From NCBI GenBank assembly GCA_018857735.1, contig JABMCL010000520.1, forward strand, positions 333,501 to 397,500: a stretch of 64,000 bases of DNA, in the 5' to 3' direction. The position numbers were made by a program, and so were the translations under genes. Under the pieces are notes generated by a model that was given only the letters and a program-made list of their open reading frames with translations, did not search any database and had not been told where the DNA came from. Shown in pieces: positions 1-64,000 of this stretch (position 1 is the stretch's first letter; each line of letters starts with the position of its first letter). The stretch comes from Alviniconcha marisindica (lineage: Eukaryota > Mollusca > Gastropoda > Provannidae).

Positions 1-549
1 ACTTGCTAGAGAGTACTGCATAACTCGGCAGTCATCAGCAGTGTCCTGGTTGACTGGGCATAGAAAGCAAGTTACTTAAGTTATACAAACAGGGTAGACA
101 AGTGGGAGTAGGGATGAGACAGTTGGAGCCATTGTTCAGTGGATTTGAGTATGAGGACAAGGGTGAGGTTAAAATGAAGTAGAGCTGTACCATAGCTATC
201 AGAGAGGGTGATATACAGACAGGGGGGTGGGGGGGGGCAGGGTCTGTGCAGTGAAACCGCTTCAAAAGAAGCATCCAGGACAACAAAACTACTTCCTCAC
301 AGATATTTGTCTTAAAGGGGGAAAAAACTGTGAGGAAGGAGTATAGTTTGAATACTTGAGTTTTTTTAGCAGACTTTCATCTGAAAGACTCAACACAGAG
401 TTCCACTGTATATGAAAGAGCAACAGCTGGTTAGTGCCTCTGATTGATGCGTATGTATTTGTGAATTTCTTTGTTGATGCATTACGCTCTTACAGTGTAT
501 GGAAAACCCTTTGTTTTGATTTGTTGTTTCTCCTGTCCTGTTGTTTCAG
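1..549. other. TNPO3 intron sequence (partial)
   Basis: Lies upstream of the first recognisable TNPO3 exon. I found no stretch matching the preceding part of the protein. A poly(G) tract is at about 224-238. Confidence 0.6.
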
Positions 550-1366
550 GTGTATAAACTACTGTCGGATATTCACAGAACTGGCAGAGTCCTTGCTAGA
601 AGTGATTGTGGACACGCCCAGCCAGGTGAGATTCTGTGCCAGTAGTGGTAACAAGGGATTTCAAACTCTGTCTTCTTACCTGCCTCCACCCCCCACTTAC
701 CCTCCTACATTCCTCATTACATGTCTTATGTGCACCCATGTGTGTGGGGGTTTTAATGGATACATTTTTGTTGGTCTTGTAAAGCGTGGCATGCTCACCC
801 TCATTGGTGAGATGTGGTACTACCGAAATGAAAGCTATTGTTATTATTGCTTGTTTTGTGGGGGGGGGGAAAGTGGGCTGGTTTGCCTTTGGACAAAATT
901 GTGAGTTGCAGACATCAGAGTTTTCTGTCAACAGACAGAATTCCATCAATTGAACAGCATCAGGGATCATTCTAGAGAAGAGACAAATGTACAAAACTGT
1001 ACTTGAGTACTTTCTAGGGAAGTGTTCTTGTTAACAGATATTTGAATTTCCATCAAAATTAATATTTGTCATGAGTTTCTTCCTTCACTTTACTGTCATT
1101 TTTGTGATTATTATGCGTGTATTATTTAGCATCTTTGTTTTGATTCTGAACATGCGCAATGATGTGAATGCTGTGCCCACGATGGCAAAACAGGCACTGA
1201 CTTAGGGTTTGTAATGTATCTCAAGTGAGAATTGTTGTGTGCCTCTGTTTCCAGGGTTTGGGCAGCTTAGTCACAGTGGACATGTTGCTGACTTGTGTTG
1301 GGCATCACGTGTATGAGGTAATCATTATCATGGTCATTATATTTACTCACTAGCAACATCTATAGC

Positions 1367-1432
<66 letters not shown>

Positions 1433-4400
1433 TCGCTCTTTTTATGTCCCTTTCTTTTTCATCCTTTTTTTTCTTCTTCTCTTTTCTTTTTGCATGGTTG
1501 AGAGTGTGGCATGGGGAAGTTGTAGTTGCTTTTCATTCATTTTTTAAGAATTTTGTTTTGTGTCACTTTAGGTTCTGTATTTCCAAATGAAATGAAGCAA
1601 GACAATGTGCCTGGCTGCTTAAAACGTCTGTAGGTGCATTTTTGTTGCCAATTGTCAGGTCAGTGAGATCAGTCTGTGGGTGCCTTTTTGTTGCCACTTG
1701 TCAGGTCAGTGACATCAGTCTGTGGGTGCCTTTTTGTTGCCACTTGTCAGGTCAGTGAGATCAGTCTGTGGGTGCCTTTTTGTTGCCAATTGTCAGGTCA
1801 GTAAGATCAGTCTGTGGGTGCCTTTTTGTTGCCAATTGTCAGGTCAGTGAGATCAGTCTGTGGATACCTTTTATTGTCTTCTGTGTTCCTCTTTTTTATG
1901 AAAATAGTGCACCTGTTTCCCTGGAGATGAACTGCACATATCACCTATGACTGATTTCAGTTCGCCTATCACTTGGTAACCACATTCCATCTTGGAGGGT
2001 TGACCTAGTGTTTGCTGTATTTTTGTGTTCCCAGACAGTGGTCAGGCTGCAAATGCTTGGGATTTTTAAAGTGCACACAGAAGTTGATGCATGCAGTTGG
2101 CATTATTGCACACAAGGGCTGTACCACCAGCCTGCACTGAAAGTTGATTCTGGGAGGGAAATCTCTTGCTGTACCAGGGAGTCGAACCCACACTAACTGA
2201 GCTGCATACCCACACCTTTTTTGTTGTCAATGGTCAGGTTGCTGAGATCACCTTTAACTTCTGGTACCGACTGTCAGAGGAGCTGTATCAACGGAACAAC
2301 CAAGTGCTGACCCAAGTCTTTCGACCCTATGTACAACGACTCATCATTGCTCTGTGTCGACACTGTCAGCTAGACTCCGACCATGTGAGTGTGGTGTGTA
2401 CAAATGTGTTGTTGTTTTTGTGGGGGGTTGGGAGGGGGGAAGTGTTTATTTTAGTTTGTTTTTCTTTTGCTATGATGTTTGATTGTTTCTTAGGTGTGTC
2501 TTTGTTTTGTGTTTTTGCTTCAGGAGGGTGTTCCTGATGAGAGTGGAGACTTTGGGGAGTTCCGACTTCGAGTGTCCGAGTTAATCAAAGACATCGTCTT
2601 CATCGCTGGTTCCTCCTGTTGCTTTGCCCAGGTACTGTATCTGTGTGTGTGTAGAAATGAAAAAAGGGGGGGGGCTGTAAATAACTTCATGTAGTAGGCT
2701 CTTGCGTGCTTGTTGAAAAATAATTGTGTGGTTAGGATCAGTCATGTGAGGTCTTAGTTTGTAGGAGCTACAAACTGCACTCTTTGGGGCCATAGATCAG
2801 GTATGGTGCAGGAACCCACAAGGGAAACGATTGGCAATACTGAAGAAAATAGTCAGCACTTTTGTCAAAGTAAAGGAGCCAGCAGTAAAGGAGCCAGCTA
2901 CCAATGGGGTCAACCGGGTGAACCATCTGCCAATGACAGGACAGAATTTTGGAGGTGTCCTAAGGTAGGCCACCCAAAACAAAAGCGGGGAAGGGTGGCC
3001 CTTTAAAATGAAGAGGGGGGGGTTTTTTCCTTGGTCAGGGGTGCCTTTAAATGGAAGTATGAAGGGAAGAGTGTTGTGAATAGAAGGGTGGTCCTTGGTC
3101 AGGGTGCCTTTAAATGGAAGTATGAAGGGAAGAGTGTTGTGAATAGAAGGGTGGTCCTTGGTCAGGGTGCCTTTAAATGGAAGTATGAAGGGAAGAGTGT
3201 TGTGAATAGAAGGGTTGTCCTTGGTTGGAGGTAGATTTGAGTGGAAAAGTGAAGGGATAGGTTTCAGAAAAAGTGATCACCAGGAGTTCTTCTGTGTAGG
3301 TGGGTGTCCCATCACATCCAATGTTGCGCGCACTTAATGACCCAGAGAAGACCCGTAACAACCCACCCAGATTAGCAGCATCACTGAATGTGAACATTTT
3401 GTTTTTGACCAGAATCCCCCTGTCATTTGCCACTTGAAGTGTCAGTTTGCTGGATCCAGAGAACGTTGAACCAGCTCAGCTGATGGGTACCACCAGGACT
3501 TCACTCCTTCTTTGAAACAATGTCCTGTTCTGCTTCAGATGTTTGAGAATCTCAGGAGTCAGTCTGCTGCGTCCACGTGGGAAACGTCAGAGGCGGCACT
3601 CTTCGTCATGACCGCGCTAGCCAAAAACATTCTGCCGTGAGTGTTTCCAGTGTTTTCTTTGGCATTGTTCGGAACATACAGGTGCTCGTCGTGCAACAAG
3701 TTTCAGCCTTTATGCTGTCAGAATAACTAAAAGGAATACTTGTTTTCTGCTGTAGAAAATAATGGTATGTTGTAGAAAAAGTAATAAGACTGTTGTACAA
3801 GCAGTGGAATGCTGGAAGTTGTCATGCTGTTGCCATGGGAACACGCAGTGGTCTGTCTCTAGATCTGTTTCTCAGGGAGGAGAATGAGGTGGTTCCAGAA
3901 TAGTGCATGCCATCCTGATATTGCCACCAGAGACCCAGGTTGCTATGGGAGCAGTACAGTGATGTCACAGTCCCTGTTTTTCAGGGAGGAGAATGAGCTG
4001 GAACCGCAGGTGGTACCAGCCATCCTGTCATAGCCACCAGAGGTCCTTGTTGCCCTGGAAACAGGAGAGTGACGTCTCTTCAGTTTTTCAGAGGGACTAT
4101 AAGGTGGTTCTGTAGGTAGTGCAAGCCATCCTGACATTGCTGCCAGAGAGCCATGTTGCCATGGGGACAGAAGAGTGGCATCAAAATTTGTATTTTTGAG
4201 GGTTAACAGCAAGTGGTTCAAATCAAGCCATCCTGACGTTGCTGCCAGTATTCTGTGTTGCCATAGGAACAGTATAGTGACATCACAGTGTTTTTCAGGA
4301 TTAACAAGAAGGTTGTGCAGGTCATCCTGATGTTGCTGCCAGTGTTCAGTGTTACGATGGGGACAGTGTAGTGACATCTCAGCCTGTGTTTTTCAGGGAG

Positions 4401-7400
4401 GAGAACGAGGTGGTTCCACAGGTGGTGCAGGCCATCCTGACGCTGCCGCCAGAGACCCACATAGCGGTGCGCTACACCAGCACACAGCTGCTAGGAGAGC
4501 TCAGCGAGTGGATAGAGCGACACCCGCAGCTGCTCGGTCAGTGCCGTCTTTTCATGGGGATGCCTAGAGTTGTCTGGGGGACTGGGAGGGGTGGAATTAT
4601 AGGTAGGCAGTAGTGTAATGGGATTCTTTTCTTTCTGGTATATTGCTGGTAATAGTGTCATGAGATTATTTTCTTTCTGGTATATTGCTGGTAATAGTGT
4701 AATGAGGTTATTTTCTTTCTGGTATATTGCTGGTAATAGTGTAATGAGGTTATTTTCTTTCTGGTATATTGCTGGTAATAGTGTAATGAGATTATTTTCT
4801 TTCTGGTATATTGCTGGTAATAGTGTAATGAGGTTATTTTCTTTCTGGTATATTGCTGGTAATAGTGTAATGAATTATTTTCTTTCTGGTATGTTGCTGG
4901 TAATAGTGTAATGAGGTTATTTTCTTTCTGGTATATTGCTGGTAATAGTGCAGAGATTATTTTCTTTCTGGTATATTGCTGGTAATGTGTCAATGAGTTA
5001 TTTTCTTTCTGTGTATATTGCTGGTAATAGTGTAATGAGATTATTTTCTTCTTGGAAATGTTGGTGGAAAAGGATAGTTTTTTCATGTTAGATTATTTTT
5101 TTTGTTATATATGTGGTAATTAGTGTAATGAAAAGTTATTTTTGTTTCTGTGTAGATCAATTGCACTTATAAATATGTGTTATCATGAGTTATTTTCTTT
5201 TATATTGTTGCTTCATGTGTGGCACATGGACATTATATTTCTTGCATATTGTTAGGTGTCATTTCTGTCTTGAACATTTTACCTTTGACATTTTTCTCAC
5301 TTAACATTGGAAATGTTGGAGAATGTTGTAAAGGGCAGTGAGTTTGTGTCGATCAGAAATTAGCACTATATAAAAGTTATTTGTTGTTATCATGAGTGTG
5401 CAGATCAGAGATTAGTGCTATATAAAAGTTATTTGTTATTATTATGAGTGTGCAGATCAGAGATTAGTGCTATATAAAAGTTATTTGTTGTTATCATGAG
5501 TGTGCAGATCAGAGATTAGCGCTATATAAAAGTTATTTGTTGTTATCATGAGTGTGCAGATCAGAGATTAAAGCGCTATGTAAACGTTACGTGTCCTTAC
5601 TGTGGTTGGGTCTTTGTTCAAACTCGTGAAATACCCTGTGACTGGTTGCTGTGGACAGACCCAGTGCTGCAGTACTTGCTGGGGGGGTTGCAGCAGCCCC
5701 AGCTGGCCTCCATGGCCGCCACAGCGCTGCAGAGCATCTCCACCCAGTGCAAGGATCAGATGACGGAGCACTTCCAGGGCCTGGTGCAGATTGTCCAGGC
5801 CATGGACACCTTCAACCTCTCCACTGAGGCTGCCATCGGCCTCCTCAAAGGTGGGCTTGGCTTGGGCTGTGAACTTCAGGGCTTAAGATGTGATGTTGCT
5901 GTGCTTGCAGTGGGAACTTTCTGGGTTTGTGGTGTGAACTTACTGTGCTTGTAGGTGTGAACTTCCTGGGTTTTAGGTGTGATATTACTGGGCTTGGGGT
6001 GTGAACTTATAGGGGTTGGGATGTGAACTTCTGCACTTGGGGTGTGATCTTACTGAGCCCAGGGTGTGAACTATCTGGCTTTAGGTGTGAAGCTAACGGG
6101 CTTGGGGTGTGGACTTAACTGGGCTGGGGGTGTGACCTTGCTAGGCTTGGGTGTGAACTTGGTGGGCTTGGGCTGTGAATATAGTGAGCTTGGAATGTGA
6201 ACTTACTGGGCTTGGGCTGTGAACTTTAGGGTTTGTGATGTGAGCTTCTAGGATTTGGGCTTAGGCTGTGAACTTTTAATGTATTTGCATTTTGTGCAAA
6301 AACAATACAGAGTGTTATAGTATAGTGATAACATTGTACATGATTGTACAATACACTGCAACATGACATACTACACAAAACGAGTGAAACGGAAGGGAGC
6401 AATAACAATACTGAGAAAGTACTAGAACAGATTTATGTAACTTGCAACATTACTATACATGTACTTAACACTCATTTGGAATGGAAAATGTCTCAGGGAA
6501 CAGTGTTGTAAAAACACATTTTGAGACTTGACTGTTGACACATTCCAGGTGCTGCTACCATCCTGGCTCGGCTACATCATGGGAAAATCTCTGACGGTCT
6601 TCGACAGCTGTGTCTATGTCAGATTACCCCTTTGAAGGTGGGTTTTTATGCTGCCATCTACCCCTTCTCCACCCGCCTACTCTCCACCCCTCAACCACCC
6701 CCACAGATCATACCCCACCACCCCCACCCCTCAGGCTTTAGACTGTATATAGTTAACCATATCCCCAGCCCTGGATTTTCCTTCATTCACTCTTAACCCA
6801 GCGTGAATCAGATGTTTAATCCACTTTGATGTAAACCTGTGAAAATACGCCCTCCTTCCCCACCAACAACCCCCTCACCACCACCATTTTGTTGTTCACA
6901 TTTGTATAGTTTTGCAGACATCAGATTTTTCTATTAAGAGATGGAATTCTGTCAATTTAGGTGCATCAGGGGTTATTCTTGAGAAGAGCAAGATTTACAA
7001 AGCTGTGTTTGAGTTCTTTGTAGGGTTGGGGAGGGTAACATCTGGGAATTTCCATCCCAAGTGGTATTTCTGAATCTGATGTTTGTGTTTGGGTGCTGAT
7101 TCAGTTTCCCTATTGCGGGTACTGTTTCCTGCATGGTAATCTAGATTATGATGCAGAGTGCACAGGCCTGGGGTCCACTGTCTGTTGGTTATTAAACACT
7201 CCTCTGTTGTTGTTTTCCTTCTTGGGGGAGGGTGTTTTTCCCATGGACAACGTGAATGAATGGACTGACTGGCCATTGTTTGTACCATTGATTTGTATTA
7301 TGTGTACCACCTGTGAGTACAGTGGGCTGATGCCTTGGGTTGTTCGTGTCTATGCAGGGGTTGTTGGACAGCACTGAAGCAGTCAAGCAGGGTTCTCCCA

Positions 7401-10400
7401 CAGACCCAACTGTGTGGCTGGACCGACTGGCGGCAATTTTCAGGTATTGCTGCTGCTGTTTCAGGGTTTTTGAACTACTCTTCCCTGGTCTCTCACCCTC
7501 ATCACTTCTCCTCTCCCACCCTTATCACCCACCTCTCCCCTGTCACCTCACGTCTCTGTCACCCGTATCATCCCACCTCTTCCTTGTCACCTCACACCCA
7601 CTTCTCCCTTGTCACCCCACTTCTCTGTCATCCATTGCACCCAATTTCTCCTACCCATATCACCCCACCTCTCTCTTATCATCTCACTTCTGTCGTCCAT
7701 CTCACCTAACCTCTCCCCCGTATAACCATGCCTCTCCCTTATCATCTCACTTCTCATCATCCATCTCACCTGACCTCTCCCACCCTTATCACCCCACCTC
7801 ACCCTTGTCACCTCACTTCTCTGTCATCCATCTCACCTCACCTCTCTCACCCTTATAACCATGTCACTCTTACCCTTTTCATCTCACTTCTCTCTCACCT
7901 GTATCACCTCACCTCTCTCATTCTTATAACCATCCCTCTCACCCTTATTACCTCACCTCTCTCACCAATCGCACCTCTCTCATCTATCTCACATACCTCT
8001 CATTCTTAAAACCATGCCTCTCTTATCCTTATCACATCACCTCTCTCACCCCTATCACCTAGCCTCTCTTACCTTTATCACCTCACCTCTCTCATCCTTA
8101 TAACCATGCCTCTCTTACCCTTATTGCCTCTCCCACCCTTTTCACTACACACCACCCTTACATCACCTCCCCCATCCTTTTCCCTTTTCACTACACACCA
8201 CCCTTACCATACCTCCCATCCTTATCACCTCTCCCACCCTTTTCACTACACACCACCCTTACCACACTTCCCATCCTTATCACCCACCCTTTTCACTACA
8301 CACCACCCTTACCATACCTCCCATCCTTTTCACCTCTCCCACCCTTTTCACTACACACCACCCTTACCATACCTCCCATCCTTTTCACCTCTCCCACCCT
8401 TTTCACTACACACCACCCTTACCATACCTCCCATCCTTTTCACCTCTCCCACCCTTTTCACTACACACCACCCTTACCATACCTCCCATCCTTTTCACCT
8501 CTCCCACCCTTTTCACTACACACCACCCTTACCATACCTCCCATCCTTATCACCTCTCCCACCCTTTTCACTACACACCACCCTTACCATACCTCCCATC
8601 CTTATCACCTCTCCCACCCTTTTTACTACACACCACCCTTACCATACCTCCCATCCTTTTCACCTCTCCCACCCTTTTCACTACACACCACCCTTACCAT
8701 ACCTCCCATCCTTATCACCTCTCCCACCCTTTTTACTACACACCACCCTTACCATACCTCCCATCTTTATCACCTCTCCCACCCTTTTCACTACACACCA
8801 CCCTTACCATACCTCCCATCCTTATCACTTCTCCCACCCTTATTATTTATTACCCCCCCCCCCCCCCCAAAAAAAAAACCCATCAGGAAAGCGATGAACC
8901 TTGTGTGCAATGTGGTAGTTGACTGATGACTGACCAGGTTTTTTATTATCTGATTTGCACAGGTACACCAACCCCACAGTGACCAATGGCCAGATGCATC
9001 CATGCCAGCCAGTTATCATGGAGGTACGTGGTTCAGTCATGGTTTCACCATGGCTTGTACATGTGGGTTGCTGTGTCAGTGAATGGTTGCTGTGCAGATG
9101 ATTCTGTGTGGTTCACAGGACCTTAAAATCCAGGAACTAATAAACAAGTGTGTTTGAGTGTGTGTGTGCTTCTTCCTTCACTGCACTGTTATGTGCCTTC
9201 AGGTGAACTGTTTGATTTGTGCTTGTGTAGATTTGGCATCTTTCAAGTTACTATCATGGTAAAGTGTGTGTTTCTGTTGCAGCTATGGCCAGTGAGGTCA
9301 CTGTCATGGTAAAGTGGGGTTTTTTGTTGCAGCTATGGCCAGTGAGGTCATTGTCATGGTAAAGTGTGTGTTTTTGTTACAGCTATGGCCAGTGTTGTCA
9401 CAGGCCTGCAGCAAATACCAGGCAGACATCCGGGTGATAGAGCGATGTTGCCGGTGTATTCGCTTTGCCATCCGCTGTCTGGGCAAAAACTCCGCCACTC
9501 TCCTCACCCCTCTAGTCACACAGGTATGGCGGAATTCACCTCTCCCCATGTGCCCGATGTTTCTGCCAGCATAAAGTAGCAGTCTTTGCAGTGTGGAGTT
9601 TATCACTATATCAGCAACTTTCTAGTAATAATAATGAATATTAAAGTATCAGTGTGATACAAAGGCTAGTGAAGATGACTGAACAAACACTGAGGAAAAT
9701 ATCTTGTGCTTGTTACTTGGTGGAAATAAAATTCTCATGTCATAAGCACTTTGTTTGTAAATGAGCCCAAATGCAGCTGCACTTGGTGCACCAGCACTTG
9801 ACTGTAATCTGACTGAATGTTCTGACCCAACTTGCAGATGGTGCAGCTGTACTCAGTGCACCAGCACTCATGTTTCCTGTACCTGGGCAGTATTCTGGTG
9901 GACGAGTACGGGGGTGAAACAGGCTGTATACCTGGTCTCTTAGATATGCTACAGGTAAGTGTCTTATAGATATGGTACAGGTGAGGGTCTTTCAGATATG
10001 ATCCAGGTAAGGGTCTCTTAGATATGCTACAGGTAAATGTCTTGGATATGATACAGCTGGGGGGCTCTTAGATATGCTACAGGTAAGTGTCTTTCAGATA
10101 TGCTACAGGTAATGGTCTTTTAGATATGCTACAGGTAAGTGTCTTTTAGACCTGCTACAGGTAAGGATTCCTTAGATATGCTACAGGTAAGAGTCTTGTA
10201 GATATGCTGCAGGTAAGGGTCTTTTAGATATGCTACAGGTAGGATCCCTTAGCTATGCTACAGGTAAGGGTTATTTTACAGGTACAGGTGAGAGGTGTAT
10301 GTGTGGGTCAAACAGGCTGTGCACATGGTGTCTTCAGTAAGCTGTGGCTTAGGGCCAGAGACAGGTCTGTTAAATATTCTTACAGTTATGGATCAGAAAT

Positions 10401-12597
10401 GAGAGTGGAGATGACATGATATGCATAATTAGGCTCGCCCTTTCTTCTCCACCTTTGTTGCTACTTTTGTTGGGGTTCTTTTGTGGTGATTCTTTCTTTG
10501 TAGTGCTTGAGCAATTTTCTGATTGCTGTTGTGTGGTGTTTGCAGGCTTTTTGTGGCCCTACTTTCAAGATCCTAGAGGAACACAATGGGCTGAGGAACC
10601 ATCCTGACACAGTCGATGACCTCTTCAGGTTATGTTTGAGGTCAGTGTGTTATGGGGGGCTTGTGAGTGTGTGTGGGGGGGGGGGGGGGATTGTACTTTG
10701 TATTGGTGGTTAGAGGGTTGTGTTTGGGGAGGAAGCACTGTATCCATGCATGCATTCAAGAGTGAGTCCTCACCGTCAGCTACATCCGTTCGACTCTCTT
10801 GCAGATTTGTACAGAGGGCGCCACTGTCCTTCCTGCAATCCGCCATGTGCAAACCATTGCTGTGTTGCGCCATCGCTGCCTGCTCGCTGGACCACAAAGA
10901 TGCCAACGCCTCCGTCATGAAGTTCCTCTCCGATTTCATCAAGTGTGCGCGGGAAAAGGAGGTGAGGGGTAGAATCCAGGTGGCCTGTGGTTCTGGGGCT
11001 CATCATTTGTATTTAAAAGGAACAGAGGAAAGATGCAACTGTTCAATCACAGGTCTGTCCCAGCAGACTGTGCCACCAGAAGAAAAATGCTAGGGAAACC
11101 AAGATTGCATCCAGAAAAGAGAGAAACAGACAGTCACTTTCACTGCCCCTCCCCCCCCATTGCATCTTCATACAACAAACAATCCTAGTGCTGACATTGT
11201 TGCTGTAAAAAGTTCACAGTGACAGTCAGTTGTGTGATTTTGTATGATGACATCATGTTGGAATTTATTGTTAGTACAAATAAGATGAATAACTTACTGT
11301 GAAGAAAAAAGAAAAGACATACTCCAGGCTAATGATTTCCACACCCCTATGTAGACGTTAAAATCCATTGTTATTGAAAAAAATTCATATGCTTAGCGAA
11401 GGATTTCTGATATGTTCAGATACGTAGCCAGACCAAGGATTTAAAAAAAAATTCAGATACAGAGCCAGGCAGAGGATTTCTGGACAGCCATCCCAACACT
11501 GGTTACTTCGTCTGTTTCAGGATCGGGATGACTTTGAGGTTCGGTCAACAGCAGTCAAACAGTTGCTGACGGACCACGGCCAGGCCCTGGTCCATGCCAC
11601 CATCAATGCCTGCGTCTTCTGCCTCCCCAGCTACATGATCCCCGATGTGGCCGAGGTCCTGTATGAGTTAATGCTGGTGGACCGAGCGGTGAGTTTCAGG
11701 GGGTGGGTCACAGCCCGCACCTTATTCTGTTTTTGAGAGATTAAGGCATGGCACTTTGGGGACTGTATATAATCCAAATCAAATGGAGCTAAGTAATCTG
11801 TCTGTTTGAAATGTCTGCAGGTACATTTTTGTTCTTAATTGTCAGGTCACAGAGGTCAGTTTTCTGAACTGTAGTTTATTTATGATCACTTGTACATTTT
11901 GTAATTACACAAGGATAGAAGTACTTCTGTGCTACATCTGTAAAAACAAAATGGTAATTTGCATGTTAAATAACATCCACTGACTGCAGTCCCCAAACAT
12001 CCATCTTTGTGGCACTTTGAACCAGTGTTAACAGGCAGAATAAATGTTTTTGTGACAACTGTTTGGCTGTAATGGTTAAACACTGACTTTTGGGTGTTTG
12101 TTGTTGACAGACATTCTGTGTGTGGTTGGAGACGACGCTGAAAGCCCTGCCAACAGAAAACAGCGGGGGTGCTGTCACAGCAACCAGAAAGCAACTGACA
12201 GATTTCCACAAGTCTGTCACAACGTGAGTACCGCCCCTGGTGACTGAAATGTTAACTATCAGAAGACCTTGGGCTCAGGGCCCTTTAGATCCACAGGTGT
12301 GTGGATATTACACATGCAGACCTATAGATCTGTATTCATCCAAGTGGAGAAACTACATTTATTTTGTTTGTATTTTGGAGATTGTTTAAATCTGAAGCCA
12401 TTTGTCAGTAAGATGAAAAGAGACTGTGTTTTTTTTGTTTTTCTTTTTTTTACTATGTTCATTGAAAGTCAGCTAACCATTTCCTCATCTGATTTGTTCT
12501 TGGCATTCATTTGAACTTTTTTCTCTTCTTTTCTAGGGCAGAGGAACTGAAGCAGCTGATGCATGCTGTGCGGGATTTCTCTCGTCTCTACAGATAA
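550..12597 (+). CDS. TNPO3: Transportin-3 (importin-beta family), 3' part, 17 exons
   Basis: Nuclear import receptor that carries SR-rich splicing factors into the nucleus with RanGTP-dependent release. Exons: 550-625, 1255-1317, 2238-2384, 2524-2631, 3539-3636, 4397-4536, 5659-5850, 6549-6637, 7358-7443, 8963-9023, 9383-9523, 9838-9954, 10546-10640, 10805-10961, 11521-11688, 12111-12223, 12537-12597. All have AG/GT borders and the phases agree, giving 636 codons plus TAA, which matches about the last two thirds of the ~920-residue family. Diagnostic stretches include [49 protein letters not shown] (the arginine-rich helix known in human TNPO3 to contact RS domains), [38 protein letters not shown]-like SLDHKDAN and the C-terminal KQLTDFHK. 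The N-terminal HEAT repeats and start codon are left of the window. Several introns carry splice-junction tandem arrays, listed separately. Identification is by recognition of the family sequence. Confidence 0.96.
900..1075 (+). repeat. Unclassified dispersed repeat, copy 1
   Basis: The segment starting TTGCAGACATCAGA in this TNPO3 intron is clearly related over about 115-170 bp to 6908-7082 in a later intron (shared GGAATTC, GCATCAGGG, AATTTCCATC blocks in the same order). No coding or tRNA-like feature was seen. Confidence 0.6.
1370..1431. repeat. (CT)n microsatellite
   Basis: About 30 perfect CT dinucleotides in a TNPO3 intron. Confidence 0.95.
1620..1865 (+). repeat. ~46-bp tandem repeat resembling the next exon's acceptor
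   Basis: About five units of the type TTTTTGTTGCCAATTGTCAG followed by GTCAGTGAGATCAG. The unit resembles the true acceptor and exon start at 2215-2256 (TTTTTTGTTGTCAATGGTCAG/GTTGCTGAGATCACC), about 370 bp downstream. A further related copy lies at 11817-11866. Confidence 0.7.
2036..2210 (-). mobile_element. tRNA-derived SINE, family C, copy 1
   Basis: Shares blocks with 43145-43365 (GTGCACACA...GTTGA, GCACT-AAAGTTGA, GGGAG). The right end reads GGGAGTCGAACCC, the reverse complement of a pol III B box, so the tRNA-like head lies at the right and the element is in minus orientation. It sits in the TNPO3 intron just before exon 2238. Confidence 0.55.
3030..3235 (+). repeat. 63-bp tandem repeat, ~3.3 copies
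   Basis: Near-identical units with GGTGCCTTTAAATGGAAGTA inside a TNPO3 intron. The unit length is a multiple of three, so it reads open on the plus strand, but it is not exonic in the TNPO3 model. Confidence 0.85.
3830..4396 (+). repeat. Degenerate array of TNPO3 exon-start copies (pseudo-exons)
   Basis: About five diverged copies, 90-120 bp apart, of the acceptor plus the first ~65-75 nt of the exon at 4397. The best are at 3876 (GGAGGAGAATGAGGTGGTTC) and 3985 (GGAGGAGAATGAGCTGG), each after a tttctCAG or tttttCAG acceptor. In the TNPO3 frame the first reaches TAG after eight codons and the second after about 15. Later copies (about 4098, 4200, 4299) are more decayed but keep CATCCTGA-TTGCTGCCAG. 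Confidence 0.85.
4618..5060 (+). repeat. ~41-bp tandem repeat, ~11 copies
   Basis: Units around TTTCTTTCTGGTATATTGCT in the intron after exon 4397-4536, decaying toward the right end. No obvious link to a splice junction. Confidence 0.9.
5340..5580 (+). repeat. ~55-bp tandem repeat, ~4 copies
   Basis: Units with AGTGTGCAGATCAGAGATTA and GCGCTATATAAAAGTTATTT just before the acceptor at 5659. GCGCTATATAAA resembles the tail motif of common mollusc SINE-like repeats. Confidence 0.85.
5851..6275 (+). repeat. ~25-30-bp tandem repeat starting at a TNPO3 donor
   Basis: Degenerate units of the type GGGCTTGGGGTGTGAACTTA begin at the donor of exon 5659-5850 (AAAG/GTGGGCTTGG) and run for about 420 bp. 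The array is seeded at the intron side; little or no exon sequence is included. Confidence 0.8.
6908..7082 (+). repeat. Unclassified dispersed repeat, copy 2
   Basis: Second copy of the element at 900-1075, same orientation, with TTGCAGACATCAGA, ATTCTGTCAATT and GAATTTCCATC in register. The copies differ by many substitutions, so the duplication is old. Confidence 0.6.
7470..8105 (+). repeat. Degenerate C-rich minisatellite
   Basis: Irregular ~20-60-bp units of CACCTCTC, CACCCTTATCACC type in the TNPO3 intron after 7443. It runs into the regular array at 8106. Confidence 0.8.
8106..8850 (+). repeat. ~60-bp minisatellite, ~11 copies
   Basis: Highly regular units with CACCCTTTTCACTACACACC and CTTACCATACCTCCCATCC. 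It reads open on the plus strand as a Pro/His/Thr-rich chain only because the unit is a multiple of three; it is intronic in TNPO3. A poly(C)-poly(A) stretch follows at 8851-8878. Confidence 0.92.
9250..9400 (+). repeat. Triplicated acceptor of TNPO3 exon 9383
   Basis: A ~60-bp segment occurs three times. Copies at about 9282 and 9333 read GTTGCAG/CTATGGCCAGTG and continue AGGTCA-TGTCATGGTAAAGTG; the third is the true acceptor GTTACAG/CTATGGCCAGTG. The true exon is chosen because only it continues into the conserved TNPO3 reading frame. Confidence 0.9.
9934..10290 (+). repeat. 26-bp array of the TNPO3 exon 9838-9954 donor
   Basis: About 13 units of the form TTAGATATGCTACAG/GTAAGT plus GTCTC. 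The first unit is the real exon end and donor. Most copies keep CAG/GTAA or CAG/GTGA, so the intron opens with a ladder of plausible donors. At 26 bp, use of the second donor would shift frame. Confidence 0.92.
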
Positions 12598-14442
12598 GAC
12601 TTGCTCAACATGATGCCCTGAAGACTTTCAATCTGCCAGACTTGGTTATGCATGCCTGTGCTTACTACCACACTATACAAACCATCCAACAAAACCGGTT
12701 TACCTTTCAGTCGTGTAGAGAAGAAGAAAACATTCTGTGAAGTTGCCAAACAATTGATCACCTGTGTTGTACTGTACAGCCAGTCTCCTGAGCCTGCAAA
12801 TGAGTGTATCCCCAATGATATTTTCCGTGAACATTTGTCATACACAGCATGCCCATGCTACTGTGCTACACTGCCATCCTACAAAACTCTGTCCAGAAAG
12901 CCTTTGATCAAAACCTCATCAGGAATTGCATCAACGTCGACACTCCAGATTCACCAATCGACTTCAAGCATGGCCTCTGCTTTTCACCTCCCTCCCTTAA
13001 CCCCTCCCCCCACTCCCAGAAAAAAAATTGCATCCGTTTTTATGCTTTTAATTTGGATAGGAAATGCATCATCAGGTTTTGAAATCCAGGCTGTCTTTGT
13101 CACTTTGTTCAAGAATGCACCATCATGTTCCTGAAGGTGAACCTTCAAACATTGCATCCTTGTACCATAGCTTCATTTATGCAGTTGTGGCTGCTTTTTT
13201 AGTTTGAATTTATTTTATGTTCATAATAGCTGGCACAGCCACAGGTGACACACCACAGCCACAGGTCGCGCCACGTGTGTCATGTCAGTGTTGCTGTGGC
13301 TTTCCACAGCTCCCTCACTAATATGAGCGACAGTTCTCAAGGGACAGACATTTGCCAATGCAAATGAACCGCAACCAACAACCTAACACTTACCTTCCCA
13401 ACCCTGTCTCATTGCTATAGCTACCATAGCAATTGTGATATACATGGGGATGTGTAATCTAAAGGATTTTTCGGCTAGTAAGTCAACTAGTTTTGTCTTT
13501 TCTGAAATGGAGATCTAGACGCGATCTTCCATGCTGGCTGTAAGTCTGCACTGTAATTGGCTGCAACAACACTTGATATAGGAGCAGCCCTATCCTTTCC
13601 GCTCATGTTGTCTGCCACCACACCACTGCCAAGCAAAGCTGCATGGCGTGACTTTGATCTCACACACAGAACCACTCCACAAAAAATCTGGATGCTTTGC
13701 CATTGCATGACCTTTGGCTGTGGTGTGTTTCCTATGTCTGTGACAGCCTCAAAAACTATGATTTTAAATATTTGTGGAAAGGTAAAGAATACAGAGATGG
13801 ACGATGTTTGCAGGATGGAAAAATAAAAGATGGGAGTCAAATATGGGTGAATGTTATATTGCCCTTTTTTACCGCCATAAAAAGTTCAGCAAACGAAAGT
13901 TTTGTTGTTCCTTTATGAAAATAAGGCAACAACTGCTTTTTTCATAAGAATAATATTTTACCTTTTTTTTTTAAAACAAGTAGGCTCCCAGATGTTTAGT
14001 TCTAGGGAGACTATTACAAAACTTGTTCATCGGTTGATTTTCGTGATGTACAGGGTAGTACTTGCAGCAAAATCTTGGCTTTGTGTGCTTGTACCAGTGT
14101 TGCTAGCAACAACTGTCAGCTCTGTGGTGATGAACAAAGGGCATTATGGGAAACAACTTGTTGGAAACTATGGAAGAGTCCTTCATGGCTTACAACCAGA
14201 AGAGGCTATCAGGGTGTCATTTTGGTCCAAAGAAAGGTTCTGTTCATGGTATATTTCTTCTTCCCTTCATTGTTTTCATTCAGTGGTGCCAGTGCCTGTA
14301 TGTCTGCCTTCACTTCAGTATGATCTCCATGCAATTTTAGTTATGTTTCTTCTTGCCAACCCCGCAGTCTTCTCTCTCTCTCCCTCTCTCCATTCCTCCT
14401 ATCTCTCTTTGTGATTTTTTTTACATGAACATTTCTTGCGCG
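12598..14442 (+). other. TNPO3 3' UTR and flank
   Basis: No further coding similarity after the TAA at 12595-12597. An AATAAA is at about 13822; others follow near 15664 and 17070. The 3' end cannot be fixed. Confidence 0.5.
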
Positions 14443-14935
14443 CCTTGTCTCAAGATGAGCCCTAAGCACTTCACAATGGCAACTAGAGCACTATTCTCTG
14501 CTTATAAGCAGACCCACTGCACTGTAGCATCGTATTGAGTGACTGTAGCTTTACACATCGTATTTTTTCAATACCTGTGAAAGTGGTTACTGCGCTGTTT
14601 AGTTTTTACATGGCTGGTGCCACAAGAAACTGCTGCCATTTCAGCTAAGTTCTGTGTACACCATACAACCATGCACCATTGCATCACTATTCAAAGCCAC
14701 ATACATAGGATGCATGTATGTTTACCTGTAACCAGCCACCTGCACTTTTGGCAAAATAACGGGGATCTTTCATGTGCTACTGCAGTAATGCTGGGGTGGA
14801 ACAGATACTAATATGAGTCAGCACGGGAAGTTGCCTCTGGAGAAAAAAATTCTCCTGCTGGGACTTAAACCAGGGACCTGTTGGTCATGAGTCTGTCCTT
14901 TACCACTGAGCTATCCCCGCTCCCCCAAGCTTCTG
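14443..14935 (-). mobile_element. tRNA-derived SINE, family A, copy 1
   Basis: About 490 bp shared with 36476-36955 and 57673-58133. The tRNA-like head is at the right (CACTGAGCTATCCCCGC, reverse complement of an A box), so orientation is minus. Shared body blocks include CCACCTGCACTTTTGGCA and GATC-TT-CGTGCTACTG. Confidence 0.8.
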
Positions 14936-15166
14936 AATTAGAGAGCTGTGTGCAATCCATGTCTGTCTGTCTCTTTCTGAAGCACCAGCAACTAAATATC
15001 CTATCTCTGAGAGAGAGCTTCTGGTTGTCAGAATACCCATTCAGTGAGGATACTTGATGCAGTATCAAATAGTACTGATCAGGGTGGGACTATTCCAATG
15101 GCTGGTGGATTCCTAATATACATACTGCCTTGTGGCGGTGATGCGCAAGTCAGTTTGGCAGTGGTG

Positions 15167-15420
15167 TGTGAGTCAGTTTGGCCTGGTAGTAAGGTGTTAG
15201 TCTGGTAAGCGGACAATGACATTGGTTTGGTTCCCACTTCAGTCCTCCTTTCTCTTCAAAAAGCTGTGGTTTATGGGCTCTTTCTCGTGACTTTGCCCCT
15301 CACACTTAATGAAACATTAAAATGGACCTCATTGCCATCCATCTCAATGTGGAAATCGTTCTGGTGGTGATAGTGTAGTGTTTTCAAGAACAACCCATCA
15401 GTTGTTCATAATTTGGTTTA
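15167..15420 (+). mobile_element. tRNA-derived SINE, family B, copy 1
   Basis: Head CAGTTTGGCCTGGTAGTAAG with B-box-like TTGGTTTGGTTCCC, then body blocks CTCCTTTCTCTTCAAAAAG and CATTCTGGTGGTGA-like sequence shared with 17959-18283. More diverged than that copy. Confidence 0.7.
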
Positions 15421-15944
15421 AAAAAGATTGAAACAGATGATTAAAAAAAAAAACTGTTTTGTGAGAACTCAATGCTGCTTAAACATTTCATTGTGAATAC
15501 TTATCAGAAGTAGCAAATTTTGTCCAGTTCCTAGCTAGGATGCACAACAGAGTGGAGGACCCCTGAGTTTGTATAGCTGTCTCACAAAAATGGCTCCCTT
15601 CACTTCCTGTGTTATTCTATTTGTCTGGATTGGGCTTTTAATTTATTTTTAAAATTGTAGTATTGAAATAAATACCAGTTCGGTGATCAGGATTTTCCTT
15701 CTGCATTTAAGTTTCTTTGGTCAAGCTGTCTATATCTAAGTCCTGCTCACCCAGACAAAGTCCACCATCTTCTCCAGGTCTTGGTGGGGGTGGGGAGTAA
15801 AGTGCATTCTGCTGATTATTTTGTAAGCAGTTCCTGGGTAGAACATGGCAGATGGCAGTCTTTGCTCGGATCTACAGACCACGGCCGAAGACTAAGTCTT
15901 TATGATCTTATAGAGCCTGTAATACCTGGCCTTCACACATCCTC
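15421..15944. other. Intergenic, no gene seen
   Basis: AT-rich sequence without convincing coding or repeat identity, apart from an AATAAA near 15664. Confidence 0.5.
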
Positions 15945-16085
15945 TGTCGTCTGCATCTTTTATCCAACTCCATCCATCTTTTCTGACTTTTATCCAACTC
16001 CATCCATCTTCTCTGACTTTTATCCAACTCCATCCATCTTCTCTGACTTTCATTCAACTCCATCCATCTTTTTTGACTTTTATAA
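15945..16085 (+). repeat. 31-bp tandem repeat, ~4 copies
   Basis: Units of TTTTATCCAACTCCATCCAT followed by CTTCTCTGACT. Confidence 0.9.
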
Positions 16086-16187
16086 ATAAGTTGTCAGGTC
16101 AGCTACAGTTTTAAGCAAGGACTGGTTCTGTGTTATTAGGCTAGTACTGAAGTATCCCCCCCCCCCCCCTCTCACTCTCCTCCTCTT

Positions 16188-16300
16188 CCTCTTCCCATAA
16201 TAATACATTTATTTTATATAGTGCCTCAACAATAATTACATGAGCTCTTACTCTTAGCACTGTACAAATCAACAAATGTAATAGATCACGCATCAGATTA
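16188..16300 (-). repeat. Dispersed (ATA)n/'tatagtgcctcaa' repeat fragment
   Basis: ATAATAATACATTTATTTTA then ATAGTGCCTCAA and a CTCTTAGCACTGTAC block is the layout of a common SINE-like mollusc repeat; related fragments lie at about 18764-18885, 31605-31680 and 38205-38290. Confidence 0.4.
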
Positions 16301-17524
16301 CTTAAATTAGCCTAAAACAACAATTTAAAAAGATAAATTCACTCTGGCTGTACATATTTCAATACATGTACAGTTAAGATTCATTTAAAAAAATAGCATT
16401 TAGAAAAATACAAATTTAGAAAAAAATACATTTCACACACACGCATGTATGCATACACACACACACACATGCACTACACAATTCATGGACAGCTGTTTAA
16501 CACAACTCCATGTATGTACACATGTGCAGCTTTGTGTTTTCCTGGTGCTCTTTTTTCCTTTTTCTGTTTGTTCCTAATGTGGTCCTTGCTAGTTTATCTA
16601 AACATATGAAAATTTAGGAAACGGGATGGTATTTTTAACTCATTGACACGTAACTGAGACCAGCTTGTTGCAATGTTACAACTTGTTGCAATATATCATG
16701 CTTGAAGCACAAAACTATGGGGGTTGGAGGAGAGAGTTGTGAGGTACCTGCTGGGGGAGATGTGTAGTTTTACCCAAAGGTGTTTTTTAATGGTTATTAT
16801 TATGACAGTATTGCATGCAGAAACTGCTTTGTTGTGTACAGATTACGTGAAAGCGTGTGAGGCGGCAATTCAAATTCCTTCACCAACCTGAGTGATGTGT
16901 GTTCACCTGAAAAATTAGGCTTCCAGTAGAGAATTGACCGTGTACAGCTTGTGTAATTTATCCTGTACAGTTCCTTTAATGACCTGAACGTGACCTGTAA
17001 TCACTCGCCTTTCAGTTCGGTTGCCATGCCATGTGTACGGAAAATAATGTCGATTTCTGGTGAAGACAGAATAAAATTGATTTTCATCACCCTTTGAAAC
17101 TTTTTGGTTTGTTTGTTGTTCTTTGTTTTGTTGCTTTATTCTTTTACCTGTTCAATAAATGTCAGCTCTGTCTTTCCTTTCAAACCCTTCTCAGTTGTTT
17201 TGCAGTTGATTTTCTTGATATTTAACACCCATTCAAACACAATGATTGAATCAGTACAACAATCAGTTCATAAAAACCACAAGCAAAAGCATCACTGACT
17301 GTCAATGAAAAAAAGCAACACTCACTGTCAATGAAAACCCAGTCACCTCATGCTGGAAGAGGAATGGGGAAACTGAAACTGAATGAACCCAGAATTCCTG
17401 GCAGCAAATAAGGCATGTGATTTAATGTAACGTGAAAAGAGTATGAAGCAAAGACAGCACAATACAAAAACAGCAGTGTTGACAGATAACAGATACAGAA
17501 AATAATGAAAGCCTAAATACACTA

Positions 17525-17745
17525 CAACAGTTCATGCAGTTAATGTGTTTTTCATCACTTCCAACACACGAACACGGGTAATCCATATATAGAACGCTCT
17601 TCGGCGTTCATTGGGGAAAAGATGGGCCCGTCTAGAGGGCAGATTCAAATGATGCCATGTAAAAAAAGAGTGTCCAAGAAAGTAGGGTAGATTGTCCCAG
17701 AGTAATGGTGCTTGACAGAAGAAGGCGCATTGACCATAAGATAGC
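17525..17745 (-). mobile_element. Possible reverse transcriptase C-terminal relic
   Basis: The minus strand reads APLLWDNLPYFLGHSFF...RRAHLF, resembling the WNxLP...H(L)F end of non-LTR retrotransposon ORF2. Decayed and short. Confidence 0.4.
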
Positions 17746-17754
17746 TTAAGATGA

Positions 17755-18760
17755 GCAGATGGAAGACCGTAGCGAAGGAGTTGAGATTCGGCGGACATCG
17801 TTTCCACCCCAGCAAGTGCAGTGTCCTGACCATGAGCCGCAAACAGACTACCAGTAGTCACCAGTACAAGCTGCACAACCAAGTGCTGGAGAACGTCACT
17901 TCCATGTTGGAAGTACCTTGGCATCACACTACAACACAACGCCATGTTCGACCAGCACTTGTGAGCCGGTTTGGCCTAGCGGTAAGGAGTTAGGCTGGTA
18001 AGCGGAAGGACCTCGGTTCGATACCGCTTCGGCTCTCCTTTCTCTTCAAAAAGGTTGTGGTTTGTGGACACTGTCTTGTGACTTTGACCATCACTTCCTA
18101 CTGAAACATTAAAATGGCTCTCATCGCTGCCCACCTTAATGCAGAAGTCATTCTGGTGGTGACAATGTAGCGATAGGTATATAATCTCCCTCTTCCCCCA
18201 CCTCCATACCCCCTTCCCCCCATCTTCCCGTCCCTAATAAGCCGTACGGTTTCTGTGGACGTTAAGCACCATGTTTACTTACTGACCAGCACATCGACGT
18301 GGTTGTGGCCAAGGCAAACCGGACACTGGGCTTTCTCAGACGTAACTTGAGGATCAGAGAAACCAACATGAAGGCGCAAGCTTACAAGTCCCTTGCGCGC
18401 CCCATCCTCGAGTACTCATGCACTGTGTGGGACCCTGCAGCACAGAAAGACATCGACAGACTGGAAGCCGTACAACACAGGGCAGCTAGATTTGCTCTGA
18501 ATCGGCACCAGAAAACTGCAAGCGTCAAGCAAATGCTGCAGGAGCTCGACTGGCCCTCCTTGGAACAACGTCGACGAACAGCACGACTCGGCATGTTGTA
18601 TAAAATCAACAGCGGTCTCGCAGCAGTCAAGTGCCGACTCTTGAAGAAGCACCCCAAGAGAGCCCGTCGTACCCACACTTCAACTTTTGAGAGGATACCC
18701 TGTCGTGCCGACTACCGCCTCAACTCATTCTTCCCAAGGACAGTGAGGGACTGGAACACA

Positions 18761-18765
<5 letters not shown>
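17755..18765 (+). mobile_element. Non-LTR retrotransposon reverse transcriptase fragment, split by a SINE
   Basis: The two halves, about 17755-17958 and 18284-18765, encode the C-terminal part of an ORF2-type reverse transcriptase: FHPSKCSVL ahead of the insertion and VVAKANRTLGFLRRNL, LEYSCTVWDPAAQKDIDRLE, VQHRAARF, LGMLYKI, FFPRTVRDWN after it. The 5' part is missing and the 3' end runs into an (AAT)n tract. It is a dead 5'-truncated copy. Confidence 0.88.
17959..18283 (+). mobile_element. tRNA-derived SINE, family B, copy 2, with target-site duplication
   Basis: Head GAGCCGGTTTGGCCTAGCGG (A-box region) and GGTTCGATACC (B box), tail ending in TTTACTTACT. It is flanked by GACCAGCAC at 17950-17958 and 18284-18292, a 9-bp target-site duplication, and interrupts the reverse transcriptase reading frame, so it inserted after that element. 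Confidence 0.9.
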
Positions 18766-18796
<31 letters not shown>

Positions 18797-18890
18797 GAGG
18801 ATTTCTAGAGAGCCCATCTACCACACTAGGTGGTAGCACAGGGCGCTTTACAATAACACTAACCACACACACACACACACACACACACAT
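18764..18890 (+). repeat. (AAT)n tract, GCGCTTTACAATAACACT repeat and (CA)n
   Basis: An AAT tract, then a block with AGGGCGCTTTACAATAACAC leading into CA repeats. The same block leads into CA repeats at 38205-38345, so this is a dispersed element with microsatellite tail. Confidence 0.6.
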
Positions 18891-19054
18891 AGTTCAGGAA
18901 CTGTGTGAGAGTCGAGGTGGCCGTCCTGGGCTGTCCGTCCTAACGAGCCTTCTGGTTTCCGTGGACGTAAAGAATTATACACCGTGCTTCGGCACTGGTT
19001 ACAACTTGTCCTTAATATGTCAACTGACATCTGAGGACATTAAGCATCACTTCA

Positions 19055-19087
<33 letters not shown>

Positions 19088-19535
19088 GTCGGACGAAGGG
19101 ATGGGCAGGACTGTGAAAAACAGTTTAGAAATAATTATTAAACAGGTGCGTCTTGAGGCGGCTTTGAAAGAGGAGGTAGAATCAGTGTGGCGGAGTGTTT
19201 GAGGCAAATTGTTCCAGACAGATGGGCCAGCATAAGAAAAAGATCTTTCACCAAATGTTTTTGTGTTTGCACGGGGGGTGACAAAGGTTCGTGTGTCAGA
19301 TGCAGATCGTAATTGTCTTGCTGGAGTATAAGGTTGAAGGAGATCGGGCAGATACTCAGGGGCTGTTCCAGAGATGGAATTGAAACAGATAGTTGACATT
19401 TTGTATTGAATGCGATGTGTTACTGGTAGCCAATGCAGAGTTTCAAGAATAGGATGGATGTGGTCAGATTTCTTAGCTTTACACACAAGCCTTGCTGCTG
19501 CATTCTGAACTTTTTGAAGTTTGTCTAGTAAATGG
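19055..19535 (-). mobile_element. Non-LTR retrotransposon 3' end (reverse transcriptase C-terminus)
   Basis: The minus strand encodes KLQKVQNAAARL, LHWLPVTHRIQYK, GTAPEYLPDLLQPYTPARQL and SFSYAGPSVWNNLPQTLR, the conserved end of a CR1/RTE-like ORF2. 5'-truncated; (CA)n lies at the 3' end (19056-19085). Confidence 0.85.
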
Positions 19536-19929
19536 ACCCCCCGAGACGGCCTCAGCCCCCTCCATTGGCGCCTTCATCTCGAGGGTGGCCAAACTCCAGT
19601 AGACAACCACTTCCTTACCGGCACCCCCCCCCCCCACACACACACACGCTTTTTCAGTTTTTTTGTTGGTAGCGTGCAACGTTTTGTGGGCCTGGGGATG
19701 TGCTCGGGGCTGTGCTCGGTCCTCAGCAATGGGGGCCCGAAAAAGCATTTTGCTGCCAGCAGCTCCACATACAGCGGCACTCTGCTACTAGGCAACTGGT
19801 AGACCTTTTTCTTTTCTTTTTTCTTTTTTTAGTGTTAGGGTTAGGTATTGTATTTCCAGCCACACATCCCTTTTCTCACACACCGTCCATAAATATCAGT
19901 AATGATCAGACATTCATCCTGGATATTAT

Positions 19930-20389
19930 TGGGAGAAGAAGAAGAAGAAGAGACGAGCGGAGTTGGCGGCAAGACGGCCGCCGGCCGGGAACTGAGTCAC
20001 AGCTTGTGGAGGAGCCATACCAGACCCGGCCGAGACTCGGATAGGAATGGGAATTGTTGTTAATGATTTAAACGGGTAATAATAATTTTGTACTGAACAT
20101 GGGATTCGACACTGAGGACGCCAGTCCGGCGGCCGAGTAGAGCACGGCGCAGGCTCACGGGATTCGACACCGGGGCGCCAGTGTAGAGCACGAATGGTCG
20201 GAGAAGTGTGGTCAGAACGGCTGGCTGGGAGAACGATGCGACTGACAGATGAGGCGTGCAGCATTGTCACGTTTTGAAAGATTTTGAACAATACGGCAAT
20301 GTAGTTCGGCTTGCGGGGTGCAGGCCACAGGCGACTGAGTCGTAGTACTTTCTTTTCTTCTTCTTCTTCTTTTTTTTGGGGGGCTGGGG

Positions 20390-20421
<32 letters not shown>

Positions 20422-20440
20422 GGTGGTAGCTCAGTCAAGC
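19930..20440. repeat. GC-rich region with duplicated segment and poly(G)
   Basis: GGGATTCGACAC-G and GTAGAGCAC blocks occur twice (about 20101-20142 and 20159-20190). A CTT tract and a 37-base G-rich run lie at 20357-20420. Nothing coding is convincing. Confidence 0.5.
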
Positions 20441-20873
20441 TTTTCAACTCAACTTTCGGCGTCTGCGGTATCACCCGCTCGTGGAGGAACTCCGCGCATG
20501 CGACGACGAAGACTGCCGTCAGTGGAGGTGCTGAGCCGCCAGGACTATCATGCGATCATTACTGACACTAGTCAGTGGCCGCCCGGGTAACTGACTGGAC
20601 CCGTCACAGATAGGACTCACTGAAGCGCAAGGAACAAGCTAGGATGAGGAAAGCAACATGACGTGGAACACAAATCTGTATTTTACTGGAAAATAAAATC
20701 TTGCACCCAAGCCACCCACGAAGCCATGAAGTTTTCGTTAAGCAGACGAATTTTCAAGGGAGATGAATCTGCCACAACCATCTTTGGTGCGGAGACGCGT
20801 TTGTCATAAAACGCGCGAGAACAAGAAAGACGCAGCTTGCTGGCCACAAACGTTGTCCGAAAAAGGCATCGCC
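20440..20873 (+). promoter_or_regulatory. Probable ORC3 promoter and 5' UTR region
   Basis: This stretch just upstream of the ORC3 start codon is rich in CpG compared with the flanks and contains CGCGCATGCG at about 20494, resembling an NRF1 site. No TATA box is evident. The transcription start cannot be placed from sequence alone. Confidence 0.4.
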
Positions 20874-20900
20874 ATGGATAACGCCGAATCTGTTTCGCGG
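20874..20900 (+). CDS. ORC3: ORC3 first coding exon (9 codons)
   Basis: This 27-nt exon encodes MDNAESVSR from an ATG in good context (gccATGG) and ends at a GTAAAG donor in phase 0. Exon 2 at 22268 starts with GGA TGT TTT in phase 0, reproducing the SKGCF-like start of other ORC3 proteins. It is too short to be seen as an open reading frame. The sequence just upstream (about 20640-20873) would be 5' UTR and promoter. The start is inferred from phase, context and family alignment. An alternative upstream non-coding first exon is possible. Confidence 0.75.
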
Positions 20901-21067
20901 GTAAAGCTATGGATCCTTGTTTAGCCATTGAGTGAATATTACTGGCTTTTATGGACCGGCTTTTGCCGATTGTCCTTTTGCTTAATCATGCGCGTCACAG
21001 GGTCACTAAAATTAATTTAAACTTTCTGTGCAGTCCCGTCCGTTCGGGGTCCTTACATGGTATGAGA

Positions 21068-21117
<50 letters not shown>

Positions 21118-21196
21118 ACGGAGTGAAGTTGAAGTGTGCCCTACGTTGGCATATAATCCACATAGTTCATTCCGTACTATACCAGTACACACAGTG

Positions 21197-21253
<57 letters not shown>

Positions 21254-24200
21254 CAAAATAATGATCATGATTATGTCATTGTCAGTTTGGAATGTTGTAC
21301 GAAAAAAAAGCTGTGGGTCTATTTGTTAAGGTCAGACCCTTGCGCAATGTAGTGCCTGTCTAACGAGTAATGTACAGGGTAGGTAGTGTGCTGTCACTGA
21401 ATCAGGGGGTGGGGCTGTTCATGTGTGTGGTTAGGGGGGGGGGGGGGGGGGGGGTAGACAGCTTGCTCCTGTCCCTGATGGACCTGCCATGGGGGAAAAG
21501 GTGTTGTTCCTGTAATCAGTTTTGCAGGTCATTTGCTTGAAGTTTGTCTTCTTGAAGTTCTTCTGTCCTCTTCTTCTAGTTTTAGCTTTTTTCTACAAGT
21601 TCTAGCTTGGACAGTCTTGCAGCATGGACCATTGAGTTGTTGCAGTATTTTGTCAGGACTGGATTTTGTTTGTTTGTGTCACTGTCAGTATAAGCTTAAA
21701 CTAAATTAAAGTGAACCCCCCCCCCCCCCCCCCCCCCCCTTGCTCTTCACAGCACCTTTCCTGTCTTGTCACTAATGTCACTATAGTCAGTGTCCTTTTT
21801 CTTGTATGGGTCCCACACAGCAATGGCATATAATGCTATACATTTCAGCCCAACTCTTATAAATTCCATATTATCTATTCCACACTCAAGTTAACCGCAG
21901 AAGCATGTGAAAGACCCTGGTCATTTTGCCAGAAGTGCCGGTTATATGTACAGTTAAATATGCATTAATCCCATTATATTATATGCCTTCTGAATGTGAA
22001 CCTACAGCTGACAGTGTTATACTTAGACAATAGTTATTGGTCGCCTACATAAAACAAAAAGTGTAAGCAATGTTAAAGTGTAAACTGGTGTGTAGTCTGT
22101 TGAACCTCATTAGATAATATATATATATATATATTGCTTCATCATTTTCATCATCTTTTGACTAAATTACCAAAGGACACATTTGTGTGTGTGTGTGTCT
22201 GTTAACAAGCATTTTTCTTCTCCAGCTATGCCAATGTGAATAACTGTTCTGTGCACTCTTTCAACAGGGATGTTTTGCATACAAAGCCAAAGGCAAGAAG
22301 AAAGTGGCCAGAGCAGGTAGGTAAAGCTGTCTGTCTTCTCAGTTCACTCTTATAATAATAGTTTTAATACTATTAATAGTTACACTTACAGGTTGTTGTT
22401 TTTTTAAATGAAAAGAGAGAATATATATTAGTTATAATTTATAAATGATAGATACTGTTATAGCAGTATTGCTCTATCACTTTGTATCAGTCACATCAGT
22501 TTACATTTGTGTGTCAATATGTATGTTAATTGTTACAGAGGACTACCTCCCCAGAGACAATGGAAATGCATCATTACAGAACACAGTTTTCCAGCATGTG
22601 TGGGAGGAGGTAGATACAGAAATTCAGGTAAAAGGTTTTAAAAATATGAATGCATGCACATGTACCATTATATGTGTAAATATGTATATTTCTTTGTGTG
22701 TCTTGTCACTGTCAGTATGTTCATCTGGTTGTGTCAGCATGCCAGTGAACATTTTTGTTTGTGTGTGTGTGTGCCACTGTGTGTGTGTATGCGCATGCCT
22801 GCCTTTTCAGGCTTCTGTATTCTATCTGTGTTGGTGTGTTTGTAAACATTTTGGTTATGCCCAATAAAAATTGAATAAAACCTTTGCTTCAGGCAACAAC
22901 AAAAACTATTTAAAAAATAGGGTAGGTTGTTAGGACACTTTTTTTCTTTCTTTCTGCTATTAAATTTAAACAATGTCTTCCCAGACAATGTTGGGTTGTT
23001 TTTTGGTTGGTCCCAGTCATTTTTTTTCTCCCCAATTCCAGATTTTGTATTCAAATTTGTTACTTGTTTGTATTCCCTGTTACAGATTTTGCGTTCAGAT
23101 TTGAACAGCAAGGTGTTTGAGGATCTTCTGGCCTTCGTTGGTCGTAGCCGTGAGAGAACTCAGCATCAAGGTGCTATCAGGGAAATCCCTGCTGCTGCCC
23201 TCATAACTGGTTGGTCACCAGCACTGAATTCTGAGTAAAGATCATGTGCTTATTCAAATCATAAAAGATCTGTTGTAGTAAATTATTCAAGCTGTTTTAT
23301 TTTTTACATTTTTGGGTTTCACTTTTACAGTTTTAGAAAGTGTAATCTTGTGTCTACTTTTTATGAGTTTTTGTTGCTGGTTTTGGTGTTTTACTTTACC
23401 TGAGGAATTAGTTTTCAAAAGAGATGAGATGTAAAACCAGGATCCTGTAGCTGTATGCTACAGGCTTGTGCATGTTTAGGATCCTGCTGCAATCAGATAA
23501 TATTGCGGACTCAATGCATTGGACTTGAGATCCAGGTGTACCCACATTATGGTACAGCTGTACCTGTTTGTCCTGGTTTACATTTTCTGAAAAGCACTCT
23601 TGTTTCTTGGTCTGTTTGCAAATTATGCACTTTTGAAGATTTCCATGTGTAGTAACTACCTGTAATAAACCTGCTGTTGATTACAGTTTTTGTAGATCCG
23701 CATCTTGCAACCTGACTTTGACTGAGGCGTAACGGGCTGTTGAAAGTATCCATTCATTGCTGTCTGCGTGTATTCTGTAGGTGTGAACACGCCTGACCAT
23801 GCAGTCATGTTCGCTAACCTGGCTGCCATGTTGACGGAAAGAGTGACCTCCCTGGTTGCTACCCTGCACGCTAAAGATTGCTCCACTGTCAAGGCGCTTC
23901 TGTCCAAACTGCTGTCCCAGCTTCTGTCTCACCCAGAACTGGTAACTCGTTTTCTGTCGATACTTCTTCTGTTCCACTTGTACATTTTGCTGAATTTGTG
24001 TGCTTGTATACATGTGTGTATCGTCATGGTTAATTGGGCATTAAGAACAAGTTTTTGAGGATGTACCTCTGGTGGAGTTTATGTACCTTGTATTTACTTG
24101 CATGCCAGGTGAGAGTTACTGTAGGTGACTTGGGTCTTTGTTGTTGTGTTTGTGCGACATCTTTAAGCACTTATTAACTCCCTTGTGTGTTAATGCATGT

Positions 24201-24535
24201 ATGTTTGTGTCTCAAGGTTTTGATAGTGGTATATATGTATATAATATTATATGTGTATATCTCCTCCATGGAACACAGGAAAGGGGCTGCTGAATTAATG
24301 TGTTTTTATGCCTACATTTTTTTCTTCTTCTATTTTTTCCTTTGTTCAGTTTTCTTGTTTGTCTGTTTTTCTAGATTGTGTATTTTTGTTGGTATCAATT
24401 TATCTTTTAACTAGCTGTGTTGTCTGCTTCGTCTGAATCTTTTGTTACTGAACTTATGAAGGATAGTGTGCTCATTCTAGTTGGTTTAGATACTGAGCTT
24501 TGCAAATCTACTTGATTAAGCACATGCGTGTGTGT

Positions 24536-24584
<49 letters not shown>

Positions 24585-27500
24585 GCATGCTTTTATGTGT
24601 GAGACAGTAACATCATTTTTAACAGTTTATGTATGGTTTGTGTTAGTATTGTTAATTCTGTCTTACTCTTAGTCATGGATTCTGTGTTTGTCTGAGTATT
24701 TTTATGAAGTGTTATGGACACTGGTAACTGAAAGTTGAAAGTGTACTGGCAATCAGTTTGTTTTTCTTGTATTTACATAAATGGTATATTCCCCCAAAGT
24801 TTTGTTATTGACAGAAGTTAAACAAAAACAAAAAACGCTTGTTGTTATGCACACAGTTTTATAATTTTTCAGAGCATGAGTGTTCTTTGTACCAAAAGTG
24901 CTAGAAGCACCAGAGTTCTATCAGTGACAGTAGTTTATATTTATTGTGGTCATGTGTTATTCCTGTGTTTTCAGGAATCTGTGGATGATGGAGATGAATC
25001 CGCCTGCACAGCCAGTCATGTGTGTAGCATGATGACGCTTGTCAAACACTACAGTACGTACAAAAACGTAAGTTTTGTACTTTTTGTCTTCATGGCTGCC
25101 TTCATTGGGTATTTGCCATTAGTGATTGTTACCTGTTCATTTTTTAAAAGAACCACCCTTCTCAAAACATGTTTTGTCTAGCAGGCAGAGGAGATTGAAG
25201 TAAAAACTCAAAATCAAGGATTTTGTTTTAAAATGCTTCCCTGCCTTGATTTTCTGTTCAGTGTCTAATCTCTTGTTTCATTTGTAACTGTTGGTTGAAC
25301 TGACTGTGCACATCAACAACAAACGAGCAACAAAATCAAAAAGGTTTTGTGGTAGCTGTTCAGTTAGCTGTGACATTAGCCTGATTAGGCACGTTTTGTA
25401 CACCCAGAGCTGTTAATCACCAGCGGATTCTAAATTGAAAGTAAAATCAGCTGGGCTTTTTAATGCAGAATTGTTGGTCTCAAGTGTTTATTTTGAGTTA
25501 TCCTAGCCTACCTGTTGGAGACAGGCCAGTCTTCATGGGTTTTGAAAAGACTGCTGCCAAATTATGAAAAAGCAGCTGTTAATGTTATTCCTGTCATTTC
25601 GGTAACTTGTCTGTCAGTCAATGAATGTTACTTTTGAAGGAGGGTGGTGGTGGTGGTGGTGGTGGTGGGGGGGCGGGGTAGCCAAAAGCTAACTGCTTTT
25701 CCGGACAGGACTGTAATTCTGCATGAGCTCAGCTTGCATTTTGGTTTTATTTATTGTTGTTTCTAATTGAAGGTCAAGTCTCCAGACAGGTCGTCACCAA
25801 AGAAGCGTCGCGTGTCCTCAACCAGCTCACCTCCTCCAGCCATTACTATCATCCTGGAGGACACGGAGAACTTCCCAGCCAGCGTTCTTCAGGACTTCGT
25901 CGTCACCTGTAGGTCAGTGCAGCAGCGCAGCTGGTAGGGCATCAGACTGAAAAAACAAGCGCAATACTGACGCTGTTTTGATTCCACAGTGTGGCAAATA
26001 ATTTTTCTCCTGGAGTCAGCCTTCAGTGCAAAGGGTGCTGCACTCCTATTTTCTCCATTTCTAAATCAATGCACGGTCAATCAAATTTCACTCACTTTCT
26101 CAGAAGTGAAAAGAGAGTAAAATATATAATACAGTTTTCCTTTGAGTTGATTTTTTCATGTTTTTCAGTAATCTGTTGAAAATGAACATAAAGAGCTGAC
26201 TAATTTAAAAATGGATTGATTTGACCTGAGAGCAAGGAAGTATGCACAGGAAAGAAGCAGAATTGCATTTACTCCCTTTCTTTTCATGATTTTTTTGCAT
26301 GATTTAAAACAAAACCTGGAAACAGTTTTTTCAACTCGTTTTTTTCTTCTTCCCCACTCTGTGATCAGGCACAGGGCAAAAAGGCTGTCCAGTAACACCT
26401 GTCTCTAAGTCAGGTGCAGGGCAGAATGTGTTACATAGTTTGACATCCTTTGATTCTGTCTGCAGCAACTACTTGGACCGGCTGCCCCTGGTGCTGGTGA
26501 TGGGCATCGCAACATCAGTCACCGCCATTCACTGCCTGCTGCCCACTGCAGTGTCCTCCCTGCTGTGCATGGAGAAGTTCCAGGCTCCACCTTCCACACA
26601 GTATCTGACATTGCTGATTGACAAGGTGAGCTCCGCCCTTTGAAAGGATTGGCAAAGTTAGCTCTGCCTTCTGCTGTGTGTTTTGATGTTGCTGATTGAG
26701 GTCAGCTCCACACACCAAGGACTGACACGGTAATCTCCACCTTCCATATTGCTGATTGAGGTCAGCTCCATACACCAATGACTGACAAGGTAATCTCCAC
26801 CTTCCACTATTGCTGACTGAGGTCAGTTCCACACACCAAGGATTGACAAGGTAATCCCCACCTTCCACTATTGCTGATTGAGGTCAGCTGCACACACCAA
26901 GGATTGACAAGATAATGTCCGCCATCCACTATTGCTGACTGCGGTCAGCACCACATGCCAAGGATTGACAAAGAAGCTCCACCCCAACTTTTGTTCAGGA
27001 TCTTGACTCCTGACTGACACAGCTTTGAGTAAGGTATGCTCCACCTCTGCTGAATGTGACAGTGTTGACTGGCAGTGTAAGCTCTGCCCTCCAGAATCTG
27101 AAACAGGTTGACAATGTTTTGGCATGAACAGATGTAATCCTGCTGGAAGAATGAGTCTGTGTGCACAAATTTTGGTAGGTGGTTTAGCAGGAGAAATGGT
27201 TTTGAGTGTTGATTAAGCAGGGTAAATGCTTTTGTTTGTGTAAACTGTGATCATTCATTTAGCAGACATTACAATTTTCTTTAGGTCGAAGTGTCGAAAA
27301 AGTGTGCCAATAACTAATGGTCAAGGGATTATATTTAGGTCTTGGAGCCCTTAAACAGAGTGAGATCAGAAGAGAAGAAAAAGACTAAAGAGAAAAGAAG
27401 CCCACTCCCTTGATAAAGAGCCTATTGGGTGCATCAGTTCCTCCCTGAGCCAGATCATTTTTTATTTTTTTTGCTCCCCCAAAGCCACACAGAGCAGAAG

Positions 27501-29325
27501 AGTTAAAAAATATGGTTGTGGTGTGGACCGTTGTTATGTTCGTTGCCGAGGTGTTTTGCGCAGAATAGTTTTGTATGTATACAGATTTTGATCATTGATT
27601 TAGTTACCAGAATAGTTTTGTGTGCTTGGATTTTGATCACTGATTTAGCCGATGGAACAATTTTGTGTGTGCAGATTTTGATGACCAGCAAGTTCCCTTT
27701 CAAACTGGGACCCAGGGTATTTCAGCTTCTGCTCGACATGTTTTTGTGTCACCACTTCTCCGTCATCAACTTTGTCACCGCCTTTCAGGTAGGTGAGACT
27801 TTGTGCATGAGCACTGCTGCTTTTTCAGAACCATGAAGTGCAGATGCATGATATCTTTTTCTTTTTCTTTTTTTCTTTTTTGTTGTTGTTGTTGTTTGTT
27901 AATTCAACAAATACTGTAAGCAACTCAGGTCTTTGTTGTTGTACTTGTGTAATGTATTTCAAGCGCTAATTAACTTCCTTGTTTGTTGATTTTGTTAATT
28001 CAACAGTTGCGATGTTTGAGTTGTATCAACTATAGCTGCCTGAGTTGGCTGTGAAACTCAGGGTAGGAGTAAGTTAATCACAGTCAGTCTGCTGTAGAAT
28101 CAGACTCCAAGCACTGGTGCAGGACATCCTGCCTCCAGCCACTGCCATTATGGTTATGTCATAGGTCTCTGAAAATGCTTCACTGGTGTTAAAATGGGAG
28201 TAAGTTTGTAACGGACATCTCAGGTTGCATCATGGGTTTCCTTTATAACCGCCCACATTGCTTACGCCATCACAAATAAGACCAAACTCATTTCAGGCAA
28301 AGCAGAACTCATTTTGTATGCATGGCAGACACACTTCATGTTTACATGTGTGCTTTGACACTACATTGTTTTCACAGCATCAGTGGACAGCTGCGTGGAG
28401 ATCAGAATACCCCTTCAGTGGCGTAACCAGTTCTGGCAGAGTTTGTAGGAGGGTGCCAGAAAGTGAGGCTTGGAGTGTGCTGTAGAACTTGCAGTGCTGC
28501 TGTTACACTGCAGAGCAGCACGATGCTGTAGAACTTGCAGTGCTGCTGTTACACTGCAGAGCAGCACGATGCTGTAGAACTTGCAGTGCTGCTGTTACAC
28601 TGCAGAGCAGCACAATGCTGTAGAACTTGCAGTGCTACTGTTACACCGCAGAGCAGCACGACTCTGTGTTACTGCTCTTGTGTTCACTTTGGGTATCATC
28701 CATGAGCATTCTGACACTGGAAAAGCAGAGGAAGGTTGAATGTATAAACTATAATCAGCTGTCCCACTAGCTCTAATTTTTAGCTGTAGCGTAATGATTG
28801 ACAGCTTTTGACTGCCTTGGAGTGGACTAGATTGCTGCATTATGAAACTTGGAGTGGACTAGAATGCTGCATTATGACAGAGTTGGAGCACCATAGATTT
28901 GTATCCTGCCTGATAAATGATACAGTTTGACTGTCCTGGAGCAGGACGATCCATGCAGTTGATGGGATGTTAAAATACAAGGACTAAGTGCCTAAGTAAC
29001 TGAGCCTGGAGTGGTTTAGATCACTCTACTGTGACAGCTTTTGACAGCCATAGATTGCAGTACTCTACTACATGATGGATGATACCTTCCCCCTTTCCCT
29101 GAAGTGCCTCAGGATGCTGCATTGTGACAGATTCTGGCTGCCATACATTGCAGTACTGCATGATGGAGCATTACACAAGCAACCCGCTGTCTCAGCTGTG
29201 CTGTCCACAAGAGATGATTCCACAGATAGTGAGACAGCTGTCCAGCAAGGACGTCCAACGCTTGCAGCAACTGCCGTCCATCATGAGGTCAGCAGGTCTA
29301 ATTGTTTTTCCTCTTCTAATTTTCC

Positions 29326-29400
<75 letters not shown>

Positions 29401-32400
29401 CTCTCTCTTTCTCTCCCTCTCTGTGGGAATTTGTTTGGAGCGGAAATTCTTTGTCATTTCCCTGATCAGAAAAGTCAGCTGTGAGAGTCACACCTCCCAC
29501 TCTACCATTTAATTCTTATCATGGGTGAAATTGAAACAAGAATCTCGCTAGGACCACTCTATTCCAGATGTGGGCTGTCATGCATCCACACATTGCAATG
29601 CTTTTCTTCAGTGTAGGGGCAGTCTTGAAGAACGTGATTGGGGTGGAGCAACTGGGCTAGATCCCCACTCCATTTGTGCCTGATAGGTGAAGCCATAATT
29701 ACATGCAGGAGAGCCGTAACTGGCAAACGTATTTTAATATTTTATGCCTGGATGCACATGTCAAGGCTGCTGTTTCATTGATATGGGTTGGGGGAAGGAA
29801 TGTGGGGGGGGGGGGGTCTTGGCGGGTGTTTTAAAAGATTCAGTGACTTGTAAAGTTTTGTTTTGTTTTTCAGGCATATTGAGCAGCTTCCCTCAAAAGA
29901 AGTGGCCAGCATTTTGCAGAGTGAAGACAGTTTCAAGGTGGGCAAGTTGTTTTCCACTTTAGGATGCGCCATTCCTTTTCTACCCTATTGTTCCTGATTT
30001 TGTCTTTCAATTTAAAAGCAACAACAACTGATAACAGATTTTTGTCATTCAAAGATTTAAAAAAAAAACTGATAGTGATAACGTTCACAACAAACCCCCT
30101 TGTCTGATTTCCCCCCAGAACATTGATGTCTTACCCTCCACTCCAGTAGCTGCACTCTGACTTTGTCGATTTCAGTAATGGAGTTTGTCCTGTCATGAAG
30201 ATGACTTCATGGATTTCAATAATGGAGTTTGTCCTGTCGTGAAGATGACTTCATGGATTTCAATAATGGAGTTTGTCCTGTCATGAAGATGACTTCATAG
30301 ATTTCAATAATGGAGTTTGTCCTGTCATGACGATGACTTCATGGATTTCAATAATGGAGTTTGTCCTGTCATGAAGATGACTTCATGGCTTTCAATAATG
30401 GAGTTTGTCCTGTCATGAAGATGACTTCATGGATTTCAATAATGGAGTTTGTCCTGTCATGAAGATGACTTCATGGATTTCAATAATGGAGTTTGTCCTG
30501 TCATGAAGATGACCTCATGGATTTCAATAATGGAGTTTGTCCTGTCCTGAAGATCACTGTAGCTGAGTTCTGACATGGGATTCTTAACCCAGCAGTCATT
30601 TTGCTCAAGCCCCAGCATTCTGTTTAGAGACAGTAAGATGCCAGTAGCAACAAGTCAGCTGCCTCTGGTCATCCCAAGGAGTAGCTTAAGGACAGTTTTG
30701 AAACATAGTGCTTGAATGTGACTTGTCTTTTTTCTCTCCTTTTCATGCGATTCAAAACAGATTGTCTGTGTGGAACCATAAATTGTTGTATATTGCATGG
30801 ACTGTGTGCTTTCATGCAGAAAATGGTTCAGCGTTTGCTGGAGCAGAACGACACAGTCCAACACAGAAGTAACGCCATCTTGCAGCTGCTTCATTCCCTG
30901 ACTTCCCACCTGCCTACCCGGCCTCTTGGCAAACAGGTGAGTGGTCACCTGCCCACCTGGCCTCTTGGCAAACAGGTGAGTGGTCACCTGGTCTCTTGGC
31001 AAACAGATGAGTGATCACCTGCCCATCCGGCCTCTTGGCAAACAGGTGGGTGGCCACCGACCTGCCCACCCAGCCTCTTGGCAAACAGGTGAGTGGCCAC
31101 CTGCCTACCCGGCTGCTTGGCAAACAGGTCAGTAGCCTCCCGGCCTCTTGGCAAACAGGTCAGTAGCCACCTGGCCTCTTGGCAAACAGGTGAGTGGCCA
31201 CCTGGCCTCTTGGCAAACAGGTGAGTGGCCACCTGCCCACCTGGCCTCTTGGCAAACAGGTGAGTGGCCACCTGCCCACCTGGCCTCTTGGCAAACAGGT
31301 GAGTGGCCACCTGCCCACCTGGCCTCTTGGCAAACAGGCGAGTGGCTAGGCTACCTTGTCTTCAGTCGTCAGTGTCACATTTTCCTTTTGACTGTCTGTG
31401 TAGATTTGTCTTGTAGGGTTTTAGTTTTGAGAAGAGTTTTGAATTCAAATGTATGTTATAAAATGAGAGTTTGATCATCCTGAGGTGGCTGTGTTGTTGA
31501 CAGGACTTTAAAATCTCTTACTAACTAACTTAGTGTCTTTCCGTTTCATGACAAATTACGTATTTTTCACTGAATGTGTGTGTGCAACATGAAATCTTGA
31601 CAGTTTAAATAATAATAAGAATAGTGGGGTCTTAGAGCACCCTTCCTCGAATGAGCCCTAGGTGTGTACATTTTGTACTTACAAAAAACTAAACAACAAA
31701 AAACATCAAAATGCACAATAGTAACATTTGGCATCAAATATTGGCATCAGTTTGTGATGAATAATTCTTTGGTGACTGAACATTTCATTACCGTGACATT
31801 GTTACCATGATAGCTTGTGACCAGTGCATTTTTATTACTACATAGTTTGGGTGACATGTTTGTTTGTTGTAACAACAGCGTGAAACTGAAAGCCATTCTT
31901 GCAACATGACGATTTTAATCACATATTCCCCTCACAGACTTGCCCATTGTCCGAAGGTACATACGTACCCCATCTCCCAGTCAGTTTTTGTGTTATGTCA
32001 TCCTTGGCAGTTCCTGGTACAGTAGAACCCCTTTTTAAAGATCACCCTAAAAATCAACCAAAAGCGGTCCTAAAAAGGGGTGGTTGCAAGTTAGAGGTTT
32101 GTTTTCATGGAAGATGAAGGGAGAGCTTCTGAAAAAATGGTGGTAAATAACGGGTCTGATCAGGAGGGTCTTCCATCATGGCTTCTGCTGTACCACAAAG
32201 GTCGTTGATTACATTAATCTGCTGTGTTGCTACAGACATGATGGTGATTACGGTAACCTGCTTTGATGTGATGGCTATGATAGTGGTACAATAGTCTGCT
32301 TTACTGTTACAGATACAGTAGTTATTACTGTAATCTGCTTTGCTGTTACAGATAGGATAGTGATTACAGTAATGTATTTTTGCTGATACAGATATGACAA

Positions 32401-34813
32401 GTGATTACAGTCATCTGTTTTTGCTGTTAGAGATATGATAGTGATTACAGTAATGTGTTTTTGCTGTTACAGATACAATAGTGAACACAGTACTGTGTTT
32501 TTCCGCATGATATGATAGTGTTACAGTAATGTGTTTTTGCTGTTACAGATATGATAGTGTTAGAAATAATGTTTTTGCTGTTACAGATAGGATAGTGTTA
32601 CAATAATGTGTTTTTGCTGTTACAGATAGGATAGTGTTAGAAATAATGTGTTTTTGCTGTTACAGATAGGATAGTGTTACAACAATGTGTTTTTGCTGTT
32701 ACAGATAGGGTAGTGTTACAACAATGTGTTTTTGCTGTTACAGATAGGATAGTGTTACAACAATGTGTTTTTGCTGTTACAGATAGGATAGTGTTACAAC
32801 AATGTGTTTTTGCTGTTACAGATACGGGAACTGTATGCAATGTGTCTGGAAAAGGACATTGAAGAGACTGAGTGCTTTGCAAGAGCCTTTGAGCTTCTTG
32901 GGTAGGTGTTTGTTGCCGTATTTGAGCTTCTTGGGTAGGTGTTTGTTGCCGTCTTTGAGCTTCTTGGGTAGGTGTTTGTTGCCGTCTTTGAGCTTCTTGG
33001 GTAGGTGTTTGTTGCCGTCTTTGAGCTTCTTGGGTAGGTGTTTGTTGCCGTCTTTGAGCTTCTTGGGTAGGTGTTTGTTGCCGTCTTTGAGCTTCTTGGG
33101 TAGGTGTTTGTTGCCGTCTTTGAGCTTCTTGGGTAGGTGTTTGTTGCCGTCTTTGAGCTTCTTGGGTAGGTGTTTGTTGCCATCTTTGAGCTTCTTGGGT
33201 AGGTGTTTGTTGCCATCTTTGAGCTTCTTGGGTAGGTGTTTGTTGCCATCTTTGAGCTTCTTGGGTAGGTGTTTGTTGCATCTTTGAGCTTCTTGGGTAG
33301 GTGTTTGTTGCCATCTTTGAGCTTCTTGGGTAGGTGTTTGTTGCCATCTTTGAGCTTCTTGGGTAGGTGTTTGTTGCCATCTTTGAGCTTCTTGGGTAGG
33401 TGTTTGTTGTCATCTTTGAGCTTCTTGGGTAGGTGTTGCCATCTTTGAGCTTCTTGGGTAGGTGTTTGTTGCCATCTTTGAGCTTCTTGGGTAGGTGTTT
33501 GTTGCCATCTTTGAGCTTCTTGGGTAGGTGTTTGTTGCCATCTTTGAGCTTCTTGGGTAGGTGTTTGTTGCCGTCTTTGGTTGCCATGGCACTGCATTGC
33601 GTCATGCTTATTGATACTGTATGACAAGACTATCAACATGACTTAACTGTTTAGTTTCCGGTTCAGTCCTGATGCACTTGTTATCTCTGCTGTGATCAAA
33701 TGGCTTTATTTAGTCAAAAGATGCTGTCATGACTGATAATGATTGTAATTATTGTGTTCTAATATGTAAATCAGTTGCCAGATCTGAGATTGATAATGAT
33801 TGTTCTATTGAGATTTGATGTTAACGTAGCCAGTACTGGCTGTGTTTGCTCACTTCCCAGGGAGATTTATAATGACCATAATAATCGTATTGTATATTGT
33901 AAAATGTAACCTTAAAACATTTCTTTTCCCAAAACTGTAGACCTGCCATGTTTTTTGTTCCATGCTGCTATCTTCATCCATCTCAAGTTTCTGTTTGCTG
34001 CCCGGTTTAAGCTGTGTATAGCCAGAAAGCTCATGTGTGCGGGTGTGTGTGTGTGTGAGTGAGTGTGAGTGTGTTCTAGATGGGGAAGGGAACAGGGTGT
34101 TTGCTAGTAGGGTTCTGGTAGTAGTATCTATGGATGGCAGTGTATGTTACCAGTTACACCTACAGTCAACAGTGAGCTACTCTCACTGCCTGGTAGAGTT
34201 CACACTGGTTTAAAAAATGTCTAGCATGATCACTGGCAATGTTTCCCTGCTGCAACTGGATATTTAAAGCACACATGTCTAGTGAGAGCAATATCAGGAG
34301 AGAAAAAAAAATTATCCTATAAAAACTGGTATGGGATCTTGATACATTTATGCCTCCCCCCCCCCCTAAAACAACAACAACAACAACAACAACCACTGAA
34401 AGACTGGACATCAGCCAACTTAGCCCATCACTCCAAGAAGAAAAGAGGGTGGTTGAGGGCGAGGTCAGTTCCTCCCCCAGACTTGGCTTTGAACTTGCAC
34501 TTCTTGATGAGCTGATGCACAATCTCCGCCATAATAACTCGGCCATCTCACCCGTTCCAAATTTTAATGGTGTTTCATATCTGGTGCACATCATCTGTTT
34601 TCAGTCTGACATGCACAGCTACTAGAGTTTTCTGTTTTGCTGTGCAGACTGACATCGCGAGACGAGCTGACAAGCCTTATGACGGACTGCATACGCCACA
34701 TGACGCACAGCGATGACCCAGTCCTTCAGGGAGTGTGCAGCAAGCTGAATCACTTCATCCACAGACTGGATCATTTAGAGGGTGAGTGTGCTGTGCATGT
34801 GTGTGTGTGTGTG

Positions 34814-34862
<49 letters not shown>

Positions 34863-37800
34863 AACAGTTACCTTGTGTTGTATTTGATGTCTGATGCGCC
34901 AACATCGCCTTGCGTCATGTACATTCCCATTTTCAGAGGAGCAAGTTGAGGAGACACCTGAAGCAAGAGTGGAGGAAGAGGACCTCAAGCTGCAGAGAAC
35001 AGATTTGAGAAGTCTACAAAAGGTCAGTGACCTTTTTCTTTAAATGAGCAGCTGTATGTTCCTTTGTTCCTGATGTTATGTGCTCCCAAAGTGCCATATT
35101 ACTGAGCTCTTTAATGAAATTTGGTATATATTTCATTTATTTCAAGATGGAGCATCATTTATATATATTTCATTTATTTCAAGATGGAGCATCATTTATG
35201 AAATATATATTTCATTTATTTCAAGATGGAGCATCATTTATCAAGTACAAACTTCAAATACTGAGTATTGTGTCTACCCTTTTGCTTTAAAATGTACCCT
35301 AACTGTACCCCCTCACCCTAATTCCAACTCTAACCCCAAACTTTAAACTCTGCTTTTGAAACAGAGAGCTTTGGGAACACAGAACTGTGGGAACATATCA
35401 GTAAATATGATCTGTGTCTATGCATTACAGTTATCCAGAGCTAGGCCGGTAAATACCCCATACAAGATTCATGTATTCTTTGTGTTGTTTTGCTTGATTT
35501 GTGTTTTCTTTGTTTGGTTTTGTCACTTCAAGTGTTTGTTTTCTCCCCCAGAAACTACAAGAGATGGGCAAGAAGAAGAAAGTGACTCCCTACGAAAAGG
35601 TCCAACAGGAGCTTCTAGGCTATGTGAAGGAGACGGTCAGGTAAACTGACATTGGAATAATCCACAGTATATTTCTCGAGACAGTCAGGTAAACTGGTGT
35701 TGGAATAATCCACAGTATATTTCTAGAGATGGTCAGGTACACTAACGTTGGAATAATCCACAGTATATTTCTAGAGACGGTCAGGTAAACTGATGTTGGA
35801 ATAATCCACAGTATATTTCTCGAGATGGTCAGGTAAACTGACATTGACATTGGAATGATCCACAGTATATTTCTCGAGACGGTCAGGTACACTGACATTG
35901 GAATAATCCACAGTATATTTCTCTGGCAGCTTACAGGGGATGCTTAGCATTTCTCCCAAATAAATGGAATTCCCCCCCCCCCCTCCCAAATAATACAGCA
36001 CTCACAGGAGTTTTTCAGTCAGTTTATGCTCTCGTCATTTGTTTTAAATGTTTTTAACTTTTTGAAAATGTTTTCCAAATTTTCGTTTTGTTGGAAGTCA
36101 TGAAATCACGGCCATGGGTGCTCCCTTTTGGACGGAGTCTGTGGTGTTGTGAACAAGGTCTGCGTGTATGGCTCTTCTGCTGGGAGCTGTATGAATTACG
36201 AATGGTGCATGCTACTCTCAGCATGACAGGGGAAAGAACAGGATGTGATTTGATTTCAAGCTTTCTGCTTGCCTTTTGTTAACCTTTTTGCTGCCAAAGT
36301 ATTTGTGCTGCAGATGCAAATCCTTCGCAAAAGAGACGGGTTAAGCCAACCACAAACATTCATTTTCTACAATTTTGCTGCTTCTGAGCATTCCTGAACA
36401 GTTGGAAGACAAGCGGAATATCCTGTGACGTCTTTCTGGTAGATGGGAAACACTGCATCGTTGACATCGTGTGAGGGAGCTGGGATAGCTCAGTGGTAGA
36501 GCGCCAGACTCATGAGTCAAAGGTGTTGAAGTCCCAGCAGGAGCAGCGGGAGAATTTTCTTCTCCACGGTCAAGTTTCTCTGCTGACTCATAATTCGGTA
36601 TCCGTTCTGCCCCTGTGTTACTGCAGTAGCACGTAAAAGATCCCAGTCATTCTGCCAAAAATGTAGGTCGCAGGTTACAACTCAACACACATGCACTGTA
36701 TGTATGTGGCTTCAAATGAAGTGGCACTGTAAACTGGTGAGTGGTTTTATGGTGCACACAGAGCATGCACTGAGGTGGCAGCAGTTTCATGTGGGACCAG
36801 CCATGTAACCGCCAAACAGCGCTGTAAGTACACCACTTTGGTGAATATTCAAAACAAGCTATAAGTATAAACGGCTACAGTCAATCATTCAGAATCACTG
36901 CGACAAGAGCGCAGTGAGTCTGCTAGAGAGTGGAGAATAACGCCATATAAAACCGATCAACAAGTTGTATGAGGTCATAAGCACAGGCAAAAGGGTTAAA
37001 GCACATGTACCCATACATTGTTTCAGGACCTACCTCCTCAGGTCAGAGGCCATTGTGCTGTACGAAGTTTTGTACTATGATGACATCACCACTGTCAAAC
37101 GTCACCTGAACGCTGCACCTCGCTCAGCCATTCATCAGGCGCTGAGTAACCCAGCCCATTACCTGCAGGTAGGGCAGTGACTGTTTCATTTTTAACACAG
37201 GTAGGACAGTGACTGTTTTATTTTTAACATTGCCTGCAGGTAAGGCAATGACTGTTTCATTTTTAACACATCACCTGCAGGTAAGGCAGTGACTGTTTCA
37301 TTTTTAACACAGGTAAGGCAGTGACTGTTTCATTTTTAACACATCACCTGCAGGTAAGGCAGTGACTGTTTCATTTTTAACACATCACCTGCAGGTAAGG
37401 CAGTGACTGTTTCATTCTTAACACATTGCCTGCAGGTAAGGCAGTGACTGTTTCATTTTTAACACTTTAACACATTACCTTCAGCTAAGGCAGTGACTAT
37501 TTCATTTTCTACACATCACCTGCAGGTGAAGCAGTGACTGTTTCATTTTTAACACATTGCCTGCAGGTAAGGCAGTGACTGTTTCATTTTTAACACATTG
37601 CCTGCAGGTAAGCCAATGACTGTTTCATTTGTAACACATCACCTGCAGGTAAGGCAGTGACAGTTTCATTTTTTTACACTTTAACACATTGCCTGCAGGT
37701 AAGGCAGTGACTATTTCATTTTTAACACATTACATACAGGTAAGGCAGTAACTTTCATTTTTAGCACATTGCCTGCAGGTAAGGCAGTGACTGTTTAATC

Positions 37801-38943
37801 TTTAACACATTGCCTGCAGGTAAGGCAGTGACTGTTTAATCTTTAACACATTGCCTGCATGTAAGGCAGTGACTGTTTAATCTTTAACACATTGCCTGCA
37901 CGTAAGGCAGTCAGCATTGCCTGACATGTGTATCTATGTTTCAGTGCCAGTGTTGCTCAGTGCATGATGGCAGCATTTCACCCACCATGCCCGACGTGTG
38001 CATTGCGTACAAACTTCACCTGGAGTGCGGACAGCTCATCAACCTCTACGACTGGATGCAGGTCAGCTGTTTCCTTATTAACCCTTTTTCTGTGAGCATT
38101 TCAACTGGCAATACTAACCCCTTCGCTGGCAGTCAGCAAAGGGTTTTTGGATGCTGTTTGTGCAAAGCATGCAGTTTGATGAATGATTTGGCTTGCTATG
38201 TTAACAATATTAATAATGGGGATTTCTGTTGCCCCCTTCTACCACACAAGTGCCCAGAGCACTTGAAAATAACACTAACAGCACACATGCACACACACAC
38301 ATGCTCACACGCACACACATGCTCACACACACACACGCATTTTTTGCCCACCACCAGACAGTATGCCAAGTCCTGTGGATTAGGAAGAGAAGCATTTGAT
38401 TTGTGGTGTCAAACAGCTTGTCCATCCTCTGTGTTTCAGGCATTTGCCAGCATCATAAGAGCAGAGGAACAGGAAAACAGAAAGAAAGCTTCCAAACCTG
38501 ACAAAGTGCTGCAGTATCCTTGGTCGTATTGCACATTGTGTTTGGATGTGTGTGTGTGTGTATGTGTGTGTGTGGATGCATCACTGGGTATATTGCATGT
38601 TCTCAATTTTGGTTTAGTTCTGACAGGAGAAGGCTAAAGGAAGGAAATCAACCATACGGAAAAAAAGGAGAAAATAAATGATTAGAAAATGTCTTGTTAC
38701 ATAGTGAGGTTACTTTCAGTCAGAATTCCACTGCAGAAAACCAGTGTTAGTGTAGCCTTTCTCTGCCCTTTTCTCAGATTTGTGCAGTTTCTTTCCGTCA
38801 CTCAGCACCACAGTTGTCTTCCTTTACTGTGACCCAGGGCCAGATTCATTCAGGCTGTGTCAGAGTTACAGTTCCTGGGCTTCATCAAACCCACAAAGAG
38901 AAAAACGGACCATGTGGCCAGGCTGACTTGGGGTGGATGCTGA
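20874..38943 (+). CDS. ORC3: Origin recognition complex subunit 3, complete, 20 exons
   Basis: Subunit of the ORC1-6 complex that marks replication origins and helps load MCM helicase; nuclear. Exons: 20874-20900, 22268-22316, 22539-22627, 23086-23209, 23781-23941, 24975-25067, 25773-25912, 26466-26625, 27675-27788, 29154-29287, 29874-29937, 30820-30936, 32822-32901, 34648-34781, 34937-35022, 35552-35640, 37027-37168, 37945-38061, 38440-38513, 38838-38943. They sum to 2100 nt (699 codons plus TGA), close to the ~711 residues of human ORC3, with no phase conflict. Landmarks: [12 protein letters not shown] and EDYLPRDNG near the N-terminus, LREIPTAAL-like [20 protein letters not shown]-like LHAKDC, MGIATS and [16 protein letters not shown] in the AAA-like region, [33 protein letters not shown], and a C-terminal winged-helix end [21 protein letters not shown]. 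As usual for ORC3 I see no Walker A motif. The residue after LLL at the 32901/34648 junction depends on the exact donor. Confidence 0.96.
21068..21116. repeat. (GT)n microsatellite
   Basis: About 24 GT units in ORC3 intron 1; a matching (CA)n lies at 21200-21250, so the two could pair as an inverted repeat in the transcript. Confidence 0.95.
21200..21252. repeat. (CA)n microsatellite
   Basis: About 25 CA units, complementary to the (GT)n tract 85 bp upstream. Poly(G) at 21436-21454 and poly(C) at 21716-21739 follow in the same intron. Confidence 0.95.
24530..24584. repeat. (GT)n microsatellite
   Basis: GT repeats in the ORC3 intron between 23941 and 24975. The rest of this ~1-kb intron is AT-rich with no other feature seen. 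Confidence 0.95.
25915..26030 (+). mobile_element. tRNA-like SINE head
   Basis: GCGCAGCTGGTAGGGCATCA and a B-box-like CTGTTTTGATTCCACAG, starting immediately after the donor of ORC3 exon 25773-25912. No second copy in the window; low-confidence fragment. Confidence 0.4.
26590..26965 (+). repeat. ~60-bp array derived from ORC3 exon 26466-26625 3' end
   Basis: About six units containing CCACCTTCCAC and TTGCTGATTGA, sequences that end the exon (CCACCTTCCACACAG...TTGCTGATTGACAAG/GTGAGCTCC), followed by AGGTCAGCTCCA. The array covers the first ~340 bp of the intron. Confidence 0.8.
27558..27690 (+). repeat. ~47-bp acceptor array before ORC3 exon 27675
   Basis: Three units of AATAGTTTTGTGTG then ATTTTGAT-A; the last is the true acceptor and exon start GTGTGCAG/ATTTTGATGACC. 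The first copy retains ATACAG/ATTTTGATCA. Confidence 0.85.
28468..28665 (+). repeat. ~44-bp tandem repeat, ~4 copies
   Basis: Units with GTAGAACTTGCAGTGCTGCT and ACACTGCAGAGCAGCACGA in an ORC3 intron; each unit has internal GCTGC/GCAGC complementarity. Confidence 0.9.
29030..29170 (+). repeat. Duplicated acceptor of ORC3 exon 29154
   Basis: 29031-29083 and 29122-29172 share TGTGACAG-TT-TG, GCCATA-ATTGCAGTACT and CATGATGGA. The second copy is the true acceptor (ATTGCAG/TACTGCATGATGG). More decayed relatives lie upstream to about 28800. Confidence 0.7.
29331..29398. repeat. (CTGT)n(CT)n microsatellite
   Basis: Tetranucleotide then dinucleotide tract 44 bp after the donor at 29287. Confidence 0.95.
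30170..30560 (+). repeat. ~44-bp tandem repeat, ~8 copies
   Basis: Regular units with AATGGAGTTTGTCCTGTCAT and GAAGATGACTTCATGGATTTC in an ORC3 intron. No splice-junction origin seen. Confidence 0.92.
30889..31346 (+). repeat. 39-bp array of ORC3 exon 30820-30936 3' end and donor
   Basis: About 13 units of CACCTGCCCACCTGGCCTCT then TGGCAAACAG/GTGAGTGG. The first unit is the exon end itself (CACCTGCCTACCCGGCCTCTT). Nearly all copies keep a strong CAG/GTGAGT or CAG/GTCAGT donor; a few units are deleted internally. Confidence 0.95.
31605..31680 (+). repeat. Dispersed '(ATA)n...gtcttagagcac' fragment
   Basis: AATAATAATAAGAATAGTGG then AGAGCACCC and GAGCCCTAGGTGTGTACA; a short relative of the repeat at 16188-16300. 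Confidence 0.35.
32020..32100 (+). mobile_element. Tc1/mariner-pogo-like MITE fragment
   Basis: Starts TACAGTAGAACCCC, a terminal-repeat-like motif of pogo/Tigger-type elements, and contains AAAAATCAACCAAAAGCGG, AAAGGGGTGGTTGCAAG. A related element lies at 44173-44336. Internal to an ORC3 intron. Confidence 0.4.
32225..32821 (+). repeat. ~41-bp acceptor array before ORC3 exon 32822
   Basis: About 14 units of TTTTTGCTGTTACAG/ATA plus GGATAGTGTTACAA-AATGTG. The last ends at the true acceptor CTGTTACAG/ATACGGGAACTG. Copies grow more regular toward the exon. Confidence 0.93.
32880..33583 (+). repeat. 33-bp donor array after ORC3 exon 32822-32901
   Basis: About 21 units of CTTTGAGCTTCTTGG/GTAGGTG plus TTTGTTGCCGT. 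The first is the real exon end. In the ORC3 frame every unit reads GGG TAG, so retention of any unit would add a stop. Long minus-strand reading frames here are artefacts of the 33-bp period. Confidence 0.95.
34797..34860. repeat. (GT)n microsatellite next to ORC3 donor
   Basis: GT repeat starting about 16 bp after the donor at 34781. Confidence 0.95.
35128..35245 (+). repeat. ~37-bp tandem repeat, 3 copies
   Basis: Units of TTCATTTATTTCAAGATGGA with GCATCATTTAT in an ORC3 intron. Confidence 0.9.
35628..35925 (+). repeat. ~48-bp donor array after ORC3 exon 35552-35640
   Basis: About six units of CGAGACGGTCAG/GTAAACTGA then CATTGGAATAATCCACAGTA. The first GAGACGGTCAG is the real exon end; all copies keep CAG/GTAAAC or CAG/GTACAC. 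Confidence 0.93.
36476..36955 (+). mobile_element. tRNA-derived SINE, family A, copy 2 (in ORC3 intron)
   Basis: The head reads GGGATAGCTCAGTGGTAGAG (A box) followed by a B-box-like GGTGTTGAAGTCC; the body is the reverse complement of copies 1 and 3. Inserted in the ORC3 intron between 35640 and 37027, sense to the gene. Not a tRNA gene: the anticodon arm is degenerate and a long body follows. Confidence 0.85.
37155..37920 (+). repeat. ~40-bp donor array after ORC3 exon 37027-37168
   Basis: About 18 units of CACATCACCTGCAG/GTAAGG plus CAGTGACTGTTTCATTTTTA. The exon ends CATTACCTGCAG/GTAGGGCAGTGACTG, so the unit spans the last ~10 exon bases. It fills almost the whole intron. Confidence 0.95.
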
Positions 38944-39068
38944 CCTTACTGATGTGGGGTGGAAACTGACCTTGCTGGTGTGGGGTGGATGCTGACCTTA
39001 CTGACTTGGGGCGGAGGCTGACCTTGCTGGTGTGGGGTGGATGCTGACCTTCCTGTGTGGGGTGGATA
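38918..39068 (+). repeat. 26-bp array starting at the ORC3 stop codon
   Basis: About six units of CTGACTTGGGGTGGATGCTG plus ACCTTA. The first unit is the last codons and TGA of ORC3, so the array copies the end of the coding sequence into the 3' UTR. Longer ~68-bp units sharing GGGGTGGATGTTGAG continue to about 39375. Confidence 0.9.
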
Positions 39069-39375
39069 CTGAGTCTGTGGTGTATTAATGCATATCAGAG
39101 AAAGACCTGTTGCTTGGCAAAACTGGGGTGGATGTTGAGTGACTTGTATCACACAAAAACCTGTTGCCTGGTGTAACAGGAGCAGATGTTGAGCAACTGC
39201 TAAGACCTGTTGCCTGGTGAAACAGGTGGATGGTGAGCAACTCTTGTATTAAATACTACACAAATACCTGTCACCTGATGAAACTGGGGTGGATGTTGAG
39301 CAACTCGTGTATTAAATACCACACAAATACCTGTCGCCTGGTGAAACGGGGGTGGATGTTGAGTGATTGTTGTGT
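39069..39375 (+). repeat. ~68-bp degenerate tandem repeat
   Basis: About four to five units with ACCTGTTGCCTGGTGAAAC and GGGGTGGATGTTGAG, contiguous with the stop-codon array. Confidence 0.75.
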
Positions 39376-39571
39376 TAATGCCACACAAAAACCTGTTCTC
39401 TGGTGACATTGGCTGAGTGTTGTAATTACTATTAGACAACACAGGCATTTCTGGTAACTGTAGTGGTGTTGAGTGATTGTATCACACAAAGTCGTGTCAT
39501 CTTATGAAATGGAAGGTGGATACTGGAAGGACTGTTGTACTTATAAGTTACACACAGATCTGTTGCCTGGC

Positions 39572-39795
39572 TAAACTCAGGTGGTGTGTTACTGCTGATA
39601 TGCATTTGACAGTCAGGTGGTGTGTTACTGCTGATATTCATTTGACAGTCAGATGGTGTGTTGCTGCTGATATTCATTTGACAGTCAGATGGTGTGTTAC
39701 TGCTGATATTCATTTGACAGTCAGGTGGTGTGTTACTGTTGATATTCATTTGACAGTCAGGTGGTGTGTTGCTGCTGATATTCATTTGACAGACG
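39572..39795 (+). repeat. 36-bp tandem repeat, ~6 copies
   Basis: Units of CAGTCAGGTGGTGTGTTACT plus GCTGATATTCATTTGA in the ORC3 3' flank. Confidence 0.92.
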
Positions 39796-41480
39796 AAGGA
39801 CACATGAATCAGGAAGAATGATGCAGCCCTATGTGGTTCACTTGTTGCAATCTCTGTTGATTCACCAGTCGGAGGTTGAACGTTTGCAACTGCAGAACCT
39901 CAACACATTGCAGTGTCACTGTGTGCTGTGCGCAGTGTATGAATTGAAAGGTTCAGCTTTTTTCTGCTTCAGTATTTTTGGACATGGTGACTTACACCCA
40001 AGTCTTCCCTCTAGTTTCCCTGTCAGAGACAAAAACAAACTTGGAAAATGGAATCATTGCATAAACAGTCCATCGCCATGTCTCACTTCTCAGCACATGC
40101 AAAACAAGAACTATCACAACTCCATGCTTTCCCAAATCCCAGTCTAGGATCCACAAACACCATAACAATGCACATGATGGGGGAAGAAAAATGTTTTTAT
40201 TTCATTTTCATTGTTATTCAACCTGGGAACCGAGAGGGCAAAAAAGCAACAAATGGTTCACACAACAATGCTGTGCTCACACAAGATGCTGCTGTGAACA
40301 CACGATGATCGGTAACAACTGATTGCACTGCCATTTTCTTGTAGCTGTCTACACAGAAAACAAAAATATAAATAAAAACTACCAACACTGTGAATACCAC
40401 TGCGCTCTTATCGATTCAAAGACTGACACACACAATGCTGACCTAGTCTACTGTGTAGGAATCAAGGACAAGAAGAAGAAAAAAGGTCTACAGCCTGTAC
40501 GTAAGATGAAAACTATAAAGCCCATCCAAAAATGTTATATGGACAAGATTTACAACCATCAAACCCACATCGCATGATAACAAAAACAAATGTGCTACAT
40601 ACATATAACAGTGGACAGGAAAAAAACTCAAAACTAACAGATGTATGAGAGACCCACAAGAAAGCATTAATCAAGTATTAAACATCAGTTGAATTAATGT
40701 TCAAGTATGTTCACATAGTTGCGTAACTCCATCCGATGTGCAAGGCACAAGTCTTGGGTGATGCAGTTTTTCTCTTACAGTTCTGGCCTTGGAAAACTCC
40801 AAATACTGAATCCAGCATTCAGCAGTTGTAATTAATACAGATTTAAGTGTAAATAAATTACTGAACAATTCTGTTACACCCACATAATTATGTACACGAA
40901 ATTTTGACACTGTTACTGTAGTAGCAGCAACGTCTGGGCAATAGTTGCACAAAACCAAAAAAAAAGATGAAACTTACAGTGTTAGTCTGTTAAATGGATG
41001 AGTGAACACCCACTCACTTGGTGTACGGCAATATCACCCTAAGTGAGAAAGGACATTGCTATACATGATACACACACTGCAGAATTGGTGGTTTCATATC
41101 TCAAATGATTCTTTTGGCAACCCAATAAGAACTAAACATTCAATCTGTGGACCTGACAACAAATTCAGCATCATTTTTCACCTATGCCAAGAGCCATGAG
41201 CAAAACATTTCAGATATACTTTGTTAACTTTCTTATCCAGCATTGAGTAGTAGTGCCATGTTTGGAGAGACGTGTCCAGGTTCTGTTAATTAGGAGGTAT
41301 GGCTCTAAAACTGTTATGATTTGTGTGTGTGTGTGTGGGGGGGGGGGGGGGTGACAGAGTTGCGTAGGTTTTGTGCTGTTAAAAACACAGCTTTCCTGAC
41401 CCATGACAATGATTAAAACAATTGCCTTGAACAACAGGTTGAGTGAGTCTTCCACTTTTAGGAGTGCCACATCTGAAAAA
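39796..41480. other. ORC3-JAGN1 intergenic, no gene seen
   Basis: AT-rich sequence with a plus-strand AATAAA at 40371 and a minus-strand one at about 40202; either could end a transcript. A (GT)n(G)n run lies at 41323-41351. No coding similarity recognised. Confidence 0.5.
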
Positions 41481-41484
41481 ATAG

Positions 41485-41845
41485 TGAAGCAAGAAAGTGT
41501 GAAACCACTTGGTGCATCACCACTAAACCTGATCAGCCAAGGTCAAACATGGCAGCTGTGAAACCACTCGGTGAATCACCACTAAACTCAATCAGCCAAG
41601 GTCAAACATGGCAGCAATAAAACTTGGTGCGTAAACTCAATCAGCCACGGTGAAACATGGCAGTGGTGAAACAACTTGGTGCGTTACCACAAAACAATCA
41701 GCCATGGTGAAACATGGCAGCAGTGAAACAACTTGGTGCGTTACCACAAAACTCAATCAGCCAAGGTGAAACATGGCAGCGGTGAAACAACTTGGTGCGT
41801 TACCACTAAACTCAATCAGCCAAGGTGAAACATGGCAGCTCCCAT
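41485..41845 (+). repeat. ~60-bp tandem repeat, ~6 copies
   Basis: Units with CAATCAGCCAAGGTGAAACA and TGGCAGC-GTGAAACAACTTG in the ORC3-JAGN1 interval. Confidence 0.9.
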
Positions 41846-43144
41846 GCATTGACGCTCAGCAAGTGCAAAAGTTGTGAACTGCCTTCAAAATGCCTGTGAG
41901 CTTGTTTCCCTGATGGGTTCCCACAGTTCACCTGGACAGCACAGTCAGCCCACTCCAATTTTGTTGGGTCATAGGTGTATGTGTGTTTAGGCTGTATCTG
42001 TGTACGCATGTTTGTAACCAGAGGATGCTCATCCACAGTCATCTTGGCTTGCTGTGCCACTGTGGACTGATCTTGGGCATAAAAGAGCGGAACTGATGCA
42101 TGCAAGCTCTCTGCTAGAACAAATTTAAGGGGGGAGGCGGTGATTAGTTGAGCCTTTCCCTATATCTTTGCATGCAAGGAAAAAGCCACCACCACAAAAT
42201 ACTGCCTTCCTTCACCTTCAGGCACAACTGACAAAGTAAACCACGGCACCAACACATTTATTATGACCCAAGCCATGAGAAAGCAGAACTGTGAAGGCAC
42301 TTGAACACACTCGTGATGGTGATCCTGGGGATGATCCTACTGCTTGGTCATGCATGTCAAATCCAAGATTCCTCTCTAGTCTAAGGTGATCTTCACATCA
42401 CCTAGTTTCCCAAACACTGACAGTAAAGGCGGCCAGCTTAAATGTATATTGCCATATATTTGCATTAAATGAGCACACGCATACATCTTGCAAAGAACAA
42501 GAATGGTATGTGATTTCTGCCCTGGAATCACAACCAGTCGACCATTTCATTTGGATTTACTAGAGCACCAAGCATTCAAAACAAAATGCATCCACCTTTA
42601 CGCTAATTAGAGTCAGAAACACAGCCACATTTCAGTAACATGCTGCTTTTGCACATTGTACGTTTTTGGCATCCATACCAAGGCTTTTAGCCACAGGGCC
42701 ATCTTGTACCAGCTGTACATGGGATGTTTAATTAGTACAACTATTGTACAGAGTTCTGTATTGGAGACAAATTGATGGGGGGGGGGGGGGGGGGGGGCTG
42801 AGTTGCACTCATTTAAATCACCCATGTGACTGCTGTGCACTGTGTTTTGGGCTAGTATTTTTTGTACATTCTACCCACCTAAAATCAGCTGAAGCCTATA
42901 TATGTACCCAGAAGCAGCATGTACACGACAATATTTTGCTGCACCTTGCACTTCAGGTGGTAATGAAGAACTGGGCCTAACACTATTATACTATCATCAC
43001 CAGAATGATTTCTGCTGCTTTTTATATATTTATATATATTTATTTTTATAGTATTTATCATCCCTTTCAAAGAATTCAGGTCACAGCAGCTGCGAGAGCA
43101 GCACACCCATTCCTACCAGTGTGTGCAGTATTTGCATGTGTCCA

Positions 43145-43365
43145 CACAATGGTATGGCTCCCAATTTTTGAGTTTTTTAACGTGCACACACATGTTGACG
43201 CATTTGATTGCACACGGAGCTGTACAGACACTGTAAGAAAGTCTGCACTAAAAGTTGACTGGGAGAAAAATCCACACCAGGAACTCAAATTCATGTCAGT
43301 ACTGCACCAGGCCTTTCAGTTGGAAGCCCTACCTGCTGAGCTATCCCCACTATACAGTATAATGG
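43145..43365 (-). mobile_element. tRNA-derived SINE, family C, copy 2
   Basis: Second copy of the element at 2036-2210, same orientation, ending in CTGAGCTATCCCC, the reverse complement of an A-box-like tRNA head. Lies in the ORC3-JAGN1 interval. Confidence 0.55.
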
Positions 43366-44172
43366 GCAGTGATGCAAGATAGTGTGCCATTTTTTTTAAT
43401 TCATTTTTTTTACTCCTTCATCACCATGAATGCATGAAAGCCATATACCGCAGTAAAACTGAAATCGTTTAGCCTTTTTGCTTTCTCACCTGTAACACAG
43501 GCCTATGAGAGCACTTTTCCATCCGGAAAATTTATGGTTTGGGGCAGCAGTGGGGCTAATCATGAATGGTAAACTCACCGGAAAGCACTCAACCAAAATG
43601 ACATGCGCTTGAACCATTTTCCAAATAAACAGGAGTATGACAGGAGCAGTTCAAAACATGTATGGCAGCCAATCTGGCCTTCAGGTTCCAACCAAATTGT
43701 CAAATCCTATACAACATACACTGGGAAGCCTATTCTTGAGACAGTTTTAGTTTGACTCATAATAGCATTAATACTGTCAACAGTGGTAAGAAGTCCAATG
43801 TAGTGGCTATTTCCATAATTCACCATGTGATGGTGGTACCAAAACAACTTTACACACATCATTGTCAAATGCTGCTGAAACAATGTATCCACCTTGTTCT
43901 TTGCATCAGAGGTGCTGGAATCTGGTGGGCAGCTCTCAAAATATTTGTTTCAGTAGCACTGGAAGGTCTGTTATTAAGCATCCCTTAAAGGAAGGAACCT
44001 TTAATAACGAACATTCAAGTTTCATCGAAACATCAGTAACTGCACATAAAAACAACTATCAAAGTGCCAACATCAACACTCCTCTTTCTGCTTTCTTGGT
44101 GATGTAAGAGTGTTTGACGACATACTCTTGTATAAAGCTTCAGCCACTAAACACAACAGCTTCCACTTCTTG

Positions 44173-44336
44173 TACAGCAGAATCCCAAGCTAAACCAACC
44201 TAAAAATCAACGGTGGTTGAGAGTTGTGGTCCTTGCGGAGAGGTCCATTATCACTTAAATAATTATGAAATAAAAGAGTTCAGAGAACAAACAAGAAAAA
44301 GAGGGGTGGTCTCGCATAGGGGTTGGTTTCACTATA
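44173..44336 (+). mobile_element. Tc1/mariner-pogo-like MITE
   Basis: Bounded by TACAGCAGAATCCC and GGTTGGTTTCACTATA, imperfect inverted termini next to TA dinucleotides. Shares CCTAAAAATCAAC and GGTGGT blocks with 32020-32100. Confidence 0.4.
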
Positions 44337-46469
44337 ACACTAACAGGCCAAGTACCACAGGAAATGCAGGATTTTAAACTGAATCCAGCACTTCCCACAC
44401 TGATCAAATTCACTTGTGAAACTTTAATCCGCTTTTATGGACACGATGTTTAGCAATGAACATGGTGTCTACTCATGTGTCACTTATTCAGCACTGCACT
44501 CATCATAAACAGGGCTGAAAATGGGGACTGGCTTTGTTTTTATCCTCTCTCAAAAAAAAGGAAAAACAAAACCCACCAGCACCAGCAGAAGTTTTTCACA
44601 CACTGATAAAAACAACACACTCTCAGCATGATCATAATAAATATATTTTACAACAGTGCTAAACTGTTATTACAACATTAGATCTAGTCATGTTGATCTG
44701 ACACACATGAATCTCACCTGTGTTTACACATAATTATAACATCAAACAGAAAATGAAGAGGGAAAGAAAGACATTTAAAAATGGCACAATTTACAAATGT
44801 AAACTTTAAATAAACTATGATGACAAATGTTTATTTCTCTTGCTTCATGTGTAACAGTCAACAATTCACAAGTGATTATGCTGATGACACGACTTACTGA
44901 GAATTAGATTTCAAGATACTGGTCACAATCATACTGCACTATCATAAATAAAAACTGATCTCTGAAGAACTACCTTTATGGCTTTAATCATCAAAGTAAT
45001 TTGCTAGGAACCACACATCCCTGTGTCATGGCACCCATGCTTTTCATAATTATACCAACCGATATGGGTCTGAGTCCTCACACAGTTACAGACTCACAAC
45101 ATAGGAATTGTGTACCATGCTATGAACACAGTCTGTATCTCATGAGTCTGTGGCCACCCATACATTTGTTTGCTCCCTGGATAAACAATTTTGTCTGCTT
45201 ATGACCAGTGATACATTTAGGAGTACTGAAGTTCCATGGCAAAAATCCTGAGAACTTGTGAGCTTTTGGTGTGTGAATGGGAGGCTGGGTGAGTGGGTCC
45301 ATCTGTCAGCCCCCAAGTGAGCCACCAGTCCATGCTATGCCGCATGCATATATATATATATATATCGCCTACAATGGAATCTGGATAAGGTGGATGAAAA
45401 ATGTCTGCAGAATGCACACCAATACAGTCAGAACAAACAACCAAGAACAACAGGGGATAGTTAGTAAAATTTGGATTTTAAGGTCAGACTGTCAACTGCA
45501 CAGGGTCACATCAGGACGATCAAAATCTATCATAAGCAAATTTCAGAACTCTTTGCATGAATATAAACCCTTTTTCGAGTCAAATCTACAAGAACAGCAT
45601 GGGACAAGTCGAACACAGCTTCCATTAGTTTTAAAAGAGTTATTACCTAAAATATGAGACACAGTAACTAAATTTTATGCATAACTGAAAGCACAGATCT
45701 ATGTGATGCTGCTTAATGCCCAAATATTAACAACAAAATGGTAAACTGACGAATGGTGCAGCACAAATCACTGACCGGAGGTATGTTCCAGAAATCCAAA
45801 GAGCACAAGACACTGTCATTGTGTTAACATGTTTAGTTACCTGTCAAGTACCTTCAGGTTCATGCTGAGACTAAGAGTGGTTCAGTTGAGTCAGTGAGTT
45901 GGTCATGGTATGCTGACTCAAAAGACTAGATTCATATTGTGCTGGAGACAATGACAAAAGCAGATAAGTAGAGCACAAGACAACGTCAAAATGATCAAAC
46001 AAAACTTTCATGCTGAGATAGTGAAGGTCATAATACAAATTTATATTATATCAATATTTGCCATTAGTATCACACCATATTATGGATAATGACAAATTAC
46101 ATAAATTTACAGATGAGAAAACCAGAACACAAACCACTGACAGTGCCAAGCATTTTTAGTTCATACTGATATGGTATTATATATCAACTACAGATCTTTT
46201 ATTATTTAACATGCCTAGAGGTAGACAACCTATCAGATTTGTGATTAAATGTTTACTAGTAGTAGTACTTCCACAGCACTACCCTAAATGTCCTGCTTAG
46301 TTAGAAACATAAACCTCCCGGGATGCACATAAAACAGAACTATTTTGTGACAATTTTTCAGATTTTGTTGGCAACGAGGACAGGCATTAACATCAACTTA
46401 GACTGAGAGGGCCAGAGAGAAACAGCACAGATTATTTCTTTACAATCAGTCAACAACTTCAACTCTTCT

Positions 46470-49400
46470 TCATCGATATTTCATCTTTTCAGTTCTGGGC
46501 CTCCATGCTTTGAGCAAGACAACACTGAAATAAAGTCCAAAGCCATGAATTTGTGTGCAGATGGCGAGGAACAACGCCCACAACACCACAGCTGGCATTC
46601 CAAACATGACGTATGTGTACTTCCTTTCCGAAAAATAGGCCAGCATATCATTCCTCAAATCCATAATGCCAAAAACAACAGGCACAATCCCAAAGACAAC
46701 AGTGCCCAGCATGTACTGTTTGAGCAGGAAACTATGGTTCTGTGGGGTGGAGCGCCAGCCAATCACAGCAGAGACGAGACTGAAGAGCCAGGCGTACTCC
46801 CATGGCCGAGGGTGAGGCAGGTCCCAGCGCCGGAGAGCCATGATGTTGAAGCCAAAGAGAGAGGTGATTCCAGGAGCCAGGCGAATCAGCATCAGGAGGC
46901 CTAGGATCATGTGGAGGAAGACGTCGAACCGCAGCCTTGTCTTGTTCAGGGAACTGAAACATAACAGTGTCACTGTCAATAACTGAACAAACCAAGCTGT
47001 CCAAGGGCTATTGTAAAAGAAGACATCAACCCACACCTTTGTCCTCTTCAGGAAAATGGCACAAAAGATGACATCAAACCATACCCTTATCTTCTCCAGG
47101 GAAATAGCACACAAAAATACACCACAATTCAAACCACACCCTCGTCCTGCTCAGGAAAATGACACAACAGAAGATATCAAACCACACCCTCATCTTGTTC
47201 AGAATACAGAAACATAGTGTCAAGCTGTTGAAGGGCTAGGATGAGAAAAGACATCAAATGACACACTTGTTGTGTTCAGGAAACTGAACCATTGTGTCAA
47301 TAAAACAAACTGTGCAAAGGCCAGTGTCAGAAGACAACAAAGCATACCCTTGTCTTGTTCAGGGAAAAAAAACACAGCACAGTGTCATTGTCAGTATCAT
47401 TAATTCATATATAATAAATGACTTTAAAAAGAAAAGAAAAAAAAAGGCTGTCCCAATACTTGCTGTAATGAACAAAAACATCAATTACCAAACCACGGCC
47501 TTGTAAGCTGTAATGTTCAGAAAAGTAAAGCATAACAAAATACAGTGTTAACAAAATTGATTTGTCCTGGTCTGTGCCTGTGGCAAAGTAAGACATCAAA
47601 CCACACTCTGGGAACTGAAAGTGAAACACCAATCCAGGGTCACTGTGACTGTGAGTAAAACAAGCTGTCCCAATGTAGACAATGATGAAGGAAGGCACCA
47701 AACTACACAGTACACTCCTGAGCAAACTAAAAACTCAGCACAGTGCCACTGCCACCATGCCAAGCTGTCCAACTCCAAGGCTTGTACTTGTGTATATATA
47801 TGTACTTGCAGTGAAGAAAGACGTCAAACCACACAATGAGAATTGAAACATCAATACAGTGCCACTGCCACAGTGCCAGTAACAAGCTCTGAAGCTGTCC
47901 CAGGATTGTACAAGTTTGTAAGTTGTAAGACAGTGCCCACACCACAATTTCTGAAGAGAAGGAAAAGTTGAGTAGCCTTAAGATTGAGTGAAGTGTACTT
48001 GAACTGACACCCATCTGCTTACAACTTATACAATTACAAGTATTATTCAGACTATTCATCGATTTCTTTTGGAAACTCCTGTTTGTAGTTGTAGTCTTGT
48101 ACTAAGCTGCTCCCATTCCTAAAGAATGTTTTTTCTCTCTCACTATCTTGCATTTCAAATGTTGGTGAAATGACTCAGAACATGTGTATTACTATTACTA
48201 TTAGTATTAGATGTAAAGTGCTGTAACAGGACCGTTGAATGCAGGGTATGACAATAATGTGTTTTTTCACTTGCCCTGTAGGGCAAGTAGATGAATTTTC
48301 TACTTCCCCGAGTGGCTAACATAGTTGCCCATGCCTGATTGTTAAACAAACAAAAACTGCCACAGTGACTCAAAATCTAGTGCTTAAATGGGCGACTTAG
48401 CTGCGGATCGCCCCGCTTGGTGGCGCGGGGCATATTTGGGGCTTTGACAAAGCTGAAGTCAGCTGCAAATGATCTCCCCTACACTATCCAGGTGGCGCTG
48501 GGCCTATTTGGGCAGTGCAATGCTCAAGCCAGCAAAGTCGCTCATTGAAATATGATACTGTCAATAAAATAAATTTAATAAAAAAGCCTGATAACAACTT
48601 GCCCGTTCGGGCAGGCCACTGAGATCTTCACCTGCCCGACTGAGTATGTTACCTGCCCCGGGCAGTACTCATCGTCATACCCTGGAATGTTAGGGGAAAA
48701 AAGCGTCAAACACTTGAAGAAATCCACAAAACTGTCAGATCGCTGAGCTGCATGACAGATGACTAACAAAAAGTGACATGCCTTGTGGCCTACTGCATTT
48801 GCAATCATTCACTTTTGTCAGGTCACTGGTTCAAATTCAACCATGAGCCATTTTTATTGAGAAATACAGTTTTGTTACAAGTGCCTTTTTGTTCATTTTA
48901 ACTTTACTATTTTTCATTATTATTTGTTAAATTTGGTTATCAAGTGGTTGTGCTGGGTCAGTTTCACAGCACAGTGATTGAGTGAAGAAGAAAAAGAAGA
49001 GGCAGTTCATCTTGGACGTTCACAGTTCACCTATCCTCATGGACGCAGGTTCACTGTTCACCTATTCATACTCATAGTTACTATTCACAGTGGTCACTTA
49101 TAGTTACTGTGTAAGACTAAGAGTTGCAACATTGTTGAACTGCATTGTTTCCCTAGTCCTACTCCTAAAAAAGAAAACAATCTTTTGCATAGCCGTTATA
49201 AATTTGGACTCCGATTCATAAGATTCTGCATGTAGCACTGAAAAACCCACTCCCTTCCCTGCATCCCTCCTGAGTGCAGCAGAATCTTATCTTCTTCGAC
49301 TCAATCACTGCTACACTAAGAGTCCAGTCTGCAAGATGAATGTGGCTGTCTTCTCCAGTTCCTCCTTGTTACCGTAGAGTTTGGTGTGTAACTGGACTGC

Positions 49401-49908
49401 CGTTGGCCACACATTTGTCCTTCTGCGGTGTGTAACTGGACTGCCGTTGGCCACACATTTGTCCTTCTGCAGACAGCAAGAACAAATGTGTGGCCAACGG
49501 CAGTCCAGTTACACACCAAACTCTACGGCAGCAAGGAGGAACTGGGGAAGACAGCTACATCTTGCAGACAGGGCTATCAGTATAGCAGCGATCGAGAAGA
49601 TAAGATTCTGCTGCACACGGGAGGGGATGCGGGGGAGGGAGTGGGTTTCTCAGTGCTGCATGTAAGCCCCTCTGATCCACTCTGTGTAGATTATTCAATG
49701 AAGCGTATGTAAGCCAAGCGGTTGCAGCGCAAGCTGCCTGCTTAGCCCAAGGTTACTGAACTCGATTCGTGACACTGTGAAAGTCTGCACGTGTAGGACT
49801 GATTACCCAGCTCGCATACCTGACTTTGTACTGCCATGCGATGCTTTCTCTGTGCCAGTGGTCACTGCCATCTGAGCCGGCAGGCCTGACTCCATACTTT
49901 GATGCCAT
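46470..49908 (-). CDS. JAGN1: Jagunal homolog (ER membrane protein), complete, 2 exons
   Basis: Multipass ER membrane protein of the Jagunal family, known for ER organisation in fly oocytes and for secretory function and neutrophil maturation in mammals. Exon 1 is 49908-49820 and exon 2 is 46953-46470; together 190 codons plus stop, close to the ~185-200 residues of the family. Exon 1 carries the family N-terminus (GSDGSD, HRES); exon 2 begins SLNKTRLRF, matching the LNKSRLK motif of insect Jagunal. Hydrophobic segments lie near residues 41-57, 84-96, 109-128 and 150-175. PWEYAW and IHGFGLYFSVVLLKAW match family blocks. The C-terminus EKMKYR fits a KxKxx COPI retrieval signal. The 2.9-kb intron holds an acceptor-derived array, a MITE and an inverted repeat. 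It is head-to-head with IRAK1BP1. Confidence 0.92.
46935..47930 (-). repeat. Degenerate array of JAGN1 exon 2 acceptor and exon start
   Basis: Upstream of the exon 2 acceptor (transcript sense TTTCAG/TTCCCTGAACAAGAC) lie repeated 60-90-bp segments with CCCTGAACAAGACAAGG- and TTTGATGTC-like blocks. Conceptual reading of the copies gives LEKIRVWFDV and LKRTKVWVDV next to the true LNKTRLRFDV, showing they derive from the exon edge. The clearest copies are 46985-47390; weaker ones reach about 47930. Confidence 0.75.
48237..48689 (+). mobile_element. Non-autonomous DNA transposon (MITE) in the JAGN1 intron
   Basis: Element 48242-48684 begins CAGGGTATGAC and ends GTCATACCCTG, an 11-bp perfect terminal inverted repeat, with GAATG directly repeated on both sides (48237-48241, 48685-48689), a 5-bp target-site duplication. 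Internal GCCCGxxCGGGC and CTTGCCCTGTAGGGCAAG hairpins; no transposase. Confidence 0.8.
48740..48850 (+). repeat. tRNA-like SINE fragment
   Basis: GCTGAGCTGCATGACAGATG and a B-box-like GGTTCAAATTCAACC suggest a degenerate tRNA-derived head. No second copy in the window. Confidence 0.35.
49228..49662. repeat. Large imperfect inverted repeat (foldback) in JAGN1 intron
   Basis: Left arm from about 49228 (GCATGTAGCACTGAAAAACC) pairs with the right arm ending about 49662 (GGTTTCTCAGTGCTGCATG). Arms of ~180-200 bp also share AGCAGAATCTTATCTTCT, CAGTTCCTCCTTG and GTTTGGTGTGTAACTGGACT. The inner part of the left arm is duplicated in tandem (49383-49475). Confidence 0.88.
49700..49800 (+). repeat. tRNA-like SINE fragment near JAGN1 exon 1
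   Basis: GTAAGCCAAGCGGTTGCAGC followed by CTGAACTCGATTCG resembles A- and B-box regions. Degenerate; ends ~20 bp before JAGN1 exon 1. Confidence 0.35.
49820..49908 (-). CDS. JAGN1: JAGN1 first coding exon
   Basis: On the minus strand an ATG at 49908 opens 29 codons plus two bases (MASKYGVRPAGSDGSDHWHR and on to QYKV-S), ending at a GTATGC donor. The split serine codon AG/T joins exactly to the acceptor at 46953. The GTDGSDF-like block and the phase fit are what identify it; it is too short to stand out as an open reading frame. Confidence 0.85.
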
Positions 49909-50287
49909 TCCCACGAAAGAGTTGTGTTGCTCTGAACCTGGAGATTTTCAGATGTGACACCGAAAACGAACGTTGCAAGGCCAGCAGGTTCCGGAGAGGA
50001 AGTTGTGTTACCGAAAATGGCAACTTCCGTTTCGTCGTCTACACCGTTAAAAATATTTTAGATTGTCACTCTTAAGTTGTATTTGGCAACTGTATGCATT
50101 GATAGCTATTTTTGTGCTCTAAAGAATATTTTTATGAACTAAGATGCTGAACATTGCTATCAAAATTAAAAATATTGCTTTTATTTACATTTTAACGTTG
50201 TAAAAAGGCTTGTCGTGTTTAGACTTGATACAACATGGCGGCACTTTCAACTGAATAAAGCCCACTTTCAGTTCTCCCACAAATTTG
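49909..50287. promoter_or_regulatory. Bidirectional promoter between JAGN1 and IRAK1BP1
   Basis: Only 379 bp separate the divergent start codons of JAGN1 and IRAK1BP1, so both 5' UTRs and core promoters must sit here unless an upstream non-coding exon exists. The strip has CpGs around 49950-50045, GGAA cores such as GGAGAGGAAG, and no obvious TATA box. At 50232-50242 AACATGGCGGC matches the YY1 initiator-type consensus; its ATG also opens a 7-codon upstream ORF (50235-50258) ahead of IRAK1BP1. Confidence 0.6.
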
Positions 50288-53389
<3,102 letters not shown>

Positions 53390-55647
53390 CAGTAAATAAT
53401 ACAACACAGTGACATGTTGTTTCTCCTTTTTTTGTTTTGTTTTGTTTTGTTGCTGTTGTTTTGTCTGTTGGGTAATTGTTGTTAAATAAGAATATGTCTT
53501 TTTATGTTTTTGTTTGTTTGTCTACTTAAGATGAGATCATACATAATAATATATTTGTGTGTTAAGTTCTTTTCTTTGATCATTTTGCTATCTATTTGTA
53601 GTTTATTTGTTTCGGGGGGTGACATTTTTTAAATTATTTTAATTTAGTCTCATTGAAAATTTCAGTACAATAAACTTAAATCTCCCAAAGGCAGTATGAA
53701 TGGACCAGATCATGAAGTTGAGATGAAGTACCAGATTTAAGAGGTTTGATGTGGGTAAATGTTTGTTAGAATAGTCTATACTGAAATCTGCATTTTGTAC
53801 CTGCTAAATACAAAATTGTATTTACTCACATAGTCACAAGGCCAGATTTAAGAAAAGAAAATCTTCACATAACCCAAATTTGTGAGTCTTGCATTGGACT
53901 TATTTAGAGGGACTTAATGTCTTGTGTGAATGCACAACCAAATTATTCATTTTTGATGCAATACATTCAGCTTTTAAAGTTTTATTTTCTTTGTGCTCCT
54001 TCCTGGGTTCATACAGTTTTGAAAGTCTGGAAAAGGTTTTGGAAATCTAAACAGCATTTTCCATGTCTGAAAACAAAATTGAAAAGTGGGATGATTTTAT
54101 CAGGGTTTGGAAAAAAGTATAAAATACTTCAAAATTATGACTTTATCCATCGGTGTTACAAATATTAATAGAAGATTTTTATGTTAATAAAAGTGGAAAA
54201 GACAGAAGTCAAACAATCAGTGTTGTTGGAAACTGTCAGAGCTTGTACTAATACAATTATGTGCACTGGTAAGTGGTGTGCAGACAACTGGGATGGAAAT
54301 CTTTTTGCTGTCCGGAAGAAGTCTGGAATTTTGTCATTCAGAGTCAGAACCATGTCCCCCAGACCACAAATCCCAATAACTGAGTAAGATTTCACTCATT
54401 TATCGATGCAGCAAAATCTCAGTATTTTGTTTTCTGTATTCAAAAGCAGTGTTGGGGAAACTTCTGAGGGGCCTATGGGGTGGAGCAGATAATAATTATG
54501 GCCTTTTCCAAGTGCATAGATACCATCCTGAACTGAACTGTACTCTGTATTCTGTATGATGGAATTATGATTTATAAATTTACATATTCAACAAATTATC
54601 ATTTGTTCACATAAGCAAAATCAGATTTTTCACCTGAGGGGCTGAACGGATAGCAGCATACAGAAGGAGCATAATCTACTTCCATTTTTCTGTTTTGTAT
54701 TAATTTTATATTTTTATTTGTGTACTTATCCGCACTTCTTTTTTTTCTTTTTTTTTTTTTTTCATCCTCAGGTGTCAGTGTATGACAAGACATTAAAAAG
54801 AGCAATTACTTACTAACTAAATTATTTCTTCATGTATGAATCTATGATTATTTGTTCATTCATTTGCTTGATCATTTAATTCATTTCTGTACAATGTCAA
54901 TGTTTAATAACAAAACCATGCTTGTAAAATGCTTGGTTTGCTTATCAAACTGGTTCATTATTAAATCCTCTAAAAAGATTATGGAATCATCCTTCAGTTT
55001 TATTTCATGGTACTGTTACTGTTTTTAACCTTTGCAGTTGCAGTTGATTAATTGTTGCATGTGTATTTTCCTGACCAATTTTGTTGGCACAGCATTTGTT
55101 TTATTGTTGATATTTTTAACGATTCATATAATTATACTGTACATCTTTGTACAGCAGATACTGAGTGTTGAGATTTTTAATGATTAATATCATTCTATTG
55201 TACATCTTTATGTGTGGTTACTGTTAGTTAGTTAGTTAGTTAGTTGGTGCTTTGAGCCCAGTCAACCACATATTTTTAAATATTAATATAATTGTATTGT
55301 ACATCTTTGTACAGCAGTTGCTGAGGGGAAACCATAGCACACCTGGATCTTCAGCTCTTTCTAATGTTTGTTTGTCAGGGTTCAAACTGGCACCACTTGA
55401 CCCCCACATCCCCATCTACTGCCTTAACCATTCATCCATGTCTGTGATATTTCTCCTATATCAAGTTCCATAAAAATAAGCACAGATGTTAATGTTGGTG
55501 GCATGTAATGTTTCCCATAACAGGCTGTCTGTCCGTCCACATCCATCTGTATGTTTTATGTTTGGACTGCATCTTAATTCATCATAATTATGTCCTAGTA
55601 ACAATAATTAAAGTTGGAAATTGTTTGCTTGGTAATATTTTTGTTTG

Positions 55648-55731
<84 letters not shown>

Positions 55732-55809
55732 AGCTTAGCAAGAACTAGTAGTTAGGTTTTTGACTGAACCTAAACTACAATCCTTGTAAAATAAAGTTTT
55801 TGAGTTTGA

Positions 55810-55883
<74 letters not shown>

Positions 55884-56288
55884 CTCTCTTTCTCTCTCAC
55901 CAGAATAGAATCAGTATGCATGTGTATCTATTAGTATTAACATGTTGTTTTTAAATTGTCCCCTCTCTCTCTCTCACACACACACACCGACACCCACACA
56001 CACAAACACCAACTCAAGAATAATACCAAAGTAAAAATGTATTTAAAAAATCCACATTTCCACAAACCCACATCATGTACTCATTTCTTGTGGAGGGAGG
56101 GAGGGTGGTGGGGACAGGTCCATTAGATGAACAAATAAAGTTAACACTCAAGACAACACAAAGTTCAGAACCTAGGAATTCACAGTTTCAAAACAAACCC
56201 CAAAAAACTGATGCCACACAGTTCATGAGATATTAAATATGCCTTTACAAATGGCTAAACATTTGTATTTGCTCTCTCTCTCTCTCCC

Positions 56289-56322
<34 letters not shown>

Positions 56323-56995
56323 TACACACTAGTGTGCTCACAGATAGAGAGCATCACTGAACAGTATGCTCCATGTGTAATTCATCAGACATAATTTACA
56401 ATTTGAAACCCACTATAAAATGTAAAATGTTGAAGTGTGTACATAATACACACAAGCAGTAAAGAACATTTTCAGAGATTTTGAAACCGTAAGTATCCAT
56501 ACATGGACTTCTGGATATACAACAAACATGAACAAGTGCAGCATGAGAGAGAAGGAGAATATTTGGCAAAGTAGTATGTTGCAGAGCAAAAATGGATAAA
56601 ACAAGCAAAACACAGACGTTTTACATAATGATGGGATGACATGACATTGACACACTTGCAAAAAAAGAAAAATCGAACTCCATGCCCAATGCAATATTAA
56701 TCATAAAACACACAACAACAAATGAATACAAACACTGATGTAATGCCATGAACAGCAAGGCATTTGTTTCTTGTGTTTGCTTTGGGTGCAAGTCTTTCAA
56801 AGAGGAACTGAACCAAAGATGCAACTTGGCTTGAAAATGTAAAAATATTCACAGTTCTTCATGCTTGATTTGGTTGTTCTATCACTGAGAAAGAGAGAAC
56901 TCAGAACTTTATTACTCATTGATTAAGCTTTTGGGCAGTTGCCTATTCTTACAATCTGTCCCTGCTAATCTAGATGCCAATAAGCTACACATATT

Positions 56996-57030
<35 letters not shown>

Positions 57031-57672
57031 CCTACAAAGGGAAAAACTTACCTAGCTGCACCAGAGAGTAACATTCTTCTTGATAAACTAGATCTAATAT
57101 GCCCTGTCCTTAAAGCTAGTGGGTAAACAATACCAGCCAGACCAGTTTCATACAAGGAGAGCTCATCAGTGGCTAAGCAGTGACCATAACCAGAGAGAAT
57201 GTTTCAAGCCATAACCATCAAAGACCACTAAGGCATGGGAGAAACTTCTCACCTTTTACCACCTAGAGGCTCTGTCTTTATATATATATATAAAGAGAGA
57301 CAGAGACAGACAGAAGAAAAAAAGAGTAACATATTTTGCTTCCAATTTCAGTTCCTCTCAGCTCAGATATATTGGTTTACTCTTTACCAATGAAGAGCAG
57401 AAAAAAGGATGGCTCATGACATTTTGGAAACTTCTGCAACCCGTGCCCCACTTGTTTATGATGTTACTGATACCAACTGCTAAGCACAAAATGGCAGCAA
57501 TCATGTTCGCGTTTCAGTGACTTTCAAACATTAATCTTCTAACAAAGAGGATGAGAAATCAAGTGAAAAACTGCTGGATGTCAATTTTTCATTCCATTCC
57601 TATTTGTATAAAGGCCCATGATGCTTCTTTGGACTGGTTCCCCTTAACTGTTTTTTGTTGTTGTTGATTGAG
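53390..57672. other. Convergent 3' flank region, no gene seen
   Basis: IRAK1BP1 3' UTR (AATAAA at 53669) followed by AT-rich sequence and (CT)n/(CA)n tracts at 55659-55729, 55814-55880, 55967-55990, 56272-56320 and 56995-57030. A minus-strand AATAAA lies at about 56906 and could serve the gene at 59631-63868. No coding similarity recognised. Confidence 0.5.
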
Positions 57673-58133
57673 GATCGCTTATACAGCACTATTCTCCGCT
57701 CTCTTGAGCAGGCTCACTGCGCTCGCATGTGGTTCTACATGAGTGACTAGCTTTCACAGCGTGTTTTTTTAAATAATCACCGAAGTGGTGTACTTAAGCG
57801 CTGGCATGGCTGGTGCCACATGAAACTGCTGCTGTCTCAGCACAAGTTCTGTGTACATCATACAACCATGCTCTATGTCACTTCATGCAAAGCCACATAT
57901 TTAAGGTGTATGGGTGTTTAGCTGTAACCTGCCACCTGCACTTTTGGCAGAATGACCAGGATCCTTTACGTGCTACTGTGGTAAAACAGGGATGGAACGG
58001 ATACCGAAATAAGAGTCAGCACAGAAAGTCGACCCAGGAGAAGAAAATTCTCCCACTGTTCCTGCAGGGATTCGAACCCGCAACCTTTCAATCACAGGTC
58101 CGGCGCTCTAACCACTGAGCTATCCCCGCCCCC
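57673..58133 (-). mobile_element. tRNA-derived SINE, family A, copy 3
   Basis: Same family as 14443-14935. The head at the right has GGATTCGAACCCGCAACC (reverse B box) and AACCACTGAGCTATCCCC (reverse A box), the best preserved promoter of the three. Confidence 0.85.
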
Positions 58134-59630
58134 CTGTTTTGGTGCAGAACTGGGTGGGGGCCACATCAAGCATATGAACAGCACATAAATATTTACTGCA
58201 AAGTCACCACTTGAGCATTCAAATGACACAACTCACAACAAGAAAACTAGTGTTAAACCACTACGCAGACTGTATATTTATGTATGTACACTAATGTGAA
58301 ACAGTTGCACCCCATCAGCAGATTGCCCATGCCTACTCTTCCCCTCCCTCCCTTCCATTGCAGTCAGTTTACCTATAAAGACATTTCATCCCATCTTTTA
58401 GTGTATGTGTGTGTTTTTGTTTTTGTTTTGCTTGTTGTTGTGGGGTTAGTTTGTTTGTTTGTTGTTGTTTTTTTGTTGTTTTTGGGGGGTGCTTTTGAAC
58501 TAGTTTGCTTTGGAAGTATTTCAAAGGCAATAAAAAAAATCTCTCAATATTGGGTTGAAAGCATTAATCAGCAGTATGGGGGAGGGGTTGAATGAGTGGT
58601 TTGTTTGCATGTGCACTCATCTGGATATGTGTCAGTGTGCGAGTGCACGTGCATGTACGTGTGTCAATGTGTGCTTGCATGCGGATGTGCACATGCATAT
58701 GCACAGTATTGTTTCAAACAAATGTTAGTACGTTGCAGGCACATTCAATACACATGTGCACATGCCGTCTCTCAATGCTAACAAATAAGGAGTTCATGGT
58801 TGCATTGGCTGCAGTTTGCCTGCTTTCCCATTACCGGTTTCTCTAGCTGCAGACCCCCAGTGATCTCTGTCTGTAACCCTTTCTACAGAGATGCTGTCAT
58901 TTTGCCATTTCTGTCATTTTGTGTGGTGTTCTGTGGATGGGCTTCTGTGCAGTAAGTTACAAGCCTGATTATCAGAACAAGTACTGCTTTAAATTACTGT
59001 GCACTTTTCTGGAGTTTCAAGAGGAGAGGAAGGCTGTTAGTACTACTGTACACGCCACAACCACCAAGTGCATATGTATTCAGTGCTGGCCACCAGGTGT
59101 ATGTGTACTCAAAGAAGCAAGTACCAGTCAGGTGGCATCAACTGTTCAGCTGCATCAGTTTGCACGTGTATGTACGATCAGGTCAGTGAGTGACAGTTAG
59201 CTGTCCTCTGTTGGTGCAGTGAGTATTCACACACACACACACACACACACAAAATATATATGCATGCGTATGCACACACACATGCGCAAACATGTATGCA
59301 TACACACACACACACAGACATGCACATGCAACACACACACACACGCACACACATGACCATTAAATGCACTGTTCTAGTTTCTGCACTAAACTGAAAAAGA
59401 TGTTTGTCACATTTTAAGCAATAAAGACAATTCCTGTGCTCACAACACCAAAGACAGCAACCACGACAGTTACCATAAAACAGTTTGTCCACGTGCTTGT
59501 CGCCTGATGAAACAGAACTTAAAAAAATTAATATTACAGGAGTAGCACCAATCCATTGTGTGAGACCAAAAGGTGATCGAGATTTCACCTTAGCCTGAGT
59601 CTGTTTTTGTTTGAGTGTGTGTGCGTTTTT
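58134..59630. other. 3' flank of the minus-strand membrane protein gene
   Basis: No coding similarity seen. (CA)n-rich tracts lie at 59228-59350. Part may be 3' UTR of the gene ending at 59631. Confidence 0.45.
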
Positions 59631-61184
59631 TCAGCATGACGTAAAGGTTTCTGTGTTGGGCACTGCTACCGCGTCATACTGCGAGCGCCTGTGGGATGAC
59701 GTCACTGCAGCTCTTGTCTGGGCTCTGTCGGGAGGCTGCGTCCTCGTGACGTCACTTGGCGCCACCATGGCGGCAGAGGGTTGATGAGTCTTTACCGCTT
59801 CTATCATCGCTTGCGTGTCCTGATTTGTGCGGTTAACATCTGCTTTGGAAACTCCAGGGTTTCCTACTCTGCCGCCCCCACCAGTCGGTACTCCCACCCC
59901 CCTTCCCTTTGTCTGCACACCCCCTCCTCCCCCCTCTCCTCCTCCTCTGCTGACGTCACCATGTCCTCCCCCTTCATCGTCAGTGACGTCCCTGATCATC
60001 ACCTTGGCACCGCTACTGTGTCTCTTAAGTTGGGCAGCGGATTCCACGACGGCGGAGGATCTTGCTGAACGACCACCGCCGCCCGTCATCACCTCTTCGC
60101 CACAGGCGCCCGCAGCCAAGTCACCAGTTTTGTTTTGAGCCGACGAGCCATCTTCTTCGTCTTCCTGGCCCACAGGCGCCAGACGAGGTGACATGTTTTG
60201 GTTCTTGTCCGCCCTCCTCCCTCTGCGTTTCCGCTTTCGGGTGTTTCCGGCGTTCTCTGCATCTGCCTCGGCGTCCAGTCCCGACTTGGCGCTGTTCTCA
60301 TTTTGCTCCATTCCTACACAGGGCAGGACATGACAGGCAGACGACTTTTTCTCTTCCTCGCCTGGCAGGTCAGCGCCGCTGGAAAGCGAATGAAAAAAGA
60401 GAAATGAAAACAAGACACAACAACAAAAAGATTGATATGAACACCGACGAAGAACTGCACCTGTGGGACGGAAGAATGGGTGGGGGGGGGGGGGGGTGTC
60501 GGGGGCAGGCGGGGGGGGGGGGGGGGGGGGGGGAAGGGGGGGGGGGAAGAAGAAAGTAAAAAGATAAAAACTAAAATCTGGGTGGGTGCAGCGCATCTGA
60601 ATTTTTCCGCATGACACTCCACCTCATGACGCTGCACCACAATACCAAGCTGAACTACAAAAGATTCAGTGGCTCAGAGGGTGTCTTCAGACAAAGCCCG
60701 GACACACGGCAATAAGACACCGACACAGCCAGTCCGGTACAACATATTGACCCCACCCCCAACCCCCACCAGCACCACCACCAACTGTTGTTCCGGGGGA
60801 GGGGGGTGGGGGTACAATGACGAGTTCTTGCGAGGAGATGAAACCCTCACACAAGTATTAAATATCATCGTCAACATTAAGGTTACGGGGCGCGGTCTTA
60901 TCACACATCGTCGCCCTGAGCCGGAGCGGAAACCGCTCTGCCAGATATCCGTCTACTCGCAGTGATGATGATGACCGCCAGGCTCTAAAAGTAAAGAAGA
61001 GGAAAAAAGCCCCCAAAGCCTTTTTTTTCCCCTCAGTCTTCTCCGGACAAAAAAGTGAGTCGTGAGAACGGGCTCTGACAGCCATTGTCGACCCTCCACA
61101 AAACTCCAGCCCCGGTCACGAGGTGAGCTATGCGGTGAACAACAAAAGAGGGCAGGAACAGATGAGGCCAGAGCGAAACAAGAC

Positions 61185-61239
<55 letters not shown>

Positions 61240-62840
61240 ACACACACACACACACACATAGAGACAGAGGCAGAGATCAGCAAGGAGAGAGAGAGAGAGA
61301 GAGCAGCAAGGGAGGGGGGTGGGGTCGGCAAGAATGTTGGGGGTCGACAGAAAGGTTAAAAGTGAACAAGACAGGAACGAGAGAAGAGAGGAGAACAACA
61401 AAAAACAAAACACAAATGGAGGTGGACCCGAATGTTTTCAAAACAGGAAGTTGGTGACTGGGGGAACTAGTCTCACAGGACCGGTGGAAACATGGTGGCT
61501 GTGAATGAGAGTTTCCGCTGCGATAGTGGGACAAATGTCACGGGTAACGAACGTGGAATGTGGAGAGAGAGAGGCGGTGGAGAGAGAGAGGCGCTGGGAG
61601 GGGGTGGGGCGGGCGGAGGGGGTTGGGGGGTACGGCTAGGGGTTACAGCTGACCAGCTGTCGATTTGTTGAAGGTCAGAGCTCAGTAGCTATGTGAAAGA
61701 CAAGGTGGACCTGGGTTCCAGTCCATAACAGTCCCGGCGATTACACTTCAGTTTTTAATATTAAAGCAGCGGGTTATCTTCGGTGATTTGCCGCAGAAGC
61801 ATTTTTATTTTATTTTATAATTCTTGCGGCTGGGATGATACTGATCCCAGAGCATCCGCTGATACTCCAACATGTAACAGGGCAACAAAAACAAACAAAT
61901 CCTCAGTCACTGGTGGCAGTTTTGTCTTCCATTCTCAGCAGACTGAGACTCATCGCAGTAAATAATGGCCGACGATCCGGTCACGTCATAAACTTGGACT
62001 GGCCAATCAGTGGTCTTCGCACAACCTAACCTGCGATGTAACTTCCATGAAGAAAGATTCTGGCGAAGTGGTGGAAGGCACATCTCCAACCAACTCCGCG
62101 CTGTGCTAAGAACGCCCTACAAAACTGTTGTATTTTGCGTCTTTACAACCACACCTATGGAAATTAAAAACAACAACGACATGCATACGCCAGCATTTAA
62201 TTTAAAATTTTAAAAAAAAATGTATACGTCACAACAACAAAAAAGTGTGTGCGCATAACATTACCCCCAACCTACCGCCCACCCCCACCCCGTCTTTACA
62301 ACAACACTGAGGAGTAAAACAGACATGCCTCAGCTGTAATTAGAGAGAGACAGAGACATAGATAAACAGAATAATTTTCAAAACATGTACAAAAGCATAG
62401 ACAGAATACTCGCTCTCGAAAGCCGAGTTGAGCGCGATCAAGCGCCGTCATCACATCAGTAGATGGGTGACCGTCACCACATCAGTAGATGGGTGACCGT
62501 CACCACATCAGTAGATGGGTGACCATTACGTGCTGGGCTTTGTGCCTGCCCCGAGATTTCCCTGGAGTCATGTTCTGTGAGGACAACAAAAAGTCCTTCG
62601 AAGGAAATTACAAACCGTGGTCTCCCGTGTGTACGCGCATGCAAAACGAACACACGTATGCTAAATATCCTGTCTGTCACATTCAGTAGATTGAAACACT
62701 AATCTAGCAGGTACTAAAGTGTCAAAGCCGTCAGTGTTGAAGTTGCACACTATACGAAGAAGAAGAAGAAGAAGAAGAAGAAGAAGAAGAAGAAGAAGAA
62801 GAAGAAGAAGAAGAAGAAGAAGAAGAAGAAGAAGAAGAAG

Positions 62841-62905
<65 letters not shown>

Positions 62906-63868
62906 CGACGACGACGATGAGGAATAAGTACTGACCAGGCCAGTCGTCTGACGACCATGATGATGGCGATGATCAACAGGACGATGGTGACAACGACAGC
63001 CACAACACAGCCCACGATGATACCTGTGTCTGAAACGTACACACATCTCGCGGTAAGAACTGAAAATATCAGTCATAGAGTCCGTTTATGTTGTTGTTGT
63101 TGTTGCTGTTGTTGTTGTTGTTGTTGTTGCTTCAAAGGTATTCACCTGCTAACATGCTGCCAGTACAAATACTAGAAACGAAGCTGCCCGGAAAATTCAT
63201 TCCCGATGCCCACAGAGGCCCGATGGCAAATTCATTCCCGATGCCCACAGAGGCCGATGGCAAATTCATTCCCGATGCCCACAGAGGCCGATGGCAAATT
63301 CATTCCCGATGCCCACAGAGGCCCGATGGCAAATTCATTCCCGATGCCCATAGAGGCCGATGGCAAATTAATTCCCGATGCCCACAGAGGCCCGATGGCA
63401 AATTCATTCCCGATGCCCACAGAGGCCTGATGGCAAATTCATTCCCGATGCCCACAGAGGCCGATGGCAAATTCATTCCCGATGCCCACAGAGGCCCGAA
63501 GGCAAATTCATTCCCGATGCCCACAGAGGCCGATGGCAAATTCATTCCCGATGCCCACAGAGGCCTGATGACAAATTCGGTCATATGAGTCTAACTGAAA
63601 TAAGATGTGGACATAAATTGCCCGCGCGCGCGCGCGTGTGTGCGTGCGTGCGTGCGTGTGTGTGTGTGGCTGTCTGTCTGTCTGTCTGTCTGTGTCGGTG
63701 TTGGCATGGGCGCAGCAATGGGTTGTTCCAGACACTCACTGTCCTCCTGGCTTTTCTTGGCGCCGCCTGCATCACGCGGCCTCGTCTCAGACGTCATTGT
63801 GACATCGTCATCGCTGTTGTCACGGGCAACGGTCGGAACCCGGACGATAGGGGGCGGTGTCGCCGCAA
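59631..63868 (-). CDS. Unidentified type I single-pass membrane protein, 3' part, 3 exons
   Basis: Not recognised. Three minus-strand exons fit in phase: 63868-63740 (stalk), 63029-62936 (membrane segment), 60378-59631 (cytoplasmic tail and TGA). The stalk is acidic and Ser/Thr/Pro-rich (PPPIVRVPTVARDNSDDD). The middle exon encodes about 28 hydrophobic residues (TGIIVGCVVAVVVTIVLL and on to MVV) followed by RR, which suggests type I topology. The tail of ~248 residues is low complexity: an EEEKK start, a cluster RKRKRRGRR that could be a nuclear localisation or stop-transfer signal, acidic and Gly-rich runs, and an end TETFTSC. The upstream exons with the ectodomain are outside the window, so the receptor or adhesion class cannot be told. 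Splice sites: ctcccag/tt, aca/gtgagt, tttcag/ac, cctg/gtcagt, ttccag/cg. Confidence 0.65.
60480..60548. repeat. Poly(G) tracts
   Basis: G runs broken by short spacers in the intron just upstream, in the transcript sense, of the tail exon of the minus-strand gene; in the transcript this is a C-rich tract about 100 nt before the acceptor. Confidence 0.9.
61189..61310. repeat. (GA)n(CA)n microsatellite
   Basis: GA repeats, a CA tract and more GA repeats in the intron between the membrane-segment and tail exons. Confidence 0.95.
62457..62525. repeat. 28-bp tandem repeat, ~2.5 copies
   Basis: Units of CATCAGTAGATGGGTGACCG followed by TCACCA in the same intron. Confidence 0.9.
62756..62910. repeat. 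(AAG)n(AAC)n compound microsatellite
   Basis: About 28 AAG then about 20 AAC units. It begins about 25 bp after the donor of the membrane-segment exon in the minus-strand gene, so the transcript has a long GUU/CUU pyrimidine tract right at the 5' splice site. Confidence 0.95.
63089..63130. repeat. (GTT)n microsatellite
   Basis: GTT repeats about 60 bp upstream of the membrane-segment exon in transcript sense; the transcript reads (AAC)n here. Confidence 0.95.
63190..63575. repeat. ~35-bp minisatellite, ~11 copies
   Basis: Units of GGCAAATTCATTCCCGATGC plus CCACAGAGGCC(C)GAT; units alternate between GGCCGAT and GGCCCGAT, so the reading frame shifts from unit to unit. Lies in the intron between the stalk and membrane exons of the minus-strand gene. 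Confidence 0.93.
63624..63696. repeat. (GC)n(GT)n(CTGT)n compound microsatellite
   Basis: GCGCGCGCGCG then GTGTGC, GTGCGT and CTGT repeats about 45 bp past the donor of exon 63868-63740. Confidence 0.95.
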
Positions 63869-64000
63869 CTGGGAGACAGATCCATGGACAGATTTAAATC
63901 AATGCCCAGAAAAAGTAACAATGCGAATTCTTTGACGGGTTAACAAAACACGGGTTAACAAAACTGACACACACCCTTTCTGATAGTCAATGTCCGATGA

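Follow-up and report, generated by a model that had tools for sequence, protein, structure and literature searches.

The window analysed here comprises 64,000 nt of the Alviniconcha marisindica genome (contig JABMCL010000520.1 of assembly GCA_018857735.1) and carries three genes whose exon edges were fixed by splice signals together with a frame that stays open across all exons. These are TNPO3 (550..12597, plus strand; 17 exons in the window, up to the stop codon), ORC3 (22268..38943, plus strand; 19 exons found, the first exon not found, stop codon at 38941-38943) and JAGN1 (46471..49908, minus strand; two exons, 49908-49820 and 46953-46471), with 72 junctions in total. Each of them has a continuous ORF, and their identities were assigned by tblastn with human protein queries. 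The predicted TNPO3 protein is 92% identical to Batillaria TNPO3, and that of ORC3 is 78% identical to its Littorina saxatilis counterpart. An IRAK1BP1-like gene with a SIMPL domain (50288..53389, plus strand; three exons assigned from the ORF; PF04402 matched at E 4.9e-10 and 4.8e-06) served as a control lacking a junction array: by TRF, none of its four junctions lies inside any array, and one 20-bp array begins 18 bp past a donor. A tRNA scan and an Rfam search at gathering thresholds returned no match in the window. Altogether about six genes were looked at, in a single assembly.

Each junction was compared with its own flank in a 40-bp self-similarity scan, using reversed flanks as the null and a score of 20, reached by 0.07% of null windows, as the cut-off. 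Under this strict scan 10 of the 72 junctions are copied in tandem within their own intron (4/33 in TNPO3, 5/37 in ORC3 and 1/2 in JAGN1), which confirms the original prediction of real arrays copying the local junction. Donors and acceptors are affected equally, with five acceptors (2238, 4397, 9383, 32822 and JAGN1 46953) and five donors (9954, 30936, 32901, 35640 and 37168). Nine of the 13 sites first proposed are among these ten; the tenth, acceptor 2238, was absent from that list and was found by the scan with a score of 23.

The TNPO3 arrays, all on the plus strand, begin with a 46-bp array at 1626..1872, detected by TRF 366 bp upstream of acceptor 2238, with five copies resembling that acceptor and AG kept in 5/5. 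They continue with a ~106-bp acceptor array at 3855..4466 that includes acceptor 4397 and ~60 nt of exon 6, and which TRF alone ends at 4177; a 50-bp acceptor array at 9250..9401 (acceptor 9383, ~18 nt of exon 11); and a 26-bp donor array at 9934..10271 (donor 9954, ~21 nt of exon 12). A looser 22/43-bp array occupies 5845..6256, and although a cluster does begin at donor 5850, the junction scores 13 and its copying, also part of the original prediction, is unconfirmed.

ORC3, likewise on the plus strand, carries a 39-bp donor array at 30906..31346 (donor 30936), the first extra unit of which is in frame and amounts to 13 codons; a 39-bp acceptor array at 32206..32825 (acceptor 32822); a 33-bp donor array with 20 extra copies at 32887..33579 (donor 32901); a 48-bp donor array at 35630..35923 (donor 35640); and a 41-bp donor array with 18 extra copies at 37157..37911 (donor 37168). 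Three further proposed sites in this gene are weaker, with scores under the threshold: a 61-bp degenerate donor-derived array at 26601..27090 (donor 26625, score 18; TRF 26689-26983; GT kept in 8/9 copies), a 45-bp acceptor array detected by TRF at 27561..27682 (acceptor 27675, score 16, with junction 27674 falling within the TRF array) and a degenerate acceptor array at 28805..29161 (acceptor 29154, score 19.5, copies at 28864 and 29030). Alignment does show nearby copies at these three junctions; unrelated acceptors reach similar scores (24975, 19.5; 25773, 16.5), so the sub-threshold scores by themselves prove nothing. ORC3 also has a 26-bp array at 38929..39072, beginning in the last 15 nt of the coding sequence at the stop codon edge, which suggests that coding-sequence edges matter and not splice sites alone. 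On the minus strand, exon 2 of JAGN1 has a degenerate array at its acceptor (46915..47391, acceptor 46953) that includes ~36 nt of exon per copy; by TRF alone it covers 47015-47194 and falls short of the junction.

Copies have diverged in most arrays, with a mean distance to the used copy of up to 20%, while those at donor 32901 are nearly identical. The used copy is an outlier in 1 of 13 arrays, a count biased by the alignment of all copies to the used one. Unit length ranges from 26 to ~110 bp among loci, and a comparison of 23 units gave no unit-unit match at E 0.01; against the rest of the window at the same threshold only 15-16-mer matches were found. The units are thus, as originally claimed, mutually unrelated, variable in length and not members of a single family, and a dispersed element (transposon, introner or satellite family) was rejected since the loci share no common sequence.

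We then considered whether the enrichment of arrays at junctions, claimed at the outset to be far above chance, depends on the null chosen, and it does. When arrays were re-placed within introns with a short exon overhang allowed (3000 draws), 10 of the 23 intronic clusters from the scan included a junction, against 0.76, 1.52, 2.49 and 3.84 expected at overhangs of up to 15, 25, 40 and 60 bp (P = 0, 0, 0 and 0.003, respectively). These 10 clusters include the doubtful one at 5850 and exclude 1626-1872, and two clusters were merged over a short exon. Shifting the scan threshold to 18 or 22 gave 11/24 and 9/22 clusters with a junction, respectively. With TRF only, 8 of 24 arrays in the window included a junction, against 1.24, 2.62 and 3.92 expected at overhangs of 20, 40 and 60 bp (P = 0, 0.003 and 0.034). 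This observed excess over the placement null is carried by ORC3 (6/11 arrays by TRF, P 0-0.004), whereas TNPO3 alone is not significant by TRF (2/10, P 0.17-0.72). In terms of coverage there is no excess, since arrays cover 14% of junctions (10/72) and 31% of 4589 intron-interior windows. The claimed enrichment therefore stands for the window under the placement null, and fails by coverage, for TNPO3 alone by TRF and, as described below, for CDC5L by TRF.

CDC5L was taken from stretches of the same assembly that had been sampled blind, with no gene yet recognised in them. Junction copying recurs in this gene, in which 3 of 24 junctions (two donors and one acceptor) are self-copied with scores of 36, 36 and 27. 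By scan, 3 of 7 CDC5L arrays included a junction (P 0.0016, 0.011, 0.050 and 0.134 at overhangs of 15, 25, 40 and 60 bp), a marginal excess; by TRF the count is 1/7 (P 0.29-0.68, not significant). In the remaining readable sampled sequence no other multi-exon gene was recognised among the best 75 coding-like segments, and two Ig-domain exons in the sampled stretches had no junction array as judged by eye.

Arrays make up 26-31% of intron sequence in the window and 30% in CDC5L, compared with 9.6% of the other readable sampled sequence of this assembly. Such a high share, together with the coverage result and the non-significant TRF tests of TNPO3 alone and CDC5L, would be expected of ordinary minisatellites in a minisatellite-rich genome, lacking any edge preference and met in a window chosen for its odd look. 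Given the placement tests in the window, those of ORC3 above all, and the CDC5L scan at small overhangs, we regard this account as unlikely. Uniform neutral birth predicts that ~10% of arrays lie at junctions, which is below the share observed in the window; if the excess is general, either edge-biased birth or longer persistence at edges is therefore needed.

The first of these, which could operate as part of the mirage process set out below, would be a mutational bias, in which exon-intron junctions suffer breaks or stalling of synthesis, for example during replication initiation, and short tandem duplications are seeded at them at a higher rate than elsewhere. Besides the excess in the window and the marginal one in CDC5L by scan, it draws on what is described for human cells, in which splice junctions are enriched in constitutive origins and the origin-bearing splice sites have more double-strand breaks (PMC9645720), and for cancers, in which origin breaks are described as yielding short tandem duplications with a median of ~100 bp (PMC11685606). 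Single-strand breaks in exons and introns, the topic of PMC6925131, play no part in the argument. The association with G-quadruplexes described for human has no counterpart in the snail, as no G4 motif occurs in the 11 junction clusters; one lies 36 bp beyond 35615-35936. Nor does GC skew set the junction arrays apart: on the sense strand its mean is 0.19 over 11 junction arrays, of which 8 are positive, and 0.13 over 13 others, of which 9 are (P 0.86). Examined one by one, junction arrays are positive in 10 of 13 cases, as are most other arrays, and pooled skew is 0.009 in all intronic arrays vs. 0.079 in the remaining intron sequence. The array comparison thus lends no support to GC skew and G4 as an explanation, nor to the R-loops originally suggested as the cause. 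Keeping in mind also that the ORC3 stop-codon array is not at a splice site and that CDC5L shows no excess by TRF, we consider a mutational bias toward edges a doubtful, if possible, cause. A role of AG-GT microhomology, proposed alongside R-loops, is not supported, there being no fixed phase: across 13 arrays whose overhangs were judged by eye, the ratio of exon overhang to unit length fits a uniform distribution (KS P 0.59).

The second, likewise compatible with the mirage process, is longer persistence. Births would be uniform, and arrays anchored at a conserved edge would outlast others because selection would remove deletions that run into the exon and keep the edge copy from decaying. 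Consistent with this, junction-derived arrays, including displaced ones, are more diverged (mean score 27.1, n = 16, vs. 33.9, n = 8; one-sided P 0.026), a comparison biased by the fact that degenerate arrays are easier to spot near an exon. By position alone, the difference is lost (28.8, n = 11, vs. 29.9, n = 13; P 0.30). We hold persistence to be possible, though less likely than not, as a contributing cause.

Selection for decoy or back-up splice sites, also raised in the original prediction, would preserve the splice dinucleotides of the extra copies. GT or AG is indeed kept in 115 of 122 copies in which both letters are aligned, and the pooled rate of change is lower at GT/AG (7/245 vs. 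270/4191; Fisher P 0.02, ignoring shared descent). Once shared descent was respected, the splice dinucleotides had changed at 7 of 241 letters, and adjacent pairs drawn at random gave 13.6 ± 4.9 (P 0.087; based on 14 of 16 arrays); in JAGN1 only one of three copies keeps AG. GT/AG in the copies is thus neither kept nor lost significantly. In 11 of the 12 arrays tested the span holds another GT or AG site whose score equals or exceeds that of the used one, as decoy selection would allow; it follows that position, not strength, probably decides the splice choice. Overall, we judge decoy selection very improbable.

Under the Rogers model, in which introns are gained when AGGT-containing exon sequence is duplicated in tandem, the arrays would be young introns. 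AG-GT is present in the units, and gains of this kind are described in PMC4974935. Within one intron, however, the donor end resembles the acceptor end no more than it would that of a different intron: among 48 introns the best donor-acceptor score was 11.0 and the mean 7.11 (null mean 7.13, 99% 11.5), and all 48 pairs were unlike. An origin of both ends from one duplicated segment was therefore rejected for these introns, and the model is hardly credible as a source of the arrays.

Cumulatively, we interpret the arrays, with a probability of roughly 0.8, as minisatellites of the mirage type in a caenogastropod, made by in-place tandem duplication and tolerated since the splice site remains the copy on the exon side. 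This reading draws on the junction copies, the unrelated units, the placement excess in the window, the recurrence in CDC5L and the amphioxus parallel described below, and it fits the equal involvement of donors and acceptors and the uniform overhang ratio. A short tandem duplication (~26-110 bp) spanning an exon edge would be born in place, and the array would then grow into the intron via more duplication or unequal exchange. Only the exon-side copy would be needed, with the exon intact, splicing remaining there and all extras intronic, and because that copy suffices the array would survive, while duplications born inside exons would be purged. The duplication mechanism and the neutrality of the arrays we infer; that the exon-proximal copy is the site used in RNA is suggested by the continuous frames and the conservation of the ORC3 protein, which in an alignment with seven relatives has no repeated insert, as an exonised unit would give, at the array-bearing junctions. 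A bolder extension, which we consider rather doubtful, is that exon edges are hot spots of tandem-duplication birth in this lineage, amphioxus being perhaps an independent case: a junction-linked process of breakage or replication would steadily turn introns into junction-derived minisatellites. If so, the spliceosome would face many near-identical competing sites.

Several known systems resemble these arrays in part. Human IFI6 (6-16, G1P3) has a minisatellite that supplies more than one splice donor (Turri 1995, via PMC4526556); the likeness lies in a minisatellite at a donor with several donors usable in IFI6, but that is one human gene whose units are alternative donors, whereas the snail arrays involve many junctions, both donors and acceptors, and are described at the DNA level. 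Human segmental duplications, as described in PMC2812944, contain internal tandem repeats at exon-intron boundaries, with units of ~30 bp on average, that alter gene structure. They share minisatellite units at such boundaries and differ in concerning recent paralogues with 27 intron modifications, while the snail genes are widely conserved and continuous in frame. The tandem-duplication systems treated in PMC4974935 and PMC2891723 have in common the duplication of AG/GT-bearing sequence; in the snail there is no sign of a new intron, and one intron edge is multiplied.

The closest parallel is provided by the amphioxus mirages, in which exon-intron boundaries are duplicated in the manner of minisatellites, known from Adh3 and the globins BflGb6 and BflGb9 (PMC3087553, citing Canestro et al. 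2002). Unstable length is described for them, as is splicing that RT-PCR showed to be normal; that source reports them in a few amphioxus genes and calls the mechanism unclear. Like them, the snail repeats span the boundary, occur at both 5' and 3' edges, have units specific to the gene and locus, retain AG/GT in many copies and vary in length. The same structure having been described in amphioxus, the proposal of a lineage-specific process is not supported. The snail differs in being a mollusc and not a cephalochordate, in the frequency of the arrays (the window's strict junctions plus those of CDC5L) and in the statistical testing of their placement. The occurrence of such arrays in a mollusc, at more than one in ten junctions in each of four genes, makes the question countable genome-wide, and the arrays offer natural experiments in the choice of splice site.

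Exon edges were defined by splice signals together with an open frame across all exons, which gave continuous frames for TNPO3 (550-12597, 17 exons), ORC3 (22268-38943, 19 exons) and JAGN1 (minus strand, 2 exons); human proteins served as queries for gene identification. When each 40-bp window was compared with 1500 bp on both sides, after masking of short-period repeats and with reversed flanks serving as the null, 10 of the 72 junctions of these genes had a copy of their own junction in the flank. In alignments, the sequence repeated at the splice site comprises both exon and intron, with 20, 18 and 12 extra copies at donor 32901, donor 37168 and acceptor 32822, respectively, and TRF returned 138 rows for the window. 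The original prediction had placed arrays at 13 junctions: nine exceeded the scan threshold, 5850 was not confirmed, and 26625, 27675 and 29154 fell below it. These three sub-threshold arrays are older, and two unrelated acceptors reach scores as high as theirs. A further array, at 1626-1872, is similar to acceptor 2238 and lies 366 bp from it.

At ORC3 donor 30936, the first extra 39-bp unit (30906-30975) is open and in frame, with 13 codons up to the next donor, and a longer ORC3 isoform would thus be possible. A partial copy of the TNPO3 exon 12 start, seen by eye at 9771-9800, about 65 bp upstream of the exon 12 acceptor, is possibly the two-copy beginning of a junction array. TNPO3 is 92% identical to its Batillaria counterpart, and ORC3 is 78%, 77% and 65% identical to those of Littorina saxatilis, Babylonia and Batillaria, which puts the source of the window among the caenogastropods. 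The two genes adjoin, and their near-consecutive Batillaria protein tags (BaRGS_00016671 and BaRGS_00016673) suggest conserved gene order. The ORC3 intron at 36479-36600 contains a tRNA-like box A stretch, gctcagtggtagagcg, that resembles a SINE; ARAGORN calls no tRNA in it. Elsewhere, a three-exon gene with a Pfam SIMPL match is IRAK1BP1-like, and open frames at 18266-18805 and 19055-19573, without a match in the Pfam search, resemble the ends of LINE-type reverse transcriptase proteins.

The share lying in arrays was 31% for intron-interior windows (n = 4589) vs. 14% for junctions, 1.5% for exon-interior windows (n = 533) and 3.9% for windows elsewhere (n = 5524); judged by coverage, junctions are not special. 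Since arrays are unable to cover an exon, the fairer null re-places every array anywhere in introns with limited exon overhang (3000 draws). A junction was included in 10 of 23 scan clusters (among them the questionable one at 5850, and with two clusters joined over a short exon), against expected means of 0.76, 1.52, 2.49 and 3.84 at overhangs of 15, 25, 40 and 60 bp (P = 0, 0, 0 and 0.003); other thresholds gave 11/24 and 9/22. TRF alone placed junctions in 8 of 24 arrays (1.24, 2.62 and 3.92 expected at 20, 40 and 60 bp; P = 0, 0.003 and 0.034), an excess driven by ORC3 (6/11 arrays), with no significant excess in TNPO3 by itself (2/10). Whether arrays count as enriched at junctions depends on the null, and neither answer should be set aside.

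Because the window had been chosen for its odd look, an independent gene was needed. A 30-kb stretch of the same assembly (C1:1-30000), picked before any gene was known there, carries a minus-strand gene of 12 exons in continuous frame, which we take to be CDC5L. The scan found tandem copies at 3 of its 24 junctions (scores 36, 36 and 27), namely acceptor 25002 (96-bp units), donor 25166 (~119-bp units) and donor 27985 (39-bp units), in reverse-complement coordinates. Junctions lay in 3 of 7 arrays vs. 0.30, 0.59, 0.93 and 1.36 expected (P = 0.0016, 0.011, 0.050 and 0.134), and the observed overhangs of ~26-45 nt make a P near 0.05 the fair one. By TRF only 1 of 7 arrays includes a junction (P = 0.29, 0.53 and 0.68), because TRF stops two arrays short of the junction copy. 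CDC5L thus confirms the junction-array structure, and the excess over the placement null only marginally. Arrays cover 30% of CDC5L introns; by a TRF measure, other readable sequence of this assembly (G000) is 9.6% array, and one readable 2.5-kb block of the same C1 (L022:7501-10000) is 99.8% tandem array.

As originally predicted, units share no common sequence: BLAST found no kinship among units of different loci, and copying is therefore local. Taken relative to unit length, exon overhang fits a uniform distribution (KS P = 0.59; 13 arrays, overhangs by eye), donors and acceptors are affected alike, and so is the ORC3 stop-codon edge (TRF array 38929-39072). Together these features suggest short tandem duplications that span, in random phase, the border of constrained sequence. 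Three consecutive arrays lie 3' of ORC3 (38915-39806; units of 26, 63 and 36 bp), the first beginning within the last codons and the second having, by eye, a similar GGGGTGGATGTTGA core, although at E 0.01 BLAST paired none of the units. Within an intron, the donor end and the acceptor end lack mutual resemblance (48 introns), which weighs against intron gain. Uniform birth predicts ~10% of arrays at edges, less than the share observed in the window. For longer survival of arrays at exon edges, one comparison gave weak support (P = 0.026) and another none (P = 0.30). Breaks biased toward exon edges could plausibly seed arrays there, judging by human data (PMC9645720, PMC11685606); however, no G4 motif lies inside the 11 junction clusters, and GC skew is 0.19 in junction arrays vs. 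0.13 in others (P = 0.86).

GT or AG is retained in 115 of 122 copies. Retention did not significantly exceed that of other adjacent letters (7/241 changed vs. 13.6 ± 4.9 expected, P = 0.087; 14 of 16 arrays, shared descent respected). Weight matrices were built on 37 donors and 39 acceptors. In 11 of the 12 arrays scored (JAGN1 and CDC5L left out), the frame-required site is equalled or outscored by another GT or AG site within the array span; the exon-side copy is therefore probably chosen by its position.

The amphioxus report (PMC3087553) describes mirages, minisatellite-like tandem copies of exon-intron boundaries, at both intron edges, with unit lengths of 10-72 or 150-160 bp, normal splicing by RT-PCR, length instability and an unclear mechanism. 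In an analysis covering about six genes of one partly masked assembly, the snail arrays show every mirage feature testable here, and searches of open-licence papers showed no account of such arrays in molluscs. The snail arrays thus belong with this known kind, and what is new is their occurrence in another phylum, the molluscs.
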